From positions 1 to 36,652 of the forward strand of contig NZ_JAPYVU010000014.1 of assembly GCF_028276765.1 (NCBI RefSeq): 36,652 nt of DNA. Reading direction: 5' to 3'. Numbering within the stretch: the stretch's first letter is position 1; each line of letters begins with the position of its first letter. The notes beneath the pieces are model-generated. The model did no database searches. It was not told the origin of the DNA and was given only the letters and a program-made list of their open reading frames with translations. The stretch is from Sulfurihydrogenibium sp. Its GTDB lineage: Bacteria; Aquificota; Aquificia; Aquificales; Hydrogenothermaceae. Positions 1-36,652 of this stretch are shown here, in pieces. Both the position numbers and the translations under genes were made by a program.

Positions 1-370
1 TCCATTTTCTTTTACCATGGTACAAGACAATGTTAATTATTGGTGGATATTCTTCATACTCTCCCGTTTCTTCCCATAATACGCCATTATAGTATAAAAG
101 CTGGCTTGGTAGGTTTTTATCTATGTATGATTTGTGTTCAAAGATGATTCTTAAAAAGCTTTTTTCGTTTTCTATTTTACATTCATACAAAAGGTCAAGA
201 AGTGATTTTCCAATCTTCTGTGAGTATTTTTCACTGTTTAATAATCTTATACTTTCTAAGTCTATCTTTTGAGATAGCTCTGGATAAAATATATCAAGCA
301 GGCTCTTAACTCTCTTTGGCTCAGAAAACATCTGTTTAAAAAATTGGTCGTGAGGCTGCAAGTCACTCAT
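1..370 (-). CDS. Rpn-family PD-(D/E)XK nuclease / transposase_31-like protein, 5' part only
   Basis: The gene runs off the left edge; 123 codons are visible and no stop is met. The protein starts MSDLQPHDQFFKQMFSEPKR and later has SLLDLLYECK, IIFEHKSYID and a YHG..W stretch, the usual order in the Rpn (recombination-promoting nuclease, PF04754 'transposase_31') family. The PD-(D/E)XK-type catalytic residues are probably D59 and E78-H-K80; many relatives have EHQ at the last motif. Family members are RecA-independent recombination nucleases or phage-defence factors, often multicopy and mobile. The start is ATG with AAGGAT about 8 bases upstream, 19 bases after the yajC stop, so it is likely cotranscribed with alaS and yajC. 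The family call is from motifs; the function here is inferred. Confidence 0.72.
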   Translation of the reverse strand, partial: MSDLQPHDQFFKQMFSEPKRVKSLLDIFYPELSQKIDLESIRLLNSEKYSQKIGKSLLDLLYECKIENEKSFLRIIFEHKSYIDKNLPSQLLYYNGVLWEETGEYEEYPPIINIVLYHGKRKW

Positions 371-389
371 TAAGTTAAATCCTTAAACC

Positions 390-695
390 CTATCCCTTTT
401 CTTCCTGTGATGCTGCTTCCTCTTGATAGTAAGAAGCTATTGATGGCTTTAAAACTTTTATTATACAGCCTTCACAAACTTTTAATGAAATAGTTTTTTC
501 TTCAATGTTTTTTATCTCTCCAATAATCCCGCCGGTTGTGATTACTTTATCACCTTTTTTTAGGTTCTTTAAAAACTCCTCATGTTTTTTTCTCTGCTGT
601 TGCTGTGGTCTTAAAATTAAAAAATAGAATATACCAACAAATAAAACCATCCATATTATAGCACTTATTAAACCACCCATTGGATCACCTTGCAT
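390..695 (-). CDS. yajC: Sec translocon accessory protein YajC
   Basis: YajC is a single-span inner-membrane protein that works with SecDF to assist Sec-dependent export. The 101-residue product has a hydrophobic segment at about residues 9-29 ending in FLILRPQQQQRKKHEEF, then KKGDKVITTGGIIGEI, which is the conserved cytoplasmic part of the family. Length is normal. The start is well defined: AAGGAGGT lies 7 bases before the ATG and overlaps the alaS stop codon, which is only 12 bases away, so translation is probably coupled to alaS. No secD or secF is visible on this side of the operon; the next gene downstream is an Rpn-type nuclease. Confidence 0.93.
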   Translation of the reverse strand: MQGDPMGGLISAIIWMVLFVGIFYFLILRPQQQQRKKHEEFLKNLKKGDKVITTGGIIGEIKNIEEKTISLKVCEGCIIKVLKPSIASYYQEEAASQEEKG

Positions 696-707
696 AAAAA
701 TACCTCC

Positions 708-3371
<2,664 letters not shown>

Positions 3372-3377
3372 TTAAAA

Positions 3378-3388
3378 ATTATAGCATA
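3378..3388 (-). promoter_or_regulatory. Probable extended -10 promoter for alaS
   Basis: On the minus strand this reads TATGCTATAAT, an ideal TATAAT with the TGn extension, about 40 bases upstream of the alaS start. No good -35 is present. The same 11-mer or a one-base variant precedes the HerA gene, ahcY and the IS1595-like wreck, so this looks like a house promoter style. The site lies inside the 60-base divergent region, so it also sits just ahead of the start of the plus-strand gene at 3399. Confidence 0.5.
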
Positions 3389-3398
3389 TGGAAGAAAT

Positions 3399-5837
3399 AT
3401 GATAAATATAAAGCCCTTAGAAAAGACCGCCTTAATACACAACGGTCAGGAGATAAGCTATAAATCTTTATCAGAAAATATAAAAAAATATTCAAATATA
3501 TTAGATATAAACCCAGAAGATAAAGTAGCTATTTTTAGCGAAAATAGACCAGAGTGGATCTATGCCTTTTTTGCAGTTTGGGAAAGGTGTGGAGTAAACG
3601 TCCCGATAGATTTTATGTCTTCAGAAGATGAACTTTTTTACATACTAAACGACAGCAAGCCAGTATGCATTTTTACATCTAAAAATAATAAAGAAAAAGT
3701 TTTAAATGTGAAGCTAAAGCTTGATTATGATATTAAAGTTTTGGTTTTTGAAGAGATTGATTTTAGCAGTCAGATTTTTGAAAATAAAGAATATAAAAAG
3801 CTTGAAGAAGATTTAGCTGTAATACTCTACACTTCCGGAACTACAGGACAGCCGAAAGGTGTAATGCTTAGCTATAAAAATCTACTATCTAACATAAAAA
3901 GCATAGAAAAAGTAGAGATTGCAAACTCTCAAGATTCAACCCTTGCGATACTACCATTTCATCATTCTTATCCTTTGATGGTTTCCGTGCTCATACCTCT
4001 TCATCTTGGTGCTACGATTGTTTTTCTTGATGAGCTATCTCCACAGGATATTTTAGATAAGCTAAAAAAATACAAGATTACTATTCTTATAGGCGTACCC
4101 AGGCTGTATGCTCTTTTTCATAAAAGGATTTTTGATAAAATCAACGAAGATTTTTTTATAAAAACAGTTTTTAAACTTTGTAAAAAAATTAACAACCAAA
4201 CACTTAGTAAAATAGTTTTTAAAAGAGTGCATGATATTTTTGGTGGAAATATAAAGTATTTTGTTTCAGGTGGTGCAAAGCTTGATTTAGATATTGCAAA
4301 AGATTTTCATGCTCTTGGATTTAAGATTATTGAAGGATATGGACTAACAGAGACGTCTCCTATCGTATCATTCAATCCACCATACAAAATTAAACTTGGC
4401 TCGGCAGGAAAGCCAATAGAAGGTGTACAAGTAAAAATAGAAGACGATGAAATTCTTGTTAAAGGTGATAATGTTTTTGCTGGATATTTAAATAAGATTG
4501 AAGAAACAAAGAAAGCATTTAAAAATGGCTATTTTATGACGGGAGACCTTGGATATCTTGATGAAGAAGGTTATCTTTATATAACAGGAAGGAAAAAAGA
4601 GATCATAGTTTTACCAAATGGAAAAAACATCAACCCAGAAGAAATAGAGAACATAATTCTTAAAAATTTTGATATTGTAAAAGAGATAGCAGTAATTCAA
4701 AAAGATAATCAGCTTTTTGCTATTATTTATCCAGATTTTGAAGTTGTAAAGAAAAGAAACATTGTAAACCTTGAAGAGACAATAAAATGGAATGTGATTG
4801 ATAAATACAATCAAACTGCCGTCAGCTATAAAAAAATTGGCGGTTTTAAGATTGTAAATACCGAACTTCCAAAAACAAGGCTTGGAAAAATCAGAAGATT
4901 TATGCTTAATCAATTTCTTGAAAAACAAGAAAAGCCAGCAGTCAAAGAAGAGCCAAAAACTCAAACTTACAATATCTTAAAAGAATACTTAGAAAAATAC
5001 ACGAATCTAAGCGTATGTCCGGACTCTCACATAGAGATAGACCTTGGGCTTGATTCTCTTGGAAAAATAGAGTTTTTAACATTCATAGAAAGCACATTTG
5101 GAATAAAGCTTGATGAAAAGGATTTAATAGAAAATCCAACCGTTAAAAAATTGTCATGCTTTATAGATGAGAAAAAACAAAAGATAGAAATTTCAGAAAC
5201 AGATTGGAAGAAGATTTTAAGCGGGCCGGTAAGCTTTGAATTAAAAGAAGGATATTTGACAATCATAAAACCAATTTTAAAGCTGTATTTCAAGCTTTAT
5301 AACAACTTAGAAATAAAAGGTATAGAAAATATTCCAAATCAGCCAGTTATATTTGCTCCAAACCATCAAAGCTATCTCGATGGATTTTTAATCGTTGCAT
5401 CCCTTCCAAACCACATACTTAAAAAAACGTACTTCTTAGCAGAAGAGGCTTATTTTAATACGTCATTTAGAAGGTGGATTGCGAGAAATTTTAATATCAT
5501 AACTGTAAACGTTAATAAAGATTTAAAAGGCTCATTGATTAAATCAGCCTATGCTCTTAAAAATGGGAAAAACGTTGTTATTTTTCCAGAAGGTGCAAGA
5601 ACAAGAGATGGTAAATTACTACCGTTTAAAAAAGGTTTTGCTATTTTATCAAAAGAGTTAGACACTCCGGTTGTTCCAGTAGTAATAAAAGGTGCCTTTG
5701 AAAGTCTTCCGATATATAAATCTCTTCCAAGTCCTTTCAAGATATCAGTAGAATTTTTAAAACCTGTGTATCCAGAAAATAAAAGCTACGATGAGATAGT
5801 AAAAATCGTTTATGATGAGATTTCAAAGAAGTTGTAA
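3399..5837 (+). CDS. Three-domain acyl-activating enzyme: AMP-ligase, acyl carrier domain, PlsC acyltransferase
   Basis: The 812-residue protein has three parts. Residues 1-505 are an ANL-family adenylate-forming ligase: P-loop LYTSGTTGQPKG (143-153), GYGLTETSP (313-321), TGDLGY (381-386) and the catalytic lysine K497 in RLGKIRR. Residues about 525-595 are an acyl carrier domain with the phosphopantetheine serine S553 in LGLDSLGK. Residues about 610-812 are a PlsC-type acyltransferase with NHQSYLDG (H656, D661) and FPEGARTR (729-735). The arrangement suggests that a fatty acid is activated, loaded onto the internal carrier and passed to lysophospholipid or glycerol phosphate, as in Aas-type acyl recycling, but with a built-in carrier. 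Substrate is not determinable. GGAAG lies close before the ATG. The gene is divergent from alaS. Confidence 0.85.
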   Translation: MINIKPLEKTALIHNGQEISYKSLSENIKKYSNILDINPEDKVAIFSENRPEWIYAFFAVWERCGVNVPIDFMSSEDELFYILNDSKPVCIFTSKNNKEKVLNVKLKLDYDIKVLVFEEIDFSSQIFENKEYKKLEEDLAVILYTSGTTGQPKGVMLSYKNLLSNIKSIEKVEIANSQDSTLAILPFHHSYPLMVSVLIPLHLGATIVFLDELSPQDILDKLKKYKITILIGVPRLYALFHKRIFDKINEDFFIKTVFKLCKKINNQTLSKIVFKRVHDIFGGNIKYFVSGGAKLDLDIAKDFHALGFKIIEGYGLTETSPIVSFNPPYKIKLGSAGKPIEGVQVKIEDDEILVKGDNVFAGYLNKIEETKKAFKNGYFMTGDLGYLDEEGYLYITGRKKEIIVLPNGKNINPEEIENIILKNFDIVKEIAVIQKDNQLFAIIYPDFEVVKKRNIVNLEETIKWNVIDKYNQTAVSYKKIGGFKIVNTELPKTRLGKIRRFMLNQFLEKQEKPAVKEEPKTQTYNILKEYLEKYTNLSVCPDSHIEIDLGLDSLGKIEFLTFIESTFGIKLDEKDLIENPTVKKLSCFIDEKKQKIEISETDWKKILSGPVSFELKEGYLTIIKPILKLYFKLYNNLEIKGIENIPNQPVIFAPNHQSYLDGFLIVASLPNHILKKTYFLAEEAYFNTSFRRWIARNFNIITVNVNKDLKGSLIKSAYALKNGKNVVIFPEGARTRDGKLLPFKKGFAILSKELDTPVVPVVIKGAFESLPIYKSLPSPFKISVEFLKPVYPENKSYDEIVKIVYDEISKKL

Positions 5838-5905
5838 TTCTCGAGATATGCATTTCACTTTCTTTATCATTTTGTGCCAGCCTGAAATTGTAGAATAACA
5901 ACGTT

Positions 5906-5923
5906 AATTTTTAGAACAGTCTC
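5906..5923. repeat. Orphan type 1 miniature-element end
   Basis: AATTTTTAGAACAGTCTC matches the right end of the type 1 miniature elements described at 7939-8091 (GATTTTTGGAACAGCCTC) with few differences, but no element body precedes it. It lies between the acyltransferase gene and the GGDEF remnant and may mark an old rearrangement that removed the rest of the GGDEF gene. Confidence 0.4.
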
Positions 5924-5936
5924 AATCTTTAGATAA

Positions 5937-6020
5937 TTAGATGTAATAAATAAAGCAGATGAAGCTCTTTATGCAGCCAAAAGCAAAGGAAGAAATAGAT
6001 TTGAGGTTAGCTATTACTGA
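5937..6020 (+). pseudogene. C-terminal remnant of a GGDEF (diguanylate cyclase) gene
   Basis: The plus strand reads LDVINKADEALYAAKSKGRN followed by RFEVSYY and a TGA stop. The ADEALY.AK..GRNR stretch is the highly conserved last helix and strand of GGDEF domains. The frame is closed by TAA at 5934-5936, no start is present and no upstream GGDEF sequence exists: the preceding 100 bases are non-coding. So this is the tail of a cyclic-di-GMP synthase gene whose body was deleted or moved. Its last codons overlap the 3' end of cinA on the other strand, so the remnant may persist partly because cinA lies across it. Confidence 0.75.
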
Positions 6021-7209
6021 TTAAATAAAGTCGAATTAAATTTAATGCAAACTGAGAAATGTATAATCTAACATCATTTCTACTTCCTTGATAAATCTCT
6101 TTATAAACCTTTGTTTCTTTACCATCTGTAAAACCTATATAATGAAGGCCAAGAGGCTTGCCAGGAGATTCGCCGGATGGACCTGCTATCCCTGTATCGC
6201 TTACAGCCAAATCAGAATTTATTAAATTTCTAACTCCTTCGACCATCTGCTTTGCAACAGGCTCACTAACAGCACCAAAATTTTTAATATCTTCTTCATT
6301 TACTTTTAACAAATTGATTTTAACCTCATTGGCATAAGAAACAATTCCACCTAAAACATACTCAGAAGAACCCGGCACGTTAACAAGACGGGAAACTATC
6401 AATCCACCCGTAGAAGACTCAGCCGTTGCAACAGTCTTTTTATTTTCTCTAAGTAGCTTACCGACTACTTCTTCCATCTCTAAATTATCTTCTGCATATA
6501 TAAAAGTACCAAGCCTGTCTTTTATTTTTTTCTCTTTTTCTTTAAAACTTTCAAAATTTGTATCATATAAAAATACATCAATACCTTTTGGAGAAAAGTT
6601 ATAGCTTAAATCTTTCATATCATTTAGAAGATAGTTTAAATCAGGCTCTTTTATTCCAAAAACTCTAAAAAGCTTTGTGTATCTTTTTTTCTCAATTATA
6701 TTAAGCATCTCAAGTGCTTTATAAAACATTGGCTCCATTTCTGATGGAACACCCGGCAGAGCTATAACTGCTTTTTTTACATCATCTAAAACTTTTATAA
6801 ATCCTACCGCCCTACCAACTGGATTTTCAATAATGGCAGAACCATACGGAATCTTTGCCATACTTTTTCTTTCTTCTGTTATCTCTACATTGTTTGATTT
6901 GTAATATGCTTTTAATTTATTTAACCATTCTTCGCTGTATATTAATGGAACTCCTATTGCTTCTGAAACAGCTATTCTTGTGTTATCATCTGTTGTTGGT
7001 CCAAGTCCACCGGAAATAAAAACTAAATCAGCCCTATCTAAAGCAAACTTTATATAATTTACTAATTCGTAATTAGAGTCTGGAGAGATGATTATACCTT
7101 GAACGTCAACGCCTCTTTCAAAAAGATTTTTTGCTATAAATAAGCCGTTTTTATCTTGCTTTCTTCCTTGAACAAATTCAGAACCTGTAATGATTATAAT
7201 GGCTTTCAT
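6007..7209 (-). CDS. cinA: CinA-like protein: MoCF domain plus nicotinamide-nucleotide amidase domain
   Basis: CinA proteins join an N-terminal molybdopterin-binding-like COG1058 domain, often an ADP-ribose or NMN-related pyrophosphatase, to a C-terminal PncC domain that deamidates NMN to nicotinic acid mononucleotide for NAD recycling. The 400-residue length is full. The N-terminal domain shows ISGGLGPTTDD (65-75) and ALPGVPSEMEP (150-160). The C-terminal domain begins near residue 250 with TAESSTGG (262-269), the amidase active-site motif, then NVPGSSEYVLGG and DTGIAGPSG. The start is ATG with a weak GGA. It lies 3 bases downstream of the lipoprotein gene, implying coupling. Despite the name, a role in competence is not implied. 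Confidence 0.92.
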   Translation of the reverse strand: MKAIIIITGSEFVQGRKQDKNGLFIAKNLFERGVDVQGIIISPDSNYELVNYIKFALDRADLVFISGGLGPTTDDNTRIAVSEAIGVPLIYSEEWLNKLKAYYKSNNVEITEERKSMAKIPYGSAIIENPVGRAVGFIKVLDDVKKAVIALPGVPSEMEPMFYKALEMLNIIEKKRYTKLFRVFGIKEPDLNYLLNDMKDLSYNFSPKGIDVFLYDTNFESFKEKEKKIKDRLGTFIYAEDNLEMEEVVGKLLRENKKTVATAESSTGGLIVSRLVNVPGSSEYVLGGIVSYANEVKINLLKVNEEDIKNFGAVSEPVAKQMVEGVRNLINSDLAVSDTGIAGPSGESPGKPLGLHYIGFTDGKETKVYKEIYQGSRNDVRLYISQFALNLIRLYLISNS

Positions 7210-7212
7210 TTT

Positions 7213-7632
7213 TTATTCCAAGTATCTATTTATTTTAATAACTACGTTTTTACTTCCGGATTTTACTACTATTGGTTCACTTTCACAGCTGTTGGAGCTT
7301 TCCATAGGATTTCCGGACTTTGAAACCTTTGCATAAACAATAAGCTCTCCGTTAAATTCTTTATACAAATCTTCTATTATAACATCAGCAGGTGTAAGCT
7401 TGAATTTGTATTCTTTATCGTTAAATTTAATCTTCTTTACAGCTAAAGGCTGCGGAGAAACACCTTTTCTAACTATTAAAAACAGTGTCCCTTTACATTT
7501 ATCTTTTAAACTATCATCAACTATAACTTTTCCTTCAATTTTATTTTGGTCTATAAAGTATGCTTCTGACGGTAGTTTTTGACAGGAAGCTAAAAAAAGA
7601 CTCGTTAATATAAAAGTTAAAAATTTAATCAA
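7213..7632 (-). CDS. Lipoprotein resembling the C-terminal domain of cytochrome c biogenesis factor CcmI
   Basis: A 139-residue lipoprotein. The signal peptide MIKFLTFILTSLFLASCQK has a lipobox (LASC, C17). The mature part contains GTLFLIVRKG, QPLAVKKIKF, YKFKLTPADVI and AKVSKSGNPM. This order resembles the C-terminal periplasmic domain of CcmI/CycH, in which a 'vfi.AR', 'PLAv' and 'kSG.a' pattern recurs. If right, it is a free-standing copy of that domain, perhaps assisting apocytochrome handling. The start is TTG, with AAGGAG seven bases upstream; no ATG fits. It is followed after 3 bases by cinA. The family match is from memory of the pattern and needs a profile search. Localisation as a lipoprotein is firm. 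Confidence 0.6.
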   Translation of the reverse strand: MIKFLTFILTSLFLASCQKLPSEAYFIDQNKIEGKVIVDDSLKDKCKGTLFLIVRKGVSPQPLAVKKIKFNDKEYKFKLTPADVIIEDLYKEFNGELIVYAKVSKSGNPMESSNSCESEPIVVKSGSKNVVIKINRYLE

Positions 7633-7928
7633 ATTTAAAGCTCCTTGTAAATCTATGCTTAATGATATTTTATCATATAGTTTATGTTGCTGTAGATTGA
7701 GTAATAAGATGTGAGAAGTGAAATGTTAAAAAAGTTATTCATAATGATAGAGTAAGCAAATTATTAAACTTTGGAAATGAGAAATTGGAAATTTTTACAA
7801 AATTTAGAATGAGACTTTTAGATTAAAGCTGTCATAATGAAACACGGACTGGTTATTAAAGATCAGAAAAAGAATTGTATTTTCTCCCTTCAACCAACAA
7901 AGAATTTATTATCCTTTCTAATATCATC
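7633..7928. other. Gene-free stretch before a miniature element
   Basis: No convincing gene is present. The plus strand keeps a short open stretch near 7735-7820 without start or family resemblance. At 7706-7725 there is AAGATGTGAGAAGTGAAATG, which resembles the repetitive filler at 36288-36320. The lipoprotein promoter must lie in the right-hand side of this region as read on the minus strand, but no strong hexamers stand out. Confidence 0.4.
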
Positions 7929-7938
7929 GTGAGTAAGC

Positions 7939-8091
7939 GAGGTTGTTCTAAGATTCTCGTAAACTTACCTTTCCGTGTCATCCCGAGGCTGTAAGCCGAA
8001 GGATCTCTTTTTTGATTTTTTGACTTGAAAAGAAAAACATGAGATTCTTCGCTTCGCTCAGAATGACAATTTTGATTTTTGGGACAGCCTC
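7939..8091 (+). repeat. Type 1 miniature element (intact reference copy) with 10-bp target duplication
   Basis: A 153-bp element bounded by inverted ends GAGGTTGTTCT and, on the other strand, GAGGCTGTCCCAAAAATC. It is flanked by the exact 10-bp direct repeat GTGAGTAAGC at 7929-7938 and 8092-8101, the mark of transposition. Inside are two palindromes: one around CATCCCGAGGCTGTAAGCC, ending GAAGGATC, and one around GATTCTTCGCTTCGCTCAG, ending AATGAC. They are separated by an AT-rich stretch. There is no coding potential. Related copies lie at 15061, 26760, 28664, 28835, 30760, 31360, 32350 and 36043. Confidence 0.85.
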
Positions 8092-8200
8092 GTGAGTAAG
8101 CTTATTTTAGAAAAACAATGATTGTTTAGTACAAGAATTACTTGTTCATAAATGAATTTTAAGTGTGAAACTTAGACGTTTTGTTTAAAAAGGATTTAAA

Positions 8201-8226
8201 ATAAAAAAGGGGGCTTTTGCCCCCCC
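8201..8226 (-). terminator. Intrinsic terminator of the two-component / exported-protein operon
   Basis: On the minus strand the stem GGGGGC/GCCCCC (8219-8224 with 8209-8214) closes a 4-base loop and is followed by six T residues. It sits 10 bases after the stop of the Lys/Ala-rich protein and is the only strong terminator in the operon that begins at 10892. Confidence 0.85.
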
Positions 8227-8235
8227 TTGAAGAGA

Positions 8236-8448
8236 TTATTGTTTGTTTTCTTCTTTCTTTTCTACTTTCTTAGCAGCTTTTTTCTTTTTAACAACTTTTT
8301 TAGCTGGAGCTTTTTTCTCTTCTTTAGCTGGAGCTGCTGCTTCTTGTTTTGCTCCTTCTGCTGGAGCTGCTGCTTTTTCTTCAGCCATTGCTGCGAATCC
8401 CATTCCGAACACTGCTACTGAGAGTGCTGATAATACTAATTTTTTCAT
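8236..8448 (-). CDS. Small exported Ala/Lys-rich protein
   Basis: A 70-residue protein with a clear signal peptide, MKKLVLSALSVAVFGMGFAA, and a likely cleavage after AMA at residues 20-22. The mature part, about 48 residues, is almost entirely A, P, E and K: an Ala/Pro/Glu segment followed by a Lys-rich tail with KKVVKKKKAAKK. It is likely disordered and strongly basic at its C-terminus. AGGAGGT lies 5 bases before the ATG, a strong start. It follows the lipoprotein gene by 30 bases and precedes a strong terminator. No family is recognised. Low-complexity basic periplasmic proteins such as acid-shock protein Asr are a loose analogy, and envelope, polyanion or metal interaction is speculation. 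Confidence 0.75.
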   Translation of the reverse strand: MKKLVLSALSVAVFGMGFAAMAEEKAAAPAEGAKQEAAAPAKEEKKAPAKKVVKKKKAAKKVEKKEENKQ

Positions 8449-8478
8449 GTTACACCTCCTATAAAAATTTTAATAAAA

Positions 8479-8766
8479 TTATTTTCCTGCTGGTACAGCT
8501 GGTTGTTCAGCTGGTTTTTGTTCGCCTGCTGGAGCTGCTTGTTGTTCAGCTGGTTTTTGCTCTCCTGCTGGTGCAGCTTGTTGCTCTCCACCTTGTGCAG
8601 GTGCAGCTTGTTGAGCTGGTTGTTGTTCAGCTGGTGCTGGAGCTGCTGGTTGTGCAGCTGGAGCTGCTTGTTGTTCAGCTGGTTGTTGTTCTTCTTTCTT
8701 TTGGCAGCTGAAAAGTAAAGATGTTGATAATACAGCTGCTACTGTTCCAAGTACTAATTTTTTCAT
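8479..8766 (-). CDS. Small Gln/Ala/Pro-rich lipoprotein
   Basis: A 95-residue protein with signal MKKLVLGTVAAVLSTSLLFS and lipobox LFSC (C21). The mature part is low complexity, built from repeats of the type AEQQAAPAGEQKP; the GEQKPAEQ.A.PAG unit occurs twice near the C-terminus. It is probably a disordered, membrane-anchored tether or spacer. The start is ATG with AGGAGG nine bases upstream. It shares the opening MKKLVL with the neighbouring Ala/Lys-rich protein, so both may be recently evolved or paralogous in their signal peptides. It lies 73 bases after the histidine kinase stop, on the same strand. No family is recognised. The repeats make it prone to length change between strains. Confidence 0.75.
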   Translation of the reverse strand: MKKLVLGTVAAVLSTSLLFSCQKKEEQQPAEQQAAPAAQPAAPAPAEQQPAQQAAPAQGGEQQAAPAGEQKPAEQQAAPAGEQKPAEQPAVPAGK

Positions 8767-8839
8767 TCCTTATAACCTCCTTTTTAATTTATCACCAAAT
8801 ATTTTATTCTAATAAAATTACACAAATATTAAATAAAGA

Positions 8840-10243
8840 TTACAAATTTGTAATTTTGCCAAAAGTAATCTCAAAAGTTGTTCCTTCATTTTCTTTGCTA
8901 AATACCTTAATTTCTGCCGAGTGTCTATCTAAAACTGCCTTAACAAGACTTAAACCAAGGCCGCTTCCCATGTATATTCCCCGGCTTTCATCAGCTCTAT
9001 AAAACTTATCAAAAATCTTATCTAATTTATCCTCCGGAATACCTATCCCTGTATCAGAAATAATTAGTATTACTTTGTCTTCAATTTCTTTAAGCTTTAT
9101 GAAAATCTTTCCATCTTGTTTATTAAACTTAATGGCATTATCCAATAAATTTGCTATTGCTCTGCTAAGATATTTTTCATCACCCAAAATGTAGATATCT
9201 TCGTCTACTTCCATTTCTATTTTTATTCCTTTTGTTAGTGCATAGTCTTTAAACAATGAATATAAATTTTTGATAATTTTTGATAAGTTTACCTTTTCCA
9301 TTGAGAGCTGAAATGTTCCGGATTCAAGTTTTGAGATAGTAAGAAGGTCTGCTATCATTTGATTTAAAGACTCTGTTTCTTCAATGATATAGACTAATAA
9401 ATCTGAACATTCTTTACTGACTTTGTTTTTCATTAGCATGTTTTCAGATGCCGCTCTTATTCTTGCGATTGGTGTTTTAAGGTCGTGGGCTATGCTTTCT
9501 GTAGTTTCTTTTAAGGTTTTTACAAGAATTTCTATTCTATCTAAAAGATTATTAATAACTACTGCTAAATCATCCAACTCATCTCCGGCTTGAGAAACAG
9601 GAACTCTTTTCTCTAATTTCATACTGGTAGATAGCTCTTTTGCAGTGTTTGAAATTCTTTTGATTTTTCTTGTGATTGAGTTTGCTATTAAAAATCCACC
9701 AATTAATGATAATAAAAACACAATAATTCCAGAATTATAGAAGATGCTTAAGAGTCTGTTCAAAAGCCTGTTTTTATCATGTTTAGATTTTCCGATTACT
9801 AACGTGTATTTTGGAGAGAGCTTATAGATGATGATATGGAAGTCATCTAAGGATACAATTTCATATTTATCCGGAGTTAGTTTTTTATAGTTTTCTAAGT
9901 TTATCACTATATTTTGTGTATGAATAAGTGTATTTGTGTTTAATATAATACTACCTTTATTATCGTAGATTTTAAAAAATTCATCTTTATTATTTATAAT
10001 TTCAGCTTCTTTTAGGATTTGCTTTTTCAGTCCATTTATCCCTTCCTGCTTGAATAGAATTTTATAAGATTTTGCCTTTTCTGTAATCTCTTGTTTTATT
10101 TTATCATCAAGATAGATTTCAAAAAATGAGTAAACTGTAAAAAATGAAGCTATTAATGATAGTAAAAGTAAAGTTGAATATAGGAGTGTTATTTTAATTC
10201 CAATTTTATTGACAGTTTTAGTTAGCTTTAAGAACATAACCAA
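8840..10243 (-). CDS. Membrane sensor histidine kinase
   Basis: A class I sensor kinase of about 465 residues. A membrane helix at about 18-40, a periplasmic sensor loop at 41-168 with no recognised domain, a second helix at about 171-190, then a HAMP region. The HisKA motif is SIAHDLKTPIAR, with the phospho-accepting H253. The ATPase domain shows NLLDNAIKFN (N box, N368), DTGIGIP, FDKFYRAD and GSGLGLSLVK. It should autophosphorylate and pass phosphate to the response regulator encoded just upstream. The reading frame overlaps the regulator gene by 26 bases. The start may be TTG at 10243 or ATG at 10237; neither has a good Shine-Dalgarno sequence, so coupling is likely. The stimulus is unknown. 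Confidence 0.93.
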   Translation of the reverse strand: MVMFLKLTKTVNKIGIKITLLYSTLLLLSLIASFFTVYSFFEIYLDDKIKQEITEKAKSYKILFKQEGINGLKKQILKEAEIINNKDEFFKIYDNKGSIILNTNTLIHTQNIVINLENYKKLTPDKYEIVSLDDFHIIIYKLSPKYTLVIGKSKHDKNRLLNRLLSIFYNSGIIVFLLSLIGGFLIANSITRKIKRISNTAKELSTSMKLEKRVPVSQAGDELDDLAVVINNLLDRIEILVKTLKETTESIAHDLKTPIARIRAASENMLMKNKVSKECSDLLVYIIEETESLNQMIADLLTISKLESGTFQLSMEKVNLSKIIKNLYSLFKDYALTKGIKIEMEVDEDIYILGDEKYLSRAIANLLDNAIKFNKQDGKIFIKLKEIEDKVILIISDTGIGIPEDKLDKIFDKFYRADESRGIYMGSGLGLSLVKAVLDRHSAEIKVFSKENEGTTFEITFGKITNL

Positions 10244-10892
10244 AGCCGCGAACTGTATGAATTAACTTTTTATCAAATCCTTTATCTATTTTGTCTCTTA
10301 ATCTGTGTATTTGAACATCTACCACATTGCTCTCTATATCAAAATCTATATCAAAAACGTTGGCAAGTATCATGTTTCTTGTTACTATTTTTTCAGCATT
10401 TTCCATAAGATATTTTAAAAGTTCATACTCTTTTGCTGTTAGGTCTATTTTTTTATTTCCTCTATAAACTTCTTTTTTAAGTAAATCCATAGTCAAGTCA
10501 TGGTATTTTAATTTTGAAATTTCATCTATATCTTTACTTCTTCTAACAAGGGCTTGGATTCTTGCCAACAACTCTGGAAAGCTAAAAGGTTTTGTTAAGT
10601 AATCATCAGCTCCCAAGGACAATCCTTTAACTTTATCTTCTACACTATCTTTTGCGCTTAATACAAGAATAGGTGTTTTTATTTTTTTGTTTCTAAGAGA
10701 TTCTATAATATAAAATCCAGACATTTTAGGAAGCATCAAATCAAGGATTATTATGTCAAAGTCTTCATAATTTGCGTAATTTAAACCTTCTTCTGCATCA
10801 TAGGCTTGTACCACATCATATCCTTCTTCTTTTAAACGTTTTGCAATGAGTTTTGATAAGTTCTTATCATCTTCTACTATTAAAACTTTCAT
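10218..10892 (-). CDS. OmpR/PhoB-type response regulator
   Basis: The 224-residue protein has a receiver domain (1-115) with the acidic pair E7/D8-D9, phosphorylation site D51, S79 and K101 in TKPF. A winged-helix DNA-binding domain (about 130-224) follows, with LTAKEYELLKYL, VDVQIHRLRDKI and the final HTVRGFGYVL. It is the first gene of a four-gene run: regulator, kinase, lipoprotein and Ala/Lys-rich exported protein. The start is strong (GGGAGG five bases before ATG). The arrangement suggests that it controls its own operon and hence the two envelope proteins. A TATAAT is visible about 40 bases upstream on the minus strand, but without a clear -35. Confidence 0.95.
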   Translation of the reverse strand: MKVLIVEDDKNLSKLIAKRLKEEGYDVVQAYDAEEGLNYANYEDFDIIILDLMLPKMSGFYIIESLRNKKIKTPILVLSAKDSVEDKVKGLSLGADDYLTKPFSFPELLARIQALVRRSKDIDEISKLKYHDLTMDLLKKEVYRGNKKIDLTAKEYELLKYLMENAEKIVTRNMILANVFDIDFDIESNVVDVQIHRLRDKIDKGFDKKLIHTVRGFGYVLKAN

Positions 10893-10992
10893 TAAATCCT
10901 CCCTGCTGAAATAGTGATTGATTATATTTTATATCATGCTGAAAAAAAGAATTTCTATAACAATATTTTTATTAAACTTTAATCCTAACAAT

Positions 10993-11142
10993 ACCTTGGG
11001 TGGGAAATTAGCAGTTTTTATAGAATTTAAAAAGGAGATCCCTCGGACTAAAGTCCTCAGAACGATGACAAAGAAATAAAAATCCTGTCATTCTGCAGCC
11101 GACGAAGAATCTCATGCTTTTGTTGAATTTCTTACCCGACGT
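10993..11142 (+). repeat. Type 2 miniature element
   Basis: A 150-bp element starting ACCTTGGGTGGGAAATTA and ending TGAATTTCTTACCCGACGT, whose reverse complement is ACGTCGGGTAAGAAATTC. The inner part holds the same two palindromes as type 1 elements but in the opposite order: GAGATCC.TCGG first, TGTCATTCTGCAGCCG last. No target duplication is visible in the flanks. It occupies most of the 310-base gap between the divergent response regulator and HerA genes. Confidence 0.8.
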
Positions 11143-11162
11143 ATGTTTAATAAATACATACT

Positions 11163-11174
11163 TTATGCTATAAT
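11163..11174 (+). promoter_or_regulatory. Probable extended -10 promoter for the HerA gene
   Basis: TTATGCTATAAT lies 29 bases before the HerA start. The hexamer 17 bases upstream (TTTAAT) is a poor -35, so the TGn extension probably carries recognition. A short inverted repeat, GTATGT...ACATAC, spans 11142-11162 immediately upstream and could be an operator, though its left arm touches the end of a miniature element. Confidence 0.5.
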
Positions 11175-11203
11175 TTCAAAATAAATAAGGATAAGGGTAA
11201 AAA

Positions 11204-12766
11204 ATGGAAAAGCTTGGAATAGTTGTAGGTTCTACAAAACCAAACAGAGTTAACTTTTTATCTAATAAACCACTCAGACTTGGTCAGTTTGTGATTTTAA
11301 AATACTTTGATGGTGATGAAGAAATAAGACTTCTTGGAATGATTAATAAAGTTGAAAGGGAAAATAAATATATTCCGGAAGATATTCCAAATTATGAAAA
11401 AATTGACAGATTGATAAAAGAAAGTTCAAACGAGACAAAGGTTAAAGGAGAAATTCAGATTCTTGGAAAAATCGCAGAAAGAGATAACGGAATAACTCTC
11501 GAATTTCAAAGGACACCCCCTCTTCCGGCATCAGAAGTTTTAAAACCACCAAAAGAAATATTAGAAAAGCTCTTTGGCTCAAAAGGAAAAAATTATATAA
11601 AAATTGGAAAGCTTTTAAGTGAAGCAGAAGATGTAAATGTGTATATTGATATTAATCAAATAGTTTTAAGGCATCTTGCAATTCTTGCAATCACAGGAGC
11701 AGGAAAGTCTAACACAGTATCGGTACTACTTGACAATATAGTTAATTTAAAAGGAACTGTTGTTGTGTTTGATTTTCATGGAGAGTATACAAGAGCTGAA
11801 TTTAGAAGAGATGGAAAAAATGTTGTAAATGTTATAAAACCTCTCGTTGACCCAACTACCCTTGATAAAAAAGATTTTGCAAAGCTAATAGGAATTAGGG
11901 AAAATGCAACTACTCAGTATAGATACTTTAAATATGCGGTTGATAAAGTATTAAGAGACTTGAAAGATGAAAAGGGCGATGATTGGAGAAGGTTTGTAGA
12001 GACTGAAAGTTTTTTTGACAGGTTGATTGGTGAGCTTGAAAGCTGGACGGACGAAGAAAAATCATCTCCATTTAAAGGTAAAATCAGAGAAGAATCTCTT
12101 TATGAAGTTATGAATAAAATAGAAGATACGATGGTAGACTTAAGTCATATAATAAAAATTGGCGCAAAAGACCTTATAGAGAACATAAGACCTGGCATGG
12201 TAAATGTCTTTGACTTTTCAGAAGTTGATGAAGAAGTAGCAGATGCTCTTGCATCTAACATTTTAAAACATTCTTTAATAGAAAGAAAAAAAGCAGTAAG
12301 AGGAAGTGATAGCAAAATTCCAAACCCAATTTTAATCGTTGTTGAAGAAGCCCATATTCTTGCAGGCGTTAAATCTGATACAGACTCTAAATATTGGATG
12401 ACAAGAATAGCAAGAGAAGGTAGAAAGTTTGGACTTGGATTATGCGTTGTTACACAAAGACCAAAAGGTTTAGATAAAGAAATTTTATCTCAGATGAACA
12501 ACATGATAATACTAAAACTTGTCGAACCAGAAGACCAAAAGCACGTTCAAAGCGCAAGTGAATCATTATCCTCTGAGCTTATGGAATACCTGCCATCCCT
12601 TAACCCAGGAGAAGCTATAATTCTTGGAAATATGACAAAAATTCCACTGCTGATCAAGATTGACAAAGCTAAAGGAAAAATACAAGGCAATGACATACCG
12701 GTTGTTGATAAATGGCTCAGCTCAGAAGAAAAATTAAGCAAATTAGAGGATTTAAAGGACTTTTAA
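11204..12766 (+). CDS. herA: HerA-type hexameric ATPase / DNA translocase
   Basis: A 520-residue member of the HerA/FtsK ATPase group. Residues 1-100 form a beta-rich N-terminal region like the HAS-barrel. Walker A is ITGAGKSN (K168), followed by VVFDFHGEYTRAEF typical of HerA. Walker B is LIVVEEAH (E381/E382), and WMTRIAREGRKFG (398-410) holds likely arginine-finger residues. CVVTQRPKGL (414-423) is sensor-like. In archaea HerA pumps DNA for the NurA nuclease during end resection. Here no nurA-like gene is adjacent; the next gene, one base away, is a phosphoribosyltransferase. The start is ATG with AAGGG. Bacterial HerA homologues also serve in defence systems, but nothing nearby supports that reading. 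Confidence 0.85.
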   Translation: MEKLGIVVGSTKPNRVNFLSNKPLRLGQFVILKYFDGDEEIRLLGMINKVERENKYIPEDIPNYEKIDRLIKESSNETKVKGEIQILGKIAERDNGITLEFQRTPPLPASEVLKPPKEILEKLFGSKGKNYIKIGKLLSEAEDVNVYIDINQIVLRHLAILAITGAGKSNTVSVLLDNIVNLKGTVVVFDFHGEYTRAEFRRDGKNVVNVIKPLVDPTTLDKKDFAKLIGIRENATTQYRYFKYAVDKVLRDLKDEKGDDWRRFVETESFFDRLIGELESWTDEEKSSPFKGKIREESLYEVMNKIEDTMVDLSHIIKIGAKDLIENIRPGMVNVFDFSEVDEEVADALASNILKHSLIERKKAVRGSDSKIPNPILIVVEEAHILAGVKSDTDSKYWMTRIAREGRKFGLGLCVVTQRPKGLDKEILSQMNNMIILKLVEPEDQKHVQSASESLSSELMEYLPSLNPGEAIILGNMTKIPLLIKIDKAKGKIQGNDIPVVDKWLSSEEKLSKLEDLKDF

Positions 12767-12767
12767 A

Positions 12768-13424
12768 ATGTTTAGAGATAGAGAAGAAGCGGGAAGATTA
12801 CTTGGCGAGCTTTTAAAGAAATACGACTTTGATAAGGAAAATACTGTTATTTTAGCCATTCCAAGAGGAGGCGTTCCGGTTGCTTATGAAGTTTCTAAAA
12901 AGCTTAGGATACCATTTTCGTTGGTCATTACTAAGAAATTAGCTCCTCTTCGTGAGCCTGAAGCAGCATTTGGAGCAATTGCACCAGACGCAAGTCAAGT
13001 AATAGATGAAGTCTATATGAAATATATGGGAGTATCCTCTTCAGAGCTTGAAATTGTAAGAGAAAATGCAGTAAAAGAGATAAAAAACAGAATTATAAAA
13101 TATCTAAACGAAAAAGAGTCAAGCTTAGAAGGTAAAGATGTTATTATAATTGATGATGGAATAGCTACAGGATATACAGCAATAGCTGCAGCGATGTACG
13201 TAAAAAATAAAGGTGCAAAAAATGTATACCTTGCTATTCCAGTATGTCCGACAGATAGCATTCCGAGAGTAAAGAAATATTTTGATGATGTATTTTGCTA
13301 TGAAAAATCAGATTCTTCCTTTTTTGCAGTAGGTACGTTTTATGAAGATTTCCATCAAGTAAGCGACCAAGAGATGTTTTTTATCATTGAAGAAGCCAAA
13401 AAGAATGGATTATTTTATACTTAA
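12768..13424 (+). CDS. Phosphoribosyltransferase-domain protein
   Basis: The 218-residue protein has a type I PRTase fold. VILAIPRGGVPVA (27-39) provides the early loop and VIIIDDGIATGYTA (125-138) the PRPP-binding motif. It belongs to the COG1926-like group found alone or fused to hydrolases; substrate is unknown. Its ATG lies one base after the HerA stop, so the two are translationally coupled. The same pairing in other genomes, if found, would suggest a shared function. The last codons, including the stop, are part of a 28-bp sequence repeated on the far side of the type 2 element at 13427, so the element arrived at the exact 3' end without harming the gene. Confidence 0.8.
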   Translation: MFRDREEAGRLLGELLKKYDFDKENTVILAIPRGGVPVAYEVSKKLRIPFSLVITKKLAPLREPEAAFGAIAPDASQVIDEVYMKYMGVSSSELEIVRENAVKEIKNRIIKYLNEKESSLEGKDVIIIDDGIATGYTAIAAAMYVKNKGAKNVYLAIPVCPTDSIPRVKKYFDDVFCYEKSDSSFFAVGTFYEDFHQVSDQEMFFIIEEAKKNGLFYT

Positions 13425-13426
13425 AT

Positions 13427-13603
13427 ACTTTTGGTGAGAAATTAGTAATTTTTATACAATTTAAAAAGGAGATCCTTCGGACTTACGTCCTTAGGATGAC
13501 AGAGAAAGGGAAAGCATGTTAACAATTACCTTATTTGTCATTCTGCAGCCGGCGAAGAATCTCATACTTTTATTGAATATCTTACCTGACGTTTAACAGG
13601 CAT
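13427..13603 (+). repeat. Type 2 miniature element flanked by a 28-bp direct repeat
   Basis: The element begins ACTTTTGGTGAGAAATTA and has a right inverted end at 13581-13592 (CTTACCTGACGT), with 11 further bases before the repeat. The flanking sequence at 13405-13432 (starting ATGGATTATTTTATACTTAA) recurs at 13604-13631 with one mismatch; the first 21 bases are identical. The inner palindromes match those of the other type 2 copies (GGAGATCCTTCGG; TGTCATTCTGCAGCCGG). It separates the phosphoribosyltransferase gene from the haem lipoprotein gene. Confidence 0.8.
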
Positions 13604-13646
13604 ATGGATTATTTTATACTTAAAAACTTTTAAAGGAGGTGGAAAG

Positions 13647-14240
13647 ATGAAAAAATTATCATTTCTAGTGGCAGCTGGGTTATTGCTTAGTTGTACAACA
13701 ACGCAAACAGTTCAAGTACCACAAGAAAAAGAGCCAAAAATAAAAGAAATTGGTGAAGCAACATCTATGAAATTACTTAAAACATTAAAAGGTGAGCTTT
13801 TAAATGCAATGCAACAAGGTGGACCAGACCAAGCAGTAGAAGTTTGTTCTAAAAAAGCTATGACTTTGACAAAGCAAATAGAAAATGAGACAGGTTATAG
13901 CGTAAAAAGAACTACTTTTAAATACAGAAACCCGGCTAACAAACCGGATAAATATGAAGAAGAAGCATTAAAGTACTTTGAAGAAGCAATCAAATCAGGT
14001 AAAATGCCGGCTTACTATGTTCAGGCTATAAAAGAAGATAATAAAATAGTTTACAGGTACTACAAACCTCTAAAGGTAGAAGGTTTGTGCTTAACATGTC
14101 ATGGCGACCCGTCATTAATGGACCCAAACCTTGTCAAAAAGATTAAGACTTTATATCCTACAGATATGGCTATGGGTTATAAAGATGGGGACTTTAGAGG
14201 CGTTGTTAGAGTTTCTATTCCTGAGGATAAATTAAAGTAA
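13647..14240 (+). CDS. Tll0287-like (DUF3365) c-type haem lipoprotein
   Basis: A 197-residue exported lipoprotein: signal MKKLSFLVAAGLLLS, lipobox C16, then a Thr/Gln/Lys-rich linker. The DUF3365/Tll0287-like domain follows, with CSKKAM, a NP.NKPD stretch (95-101) and the haem-binding motif CLTCHGD (C148, C151, H152), then GYKDGDFRGVVRVSIP, which closes the family's domain. Relatives are haem-based redox or gas-sensing modules or stand-alone periplasmic cytochromes. AAAGGAGGTGG lies just before the ATG. It stands alone and ends at a strong terminator shared with the convergent ferredoxin gene. The electron-transfer partner is unknown. Confidence 0.88.
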   Translation: MKKLSFLVAAGLLLSCTTTQTVQVPQEKEPKIKEIGEATSMKLLKTLKGELLNAMQQGGPDQAVEVCSKKAMTLTKQIENETGYSVKRTTFKYRNPANKPDKYEEEALKYFEEAIKSGKMPAYYVQAIKEDNKIVYRYYKPLKVEGLCLTCHGDPSLMDPNLVKKIKTLYPTDMAMGYKDGDFRGVVRVSIPEDKLK

Positions 14241-14242
14241 AA

Positions 14243-14270
14243 TAAAAAAGGGGCTTTAAAGCCCCCTTTC
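14243..14270. terminator. Bidirectional terminator between the haem lipoprotein and ferredoxin genes
   Basis: GGGGCTTTAAAGCCCC (14250-14265) is perfectly self-complementary, with an A-run on its left and CTTTC on its right. It therefore ends minus-strand transcripts of the ferredoxin with T6 and plus-strand transcripts of the lipoprotein with a shorter T-run. Confidence 0.85.
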
Positions 14271-14281
14271 AAAAATTTATA

Positions 14282-14506
14282 TTACTCTTCAATAACTTCC
14301 GTTACTAATGCACCGGATGGGCATTCTTCTGTAACTTCTAATACTCTTTGAGCTAAATCGCCTTCGATGATAGCACCATCACCACCAACTTCAGCTTTAA
14401 CTTGTGCAATTCCATCTCCAGAATCTTCATAAACTTCTGGAACTTCGTCATAGCAGAGTGCGCAAGCTGTGCAAAGGTCTTTGTCTACTTGAACTTTTAC
14501 CTTCAT
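14282..14506 (-). CDS. Single-cluster [4Fe-4S] ferredoxin
   Basis: A 74-residue acidic ferredoxin. Four cysteines, C12, C15, C18 (CTACALC) and C62 (ECPSGAL), are exactly enough for one [4Fe-4S] cluster, the Thermotoga/Pyrococcus-type small ferredoxin pattern with the second cluster lost. It would carry low-potential electrons for oxidoreductases such as 2-oxoacid:ferredoxin enzymes, but no partner is adjacent. AGGAGGT precedes the ATG. It has its own promoter (14547-14575) and terminator, so it is monocistronic. Confidence 0.93.
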   Translation of the reverse strand: MKVKVQVDKDLCTACALCYDEVPEVYEDSGDGIAQVKAEVGGDGAIIEGDLAQRVLEVTEECPSGALVTEVIEE

Positions 14507-14546
14507 AACATACCTCCTGTAAAATTTTTAATGAAGTAGCTTTAAT

Positions 14547-14575
14547 AGTATAGCTTATTATATATAAATTTTCAA
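14547..14575 (-). promoter_or_regulatory. Sigma-70-type promoter of the ferredoxin gene
   Basis: On the minus strand TTGAAA (14570-14575) and TATACT (14547-14552) are separated by 17 bases, an almost consensus arrangement, about 40 bases before the ferredoxin start. Confidence 0.7.
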
Positions 14576-14720
14576 ATAAAACAAGGTTATAAGTCTGACC
14601 AAAATCACAGCAAATATACATATCAAAAAAGCAGACGAATGAGAGTAAGTTTAATCACAGATACCAAAATTCATAAACCCCACCTATGATATAATTTTGT
14701 GAATTTTTGACAAATTAAAT

Positions 14721-14754
14721 ACTTAAGTGAGAAATTAGCGGTTTTTATAAAATT
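14721..14754 (+). repeat. Type 2 element left-end fragment
   Basis: ACTTAAGTGAGAAATTAGCG continuing to AAAATT matches the first 34 bases of the type 2 elements. It then stops abruptly where the IS5-like remnant begins, so the insertion sequence appears to have entered or replaced the rest of the element. Confidence 0.6.
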
Positions 14755-15499
14755 GCTTTGTCCAATAATAGAAAATCATAGAATAGCCTATTTTTTCTGC
14801 ATACGTTTTATTGCTTTTCTTTAATTAATTATACACCACGCTAATAATTATTCATTGTTAAAAACCTATTAATAAGCATAGCTTTTAAAAATATCTCGGT
14901 TTTGATGTTCTCTACAAACCTCCGTTGAATTTGGTATAATTCCAGCAATAGCACCTATTATTTTGATAAAATCATAGAAATCTCGCGCATCATATCCTTT
15001 ATCTGCAAGTACTTTAAAAATTCTTTTACCTTTTTCTTTCAAATTTCTAAATGCATTTTCGAGGCTGCTCTAAACATCCACATAGTCATTCTGAGCGAAG
15101 CGAAGAAGCTCCTATTTTTCTTTTCAAGTCAAAAATCAAAAGAGGAGATCCTTTGGCCTTACGTCACCAGGATGACACGGAAAGGTAAGCTTACGAGAAT
15201 TTTGGAACACCTTCAAGTTTATACCTGATGTTTTAAATACTTCTTTAATTTTAGACTCTAAGTTAGAAAATCTAGTTCTAAAGTTTGGAATTTTAACTCT
15301 GCACTAAGGATTTTAAGAGAATGGTAAAGTGTTTTCACTTAAAAATATATCCTCATCAATTATTATCTCTCCGCGCTTTACAAGTTGTTTATTATATTTT
15401 TTCCAGTTTCTTTTCATAAAAATCTCACCAATTTTTAAGTTTTTGGGTACAATTTTATATGATATTACAATTAAATTGTGAAAATTTTTGGACAGTCTC
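14755..15499 (-). mobile_element. Decayed IS5-like insertion sequence, interrupted by a type 1 element
   Basis: On the minus strand the left end reads GAGACTGTCCAAAAATTTTC (ends at 15499), and the other end is GCTTTGTCCAATAATAG (14755). Between them are pieces of a DDE transposase: MKRNWKKYNKQLVKRGEIII (from 15415), then KIPNFRTRFSNLESKIKEVF, TSGINLK, and, after the inserted repeat, FRNLKEKGKRIFKVLADKGY followed by DARDFYDFIK. The middle of the gene is missing and stops follow. VLADKGYDA is typical of the second catalytic region of IS5/IS4-type transposases. The family is tentative. The element is dead but shows which ends its transposase would have recognised. Confidence 0.7.
15061..15214 (-). 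repeat. Type 1 miniature element inside the IS5-like transposase remnant
   Basis: A 154-bp copy in reverse orientation: GAGGCTGCTCTAAACATCC at the left and, on the other strand, GAAGGTGTTCCAAAATTC at the right. Both inner palindromes are present (GTCATTCTGAGCGAAGCG; GGAGATCCTTTGGCCTTACG). It splits the transposase reading frame between TSGINLK and the FRNLKEKG segment. No clear target duplication remains. Confidence 0.8.
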
Positions 15500-15523
15500 A
15501 ATTATAATATTAATCTTATAATA

Positions 15524-15699
15524 CCTTGGGTGAGAAATTAGCGGTTTTTATAGAATTTTAAAAATGAGATCCTTCGGCCTTACGGCCTCAGGATGACAGG
15601 AAAAGGTTGATTGATAAGTGTTAAAAGAAGGATAACCTTATTTGTCATTCTGAGTGAAGCGAAGAATCTCATGTTTTTGTTGAATTTCTCACCCGACGT
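15524..15699 (+). repeat. Type 2 miniature element flanked by a perfect 29-bp direct repeat
   Basis: A 176-bp element from CCTTGGGTGAGAAATTAGCG to TTTCTCACCCGACGT, with both palindromes (GAGATCCTTCGGCCTTACGG; TGTCATTCTGAGTGAAGCG). The 29 bases immediately left (15495-15523, starting GTCTCAATTATAATATTAAT) are repeated exactly immediately right (15700-15728). The left copy includes the last 5 bases of the IS5-like element, so insertion came after that element. This is the clearest example of the long duplication. Confidence 0.9.
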
Positions 15700-15747
15700 G
15701 TCTCAATTATAATATTAATCTTATAATAAATCAAAAACTCTATCCCT

Positions 15748-18039
15748 CTACTCTTCAAATCTAACCATGGTTACTCCAAGACCACCTTCGTGATATGGTG
15801 CATCTTCGTATTTTAGCTTAAACGGAAGTTTGTCTAAGTACTCTCTTACTGCATTTCTTAAAACACCTGTTCCATAACCATGGATTATTTTAAAGGTAGC
15901 ATAGCCTTCAAGAATTACTTTATCGATGTACCTTTCTAACTCTTTTATAGCCTCTTCTTTTGTCTTGCCAATTAGATTGATAGATGGGGTTATATCTGTT
16001 TTTGATTTGGTTATTTTAAAGGTTGTTTTTTCTTCTTTTTGTGGTCTTTTTTCAAGCTGACTTAAAGGTAGCCATATTTTTATCCCGCCAAAGTTTACAT
16101 TGGCCTTATCTTCTCTGATGGCAATAACCGTTCCTTCCTGAGTTTTTCCTTTTATTCTTACAACATCACCTTCTTTGATCTCTTCTGCCTTAGATTCTTC
16201 TTCTGTTTTTATCTTAATTTCTTTCTTTTCTTTGACAAATTTTTCTAATGGTGCTCCGGTTTGTCTTTCTTTTACTTCTTTTAAGACTTCGTAGCCTTCC
16301 TGTCTTATTTTTTCTACAAAATCTTGAATTTCTTTTAAGCTTTCTTTCCATTTTTCTTTTTTGTCTTTTTCAAGCTGTTTTGCTAAGTTTTCGTATTTTG
16401 CTTTTTCCAATTCTAACTGCTGTTTTAACTGGTTTATCTCTTTAATTTTTTCTTCATATTCTGATATTAACGCTGAAAATTTAGATGCTAATTCTTCAAA
16501 ATTTAGTAAATCCTTAGATATTAAAGACTTAGCTTTTTCTATGATTTCTTCTTGTAAATTTAGCTTTTGGGCTATGTAAAACGCCATACTTTCGCCTACT
16601 GCATTGTAATAAATTTTATAAGTTGGTGTTAAGGTTTCTTTGTCAAATCCAACTGTTGCAATTTTAAAGTAATCGTTGTTTAATACATAAGCTTTTATTT
16701 TCTTTAAGTGTGTAGTTGCTATTACTCTTATGTTTTTTTCTTTTACATAGTCTAAAATTGCTATACCAATGGCTGATGCAAAATCAGGGTCTGTTCCTGG
16801 TATAAGCTCGTCAAATAGTAAAAGAGAGTTTTTATCTGCTAAATCTAACATCTCTTTTATGTTTTTAATATGTGCTGAGTATGTAGATAGATTTTCTTCT
16901 ATACTTTGATAGTCTCCAATGTCTATAAATATTCCGTTAAAGATTGGAATTTTACTTCCTTCATCAACAGGTATTGCTATGGCTGATTGAAAAATTAAAG
17001 ATAAAAGTCCTGCTGTTTTTAATGCTACTGTCTTTCCGCCTGTATTTGGTCCTGTAATTACCAATCCTCTCTTTTCGTCAAGTAAAATATCTATTGGAAT
17101 AAATGGCTTTTCTTTAAGTAAGAATATAGGATGTTTTGCATTGTAAAGCTGATATGATTCTCCTATCTGTGGAAATCTGCAGTTAAAAGCTTTTGAAAAT
17201 TTAGCTTTTGTGTAGAGGATGTCAAACTCAATCAAAGCATCAAAAGAGTTTGAGATAAAGTTAATTTTTGTTCTAATTATGTCTGTTAAGAATTTCAGTA
17301 TTTTTCTAATTTCTAAGTTTTCTTGGAGTTTTAAATCTGTGAGTTTGTTGTTCAGCGGTACTACTTCAAATGGTTCTACATAAACCGTATTTCCCGAAGA
17401 AGACCTGTCTTGAATGATGCCCTTTATTCTATGGGAAAAGTTATACTTTACAGGAATGACAAATCTATCTCTTCTTAAGGTGATAAGCTTTTCTTGGATT
17501 GCGTCTTGGTAGTTTGGATTATTCAAGATTTTTTCAAGCTGATTATTTATAAGCTTTTCAACTTCTTTAATCTCTTTTCTAATCCTTGCTAAATCTTTAC
17601 TTGCACTGTCTTTTACAGTAAAGTCTGAGTCTATGCTGTCTGTGATAAACTTTTCAAGCTCTCTAAGCGGAGTAAGATTTTGAAACAGCTTTTTAAGATG
17701 GTTTAGAGTATGGTTTGATAAAAAAGATTTTACATTCTTAACTACTCGTAAAATTTCTCCGATTTCAAAAATCTCTTTAGGAGATAAAATACTATCTTCA
17801 ACCTTTGCAAGGTTTATTGCTTGGGTAATGTCAGGAAATTCTGATAGCGGAAAATATCCTTCCTTTAAAAAGACAGATTCAAACTCAGATGCTTTTGCTA
17901 TTTCTCTCTCTAAAAACTCTCTGTTTGTAATAGGTTTTAGATTGTTTATCTTATTTTTCGTTATCTCGTTATGGGTATAGCTTGAAAGTAGGTTTAAAAA
18001 CTTTCTATACTCTAAACTTTCTAAATCTCTTTCTCTCAT
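15748..18039 (-). CDS. mutS2: Endonuclease MutS2
   Basis: A 763-residue MutS2. The N-terminal core and clamp lead to the MutS-type ATPase with Walker [11 protein letters not shown], a [18 protein letters not shown] stretch and Walker [14 protein letters not shown]; the usual GAGTDP is IPGTDP here. A long Lys/Glu coiled coil and a KOW-like segment follow, then a C-terminal Smr nuclease domain with HGYGTGVLR. The Smr entry motif, usually LDLRG or LDLHG, is INLIG, so the motif's acidic residue is absent. MutS2 suppresses recombination and rescues collided ribosomes. The ATG overlaps the stop of the upstream HEPN remnant (ATGA). Confidence 0.93.
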
Positions 18040-18311
18040 TCTCTCATCTTGTTATAAAGTGTTTTTAGGTATACAAATACTTTTGGAAGCTCTTCATAAA
18101 CTTCATCTGCCATATACTCGCTGTATATGTGGACCGTGCTATTACGTAAATCCACTATTTTTAGCCAATAATCATCGTATTCAATCAGTCCTTGGGTAAA
18201 TACTTCTCTTATACAACCTTTTGGAGATTTGCAAATAATGCCGTATTTTTCTTCTAATTCTAATTTTAATAAAATTTTTTCTAAATCTTTTGTAAGTTTT
18301 TCTAACTTCAT
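18036..18311 (-). pseudogene. Internally deleted HI0074-type HEPN (nucleotidyltransferase substrate-binding) protein
   Basis: The 91-residue frame starts MKLEKLTKDLEKILLKLE and jumps straight to LEEKYGIICKSPKGCIREVF, then DLRNSTVHIYSEYMADEVYE. In HI0074/HEPN partners of MNT nucleotidyltransferases the middle, about 40 residues around 'RFEFTYELAWK', should lie between these parts and is missing. The R....H motif (RNSTVH) of the HEPN active or binding site is retained. The start overlaps the stop of the upstream MNT remnant (ATGA), and the stop overlaps the mutS2 start (ATGA), so it still serves as a translational bridge into mutS2. It is probably non-functional, unless a shortened four-helix bundle survives. 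Confidence 0.65.
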
Positions 18312-18474
18312 GGGTATAAATACTCTACAACTTGCTTTGCTACTTTTTAAAATCATCATCAACTTCGTTAAAATCAATGAAATCTATTTTATATAAAGTT
18401 GGCAGATTTTCAAGCTCTTCTTGAATTTCAAGCTTTATGTGAGATGAAATTACTGTTAAATCTATGTCAGAGCT
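18308..18474 (-). pseudogene. Truncated, frameshifted MNT-type nucleotidyltransferase (partner of the HEPN remnant)
   Basis: The minus strand reads SSDIDLTVISSHIKLEIQEE and then LENLPTLYKIDFIDFNEVDD. SDIDL is the metal-binding end of the MNT domain (GSRARG...SDIDL), and 'vDfiDf' is the following conserved strand. The N-terminal part with the GSRA motif is gone; the IS1595-like element abuts at 18475. After DFKK a single missing A gives a stop. Restoring it yields KVAKQVVEYLYP ending at the ATGA overlap with the HEPN gene. This is the classic MNT-HEPN toxin-antitoxin order, now decayed. Confidence 0.65.
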
Positions 18475-19107
18475 CTATTTACTTGTGGGTTTGGTTTTAT
18501 GTAATTACTCAAAATAATCCACCTATGCTATAATAATAAGTAGTAAGTAGTATAGGAGGTAAAACATGAATTTAGTAGAATTACTACAGATAGCATCATC
18601 AGAAGAAAAAGCAGAAGAATTTTTAAGAGAATGAAGTGTTAGAAAAGACAGTATTCTTGAAGATTTAAAAATTCCATTCTCTAAATTTATATTGGCTGTA
18701 AAACTATTCATCCTTGAAGCTGCTGCTCATAAAGAGCTTGATTTAGCTTACAATACTATGCACAAAATTTATACAAAACTTAGACAGTGTATATACAAAT
18801 TTGTCTCAAAAGATGACCAGCTTTTATCAGGAGAAGTAGAAATGGATGAAAGCTATTTTGGAGGAAAAAGGAAAGGCAGTAGAGAAAGAGGAGCAAAGAA
18901 TAAAATTTCTGTGTTTGGAATTCTTGAAAGAAATGGAAAGGTCAAAGTTGAGATAGTGAAGGATGTATCTGCTGAAAGAGGCTACTAAAATTTCATGGTG
19001 TAAGTAAGGATAATTTTATCTACTATCTAAAAGAGCTTGAATTTAGGTATAACCTTAGGGATAATATTGATGATAGTTTGTATAAATGTTTAGGTGGAAT
19101 GAATTGA
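18475..19107 (+). mobile_element. Decayed IS1595-like insertion sequence
   Basis: An extended -10 (TATGCTATAAT, 18524-18534) and AGGAGG precede a start at 18566 (MNLVELLQIASSEEKAEEFL), which is stopped after 22 codons. Further in-frame and shifted pieces follow: KFILAVKLFILEAAAHKELD, then SGEVEMDESYFGGKRKGS (first catalytic Asp region of IS1595 DDE transposases), KISVFGILERNGKVKVEIVK, and after a shift FHGVSKDNFIYYLKELEFRY with NLRDNIDD, the C-terminal signature. The zinc-ribbon and part of the catalytic domain are missing. It separates the MNT remnant from the aspS leader and probably truncated the former. Confidence 0.75.
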
Positions 19108-19256
19108 GGAATTACCAAAAACTAAAACAAAAGCTAAAACAAGAGAAAAACGAATACAAGAGAGATAAACTAAAAAGCACATTAGCAAAATTAAGAAAAA
19201 ACTTAAAAACACTACAAAAACACGTCTCACTTCTCACGTTGAACGTTTCACGTTGA
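19086..19256 (+). pseudogene. Lysine-rich coiled-coil fragment of unknown origin
   Basis: A 56-codon frame opens MFRWNELRNYQKLKQKLKQE and continues with a heptad-like Lys/Leu pattern to LQKHVSLL before running into CACGTTGAACGTT repeats. It overlaps the last IS1595-like codons and has no ribosome binding site. The amphipathic helix recalls linker helices of transposases, but no family can be named. It is probably a fragment of another mobile gene rather than a working product. Confidence 0.3.
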
Positions 19257-19261
19257 ACGTT
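19234..19261. repeat. Tandem TCACGTTGAACGTT repeat
   Basis: Two exact copies of the 14-mer TCACGTTGAACGTT stand head to tail, preceded by CACGTCTCACTTC. The sense of the motif (ACGTGA/ACGTCTCA) matches the filler at 36288-36320 on the other strand. Confidence 0.7.
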
Positions 19262-19433
19262 TAAAAAGTGGAAAGAGCAAAAGAGTTACCCAAAAACCTA
19301 TCAACCAATGGAATCAGCAGATGAGGGGTCTGCCTGCAGGTAGATATAAAAGCTGGCAAGTTCTTTCCATAGCCTTAGCTTTCTGCTTGAAACGTGTTAT
19401 AATTTTAAGGGATTGGATAGCAGCGGCTAATAG

Positions 19434-19500
19434 GACACTTCCAAAATACCGCCTGTTGGGGTCGGAAGTGTCTGAAATGGCGGAATACAAATACCCCAAC
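19434..19500 (+). other. Structured leader segment upstream of aspS with competing pairings
   Basis: Three complementary pairs occur within 67 bases: GACACTTCC (19434-19442) with GGAAGTGTC (19464-19472); CCGCC (19449-19453) with GGCGG (19479-19483); GTTGGGGT (19455-19462) with ACCCCAAC (19493-19500). They cross one another, so they would form either a pseudoknot or alternative structures. The segment is unusually G+C-rich for the window. A plus frame crosses it (19321-19518) whose end (RTLPKYRLLGSEVSEMAE) faintly recalls a TnpB tail, so it could instead be the 3' end of an IS605-type gene and its guide-RNA region. Unproven. Confidence 0.4.
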
Positions 19501-19551
19501 CCAAGCTGTACAAACTGATTTTTATACTTTTTTACAGTTTGTACAGTTTGG
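19501..19551 (+). promoter_or_regulatory. Long hairpin immediately before the aspS start
   Basis: CTGTACAAACTG (19506-19517) and CAGTTTGTACAG (19535-19546) are perfect complements; adding a G-T pair and CCAA/TTGG extends the stem to 17 pairs (19501-19517 with 19535-19551) around a 17-base AT-rich loop. The stem ends 13 bases before the aspS ATG, and no U-run follows, so it is not a standard terminator. It could gate aspS translation or be the palindromic end of a lost insertion sequence. Confidence 0.6.
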
Positions 19552-19564
19552 TTGGCCAGGTTTT

Positions 19565-21373
19565 ATGATAGACCAGCTTAGAGAATTTAAAAGAGATTAC
19601 TACTGTGGAGATTTAAACGAATCAAATATAGGTGATGAAGTTAGACTTCTTGGTTGGGTTGACACTGTTAGAGACCATGGCGGAGTTATTTTTATAAATC
19701 TCAGAGACAGAGAGGGTATAGTTCAAGTAGTTTTTGACCCATCAAAAATTGGAGAAGAGTTATACAATAAAGCAAAAAAACTTAAATCAGAATACGTTAT
19801 CGGTGTGAGAGGTAGAGTTAACAGAAGACCTGCAGGTACAGAAAATCCTAAAATGAAAACAGGAAACATAGAAGTAGCTGCTGAAGAGCTTTTAATCTTA
19901 AACACATCCAAGGCTTTACCTTTTCCAATAGAAGATAACATAAAAGTTAGCGAAGAAGTTAGATTAAAGTACAGATATTTAGACTTAAGAAGACCATCTA
20001 TGCAAAGAAACATAATATTAAGACACGAAGTATATCAAGCGGTAAGAGAGTTTTTAGCTGGGAATGGATTTATTGAAGTAGAAACTCCAATGCTTACAAA
20101 ATCAACACCTGAGGGAGCAAGAGACTTTTTAGTTCCATCAAGATTAGAAAAAGGCAAATTTTATGCACTTCCACAATCACCACAGCTATTTAAACAGATC
20201 TTAATGGTTGCAGGACTTGAAAGATACTTCCAAATAGCTAAATGTTTTAGAGATGAAGACCTAAGAGCAGACAGACAGCCAGAATTTACACAAATAGACT
20301 TAGAGATGTCTTTTGTAACAGAAGATGATGTGATGACTTTATCAGAATCTTTAATTCAGTATGTATACAAAAAAGTTCTTGGAATTGATATAAAAATTCC
20401 TTTTAGAAGAATGAGCTACGAAGAAGCTATAAATAAATACGGAACAGACAAGCCTGACTTAAGATATGGTTTAGAGCTTATAGATATTACGGATTTAGCA
20501 AAAGAAGTAGAATTTAAAGTATTTAACGATGTTGCAAAATCCGGCGGGCTTGTAAAAGGTATAAACATTAAAGGTGGGTCTAAATTTTCAAGAAAAGAAA
20601 TTGATGAGCTTACAGAATACGCTAAAAAGTTTGGTGCCAAAGGAATGGCATGGGTTAAGCTTGAAAATGGAGAAGCTACTTCTCCAATCCTAAAATTCTT
20701 CACGGAAGAACAAAAACAAAAGTTATTTAGTCTTATGGACGCAAAAGATGGAGACTTGCTAATATTTATTGCAGATAAAAAAGATATTACTCACAAAGTT
20801 TTAGGATTTTTAAGAAAGCATATAGCAGAAAAAATGAATCTAATAGACAATAGCAGATTAGAGTTTTTATGGGTAGTTGATTTTCCACTTTTTGAATGGG
20901 ACGAAGAAGAAAACAGACTTGTTGCAATACACCATCCGTTCACAAGTCCAAAAGACGAAGATATAGATAGATTGGACGAAGCATTAAACAATCCAGAAAT
21001 TGCGCTTAGTTTTAAATCAAAAGCTTACGACATGGTTTTAAATGGTGAGGAGATAGGTGGGGGTTCAATAAGAATACATACGCCTTATATACAAGAAAAA
21101 GTATTCCAGCTTTTAAACATTTCAGAAGAAGAGGCAAAAGAAAAATTTGGGTTTTTAATAGAAGCTTTAAGCTACGGAGCACCACCACACGGGGGATTAG
21201 CTTTTGGTCTTGATAGAATTTTAGCACTTATGACAGGAAGCGAAAGCATAAGAGACGTAATCGCATTCCCTAAGACACAAAAAGGAATATGCCCGCTAAC
21301 AGGAGCACCGGATTATGTTTCAGAAAAACAGCTTAAAGAAGTAGGAATAAAAGTGGAGGTGGATGAAGAATGA
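19565..21373 (+). CDS. aspS: Aspartyl-tRNA synthetase, bacterial type
   Basis: The 602-residue class IIb synthetase has an N-terminal OB-fold anticodon-binding domain (about 1-110, GDEVRLLGWVDTVRDHGG), motif 1 around FIEVETPMLTKSTPEGARDF, motif 2 with FRDEDLRADRQPEFTQID, and the bacterial GAD insertion (about 290-420). Motif 3 is GGLAFGLDRILALM near the C-terminus. Bacterial-type enzymes may be discriminating or may also charge tRNA-Asn; the sequence alone does not settle this. The start is ATG with only a weak AGG, directly behind the hairpin at 19501-19551. The stop overlaps the rhodanese start (ATGA), opening a four-gene plus-strand run through comF and the cation transporter. Confidence 0.96.
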   Translation: MIDQLREFKRDYYCGDLNESNIGDEVRLLGWVDTVRDHGGVIFINLRDREGIVQVVFDPSKIGEELYNKAKKLKSEYVIGVRGRVNRRPAGTENPKMKTGNIEVAAEELLILNTSKALPFPIEDNIKVSEEVRLKYRYLDLRRPSMQRNIILRHEVYQAVREFLAGNGFIEVETPMLTKSTPEGARDFLVPSRLEKGKFYALPQSPQLFKQILMVAGLERYFQIAKCFRDEDLRADRQPEFTQIDLEMSFVTEDDVMTLSESLIQYVYKKVLGIDIKIPFRRMSYEEAINKYGTDKPDLRYGLELIDITDLAKEVEFKVFNDVAKSGGLVKGINIKGGSKFSRKEIDELTEYAKKFGAKGMAWVKLENGEATSPILKFFTEEQKQKLFSLMDAKDGDLLIFIADKKDITHKVLGFLRKHIAEKMNLIDNSRLEFLWVVDFPLFEWDEEENRLVAIHHPFTSPKDEDIDRLDEALNNPEIALSFKSKAYDMVLNGEEIGGGSIRIHTPYIQEKVFQLLNISEEEAKEKFGFLIEALSYGAPPHGGLAFGLDRILALMTGSESIRDVIAFPKTQKGICPLTGAPDYVSEKQLKEVGIKVEVDEE

Positions 21374-21741
21374 TAAGAAAGGTTTTTTTAACAATTTTAT
21401 TAATTTTCGGATTTTCTTTTGCATACCAAGACCTAAACGCAAAGCAGTTTTATGAAATGATGCAAAAAGAGAAAAACGTGATAATTCTCGACGTCAGAAC
21501 ACCACAAGAGTACCAAGAAGGACATATAAGTAATGCAATCAACATTCCTGTCCAAATTTTAGGACAACAATTAGATAAACTTAATAACTTCAAAGATAAA
21601 AAAATTCTTGTATACTGTAGGTCTGGCCATAGAAGTGCGATCGCAAGCCAGATATTAGATAAAGCCGGATTTAAAAACGTATACAATCTAAAAGGTGGAT
21701 TATTTGAGTGGAAAGCATCAGGATTACCATTGGTTAAGTAA
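21370..21741 (+). CDS. Exported single-domain rhodanese
   Basis: A 123-residue protein with a signal peptide (MIRKVFLTILLIFGFSFA; cleavage near residue 18) and one rhodanese domain. DVRTPQEYQEGHI gives the N-terminal CH2A-like motif and CRSGHRSA the active-site loop with catalytic C83. It should act as a periplasmic sulfurtransferase or sulfur carrier, which fits a sulfur-metabolising host. Its ATG overlaps the aspS stop by four bases (ATGA), so translation is coupled to aspS. comF begins inside its last 47 bases in another frame. Confidence 0.93.
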   Translation: MIRKVFLTILLIFGFSFAYQDLNAKQFYEMMQKEKNVIILDVRTPQEYQEGHISNAINIPVQILGQQLDKLNNFKDKKILVYCRSGHRSAIASQILDKAGFKNVYNLKGGLFEWKASGLPLVK

Positions 21742-22420
21742 ATTTAAGCTATTATTTAACGCACTTTTTCCAAGAGAATGTGTTTTATGTGGTGACCCTT
21801 TTATATTTACAAACCAAAACATTGTTTGTGATGATTGTTTATCAAAATTTGAAAAAAGCGAAAGCTTCTTTTGTAGAAGCTGCGGAAAGTCTGGAGAAAA
21901 CACCTATCCAATATGTGAAGAATGTAAATATGATAGAAAATATTCTTACATAGAAGCTTTTACAGATTATTATGAATTTGGAGAGATTCTTAGAGAGTAT
22001 AAGTTTGGTAAGTATAAAAATTTAGCTTACGATATAGCAAAAATCATTAAAGAAGACTTTCAAAAGTTCGTCAGACAAAACCAAGTACAAAATATTTTAT
22101 ACATTCCTATATCAAACAAAAAATTAAAAGAAAGAGGATTTAATCATTTAAAGGAAATTTTAACTTACATATTTCCAAAATATCTCATAAAAGATTATTT
22201 GATAAAAATCAAAGAGACAAAACTACAGGTTGAGTTAAATAGAGCAGAAAGGTTTGAAAATCTAAAAGATAGCTTTAAATTAACTGTTGACAAAATAGAT
22301 GGAAATACGCTTATTTTTGATGACATTTTAACAACAGGTGCAACATTATTGGAAGCTTACAAAACAGTCAAAGATAAAGTTAATGGAAATCTGTACGCTT
22401 ATGTAATCACAAAGGTTTGA
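21695..22420 (+). CDS. comF: ComF-family phosphoribosyltransferase-like protein
   Basis: The 241-residue protein has an N-terminal double zinc-finger-like region (C29, C32, C45, C48, C60, C63, C74, C77) followed by a PRTase domain with YIPISNKKLKERGFN and LIFDDILTTGATL, as in ComF/GntX proteins. ComF supports DNA uptake in competent bacteria, probably with the ComFA helicase and PriA; other roles are possible. The start is assigned as GTG at 21695 within the rhodanese gene, with AAAGG just upstream; the frame stays open past the rhodanese stop and no later start is available before the first cysteine pair. It ends one base before the cation transporter ATG. Confidence 0.88.
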   Translation: MDYLSGKHQDYHWLSKFKLLFNALFPRECVLCGDPFIFTNQNIVCDDCLSKFEKSESFFCRSCGKSGENTYPICEECKYDRKYSYIEAFTDYYEFGEILREYKFGKYKNLAYDIAKIIKEDFQKFVRQNQVQNILYIPISNKKLKERGFNHLKEILTYIFPKYLIKDYLIKIKETKLQVELNRAERFENLKDSFKLTVDKIDGNTLIFDDILTTGATLLEAYKTVKDKVNGNLYAYVITKV

Positions 22421-22421
22421 A

Positions 22422-23099
22422 ATGGTTTACATAGAAAATAAACTGAAAGAAAGAGATATAAATCAAAACAAAAACCAGCTAATAATTGCAATAGTATTAA
22501 ACATTTTAATCGTCATAATTCAAGTTATTTTTGGCTTGTATTCAAACTCAACATCCTTAATCACTGATGCAATTCACAACTTTCAAGATGTTATTTCTTT
22601 AATTGTCAGCTTGATTGCCATTTTAGCCTTGTCAAAAAAACCAACCTTAGAGATGACTTTTGGCTTTTTAAAAGCTGAATCTATGGCCGGCTTTGTAAAC
22701 AGTTTAATTTTAATAATAACGTTAATTTTTATTATTTATGAAGCTACGCTTAGATTGATTCATCCGGAAGAAGTTAAAGGTTTATTTGTCATAATCTTTG
22801 GATTTATAGCTTTTATAGTAAATCTAGTATCAGCATTAATTTTAAAACATCATCACCACCATGAAGAAGATGACCACCACCATCATGAGGATATAAACAT
22901 TGCAGCTGCTTATATTCATCTTTTGAGTGATGCATTGTTATCCTTGTCTGTTGTGATTGGCGGAATTTTTATCTATCTTTTTCAAATAAGCATCATTGAC
23001 CCAATCTTATCATTAATTTTCAGTATTTACATCTTTAAAGAAACTTTTCCCATTTTGAAAAAAAAGCTACAAGGTTTTAATGGAAGCAACCCCATCTAA
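22422..23099 (+). CDS. Cation diffusion facilitator transporter, N-terminal part (frameshifted)
   Basis: This 225-residue frame covers the six membrane helices of a CDF/CzcD-type transporter, which exports Zn, Co or similar divalent ions in exchange for protons. Metal-site residues are visible in helix 2 (TDAIHNFQD; H52, D56) and helix 5 (HLLSD; H167, D171). A histidine-rich loop (HHHHHEEDDHHHHH, 143-156) between helices 4 and 5 favours zinc. Near its end the frame is wrong: CAAGGTTTTAATGGAAGC reads QGFNGS, whereas removing one G gives QVLMEA, the family's usual junction into the cytoplasmic domain. So the gene is split by a one-base insertion at 23073-23074. AAAGG precedes the ATG. Confidence 0.88.
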   Translation: MVYIENKLKERDINQNKNQLIIAIVLNILIVIIQVIFGLYSNSTSLITDAIHNFQDVISLIVSLIAILALSKKPTLEMTFGFLKAESMAGFVNSLILIITLIFIIYEATLRLIHPEEVKGLFVIIFGFIAFIVNLVSALILKHHHHHEEDDHHHHEDINIAAAYIHLLSDALLSLSVVIGGIFIYLFQISIIDPILSLIFSIYIFKETFPILKKKLQGFNGSNPI

Positions 23100-23346
23100 T
23101 ATCAATCTGCATGAATTGATAGATGAAATAAAAAATAGATTTGATGAAATTATAGAAATTCACGATATTCACGTATGGTCTTTATCTTCCAAGGATGTCT
23201 ATTTTACCGGACATATAGTTGTCAAAGACATGGATAGATCTATGGAAGTTCTTGAAAAATTAGAAAAATTCTTAAAAGAAAAAGGTATAACCCACTCCAC
23301 AATCCAAATAGAAAGTTTAGATAAGATATGTGAAATATATCATTAA
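23080..23346 (+). CDS. Cation diffusion facilitator transporter, C-terminal cytoplasmic domain (frameshifted half)
   Basis: This 88-residue frame, MEATPSNINLHELIDEIKNR onward, is the ferredoxin-like cytoplasmic dimerisation and metal-sensing domain of the transporter, with IHDIHVWSLSSKD and HSTIQIE, the usual metal-ligand pattern. In intact relatives it continues directly from the membrane part. Here it lies in another frame and overlaps the first half by 20 bases. It has an ATG but only poor ribosome binding, so separate production is doubtful. Either the whole gene is a recent pseudogene or the extra G is a sequence error. Confidence 0.85.
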   Translation: MEATPSNINLHELIDEIKNRFDEIIEIHDIHVWSLSSKDVYFTGHIVVKDMDRSMEVLEKLEKFLKEKGITHSTIQIESLDKICEIYH

Positions 23347-23376
23347 GAAACAGGGCGGTAAATCGCCCCTTGTTTA
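23346..23376. terminator. Bidirectional terminator between the cation transporter and bpsA
   Basis: AGGGCG and CGCCC (23352-23357, 23364-23368) form a short GC stem around a 6-base loop, followed by CTTGTTT on the plus strand and CTGTTT on the minus strand. It lies between convergent genes. Confidence 0.65.
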
Positions 23377-23384
23377 AAATTATA

Positions 23385-24464
23385 TTAAGTAGTTGAACCC
23401 TCTTCGTCTAAGTATAACTCCCTGAAAACTTCGTCAGTGATTTGAACGTTTTCACCTTTAAAGCCTGGTAATGCTTCCATTCTTACCCATGCAGACCTAT
23501 ACCATATATCTGTTGGAACTTTATTAACCGGTGCTACTTCCTGAGCTTTTGTCTCAGCATGATAGTCCCAGTTCATGTATGTGTTAAAGTCTTGAACTAT
23601 GTCTGTAATAACCATTCCATAGTCGTTTATTAAAGCTTTTTGGAATTGATGCCATCTTGTAATAGAAGAGTCTCTTAATGTTAATCCAAAGTATCCAACA
23701 CTACCCTCTTGTCTTAACGCTGCAATACCTCTTGCAATAAATGCTTTAAATGCTTTTAATGTTTCTGGCGGGTCTGTGATAAATACATCAAAAGATTTCA
23801 GCCATTCTTCCGGGAATGGATTTCTTAAATCAAATCTTATAGCTTCTGCATTGTCTATACCAAGTTCTTTAAAGATTCTGTTATCAAAATCTATAGACCT
23901 TTCATCTATATCCAAGATTAAAACTCTTCTTGGAAGTCTTGTTAAAGCTACAGCCAAACCTGTTAAATCATCCTCAGCACCCATAACAAGAATATCTCTA
24001 TCTCTTAAATCTTCTCTTGAATCTAAGAATAAAACTCTTGATACAGTAGTTTCCGGTGTAACGCTGCCTTGGTCATACTCTTGAATTGCTTTCGGTCTAT
24101 CCTTTGTAACTTGTAAAAATGTATGATACCAATCTAAATTTGCATAGAATGGTATACCTCTACCTTCGCAAGCTTTACAAGAATAATCAACCGCCGGTGG
24201 TATTTTTAACTCTTTTACGAGATTAAAACCTTTTTCTGTTAATAAGATTTCATCGTTTTCTATTTTTGCGATGCCTTCAGCTACAAGTTGTCTTACTATT
24301 TCCGCTGTCGCCGGTACCGGTTGGTCAGCTAAGTCTACAACTTTCCAAAAATCTGATGTTGTTAAAAGACCGGCCAACACCCTTTCTACACTTCTTCCGT
24401 AAAGTTTAATATTTGTCTTTTCTGATGCTCTTTTTGCGATTAAGTCTAAAACCTCTCTTGCCAA
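23385..24464 (-). CDS. bpsA: Branched-chain polyamine synthase (N4-bis(aminopropyl)spermidine synthase)
   Basis: A 359-residue aminopropyltransferase of the BpsA family, which adds two aminopropyl groups to the same nitrogen of spermidine, giving a branched quaternary polyamine that stabilises nucleic acids at high temperature. Seen here: a winged-helix N-terminal region (1-90), a CKAC pair (C96, C99), GAEDDLT (162-168), ILDIDERS and DPPET (D231, E234), the family's catalytic region. The start is TTG, with AGAGGTG upstream, 15 bases after speE. The pair speE-bpsA gives the whole route from a diamine to branched product, provided decarboxylated SAM is made elsewhere. It is strong evidence of a thermophile. 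Confidence 0.9.
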   Translation of the reverse strand: MAREVLDLIAKRASEKTNIKLYGRSVERVLAGLLTTSDFWKVVDLADQPVPATAEIVRQLVAEGIAKIENDEILLTEKGFNLVKELKIPPAVDYSCKACEGRGIPFYANLDWYHTFLQVTKDRPKAIQEYDQGSVTPETTVSRVLFLDSREDLRDRDILVMGAEDDLTGLAVALTRLPRRVLILDIDERSIDFDNRIFKELGIDNAEAIRFDLRNPFPEEWLKSFDVFITDPPETLKAFKAFIARGIAALRQEGSVGYFGLTLRDSSITRWHQFQKALINDYGMVITDIVQDFNTYMNWDYHAETKAQEVAPVNKVPTDIWYRSAWVRMEALPGFKGENVQITDEVFRELYLDEEGSTT

Positions 24465-24479
24465 TTTCTCACCTCTCGA

Positions 24480-25310
24480 TTATTTAATTAAATCTGATAC
24501 AAATTTTGGTATTGAAAATAAAGAAGCATATATTTTATCACAAAAATATTTTGTTTTCAAATCCTTAATCTTATCAAACTCGCTTTCCTCATACTTTAAA
24601 ATATCAACATCATCGGACGCCAACGTAAAGCTCCACATTCCAGCTGGATATGATGGAATAAATGCTAAATAGGTTCCAAAGTATTTAAATACTTGCTTAA
24701 TCTCATTTACAGCTGTCTTAAAATAAAGCTCTTGTAAAAATGGAGATTCAGTTTGTGCTGCCATTATTCCATTTTCTCTAAGTGCATTTTTAACCTTAGT
24801 ATAAAACTCTCTTTTAAACAAAGCTTCTGCAGGACCTACTGGGTCGGACAGGTCAAGCAGTATAACATCATAATAATTTTTTCTTTCATCTAAAAACTTA
24901 TTTCCATCTTCTACAAAAACTTGGACTTTTGGATTGTTTAGTTCACATGAAATTGTAGGAAGATACTCTTTTGAAATTTTTATAACTTCTTCATCAATTT
25001 CACATAAATGAGCTTCTTTAACAGATGGATGTTTTAAAACTTCTCTAATTGTTCCACCATCACCACCACCAATAACAAGAACTCTTTCTGGATTTGGATG
25101 TTTTATCAAGGCAGGATGTGTAAGCATCTCATGATATATAAACTCATCTCTTTCTGTTGTTTGAACTGCACCATCTAAAACAAGCATTTTGCCATACTCA
25201 TAAGTATCTAAGATCAAGATTTCCTGATACTTTGATTTCACTGTTTTAGCTTCTTTAACTTTTACAGTCAATCCTGTGTTTGGTGTTTGATACTCAGTAA
25301 ACCAGATCAA
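24480..25310 (-). CDS. speE: Polyamine aminopropyltransferase (spermidine synthase)
   Basis: A 276-residue SpeE-type enzyme that moves the aminopropyl group from decarboxylated SAM to putrescine or, as in Thermus and some archaea, to agmatine. Motifs: N-terminal beta region with YGKMLVLDG; SAM-binding GGGDGGTIRE (81-90); CEIDEEV; VEDGNKFL; LLDLSDPVGPAE (151-162) with the catalytic aspartate region. The start is TTG, with GGAGG six bases upstream; no ATG fits. It is the first gene of a two-gene operon with bpsA. Substrate choice cannot be read from sequence alone. Confidence 0.93.
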   Translation of the reverse strand: MIWFTEYQTPNTGLTVKVKEAKTVKSKYQEILILDTYEYGKMLVLDGAVQTTERDEFIYHEMLTHPALIKHPNPERVLVIGGGDGGTIREVLKHPSVKEAHLCEIDEEVIKISKEYLPTISCELNNPKVQVFVEDGNKFLDERKNYYDVILLDLSDPVGPAEALFKREFYTKVKNALRENGIMAAQTESPFLQELYFKTAVNEIKQVFKYFGTYLAFIPSYPAGMWSFTLASDDVDILKYEESEFDKIKDLKTKYFCDKIYASLFSIPKFVSDLIK

Positions 25311-25374
25311 TTTTTACCTCCAAAGATTATTTGAAATGCATTATTATAAATACTTTACTTTTCAAAACCTGCCT

Positions 25375-26652
25375 TTACGGAGACACTATAATACAAGAAG
25401 ATTTTGTAAAATATTTAGTTGTAAGCTTAGTTAAATCTTTGAGTTTTACATTTTTAATTAAATTTGGATAGTTTTTATCCATTTGATAACCAAGTCCTAC
25501 AGTTTCAAACCATCCTAAATAATATGCTTGTTTTGACCTTGTTTGATGGTCCATCATAAACGTTCCAAGAATTTTTTCTTTGGATGTTTTTATCTCTTCT
25601 TCCTTTATTCCTTCTTTCAAACTTTTAACAACCTCTCTCATACCTTTTTCTGCATCTTCTCTTTTTTTAGGGTCTGTGCCAATATATAAAACAACTGTGC
25701 CAATGTTTAATCTTACCGGAAAGTAAGAACCTGTTGCGTATGCAAGTCCTCTTTTTTCTCTTAGCTCTTGAAACATACGAGAAGTAAAGCCGCTTCCAAG
25801 AATTCCGTTTAATACTCTAAATGGAATGTAATCTTTATCTAAAAGAGTTGGAGCGTTATATGCAATTAAAATGGTTGATTGTTGACCTTCTCTGTGAACT
25901 GTAATACATGGGCTATCTTCGATAACCTTATCAACTTTTGGAAAGCTAAAATGCTCCTTTTTTGGTAGCTTTGAGAAATTATATAACTGATTTTCAAATT
26001 CTTTAAATGAAGCATCCCCAACTATTGAAATAACTATCCTATTACTGTTTAAAAGCTCATTCCACCTTTTTTTCACATCTTCCAATGTTATCTTATTCAA
26101 CGATTCTTCTGTTCCAAGTGGGCTATATTGGTAGTTTGTATCTTTATATATCACTTTTCTTAACTCATCAAAGGCGATTGAAAATCCTTCTTCTTTTTTT
26201 GCTCTTATTTGTGCGATTATATTGCCTTTTTCTTGAGAAAATTTATCTTCCGGAAATAATGGGTTTTCTAAAATATCCATTAAAATTTCAACAGCCTTAG
26301 GAAAATTATCTACAGTGGTAGCAAATTCAATGTTTGAAAAATCTTCCCCGGATGAAGAGGATATATACCCACCGCTGTCTTCAAAAAATTTGTTTATATC
26401 ATAATCTGAATATTTCTTTGAACCTTTTAATAACAATTTTAATGTCAAATTTGTGAGACCGGCTTTTTCTGTTCCATCTTCAAAGCTTCCACCTCTAATA
26501 AATATACTACCGGCTATTATTCCTTTCCCTTGCGTTTGTTTGTATATTAAAGTCAAATTATTTGGATATATTACTTTAATCACTCTTTCTCCTCCAAATG
26601 ACAATTGGGATAAAACAAAAAACAACAAGAATGCAAGTGTCAATCTTTTCAT
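25375..26652 (-). CDS. Exported M16-family peptidase homologue lacking the zinc site
   Basis: The 425-residue protein has a signal peptide (MKRLTLAFLLFFVLSQLSFG) and two M16 half-domains. In active M16B proteins the first half carries HxxEH. Here the matching place is EKAGLTNLTLKLLLKGSKKY, with no histidine or glutamate of the motif, so it should not bind zinc. The second half keeps LREKRGLAYATGSYF, the Arg/Tyr substrate-binding element. This is the pattern of the non-catalytic subunit of bacterial M16B heterodimers, but no active subunit is adjacent. GGAG precedes the ATG. It is monocistronic in appearance, with a repeat upstream. Confidence 0.88.
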   Translation of the reverse strand: MKRLTLAFLLFFVLSQLSFGGERVIKVIYPNNLTLIYKQTQGKGIIAGSIFIRGGSFEDGTEKAGLTNLTLKLLLKGSKKYSDYDINKFFEDSGGYISSSSGEDFSNIEFATTVDNFPKAVEILMDILENPLFPEDKFSQEKGNIIAQIRAKKEEGFSIAFDELRKVIYKDTNYQYSPLGTEESLNKITLEDVKKRWNELLNSNRIVISIVGDASFKEFENQLYNFSKLPKKEHFSFPKVDKVIEDSPCITVHREGQQSTILIAYNAPTLLDKDYIPFRVLNGILGSGFTSRMFQELREKRGLAYATGSYFPVRLNIGTVVLYIGTDPKKREDAEKGMREVVKSLKEGIKEEEIKTSKEKILGTFMMDHQTRSKQAYYLGWFETVGLGYQMDKNYPNLIKNVKLKDLTKLTTKYFTKSSCIIVSP

Positions 26653-26702
26653 ATCTTAACTCCTAAATCTTTAAATTAGTATATCATATTTGGCACTCAT
26701 AT

Positions 26703-26893
26703 ACGTTGGGTGAGAAATCGAAAACGCAGAAAAATTCATGAATTGTCAAGTCATACCTAGAGCGTTTTAATTTTTTTAAGCTTACCTTTATGTGTAATCC
26801 TGAAGTCAGAGGCCGAAGGATCTACTCTTTTAAAAAGAGAAGAAACGAGATTCTTCGCTTGTGTTTGAATGACTATGTTGTTTTTGACAGTCT
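26703..26893 (+). repeat. Degenerate repeat: type 2 left end followed by a worn type 1 element
   Basis: ACGTTGGGTGAGAAATCG (26703-26720) is a type 2 end. After 40 bases comes a decayed type 1 body: GAGCGTTTTAATTTTTTTAA, AATCCTGAAGTCAGAGGCCG, GAGATTCTTCGCTTGTG and TTTTTGACAGTCT. Many positions have drifted and one palindrome no longer pairs fully, so this is an old copy. It fills the gap between the M16 and rsmI genes. Confidence 0.6.
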
Positions 26894-26943
26894 GGTTTGT
26901 CAAAATTTTAATTTCTAAATTGAATATTATTAAATAACATTTT

Positions 26944-27780
26944 TCAACCTTCATTGTTACTATCTAATACCATCTTGTATGCTTGATTCTTAGGCAATTT
27001 ATACTCATCAGCGATAATCTTTGCTATTTCTTTTGACTTTAAGCTTTGATTTTTTAACTCTATTATTCTTCTTTTTATTTCATCTTCATCTATAGTAACT
27101 TCCTTTTCTGATGGATGAACAAGAATAACAAACTCACCTTTTATCTTGTCTGGATTTTTTTCAAAAAAATCTAAAATTTCAAAAGGATTACCAATGATAA
27201 ACTCTTCATGAATCTTTGTAAGCTCCTTTGCAACAACGATATTAGCTTTTTCATCAAGCTCTTTTATAAGATTGACAGTATCTACAACTCTATTTGGACT
27301 TTCATAGAGTATTAAGGTTGCATCTAACTCTATATATTTTTTCAAAACCTTTTCTTTGTGAGACCCTTTTTGTGGAAGAAATCCTAAGAAAAGGAATTTA
27401 TCTGATGGTAATCCTGAGGCAGATAGTGCTACAGCTCCTGCAAATGGACCAGGAATTGGCACAACTTTTATATTATTTTCTCTTGCCTTTTTTACAACTC
27501 TATAACCAGGGTCTGAAATGCAAGGAGTTCCAGCGTCAGAAATCAACGCTACATCTTCTTTTTCTAAAATCTTTAATATCTTTTCTGATGCTTCTTCTTC
27601 GTTATGCTCGTGATAGCTAATTAGATGTTTATCTTCTATGCCATAAAAATTTAGAAGTTTTTTTGTTTGTCTTGTGTCTTCACAAGCTATATATTTAACC
27701 TTTTTAAGTGTATCTAAGGCTCTAAATGAGATATCCTGAAGATTTCCGATGGGCGTTGCAACAACGTACAAAACAGCCAT
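26944..27780 (-). CDS. rsmI: 16S rRNA (cytidine-1402 2'-O) methyltransferase
   Basis: RsmI methylates the ribose of C1402 in the decoding centre of 16S rRNA. The 278-residue protein has the tetrapyrrole-methylase fold: VVATPIGNLQDISFRA (6-21), ACEDTRQTKKLL, ISYHEHNE, ALISDAGTPCISDPGY and PIPGPFAGAVALSASGL, all hallmark motifs. The length is normal, including a small C-terminal domain. The ATG overlaps the stop of the upstream DUF4139-like gene (TAATG) and has no Shine-Dalgarno sequence of its own, so it depends on coupling. Confidence 0.95.
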   Translation of the reverse strand: MAVLYVVATPIGNLQDISFRALDTLKKVKYIACEDTRQTKKLLNFYGIEDKHLISYHEHNEEEASEKILKILEKEDVALISDAGTPCISDPGYRVVKKARENNIKVVPIPGPFAGAVALSASGLPSDKFLFLGFLPQKGSHKEKVLKKYIELDATLILYESPNRVVDTVNLIKELDEKANIVVAKELTKIHEEFIIGNPFEILDFFEKNPDKIKGEFVILVHPSEKEVTIDEDEIKRRIIELKNQSLKSKEIAKIIADEYKLPKNQAYKMVLDSNNEG

Positions 27781-28619
27781 TACGGTAATTTTAACATATT
27801 ATTTTGAATACTGCCATAGCCTACAAAAACATTATTTTTATATACAGCGACCTTACCATCTGGAAAGTATTTTTTAGAGTTTATGGTATTTACTTTAGAA
27901 TAAGAAAGCTCTAATCTGTCAATATTTACCAGCTTTGATGTATAAGGTTCAATAACTGTCTTGTCGTACAATTTCACTACTCTCTCATTTTCTTTGATGT
28001 ATAAAGCTACATCATTTAATCTTACAGGTGTGCTGTTTACTATTTTGTAAAAGCCATTTAATACAACTTTATTATTTGATATATCGGCAGTATAAACTAC
28101 ATCCCAGCTAAATCCATTTATTGGATAAATCAAATTTATTCCGGCTGAAACAGGTTTATCTGAGTTTAGCTTTATCGTTACTCTTGGTGCTTGAATATCT
28201 TGCCACTTTAAAGAAGATGAAAGTCTGTTTGGAAAGGTTGGTAAAGTTGTTACTACTACGCCGTTTTTTGTATCCAAGGTTATAAAATTATCTTTTACAG
28301 ATATGACTGTTCCACGTATTACTCTTCCGTCTCCTTCAATAGATATGGTTTTCCCAATAAGATTTTCTATAAAGTTTTCTTTTGTTGGTTCTACCATGTA
28401 TCCGGATATTTTTACACTGCTATCTGATGGCTTTATAACCAAATCATCAGTGTTAGCCATTGGTAAAAGCTGAATTGGCCCAATAATCGTCTCGCCTTGT
28501 GCTAATAAAAACTGTGAATACTGAATATAGGTAGATGCGCCCTTTTTATTTACTATCAAACTGTCTGCAAATGAAAAGCTAAATAAAAATAAAATTATAG
28601 CACTGATTTTCTTAAGCAT
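27780..28619 (-). CDS. Exported beta-rich protein with DUF4139-like region
   Basis: A 279-residue protein with a signal peptide (MLKKISAIILFLFSFSFA) and a predominantly beta-strand mature part. The stretch SAGINLIYPINGFSWDVVYT and the following NGFYKIVNSTPVRLNDVALY resemble the DUF4139 domain (the 'W...Y' and 'ti.N.t...l.da.l.l' pattern), found in surface or envelope proteins of unknown function. AAGGAG precedes the ATG by five bases. It is the first gene of a pair with rsmI, a functionally odd partnership best explained by gene order alone. The domain call is tentative; export is well supported. Confidence 0.7.
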   Translation of the reverse strand: MLKKISAIILFLFSFSFADSLIVNKKGASTYIQYSQFLLAQGETIIGPIQLLPMANTDDLVIKPSDSSVKISGYMVEPTKENFIENLIGKTISIEGDGRVIRGTVISVKDNFITLDTKNGVVVTTLPTFPNRLSSSLKWQDIQAPRVTIKLNSDKPVSAGINLIYPINGFSWDVVYTADISNNKVVLNGFYKIVNSTPVRLNDVALYIKENERVVKLYDKTVIEPYTSKLVNIDRLELSYSKVNTINSKKYFPDGKVAVYKNNVFVGYGSIQNNMLKLP

Positions 28620-28663
28620 TTAAACTCCTTTGTTGATTTTGGTAAAAAATATTATATAACAGA

Positions 28664-28805
28664 TGGAGACTATTCCAAGAATCTACACGCTCATTCTACA
28701 GCTAGTGAAAAATCTCTGCTTTTTAACTATTACTTGCTCACTAATGGCAATTCATGAACATCTCTACTTATTTACTTTCTATGAATTAAAAAAGAAGATC
28801 TTTTC
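28664..28805 (-). repeat. Badly decayed type 1 element with a third palindrome
   Basis: Left end GAGACTATTCCAAGAATCTA and CATTCTACAGCTAGTG match a type 1 element in reverse orientation. Inside is GGCAATTCATGAACATCTC, a worn copy of the palindrome seen intact at 31322-31349. The right half (AAGAAGATCTTTTCCGGAC) keeps part of the first palindrome only. Boundaries are approximate. Confidence 0.45.
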
Positions 28806-28834
28806 CGGACTAAACTCTGCTGTATGACTGGACT

Positions 28835-28986
28835 GAAACTGTTCCAAAAATCTACACTGTCATTCTGCAACCGGCGAAGAATTTCCTGTTTTTCTTTTCA
28901 AATTAAAAAATCAGAAGAGGAGATCCTTCGGCCTAACGGCCTTGGGATGGCAAGGAAAAGTGAATTTACAGAATTTTGGAACGCTC
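28835..28986 (-). repeat. Type 1 miniature element
   Basis: A 152-bp reverse-orientation copy from GAAACTGTTCCAAAAATC to GAATTTTGGAACGCTC. It carries both palindromes (GTCATTCTGCAACCGGCG; GGAGATCCTTCGGCCTAACG). The octamer TATGACTG lies on both sides (28823-28830 and 28988-28995) but is not flush with the left end, so it may be a drifted target duplication. Upstream of ahcY. Confidence 0.75.
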
Positions 28987-29072
28987 TTATGACTGTATTT
29001 TATTTCCAAATTCTGTAATGGTAATTTAAATTTGTTTTTTATTTTTCAGCAAAACCTTTATATTTCTAAACT

Positions 29073-29083
29073 TATGCTAAAAT
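29073..29083 (+). promoter_or_regulatory. Probable extended -10 promoter of ahcY
   Basis: TATGCTAAAAT lies 31 bases before the ahcY start and is a one-base variant of the TATGCTATAAT found before alaS and the HerA gene. No clear -35 is present. Confidence 0.45.
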
Positions 29084-29114
29084 ATAACCTACATTTTTTT
29101 AAAAGGAGGGTTAA

Positions 29115-30371
<1,257 letters not shown>

Positions 30372-30393
30372 AAAACTATTTAAGGAGGCAGAC

Positions 30394-30621
30394 ATGACAA
30401 GAGAAGAAGCAATCAAAAAATTATTAGAGACAGATAAAGAATTTAAGCACATGTATGAAGAGCATCAAGAATTAGAATGGAAAGTTCAAAAGCTTGAAAA
30501 ACATTTTCCACCAGACCCAGAAATTGAAGCCGAAGAAGAAAGATTAAAAAGAAGAAAGCTTTATTTAAAGGATATGATGGAGTTAAAAATTAAAGAATTC
30601 TTATCAAAAACCCAAGGATAA
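30394..30621 (+). CDS. Small DUF465 (YdcH-like) coiled-coil protein
   Basis: A 75-residue charged helical protein, MTREEAIKKLLETDKEFKHM onward, with EEHQELEWKVQKLEK and a second helix ERLKRRKLYLKDMM. This is the DUF465/YdcH layout: two antiparallel helices with a short acidic turn, function unknown. The frame extends upstream to 30361, but AGGAGG lies five bases before the ATG at 30394, which fixes the start. It follows ahcY by 22 bases and ends at a terminator, so the two form an operon. Confidence 0.75.
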   Translation: MTREEAIKKLLETDKEFKHMYEEHQELEWKVQKLEKHFPPDPEIEAEEERLKRRKLYLKDMMELKIKEFLSKTQG

Positions 30622-30633
30622 CCCTCATACAAC

Positions 30634-30660
30634 GGCAAGCCTTAGAGCTTGCCTTTCTAT
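30634..30660 (+). terminator. Terminator of the ahcY operon
   Basis: GGCAAGC (30634-30640) pairs with GCTTGCC (30647-30653) around a 6-base loop and is followed by TTTCTATAAATTT. The stem is good and the U-tract moderate. Confidence 0.7.
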
Positions 30661-30706
30661 AAATTTAATCTCAAGGTATAATCACATAGTTTTTGTCCTA
30701 TATTTC

Positions 30707-30888
30707 AGGTGAGGAATTAGATAAAAGTAGGAGATTCTTTGTCGGCCGTAGAATGACGCCATTCGGAAGTCCTTGTCATCCTGAGACTGTAAAGCCGAAG
30801 GATCTCATTTTTTGATTTTTGACTTGAAAGAAAAGTATGAAATTCTTCGTTTCGCTCAGAAATTACGGTGTGGATTTTTGAAACAGCC
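30707..30888 (+). repeat. Composite repeat: type 2 left part fused to type 1 right part
   Basis: Starts with a worn type 2 end (CAGGTGAGGAATTAG) and GGAGATTCTTTGTCGGCCG, then switches to a type 1 body (GTCATCCTGAGACTGTAAAG, GAAATTCTTCGTTTCGC) and ends with the type 1 end GATTTTTGAAACAGCC. This is best read as a type 1 insertion into a type 2 element, with loss of the outer remainder. Confidence 0.65.
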
Positions 30889-31252
30889 ACAATTTATGAA
30901 TTGTTTTGTACGGAAGTTCATGAACTGCATAGCATTTGCCAATTTGTTTAAATTTCTCAGTTTTGAATTCTTTGATAAAAAAGGGAAGTCAGCCGGTGGC
31001 CAACTTCCAAAATTCTTGCAGGAGGCTATTCTTGAAGAAAAAACGCAGCAGGAGCTATAAGTGATATTAAAAATTTATGCCAATTTTCTATTGTGTAAAT
31101 ACAAACGCTTTTATATTTTACTGTCCAAAAAAGAACAAAAACTGTCCGATTTGGAACAAAAGAGGTGAGATTTTGGAGCCTTTTTCTAAAAAATTTTTAA
31201 AATAGATGAGTAAAGCCAGTTATAAATGCCATCTAAAAAATATTTCAAATAA
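30889..31252. other. Gene-free stretch between composite repeats
   Basis: A short plus-strand frame reaching 31060 ends with FEFFDKKGKSAGGQLPKFLQ, but its start lies inside the repeat and it has no ribosome binding site. The last part could be a gene fragment; no family is recognised. Around 30960-31025, GGAAGTCAGCCGG faces GGCCAACTTCC in a possible hairpin. Confidence 0.3.
31120..31161. repeat. Two tandem 21-bp repeats
   Basis: ACTGTCCAAAAAAGAACAAA (31120) and ACTGTCCGATTTGGAACAAA (31141) stand head to tail, differing mainly in the middle. In the second unit TGTCC faces GGAACA as an imperfect inverted repeat. Neither neighbour gene starts nearby, so a control role is uncertain. Confidence 0.5.
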
Positions 31253-31478
31253 ATGTTGGGGTGACGAATTAGGTAAAAGTAAGAGATTTTTTACTTTGCT
31301 CAGAATGACAACTTTACTTTCGTAAGGGTGATTCATGAATCGCCCCTACTTTTCCACTTTATTTTTCATCCTGAGGACGCAAGTCGGAAGGATCTTCTTT
31401 GATTTTTTGACTCGAAAAGAAAAATAGTAGATTCTTCGCTTCGCTCAGAATGACCGTGTGGATTTTTAGAACAGTTTC
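31253..31478 (+). repeat. Composite repeat: type 2 end, extra palindrome, type 1 body
   Basis: Begins with a type 2-like end (ATGTTGGGGTGACGAATTAG), passes a palindrome-2 half (TTTGCTCAGAATGACAAC), then the 28-bp palindrome at 31322-31349, then a full type 1 body (CATCCTGAGGACGCAAGTC; GATTCTTCGCTTCGCTC) ending GATTTTTAGAACAGTTTC. It shows layered insertions. Confidence 0.65.
31322..31349. repeat. 28-bp near-perfect palindrome
   Basis: GTAAGGGTGATTCATGAATC followed by GCCCCTAC is self-complementary except for two mispaired positions. A worn relative lies at about 28744-28762. It is distinct from the two palindromes of the miniature elements. Confidence 0.7.
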
Positions 31479-31517
31479 AATTTTCCACAAGTACATAATA
31501 ATTTGAAAAACCTATTT

Positions 31518-32153
31518 TTACTCAATCTTACTGCTAATTAGAACACCATCTCTTAAAGGAATTAATACGCTAAAAAACTCTTTATTTTTAAACATATACT
31601 CATTAAATTCTTTAATTTTTACTGTTTTTTCATCAGGATTATCTTGTGCAACTTTGCCATACCATAGCGTATTATCAGCGATAACTAAACTACCAACTTT
31701 AAGATTGTCTTTTAACGTTAAAATAGCTTCAAGATATTTAGTTTTTTCTAAATCCAGAAATAAAATATCAATATCTTTATACTCTTTTGCTATTTCAATA
31801 GCATTTCCTACTCTAAACTCAGCTTTATCTAACAAACCAAATCTTTCAAAATACGATTTTGCCATAGATAGGTTTCTTTCTTGATAGTCTGTTAGTACAA
31901 CCTTCCCGCCATTCATAGCTTTTGCAAAATAATAAGCAGAATATCCATAACCAGAACCAAGCTCTACAACTAATTTTGGATTTTTTAACTTTGTAATTAG
32001 ATAAATCAGCCTTCCAACTGTCCTATCAATAATAGGGAAGTCATTTTTGTGAGCATAGTCTTCCATTTCTTTTAAGATTTCTTCATCTTCAATGAAGGCA
32101 ATTCTGTTTAACTGTTCTATGTAAGCTTCTACTTGCGGATTTAGTATATTCAT
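31518..32153 (-). CDS. SAM-dependent O-methyltransferase (Methyltransf_3 type)
   Basis: A 211-residue class I methyltransferase of the catechol/caffeoyl-CoA O-methyltransferase group. Motifs: TVGRLIYLITKL before motif I VVELGSGYGYSA (63-74), VLTDYQERN, DILFLDLEKTKY with the metal-binding aspartate region, and IADNTLWYGKV, the family's second metal-ligand motif (D-N). Bacterial members include the tRNA wobble-uridine methyltransferase TrmR as well as small-molecule enzymes, so the substrate is open. It has a weak ribosome binding site and its own promoter region, with the 12-bp palindrome ATCTTATAAGAT at 32171-32182 just upstream. It is flanked on both sides by repeats and stands alone. Confidence 0.85.
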   Translation of the reverse strand: MNILNPQVEAYIEQLNRIAFIEDEEILKEMEDYAHKNDFPIIDRTVGRLIYLITKLKNPKLVVELGSGYGYSAYYFAKAMNGGKVVLTDYQERNLSMAKSYFERFGLLDKAEFRVGNAIEIAKEYKDIDILFLDLEKTKYLEAILTLKDNLKVGSLVIADNTLWYGKVAQDNPDEKTVKIKEFNEYMFKNKEFFSVLIPLRDGVLISSKIE

Positions 32154-32204
32154 AGGCTAAATTTTATCATATCTTATAAGATGCTATAATATTTTTAATC
32201 ATAT

Positions 32205-32955
32205 ACGCTTAGGGTGAGAAATTACATCTAAAAAACTCCTTGGCGGTAGTTAAAATTGTAATAGCAAAAAATTCCACCAAGGAAGTAAAAATGCAAAACT
32301 CTAATCTTTATTTTACACTATTTCAAAAAATCTATGAGCATTTAACTAAGAGTGTTCCAAAATTCTTGTAAACCTACCTTTCCGTGTCATCCTGAGGACG
32401 AAGTCCGAAGGATCTCTTTTTTGATTTTTGATCTTGAAAAGAAAAATAGGAGATTCTTCGCTTCGCTCAGAATGACAATTTTGATTTTTGGAACAGCCTC
32501 GCATCTAACTATACTTTTAAACATCCAACCAAAAAAGAAAGCAGGTAGACCATCTAAGGTATCTGATTTACAACTTGCAGCTTTATATATCACATCCTAC
32601 ATTTCAAACACTCCTATTCTTACACTTTCCAGATTTCTAATTTGTCCTTCTATTCAATCTTGGCATCTGTTTAGAAAATCAAAATCAGAGAGAGTTTACA
32701 AAATCCTTAGAGAATATTGGCTAAGAAGAGTCACGATTTATTCTATGGACTTTTAGTTATGGTGGTTTGTGATGAAGACGGTATGGTTTATGATATATGG
32801 TTTCATCCAGCAAGCTATCATGAAGTAAGGTTGTTAAGAATGAGACACAAAATGAGTAAATGGTTTAGATTCTTGTTGCTTATCTATATGTATATGCTGT
32901 TGGTTATAGCTTTTTAAGAAAAAGTAGATTATGGAAGTAATTTCTTGCCCAAGGT
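32205..32955 (+). mobile_element. Decayed IS982-like insertion sequence interrupted by a type 1 element
   Basis: The ends are ACGCTTAGGGTGAGAAATTA (32205) and, on the minus strand, ACCTTGGGCAAGAAATTAC (from 32955), which are the type 2 miniature-element ends. A transposase frame starts at 32291 (MQNSNLYFTLFQKIYEHLTK), is split by the repeat at 32350-32500, and resumes with KKKAGRPSKVSDLQLAALYI. After a shift it has FYGLLVMVVCDEDGMVYDIW and FHPASYHEVRLLRM, which resemble the catalytic core of IS982 transposases. About a third of the gene is missing and stops are present, so it is dead. Confidence 0.75.
32350..32500 (+). repeat. Type 1 miniature element inside the IS982-like transposase
   Basis: A 151-bp copy from GAGTGTTCCAAAATTCTTG to GATTTTTGGAACAGCCTC, nearly identical to the 7939-8091 copy. 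The flanks GCATTTAACTA (32338-32348) and GCATCTAACTA (32501-32511) are an 11-bp target duplication with one later change. It splits the transposase frame after EHLTK. Confidence 0.85.
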
Positions 32956-33090
32956 ATAGAAATATAGCTATTATAAATTCATCTTTGTAGTTTCTTGGTC
33001 TACTTCTTTGACCATATTTCTTTTCTTTATGTTTAATCTTTTTAAAAATTAAAAAATCTTTTTGTAAGCTTATAGATTTGCCTGAAAGAT
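32956..33090 (-). pseudogene. N-terminal fragment of another transposase
   Basis: The minus strand reads SLQKDFLIFKKIKHKEKKYG and then QRSRPRNYKDEFIIAIFLY before running into the IS982-like end. The 'GRPRKY.DEFI..' pattern is common near the N-terminus of DDE transposases. No start or continuation exists. The IS982-like element probably truncated it. Confidence 0.4.
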
Positions 33091-33131
33091 ATTCCTGTTT
33101 TTCTCATGTAAACATTCCATTTTTTGACTTC

Positions 33132-33485
33132 CTATTTTGCAAATGGTAATAGTTTGATTATTAGTTCAACAGCATCTTTATTTATGAAAATTATCAAAAA
33201 GGCAAGAATCAAAAACATGATTGTAAATTTCTTGTCAAGTTTTAACACTTCTTTTTCAATTTTAGCTTCAAGCTCGGTTTTAACTAATATCAAATCAGCT
33301 TTCGTAGCAAGTTCTTTCGTAAGCTCATCTTTAAGCTCAAGCTTTTTTTGATGTGCTAAGCTTTCTGATTTTTTGTCTAATTCGTTATAGATCAATTCAA
33401 TAGTTTGTGCAATCTTTTTAGCCTCTTCTTTGCCTATTTTTTCTTCTAACTTTTCTAATAACTCATAATCTATAACGTAAGCCAT
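33132..33485 (-). CDS. Coiled-coil, single-span membrane protein, tandem copy 2
   Basis: A 117-residue protein: MAYVIDYELLEKLEEKIGKE, a long charged coiled coil (residues about 10-80, with ELATKADLILVKTELEAKI) and a C-terminal membrane helix (about 85-107, FTIMFLILAFLIIFI) followed by DAVELIIKLLPFAK. The layout resembles DUF1640/CCDC90-type proteins. The frame is open seven codons upstream, but the ATG at 33485 has GGAG properly placed 10 bases after the stop of copy 1. It is almost identical to its neighbour except for the segment before the membrane helix. It is likely cotranscribed with the hydroxyacid dehydrogenase and mqnC. Confidence 0.75.
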   Translation of the reverse strand: MAYVIDYELLEKLEEKIGKEEAKKIAQTIELIYNELDKKSESLAHQKKLELKDELTKELATKADLILVKTELEAKIEKEVLKLDKKFTIMFLILAFLIIFINKDAVELIIKLLPFAK

Positions 33486-33495
33486 TTTTGACTCC

Positions 33496-33858
33496 CTATT
33501 TTGCAAATGGTAAAAGTTTAATTATTAGTTCAACAGCATCTTTATTTATGAAAATTATCAAAAAGGCAAGAATCAAAAACATGATTGTAAATTTCTTGTC
33601 AAGTTTAAGTATTTCCTTTTCTAATTTAGCTTCGATTTTTTCTAACTTTGCTTCTATGATTGCTAAATCAGCCTTTGTAGCTAATTCTTTTGTAAGCTCA
33701 TCTTTAAGCTCAAGCTTTTTTTGATGTGCTAAGCTTTCTGATTTTTTGTCTAATTCGTTATAGATCAATTCAATAGTTTGTGCAATCTTTTTAGCCTCTT
33801 CTTTGCCTATTTTTTCTTCTAACTTTTCTAATAACTCATAATCTATAACGTAAGCCAT
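33496..33858 (-). CDS. Coiled-coil, single-span membrane protein, tandem copy 1
   Basis: A 120-residue near-duplicate of the protein encoded immediately downstream. The first 71 residues and the last 33 are essentially identical; between them it has LAIIEAKLEKIEAKLEKEIL instead of LILVKTELEAKIEKEVL, a three-residue longer heptad stretch. The C-terminal helix anchors it in the membrane and the N-terminal coil probably lies in the cytoplasm and oligomerises. The family (DUF1640-like) is of unknown bacterial function. GGAG precedes the ATG by eight bases, and the gene starts 18 bases after mqnC. Confidence 0.75.
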   Translation of the reverse strand: MAYVIDYELLEKLEEKIGKEEAKKIAQTIELIYNELDKKSESLAHQKKLELKDELTKELATKADLAIIEAKLEKIEAKLEKEILKLDKKFTIMFLILAFLIIFINKDAVELIIKLLPFAK

Positions 33859-33876
33859 TATAGAAACTCCGATTAC

Positions 33877-34959
33877 CTAATCAAAAATCTTGACAATATT
33901 ATAATATGTATCTCTCTGTGCAGGAGTAAAGCCGGCGTCTTTAATTTGTTTAGCCATTTTTTCCGGTCTTGGACTTGAAACCTTAAAGCCTGTAGAAGCT
34001 ACTACATTCTCTTCAATCATAGTGCTTCCTAAATCATTTGCACCAAACCTTAAGCCGATTTGACCAACTTTCATCGTTTGAGTGACATGGGATGATTGAA
34101 TATTATCAAAATTATCAAGATAAATTCTTGCCAATGCTAAAACCTTTAAATACCACACAGAAGTAGCCGGCTCTAAATGGTCAAGTTGTGTATTGCCTTT
34201 TTGAAAAGTCCATGGTATAAAGGCAGTAAATCCACCTGTTTCATCTTGAAGTTGTCTAATATGGTTTAAATGTTCGATAATATGCTTTGGTTTTTCAACA
34301 TGTCCAAACATCATTGTTGCCGTTGACCTCATTCCAAGCTCATGGGCTGTTCTATGGACTTCAAGCCATTGAGCTGTTGTAGTTTTATTTGAAGATATTA
34401 ACACTCTTACTTCGTCAGATAAAATCTCTGCACCACCACCTGGAAGAGACATTAATCCTGCTTCTTTTAACTTTATTAAAACATCCCTTATGCTCATTTT
34501 TTCAACCTTAGCAAGATAATTTATCTCTGTTGCTGAAAGTGAATGAATTTGTATTTGCGGAAACCTTTCTTTTATTCTTGAAAATAACTCTATATAAAAA
34601 TCAAGTCTTAAATCTGGATTTAAGCCACCTTGCATTAGCAAGGTAGTTCCACCCCAATCTATAAGCTCCTGAATTTTAGTAAATATCTCATCAAGTTCAA
34701 GTACATAAGCATCACTATCTGATTTTCTTCTTTGAAAAGCACAAAATTTACATCCTGCAACGCATACATTTGTATAATTTATATTTCTATCTATAACAAA
34801 CGTAGCTATATTATCCGGATGTTTTTTTGCTCTAATATAATCAGCAAGCCTGCCAAGAGATAATAAATCAAAATTCTCAAGCATATATAATGCTTCTTCC
34901 GGCTCTAATCTTTCACCATTCAAAACCTTTTCTGTTAAATAAGATTGTTCTTTTATCAA
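33877..34959 (-). CDS. mqnC: Cyclic dehypoxanthinyl futalosine synthase
   Basis: MqnC is the radical-SAM enzyme of the futalosine menaquinone pathway that cyclises dehypoxanthine futalosine. The 360-residue protein has the SAM-cluster motif CVAGCKFC (C66, C70, C73) after NYTN, then LLMQGGLNPDLRLDFY, SLSATEI, SLPGGGAEIL, GMRSTATMMFGH and FIPWTFQ, all matching MqnC rather than its relative MqnE. The start is TTG (34957-34959), with AGGAG seven bases upstream. It overlaps the stop of the hydroxyacid dehydrogenase gene (TTGA), so the two are coupled. No other mqn gene is in the window. Confidence 0.92.
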   Translation of the reverse strand: MIKEQSYLTEKVLNGERLEPEEALYMLENFDLLSLGRLADYIRAKKHPDNIATFVIDRNINYTNVCVAGCKFCAFQRRKSDSDAYVLELDEIFTKIQELIDWGGTTLLMQGGLNPDLRLDFYIELFSRIKERFPQIQIHSLSATEINYLAKVEKMSIRDVLIKLKEAGLMSLPGGGAEILSDEVRVLISSNKTTTAQWLEVHRTAHELGMRSTATMMFGHVEKPKHIIEHLNHIRQLQDETGGFTAFIPWTFQKGNTQLDHLEPATSVWYLKVLALARIYLDNFDNIQSSHVTQTMKVGQIGLRFGANDLGSTMIEENVVASTGFKVSSPRPEKMAKQIKDAGFTPAQRDTYYNIVKIFD

Positions 34960-35978
34960 CTTGACACTCCTACGATATTTTTTGGATTTCCTTCTATGAA
35001 TGATTTTAAGTTATCAAGTGTAATATCTAATATTCTATAAAGTGCATCTTTTGTGTTATAAGCGTTATGTGGAGATACGATAACATTTTCAGAATGTAAA
35101 ATATAAAATGTCTCCAATGCTTTTTTTAACTTTATTGCAGGAATATCATCTCTCTTTAGATATTCTTCTTCGATCCAAACATCTTCTGCTTCAAATGTAT
35201 CAAGTCCTACACCACCTGCAAGCCTACCTTCTTTAAGTGCTTGAACTATAGCTTCTATCTCAACTACAGGACCCCTTGAAGTATTAATAAGCATAGCATC
35301 TAATTTCATAAGTTTGATATTAAATCTGTTTATCAAATGATGTGTTGCCGGTGTGTATGGTACATGCAGAGTAACGATATCAGAACTTCTAAGCAAATCT
35401 TCAAGTCCTACATACTCAACGCCGTATTTTTCAATCAATTCATTATCTTTAGCTCTATCATATACAAGTATTTTCATTCCAAAGCCATGGGCTATTCTTA
35501 TTACATGCTTTCCAATCCTTCCGGCACCAATTATACCGATAGTTTTACCCATTAAGTCTATTCCTGTTAACCCATCTCTTGAAAATATGCCTTTTGACGT
35601 TCTTTCTATCATAGGTTTAAATTTTCTTGCCAACGCAAGTATTAATGCAAATGTATACTCGGCAACTGTATTATTACCATATCCGGGAACATTACAAACA
35701 GTTATACCCTTTTTATTAGCATAATCAACATCTATATGATCATATCCTGTTGACCTTGTAATGATTAATTTTAAATTTTCCATCTTATCAATTACTTCTT
35801 TTGTTAGCTTAGAATATATAAATACAATAGCTACTTCTGTATCTTTGTAAAGGTCTACATTTGTATCATCAAGTGGCTCTTTTGTAAATTTAACGCTTCC
35901 TTGAATTCCTAAGTCTTGTATTTTTTTCTCTAAGTACAATCTTTCCCAATCTTCCGTCTCAAAAAAATAGATGTTCAT
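34956..35978 (-). CDS. D-2-hydroxyacid dehydrogenase (D-lactate dehydrogenase-like)
   Basis: An NAD-dependent dehydrogenase of the D-isomer-specific family, 340 residues from the ATG at 35978. It has the dinucleotide motif GIIGAGRIG (148-156) and the catalytic triad R235 (NTSRGP), E263 region (LDTFEAED) and H304 (SPHNAY). The closest group by eye is LdhA-like D-lactate dehydrogenases. An upstream in-frame TTG would add five residues, but GGAGGG sits seven bases before the ATG, so the shorter form is chosen. It is first in a run with mqnC and the coiled-coil genes. Confidence 0.88.
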   Translation of the reverse strand: MNIYFFETEDWERLYLEKKIQDLGIQGSVKFTKEPLDDTNVDLYKDTEVAIVFIYSKLTKEVIDKMENLKLIITRSTGYDHIDVDYANKKGITVCNVPGYGNNTVAEYTFALILALARKFKPMIERTSKGIFSRDGLTGIDLMGKTIGIIGAGRIGKHVIRIAHGFGMKILVYDRAKDNELIEKYGVEYVGLEDLLRSSDIVTLHVPYTPATHHLINRFNIKLMKLDAMLINTSRGPVVEIEAIVQALKEGRLAGGVGLDTFEAEDVWIEEEYLKRDDIPAIKLKKALETFYILHSENVIVSPHNAYNTKDALYRILDITLDNLKSFIEGNPKNIVGVSS

Positions 35979-36042
35979 AGCGCATCCCTCCAATTTTTTT
36001 AATCTATTCTAACATAGAGATAGATATATTGGTACTTTGTAT

Positions 36043-36172
36043 TAATAGAAAATCATAGAACATCCCGAGGCCGTAAGGTCGAAGGATATCGTTTTTGATT
36101 TTTTGGTTTGAAAAAAATTATGAGATTCTTCGCCGGCTGCAGAATGACAATTTGAGTTTTTGGAACAGTCTC
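36043..36172 (+). repeat. Type 1 element whose left end matches the IS5-like remnant
   Basis: The left end, TAATAGAAAATCATAGAA, is shared with the right-hand end of the IS5-like wreck (about 14764-14781). The body has both palindromes (CATCCCGAGGCCGTAAGG; GATTCTTCGCCGGCTGCAG) and the right end is TTTTTGGAACAGTCTCC. It looks like an intermediate between the insertion sequence and the shorter elements. Confidence 0.6.
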
Positions 36173-36182
36173 CAATTTCTGC

Positions 36183-36211
36183 TTGACAGGTTAAAAATTT
36201 TTTTGTATATT
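36183..36211 (+). promoter_or_regulatory. Near-consensus sigma-70 promoter facing the right edge
   Basis: TTGACA (36183-36188), a 17-base spacer and TATATT (36206-36211). No reading frame with a ribosome binding site follows within the 440 visible bases, so if active it makes a non-coding or long-leader transcript that continues past the window. Confidence 0.5.
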
Positions 36212-36652
36212 TATAATAGCTTTTTAATTTTTAATTTTTTAACTGAACCTTGGCAACTGAATAGGTTAGCCCACACAAGCTTGTTTTACGTGAAACGTGA
36301 GACGTAAGATGTGAGACGTTGGAGATTGGTTTATCAATAATTTAGTGATTTTTATCTGATTGATTGATGACTTGGTAAGGTGGTTTATAAGTCAGTGAAA
36401 CTAAGATATTGGTAATGTGATTTTATTTTTTTATGTTTGATTCAGGCATGTGTAATAATGGTTTGAAAGGGATTTTTTGAAGAGTAGTTGTAAGTGTTTG
36501 TTGAAATAAACTTTTTAATTTTGAATTCTTTAATGCTTAATTTTTTGAAAATTTGTAATTTTTTATTTTAAAATTTTTTGAGATCGGGAAGTTGAGAAGT
36601 ATTATTTGCAGCGGGCTTCTGAGTTTTGGGTCTTCAGCAGTAGGCTTGTGAT
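36212..36652. other. AT-rich gene-free stretch at the right edge
   Basis: No gene is seen on either strand. At 36288-36320 is a run of ACGTGAAACGTGAGACGT-type filler. The final 45 bases turn G-rich: GCAGCGGGCTTCTGAG (36608-36623) recurs imperfectly 29 bases later as GCAGTAGGCTTGTGAT (36637-36652). The region could be the leader of something outside the window; nothing more can be said from here. Confidence 0.4.

Follow-up and report, generated by a model that had tools for sequence, protein, structure and literature searches.

In RAYT systems the REP type follows the enzyme family, and REP pairs bracket a small nuclease gene. REPs of the CGTC type are widespread as small bacterial repeats. 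The superfamily of CGTC-tagged REPs, which includes dRS3 of Neisseria and RPE-4 and RPE-6 of Rickettsia, was described by Di Nocera, De Gregorio and Rocco (2013; PMC3733652). According to the text of that paper, its members have a stem of 8–9 bp, a loop of 4–5 nt and a tail that is mostly CCA; HH dimers are predominant and TT dimers rare, and CGTC-1 dimers of H. neapolitanus lie within 41-bp palindromes, a precedent for REP dimers carried by MITEs. The authors treat CGTC REPs as apparently without a dedicated transposase, and the paper closes with the question of what moves them (PMC3733652).

The REP of Sulfurihydrogenibium analysed here represents, by comparison with the published text, a family of the CGTC superfamily beyond the four that it describes. 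The window, i.e. the whole stretch of 36,652 nucleotides that was analysed, contains two MITE families of ∼150–180 bp, type 1 with IS5-like ends and type 2 with IS982-like ends. In the following, HH dimers have GTCAT outward (REP order '+-') and TT dimers have GTCAT inward ('-+'). The features of the window are:

7939..8092, minus strand: type 1 MITE (IS5-like ends) with HH REP dimer
10993..11142, plus strand: type 2 MITE (IS982-like ends) with TT REP dimer
13427..13592, plus strand: type 2 MITE with TT REP dimer
14755..15499, minus strand: IS5-like wreck (weak), right end similar to type 1 ends
15061..15209, plus strand: type 1 MITE with HH REP dimer, within the IS5-like wreck
15523..15699, plus strand: type 2 MITE with TT REP dimer
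15566..15597, minus strand: long REP in the type 2 copy at 15523
15644..15670, plus strand: short REP in the type 2 copy at 15523
28835..28988, plus strand: worn type 1 MITE (inverted-repeat matches; ends set by eye)
30775..30896, minus strand: type 1 remnant, worn, in which one REP is recognised; limits set by eye
31331..31479, minus strand: type 1 copy, worn (61% to the copy at 7944)
32205..32955, plus strand: IS982-like wreck (weak), both ends similar to type 2 ends
32348..32500, minus strand: type 1 MITE with HH REP dimer, within the IS982-like wreck
36058..36172, minus strand: type 1 copy, worn, with a REP pair and a single end; limits set by eye

Both MITE families with their different ends, as reported in the initial annotation, are real and abundant. 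BLAST with hand-made consensus sequences yielded at least 50 matches of type 1 and at least 49 of type 2 in the 1.746-Mb genome, both lower bounds since 40 of 370 type 1 and 40 of 402 type 2 candidates were scored. In 268,788 bp of stretches chosen for such elements, 37 type 1 and 30 type 2 end pairs were found, a few of which share an end. Type 2 ends matched 100 times compared to 3 times in shuffled sequence, type 1 ends 164 times compared to 44, so that single type 1 ends are partly due to chance. The terminal inverted repeats of both types are common to the local IS wrecks, whose own identification is weak. The proposed link of each MITE type to one wreck holds for the resemblance of the ends, but the NCBIfam profile matches of the wrecks are weak and far below the curated cut-offs (IS5: E 8.7e-4 and 0.023; IS982: E 1.1e-3). 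With Pfam, an IS5-like piece matched DDE_Tnp_1 at E 0.17 only, under threshold, and the IS982-like pieces gave nothing relevant; tblastn on plasmids found an IS982 transposase at E 5 only.

The REPs are passengers inside both MITE families. Two REPs in the order '+-' were present in 23/37 type 1 end pairs and '-+' in none (0/37), while type 2 showed '-+' in 27/30 and '+-' in 0/30; of the remaining 17 end pairs, 12 contain a single recognised REP, 3 contain none and 2 an odd set. The families therefore did not capture one module twice intact: of the claim that two transposition systems with unrelated ends took up the same cargo, the single repeat family stands, while the dimers are opposite. 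Nesting of type 1 in type 2, the check that could have overturned the shared-module reading, was ruled out, as an end of the other family lies inside only 3 of 67 MITE end pairs. When the type 1 and type 2 cores are compared as circular permutations of each other, their flanks match at 32 of 44 positions (shuffled mean 20.4, maximum 30 of 5000; AT-rich flanks, length 11 chosen by the analyst). HH and TT cores look like a single alternating REP array read in two frames.

The cargo common to both families, GTCATYCTG...GAAGRATCTC, is a CGTC-tagged REP: its GTC is unpaired and its outer stem begins with AT, followed by an interior loop (GA/GA) and an inner hairpin that varies. What had been taken for two distinct inner palindromes are alleles of this single REP family: the facing bases in 144 exact-pattern copies are T-A (94), C-G (47) or other (3), and pairing is kept within the family. 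In minimum-energy folds GTC was unpaired in 3/3 REP forms tried, and in two of the three forms the stem comprised 5 bp, the GA/GA loop and then 2 or 4 bp, with the tail CTC; the fold of the most frequent 27-nt REP is not better than that of its shuffled versions (z 0.25). The palindrome module itself is not in doubt, with 118 + 100 matches of the loose pattern in the Sulfurihydrogenibium genome compared to 0 in the control. REPs are also present apart from the MITEs, and the stretches chosen for MITEs contain 57 TT, 42 HH and 8 HT dimers. The exact 27-mer was found in more than 10 bacterial phyla. An Rfam search of the window at gathering thresholds gave no match, the exact REP sequences were not met in the literature searched, and for shorter REP strings no relevant title was among the matches listed.

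One REP array of the Sulfurihydrogenibium genome holds a gene for a 95-aa endonuclease of the GIY-YIG superfamily (PF01541, 62.3 bits, cut-off 22.6). Proteins of its subfamily have ∼95 aa, and a separate DNA-binding domain was not seen. The subfamily boundary of 65 bits was set after the first 30 loci had been viewed and was then used on a larger sample. In 12/12 members picked from 76, residues Y7, Y18, G20, R28, H32, E65 and N84 are invariant, and the catalytic Tyr, Arg, Glu and Asn, as assigned in I-TevI, are kept. Among PDB entries SLX1 is a weak match (E 0.68), and phage records gave no match at 1e-8.

In several phyla, REP pairs bracket this one close subfamily of small GIY-YIG endonucleases. 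Within the phylum of the window (136 genomes) the subfamily occurs in 3 genomes; in each of them it lies within a REP array, and all 3 belong to the 6 genomes with at least 10 REPs (hypergeometric P 4.9e-5). In a sample from a different phylum, that of genome G166 (148 genomes), a palindrome lies within 400 bp of 47/52 subfamily loci compared to 3/37 other GIY-YIG loci. GTCAT palindromes on both sides were found at 44/52 subfamily loci, with GTCAT outward in 32 of the 44, and at 0/37 more distant GIY-YIG loci (Fisher 1.7e-17). Without the two loci of REP-found genomes these values are 45/50 (within 400 bp) and 42/50 (both sides). Subfamily loci without a palindrome within 400 bp amount to 5/52 and 3/23. 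In the set of genomes chosen by REP, seven GIY-YIG loci score low, and one of them (L333) is also bracketed. REP density around subfamily loci is 4.90 per kb within 400 bp versus 0.30 beyond 800 bp. By hand count, the GTCATTSYGAG REP is present in 30/37 genomes with the subfamily and in 30/111 without (Fisher 1.1e-8). Among hosts named in PMC3733652, nuclease loci with CGTC-type REPs were also found in A. lipoferum, Neisseria and, as read by eye, N. aromaticivorans and S. meliloti. Of 15 named records, one (Rhizobium tumorigenes) had no REP. A GIY-YIG gene was present in only 4/119 foreign stretches around the exact 27-mer, in our reading because REPs far outnumber the gene; the reverse test, REPs around nuclease loci, took its place. 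In the genus of the window, G100 (359 REPs) and G103 (279 REPs, 82% complete genome) contain no stand-alone GIY-YIG gene.

The REP stem type follows the nuclease tree, with 10 changes over 63 rows, whereas 200 shuffles gave 31.6 on average and never fewer than 25 (host phylogeny uncontrolled); the tree is built from 97 columns and 31 of its 70 inner branches are unresolved. Stem type matches nuclease clade also among copies within one genome (for example G224 and G289). The left and right REPs share the same outer arm in 45/59 loci (shuffled mean 14.0, maximum 24 of 1000).

Azospirillum and Sphingobium offer aligned sites with and without the REP-GIY-REP unit, the presence/absence changes being unrooted. 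Two gene-free Sphingobium sites carry a solo palindrome, which fits a deletion between both flanking REPs. Shinella H4-D48 is without the unit, at a divergence too great for placing the junction. A Sinorhizobium case was dropped, as the K101 alignment has the gene in both strains, the difference between them being extra REP pairs. In the genus of the window no clean empty site of its own GIY-YIG gene was found: the corresponding place in G100 is occupied by REPs and by what looks to the eye like a transposase gene, four REP-free relatives showed no clean counterpart, and G103 gave no match to the site.

We propose that two unrelated MITE families share a core because both picked up pieces of an independently mobile element. 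The autonomous element would be REP-GIY-REP, whose nuclease may cut REP hairpins or cruciforms, while repair would copy the REP or the whole unit into new places in a homing-like manner. HH dimers and alternating REP arrays would descend from it as non-autonomous forms. Among the ancestors of three genomes from the genus of the window, an HH dimer may have been taken up by an IS5-like MITE and a TT dimer from an alternating array by an IS982-like MITE; the two DDE transposases would then have amplified the REPs as passengers, also in two genomes in which no such nuclease was found. We consider this account, including the REP uptake by both MITE families, probable. The small GIY-YIG nuclease is the best candidate enzyme for the spreading of CGTC REPs, with putative roles in cleavage and mobilisation. 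Whether a minimal GIY-YIG nuclease spreads REPs by palindrome-directed homing in general, as a mobile-element class common to more than 10 phyla that unites the CGTC REPs (dRS3, RPE-4, RPE-6 and many unnamed families) in parallel to and independent of RAYT-REPIN, is a wider claim to which we incline slightly. No paper linking CGTC REPs with a GIY-YIG nuclease was found in a literature search of incomplete coverage. In the part of PMC10928387 available, GIY-YIG nucleases are of unknown function, and RAYT and 'palindromic repeats' are chance word matches only. CGTC REPs now have a specific candidate enzyme that is testable by a single cleavage assay.

The GIY-YIG gene could instead be a passenger itself, with REPs spread in trans by RAYT/Y1 or DDE transposases and REP pairs serving as good landing sites or flanking any mobile gene. 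REP-rich genomes without the subfamily do exist (G100, G103 and the 30/111 sample genomes), DDE-type MITEs alone can account for most REP copies in the genus of the window, and at least one MITE end adjoins 26 of the first 30 REP places. However, bracketing was seen in 0/37 of the remaining GIY-YIG genes from the G166 phylum sample, and the stem type follows the nuclease clade also within genomes such as G224 and G289. RAYT as driver was dismissed for the draft genome of the window, where Y1_Tnp (PF01797) has 0 matches at E 1e-3. We therefore regard a mere passenger gene as unlikely.

Branched DNA is a substrate of eukaryotic GIY-YIG nucleases, for example SLX1. With SLX1 as weak PDB match and the solo palindromes in Sphingobium, the nuclease might control REPs rather than spread them, by cutting REP hairpins or cruciforms so that replication is protected or REPs are removed. 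Since the gene is REP-bracketed, variable in presence and matched to its own flanking REP type, it has the look of a selfish element, and a controlling role is unlikely. Even less probable is that MITEs retain the palindromes because the host uses them to end transcripts, stabilise RNA or bind proteins, a selected role of the kind that the initial annotation had considered. The conserved pairing would fit such a role, as would the location of REPs mostly between convergent or unidirectional genes reported in PMC3733652. But recognition by one kind of enzyme explains pairing kept across many phyla equally well, and 4/7 genomes of the genus gave no match to the REP pattern, which makes a general host function unnecessary. 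The palindromes do not call for a selected host role either: the repeat is pan-bacterial, occurs also outside MITEs and brackets a nuclease gene.

Four known systems come closest to the elements described here. Like bacterial MITEs with IS5- or IS982-like ends, the type 1 and type 2 elements are short and have terminal inverted repeats similar to local IS wrecks, but a REP dimer fills most of their inside. With the CGTC superfamily the REPs share the tag (CGTC, TGTC or CCTC), a stem whose first two bases are AT, the short hairpin, dimers and a wide distribution. They differ from described members by the internal GA/GA mismatch of the stem, the tail CTC instead of CCA, the common TT dimers, members inside two MITE families and a candidate enzyme. 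GIY-YIG homing endonucleases of the I-TevI type have the same catalytic core, and their gene is likewise present or absent at a given site, whereas the subfamily has ∼95 aa without a separate DNA-binding domain seen and lies between palindromes, not in an intron or conserved gene. As in the REPIN/RAYT system (REPtron) of GTAG REPs, described in part in PMC3733652, REP pairs surround one small nuclease gene, miniature pairs are numerous and the REP type tracks the enzyme family, but the enzyme here is a GIY-YIG nuclease and not a Y1 HUH transposase.

The gene content of the window and its G+C of 32% suggest an origin in Sulfurihydrogenibium or a close relative, and hence in the phylum Aquificota. 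The two MITE families, type 1 with IS5-like ends and type 2 with IS982-like ends, were found at the positions where the initial annotation had placed them. The two inner palindromes ascribed to both families are likewise present, but they are not distinct: they are variants of a single CGTC-tagged palindromic repeat (REP), GTCATYCTG...GAAGRATCTC. The Y and R bases covary (T-A 94, C-G 47, other 3 among 144 exact-pattern copies in the stretches examined). In DNA folds of the REP the GTC and CTC remain unpaired, and GA/GA interrupts the stem in two of the three forms folded; the long form folds better than its shuffles (z -2.55), while the commonest form and the third form fold no better than theirs (z 0.25 and -0.06, respectively).

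Type 1 and type 2 elements hold REP dimers in opposite order. Two REPs with GTCAT outward lie in 23 of 37 type 1 end pairs and two with GTCAT inward in 27 of 30 type 2 end pairs, the reverse order occurring in neither family; the remaining end pairs hold one recognised REP (12), none (3) or an odd set (2), and a few of the pairs counted have an end in common. A short and a long REP are joined in 82 of the 98 close opposed REP pairs of the stretches examined, as short(+), spacer, long(-) in type 1 and as long(-), spacer, short(+) in type 2. The two dimers are two frames of a single alternating REP array, and such an array is present in the own genome (G000; 1.746 Mb in 84 contigs, the window being contig 14) at contig 12, positions 1731-1910. 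Short-REP variants are common to both families (GAGCRAAGCGA 19 times in type 1 and 7 in type 2, GCAGCCGGCGA 5 and 12 times). Comparing the consensus of each family over the 11 bases that flank the REPs gives 32 agreeing positions out of 44; this exceeds all 5000 shuffles, a match to be held loosely because the sequence is AT-rich. Among the first 30 REP places, 10 lie between two MITE ends, 16 adjoin one end and 4 adjoin none; among 2103 randomly chosen places away from REPs, 110 had an end of any kind. Both MITE families are ordinary carriers of REPs. Elements observed in the window are:

14755-15499, IS5-like wreck
15061-15209, type 1 MITE within the IS5-like wreck
18692-18988, fragment resembling an ISXO2/IS1595-type transposase, judged by eye
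32205-32955, IS982-like wreck
32348-32500, type 1 MITE within the IS982-like wreck
32352-32756, ORF running across the type 1 MITE, the REP reading ...RRFFASLRMT... in translation, which is a common string among spurious database proteins
33121-33864, minus strand, tandem pair of near-identical ORFs of ~120 aa, repeats 93-97% alike

Of the 136 genomes of the window's phylum, 13 contain the REP pattern: G000 has 257 copies, the genomes G100 and G103 have 359 and 279, three genomes from a different family have 74, 44 and 16, and each of the last seven has 1 or 2; the other four genomes of the window's genus hold no copy of the pattern. A search of 41 genomes recovered full-length elements of both MITE families in G000, G100 and G103. 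Elsewhere in this set type 1 gave partial matches only (G053, G066 and G071) and type 2 a single full-length copy, 83% identical, in G053 (G053:C1:736975-737149), a genome of another family, which suggests horizontal transfer. The exact 27-mer of the commonest REP form is present in at least 119 stretches; record titles among the 80 listed, mostly metagenome bins, name Acidobacteria, Bacteroidales, Chloroflexi, Clostridia, Helicobacter, Nitrospirae, Planctomycetota, Verrucomicrobia, Armatimonadetes, Elusimicrobia, Poribacteria and others. The REP superfamily to which the cargo of both MITE families belongs is pan-bacterial.

REPs are associated with a small GIY-YIG nuclease. The contig 12 array of G000 encodes a 95-aa GIY-YIG protein with a REP(+) on one side and a REP(-) on the other. 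Of the PF01541 matches in the 136 genomes of the phylum, four are in short reading frames of 99-120 aa; the rest, in frames of at least 218 aa, we take as UvrC or pieces of UvrC. Three of the four short-frame matches belong to the subfamily of the 95-aa protein, and all three lie within REP clusters; the fourth is of a different kind and comes from a genome (G038) without a REP match. At two loci, in G123 and G125, multi-kb clusters of many REPs, some head-to-tail, surround the GIY-YIG gene. A GIY-YIG match at E 1e-3 was obtained in 32 of 50 genomes chosen for the exact REP, and 30 loci, at most one per genome, were searched for a GTCAT palindrome within 400 bp. At or above 65 tblastn bits, the boundary of the subfamily, palindromes were near 20 of 23 loci (on both sides at 15), and below it near 1 of 7, there on both sides. 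A second sample consisted of 148 genomes from the phylum that includes G166 (record title 'Nitrospirae bacterium') and was drawn regardless of REPs, but G166 and G145 had previously been found via the REP, and their loci fall in both sets. Of its 90 loci examined, one (L409) was dropped for want of a tblastn match. Palindromes accompanied 47 of 52 loci at or above 65 bits, on both sides at 44, with GTCAT outward at 32 of these 44; without the G166 and G145 loci the values are 45 and 42 of 50. The corresponding numbers are 2 of 14 loci at 45-65 bits and 1 of 23 below 45 bits, with both sides occupied at none of the 14 or the 23. Among 32 named records with a nuclease match 15 were fetched; 10 of the 15 have palindromes within 400 bp under a search rule slightly looser than that for the genome samples, four more show palindromes by eye (starting CCTC, CGTCGC or CGTCAC), and one, Rhizobium tumorigenes, has none near the match. 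On plasmid p1 of Planktothrix agardhii the GIY-YIG gene and nearby REPs have a type IIL restriction gene on one side and DISARM drmA on the other, possibly an insertion into a defence island.

The type of REP co-varies with the nuclease. Palindromes differ strongly from locus to locus, yet match inside a locus, the outer arm being common to both sides at 45 of 59 (shuffled mean 14.0). Their type tracks the nuclease protein tree, changing 10 times across 63 labelled rows against a mean of 31.6 in shuffles, a count that omits four rows with unlike flanks and the rows without flanks; the 41 GA-type rows alone require 6 changes, where shuffles have a mean of 16.2 and a minimum of 12. Residues Y7, Y18, G20, R28, H32, E65 and N84 are invariant among 12 aligned members.

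The unit is also present or absent at individual sites. In Azospirillum lipoferum it lies between sufB and sufC; in eleven other Azospirillum records this region matched as two pieces at 81-82%, and all three records aligned are without the entire REP-REP-GIY-REP-REP block. Aligned Sphingobium plasmids carry the unit in three records and not in three others. Of the latter, TomTYG64 has a solo palindrome in which the left REP's outer half is fused to the right REP, TomTYG74 has this palindrome too, but with mismatches, and the alignment of TomTYG72 has no solo palindrome at the site. The solo palindrome fits a REP-REP deletion as well as a pre-insertion site. We infer that the nuclease would cut REPs, and that REPs would spread through this cutting.

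Among published open-licence papers we found none joining GIY-YIG to REPs, and an earlier report is possible. PMC10928387, checked by passages, makes no such link, and a term search of RepRanger 2025 (PMC12306157) gives CGTC once, among its references, and no words starting nuclease, endonuclease, transposase or RAYT. CGTC REPs were defined by Di Nocera et al. (2013; PMC3733652), whose main text holds no words starting GIY, Aquific or Nitrospir, and who conclude that these repeats are apparently without a dedicated transposase. Several of our nuclease-bearing named organisms are CGTC-REP hosts in that paper. The evidence connects this REP superfamily with a GIY-YIG nuclease that is a candidate for its dedicated enzyme.

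Follow-up and report, generated by a model that had tools for sequence, protein, structure and literature searches.

Long AT-rich target-site duplications around a MITE-like element and its presumed parent, a compact and distantly IS982-like insertion sequence of Sulfurihydrogenibium

Introduction

One of the characters that define insertion sequence (IS) families is the length of the duplication that they generate, commonly taken to be fixed by the geometry of the transposase. For the families that make long duplications, we know of no accepted mechanism. In the IS982 family, the published duplications are 2-10 bp (PMC7335449). Longer ones are described for a subgroup of IS1202, with 16-28 bp (PMC10132070) or 24-29 bp (PMC10045372), and for IS1634/IS1549, whose direct repeats are long and variable (8-514 bp) and for which, according to a 2008 review, no mechanism had been proposed (PMC2266710).

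Here, we analysed a stretch of 36,652 nucleotides from Sulfurihydrogenibium sp. (contig NZ_JAPYVU010000014.1, positions 1 to 36,652; hereafter the window). A first-pass annotation of its letters had described a perfect 29-bp direct repeat, flush with both ends of a 176-bp "type 2" element, and had considered it unusual for insertion of the IS982 type. We propose, with a probability of about 0.85, that this repeat was made when the element was inserted by the trans-acting transposase of an IS982-like IS of ~0.9 kb with the same ends.

Results

The repeat of the window and the element that it flanks

Bases 15495-15523 recur at 15700-15728 with exact identity over 29 bp. In the whole window, these are the sequence's two only matches at up to three mismatches, and 100 shuffles returned none. 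By alignment with relatives, the left inverted repeat ACCTTGGGTGAGAAATT begins at the A at 15523 and the right end AATTTCTCACCCGACGT stops at 15699. This gives an element of 177 bp and, in the strict sense, a duplication of 28 bp (GTCTCAATTATAATATTAATCTTATAAT). The additional A at 15728 matches the first base of the element by chance, so that one A is ambiguous, or shared. The perfect repeat noticed first is therefore real, with both lengths shifted by one base. No transposase gene is found in the element, whose interior (15523..15699) carries a CATTCTGAGCGAAG / CCTTCGGCCTTACGGCC repeat. It has the properties of a MITE, being short, non-coding, present in ~40 copies of ~177 bp and bounded by the terminal repeats of an autonomous element.

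Table 1. Features of the window, with positions counted from its first letter.
Feature	Position	Strand	Remark
Target-site duplication, left copy	15495..15522		28 bp; 29 bp with the shared A at 15523
Target-site duplication, right copy	15700..15727		28 bp
Non-autonomous MITE-like element, 177 bp	15523..15699		AC...GT ends; one of ~40 genome copies
Left terminal inverted repeat ACCTTGGGTGAGAAATT	15523..15539	+	
Right terminal inverted repeat ACGTCGGGTGAGAAATT	15683..15699	-	read on the reverse strand from 15699
Degraded unrelated older IS	14759..15499		left of the element; ends known to within a few bases
Presumed parent IS, degraded and interrupted copy	32207..32955	+	IS982-like transposase fragments, same-type ends
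Second element copy	13427..13592		21-bp perfect direct repeat 13405-13425 / 13604-13624
Third element copy, 150 bp	10993..11142		direct repeat not recognisable

The older IS to the left of the element has the left end GCTTTGTCCAA and the right end TTTTTGGACA(GTCTC), against GCTTTGTCCAA / TTTTTGGACAATATC in its sister copies. The left repeat copy probably begins with the final bases of this IS. This had been proposed from the letters of the window and is plausible, but the correspondence is not exact: sister copies finish with ...GGACAATATC and the window has ...GGACAGTCTC. The older IS seems to have inserted beside another element copy, or into its left part (14721-14754), and many contigs of the assembly also end in copies of this older IS. 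Around the second element copy, the right copy of the direct repeat starts 11 bp past the end of the element, and we read the pair as a decayed duplication of ~32 bp. At the ends of the degraded copy of the presumed parent IS, no recognisable repeat remains. This old copy is interrupted by a repeat of ~150 bp (32352-32501, GAGTGTTCC...GGAACAGCCTC, with CATTCTGAGCGAAGCGAAGAATCTC inside), which has an apparent direct repeat of ~9 bp on both sides and shares its core sequence with the 177-bp element.

Element copies and parent IS in the same genome

The genome of the window is a 1.75-Mb draft in 84 contigs with ~40 element copies. Counting from the AC...GT ends, we found that 11 of 31 full-ended copies have strong direct repeats of 25-38 bp flush with their ends, and one additional copy (L024) has a 34-bp repeat with its left end off flush by 7 bases. 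When left flanks were compared with the right flanks of other copies, none of 930 scores was comparable. For 18 of the 31 copies the score was below 15 or there was no repeat, some of them being 85-89% identical to the query, and a 13-mer test within the flanks examined found no repeats above 60 bp around the repeat-less copies.

An IS with the terminal sequence of the element ends many contigs, its left and right ends gathering at contig edges in the manner expected of a repeated IS that has collapsed in assembly; intact copies of this presumed parent are absent from the assembly. By pairing the flanks of left-end and right-end contigs, we recovered 13 IS insertions, each between perfect repeats of 24-34 bp that are flush with its ends, against 0 comparable scores for the 587 non-pairs among 600 comparisons (top score 7). 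The near-identical ends suggest that the parent IS has been active in the source strain. Because the element and this IS share both their ends and the length of their duplications, the related transposase probably moves the element in trans.

Since contigs of the draft break at the parent IS, the repeats could in principle come from errors of assembly or consensus. However, the same pattern is found around copies inside contigs and in two relatives assembled as a single contig (G003 and G043, see below), which refutes an artefact for the family and makes it a negligible prospect altogether.

Two family insertions on different contigs (L002 on C64 and L121 on C37 of the same genome) occupy an identical 30-bp sequence that precedes a start codon, and one of them adjoins a piece of the IS itself.

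A compact transposase distantly related to IS982

Intact transposases were found in the sister IS of G003 (same genus; 278 aa from the first ATG) and of G043 (same order, other family; 282 aa), within an overall range of 278-297 aa. Their best NCBIfam match is IS982 (NF033520), with 48.2 bits for G003 and 28.4 bits for G043 where the cut-off is 130, and Pfam DDE_Tnp_1 matches one of the two. The transposase alignment shows conservation of VDGT, of GDKGY and of an E further downstream, which suggests a DDE triad. The AlphaFold model has a mean pLDDT of 65 and its top fold matches, Mos1 transposase structures, are not significant (E 0.11); given such a low-confidence model and match, the fold says little. 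No solved structure matching the transposase by sequence was found. Going by these matches, the enzyme is a distant IS982 relative lying far below the curated cut-off, and the "IS982-type" label of the first-pass annotation stands for a distant relationship only.

The transposase clade occurs in 35 of the 136 Aquificota genomes searched. All 25 loci from the named genome collection, scanned by two conserved peptide patterns only, belong to Aquificota, and a search of viral contigs and plasmids returned no relatives.

Long duplications are the rule across the family

We tabulated 35 repeats, which measure 23-38 bp (mean 28.6) where none is expected by chance; one null comparison with a score of 24 proved to be the same insertion at two loci and not a chance repeat. 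Repeats of 23-38 bp flank the sister IS of G043, which has more than 20 copies, as well as that of G003. Others measure 32, 27 and 25 bp in G006, 27 bp in G083, a member of another genus, and ~25-32 bp around older copies in G004. The IS at locus L249 of S. yellowstonense SS-5 and at locus L193 of G005 have identical coordinates and ends. Flush duplications of 23-38 bp are thus the general pattern in the family, and the repeat of the window is in no way peculiar to that copy.

Shorter duplications also exist. At L012 (C18:23238-23411 in the genome of the window), the duplication is ~11 bp, as verified against the unoccupied site in G005, and a few other copies have 12-14 bp, showing that a long duplication is not obligatory for the family. 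Many single-copy IS elsewhere have only AT/AT at their junctions. A comparison of repeat lengths around the type 2 copies had been suggested, uniformly short ones being what would count against a long duplication; the repeats of young copies are not uniformly short, although a few of ~11-12 bp exist.

Unoccupied sites carry one copy of the repeat

We joined the flanks of each insertion around one copy of its repeat and matched the product against the genus. For five insertions, unoccupied sites with one copy could be aligned in G004/G005 at 80-98% identity, the duplications being 33 bp (98%), 26 bp (96% and 95%), 31 bp (96%), 29 bp (98%) and 29 bp (80%). About three more (34, 25 and 30 bp) come from continuous search matches only. 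Three insertions lie within genes, whose reading frames run uninterrupted through the site once a single repeat copy is left in place. Since the unoccupied sites of relatives hold a single copy, the repeats are almost certainly target-site duplications.

The site of the window copy itself is rearranged beside the neighbouring gene in both close relatives, G004 having a fragment of another element and G005 the downstream flank only, and no relative searched carries both 29-bp copies there. Even so, we have very little doubt that the repeat of the window is one of the long target-site duplications of the family. The earlier proposal that the repeat arose with the insertion is supported.

That proposal had been accompanied by an alternative of replication-linked or recombination-based insertion. 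We considered a repeat that pre-existed or came from homologous recombination between copies or from exchange of flanks. Recombination between copies does occur, as indicated by some repeat-less G043 copies that have flanks in common (L218/L220 and L227/L228). However, it accounts for the loss of a repeat and not for its gain, and every insertion is flanked by a flush repeat unique to it, with a single copy at the unoccupied sites of relatives. This explanation thus fails for the family, and we consider it highly improbable.

Edges and base composition of the duplicated tract

Of the 35 tabulated duplications, 31 begin with RT (5' edge) and 33 finish with AY (3' edge), the background frequency of RT being 0.149. 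Each 3' end of the IS is therefore linked, on its own strand, to a dinucleotide 5'-RT. Moreover, the duplicated tracts are AT-rich, their G+C being 17% against 30% in adjoining stretches of the same length (Wilcoxon p = 7e-7 for the 35 duplications), and the difference holds in three subsets taken separately (p = 0.007, 0.0005 and 0.001). Windows of equal length bounded by RT..AY within 120 bp average 29% G+C, and none of 5000 random choices among them was as AT-rich as the observed tracts.

To account for these features, we propose that the transposase of the ~0.9-kb IS982-like IS acts in trans on the ends of the 177-bp element. As a DDE enzyme, it would act on an AT-rich tract of ~2-4 helical turns, which would be melted or strongly distorted. 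One 3' end (...GT-3') would be joined to 5'-RT at one edge of this tract and the second 3' end to 5'-RT at the other edge, on the opposite strand, leaving long single-strand gaps for the host to fill. The melting step is a tentative one, to which we give slightly less than even odds. More speculative is the full version of the model, where the transposase opens the AT-rich tract, or finds one open, and the two ends are joined independently to the RTs at its edges, the length of the duplication being the size of the opened tract.

Alternatively, the spacing could be dictated by how the transposase assembly is built, for instance if a multimer kept the two ends separated by 2-4 helical turns of bent duplex. 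The AT-richness also fits this, as bendability instead of melting. A nearer AY site, 5-12 bp from the first cut, is present and unused in 31 of the 35 sites, which points to a lower limit on spacing, sharp at 23 bp in the tabulated set and yet not absolute given the cases of ~11 bp and 12-14 bp. In addition, strong bending of the target is described for known transpososomes, and IS1202 members too give 24-29 bp (PMC10045372). In contrast, the lengths run continuously from 23 to 38 bp without obvious steps of 10-11 bp, unlike what a rigid assembly predicts. We give assembly geometry less than even odds, a rigid multi-turn assembly on a bent duplex being nearly as likely as a melted or distorted tract.

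It is also conceivable that the host makes the openings, so that the transposase would use DNA that is single-stranded for a short time at promoters, R-loops or replication forks. In favour of this, inspection by eye, without a count, places many sites a short way upstream of genes that have ribosome-binding-site-like motifs. On the other hand, at least three insertions are within genes, and TATAAT-like motifs are not enriched in the duplicated tracts (33 of 35, against a shuffle mean of 30.5, with 73 of 500 shuffles reaching the observed value). The latter result led us to reject a TATAAT-like promoter box as the target, and we regard insertion into host-opened DNA as unlikely.

Discussion

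The lineage described here, whose nearest described family is recorded with duplications of 2-10 bp, produces duplications of 23-38 bp in dozens of natural insertions, and for several of these the unoccupied site is known. The coincidence of a sharp AT-rich profile with the duplicated tract offers a concrete and testable idea for a compact transposase of fewer than 300 residues. If true, targeting of an opened tract would be a mode of target capture unlike that of typical DDE transposases, whose stagger is fixed at 2-10 bp, and possibly a general explanation for elements with long duplications. The short elements copy whole stretches from promoter to start codon, so that neighbouring genes could be affected, and tools limited to short duplications would miss such elements.

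In the literature searched, we found no description of a compact IS982-like lineage with RT-edged, AT-rich long duplications, nor of a long-duplication family among the mobile elements of Sulfurihydrogenibium. Like bacterial MITEs, the 177-bp element is short, non-coding and multicopy and carries the terminal repeats of an autonomous IS; it differs from them by its unusually long duplication. With IS982, the parent lineage shares a putatively DDE-type transposase, a single gene, 5'-AC...GT-3' ends and an overall size of ~925-966 bp (964-966 bp in G003 and G043), within the 845-1282 bp and the one gene of ~208-326 aa that characterise the family. Compared with the end pattern 5'-AC(N)6T(N)5TT, the left inverted repeat has the AC and the T at position 9, but its TT is at 16-17 and not at 15-16. 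The lineage departs from IS982 by its matches of 28-48 bits where the cut-off is 130 and by its 23-38 bp duplications (35 tabulated) against 2-10 bp; the first-pass annotation thus rightly called its 29 bp unusual for an IS982-type insertion (PMC7335449).

The comparison previously drawn with IS1549 is apt, its repeats spanning 8-514 bp (PMC2266710). The IS1634 family is alike in its long and variable repeats, but it has IS of 1.5-2.0 kb, C-----YT ends and transposases among the largest, whereas the IS here are ~0.93-0.97 kb with AC ends. The IS1202 subgroup makes duplications of similar length, with a transposase of 441-457 aa (ISAjo2 members described), TG...CA ends and an IS of 1.3-1.7 kb or more; we found 278-297 aa, AC...GT ends and no sequence match to it. 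In parabasalids, the DDE transposons IS481EU have duplications of ~25 bp among other lengths, but these fall into discrete classes of ~4, 15 and 25 bp, the ends are TGT...ACA and the hosts are eukaryotic (PMC10045372). Taken together, IS1202, IS1634/IS1549 and IS481EU indicate that long duplications are already known in kind, while size, ends or transposase place the element described here outside all three.
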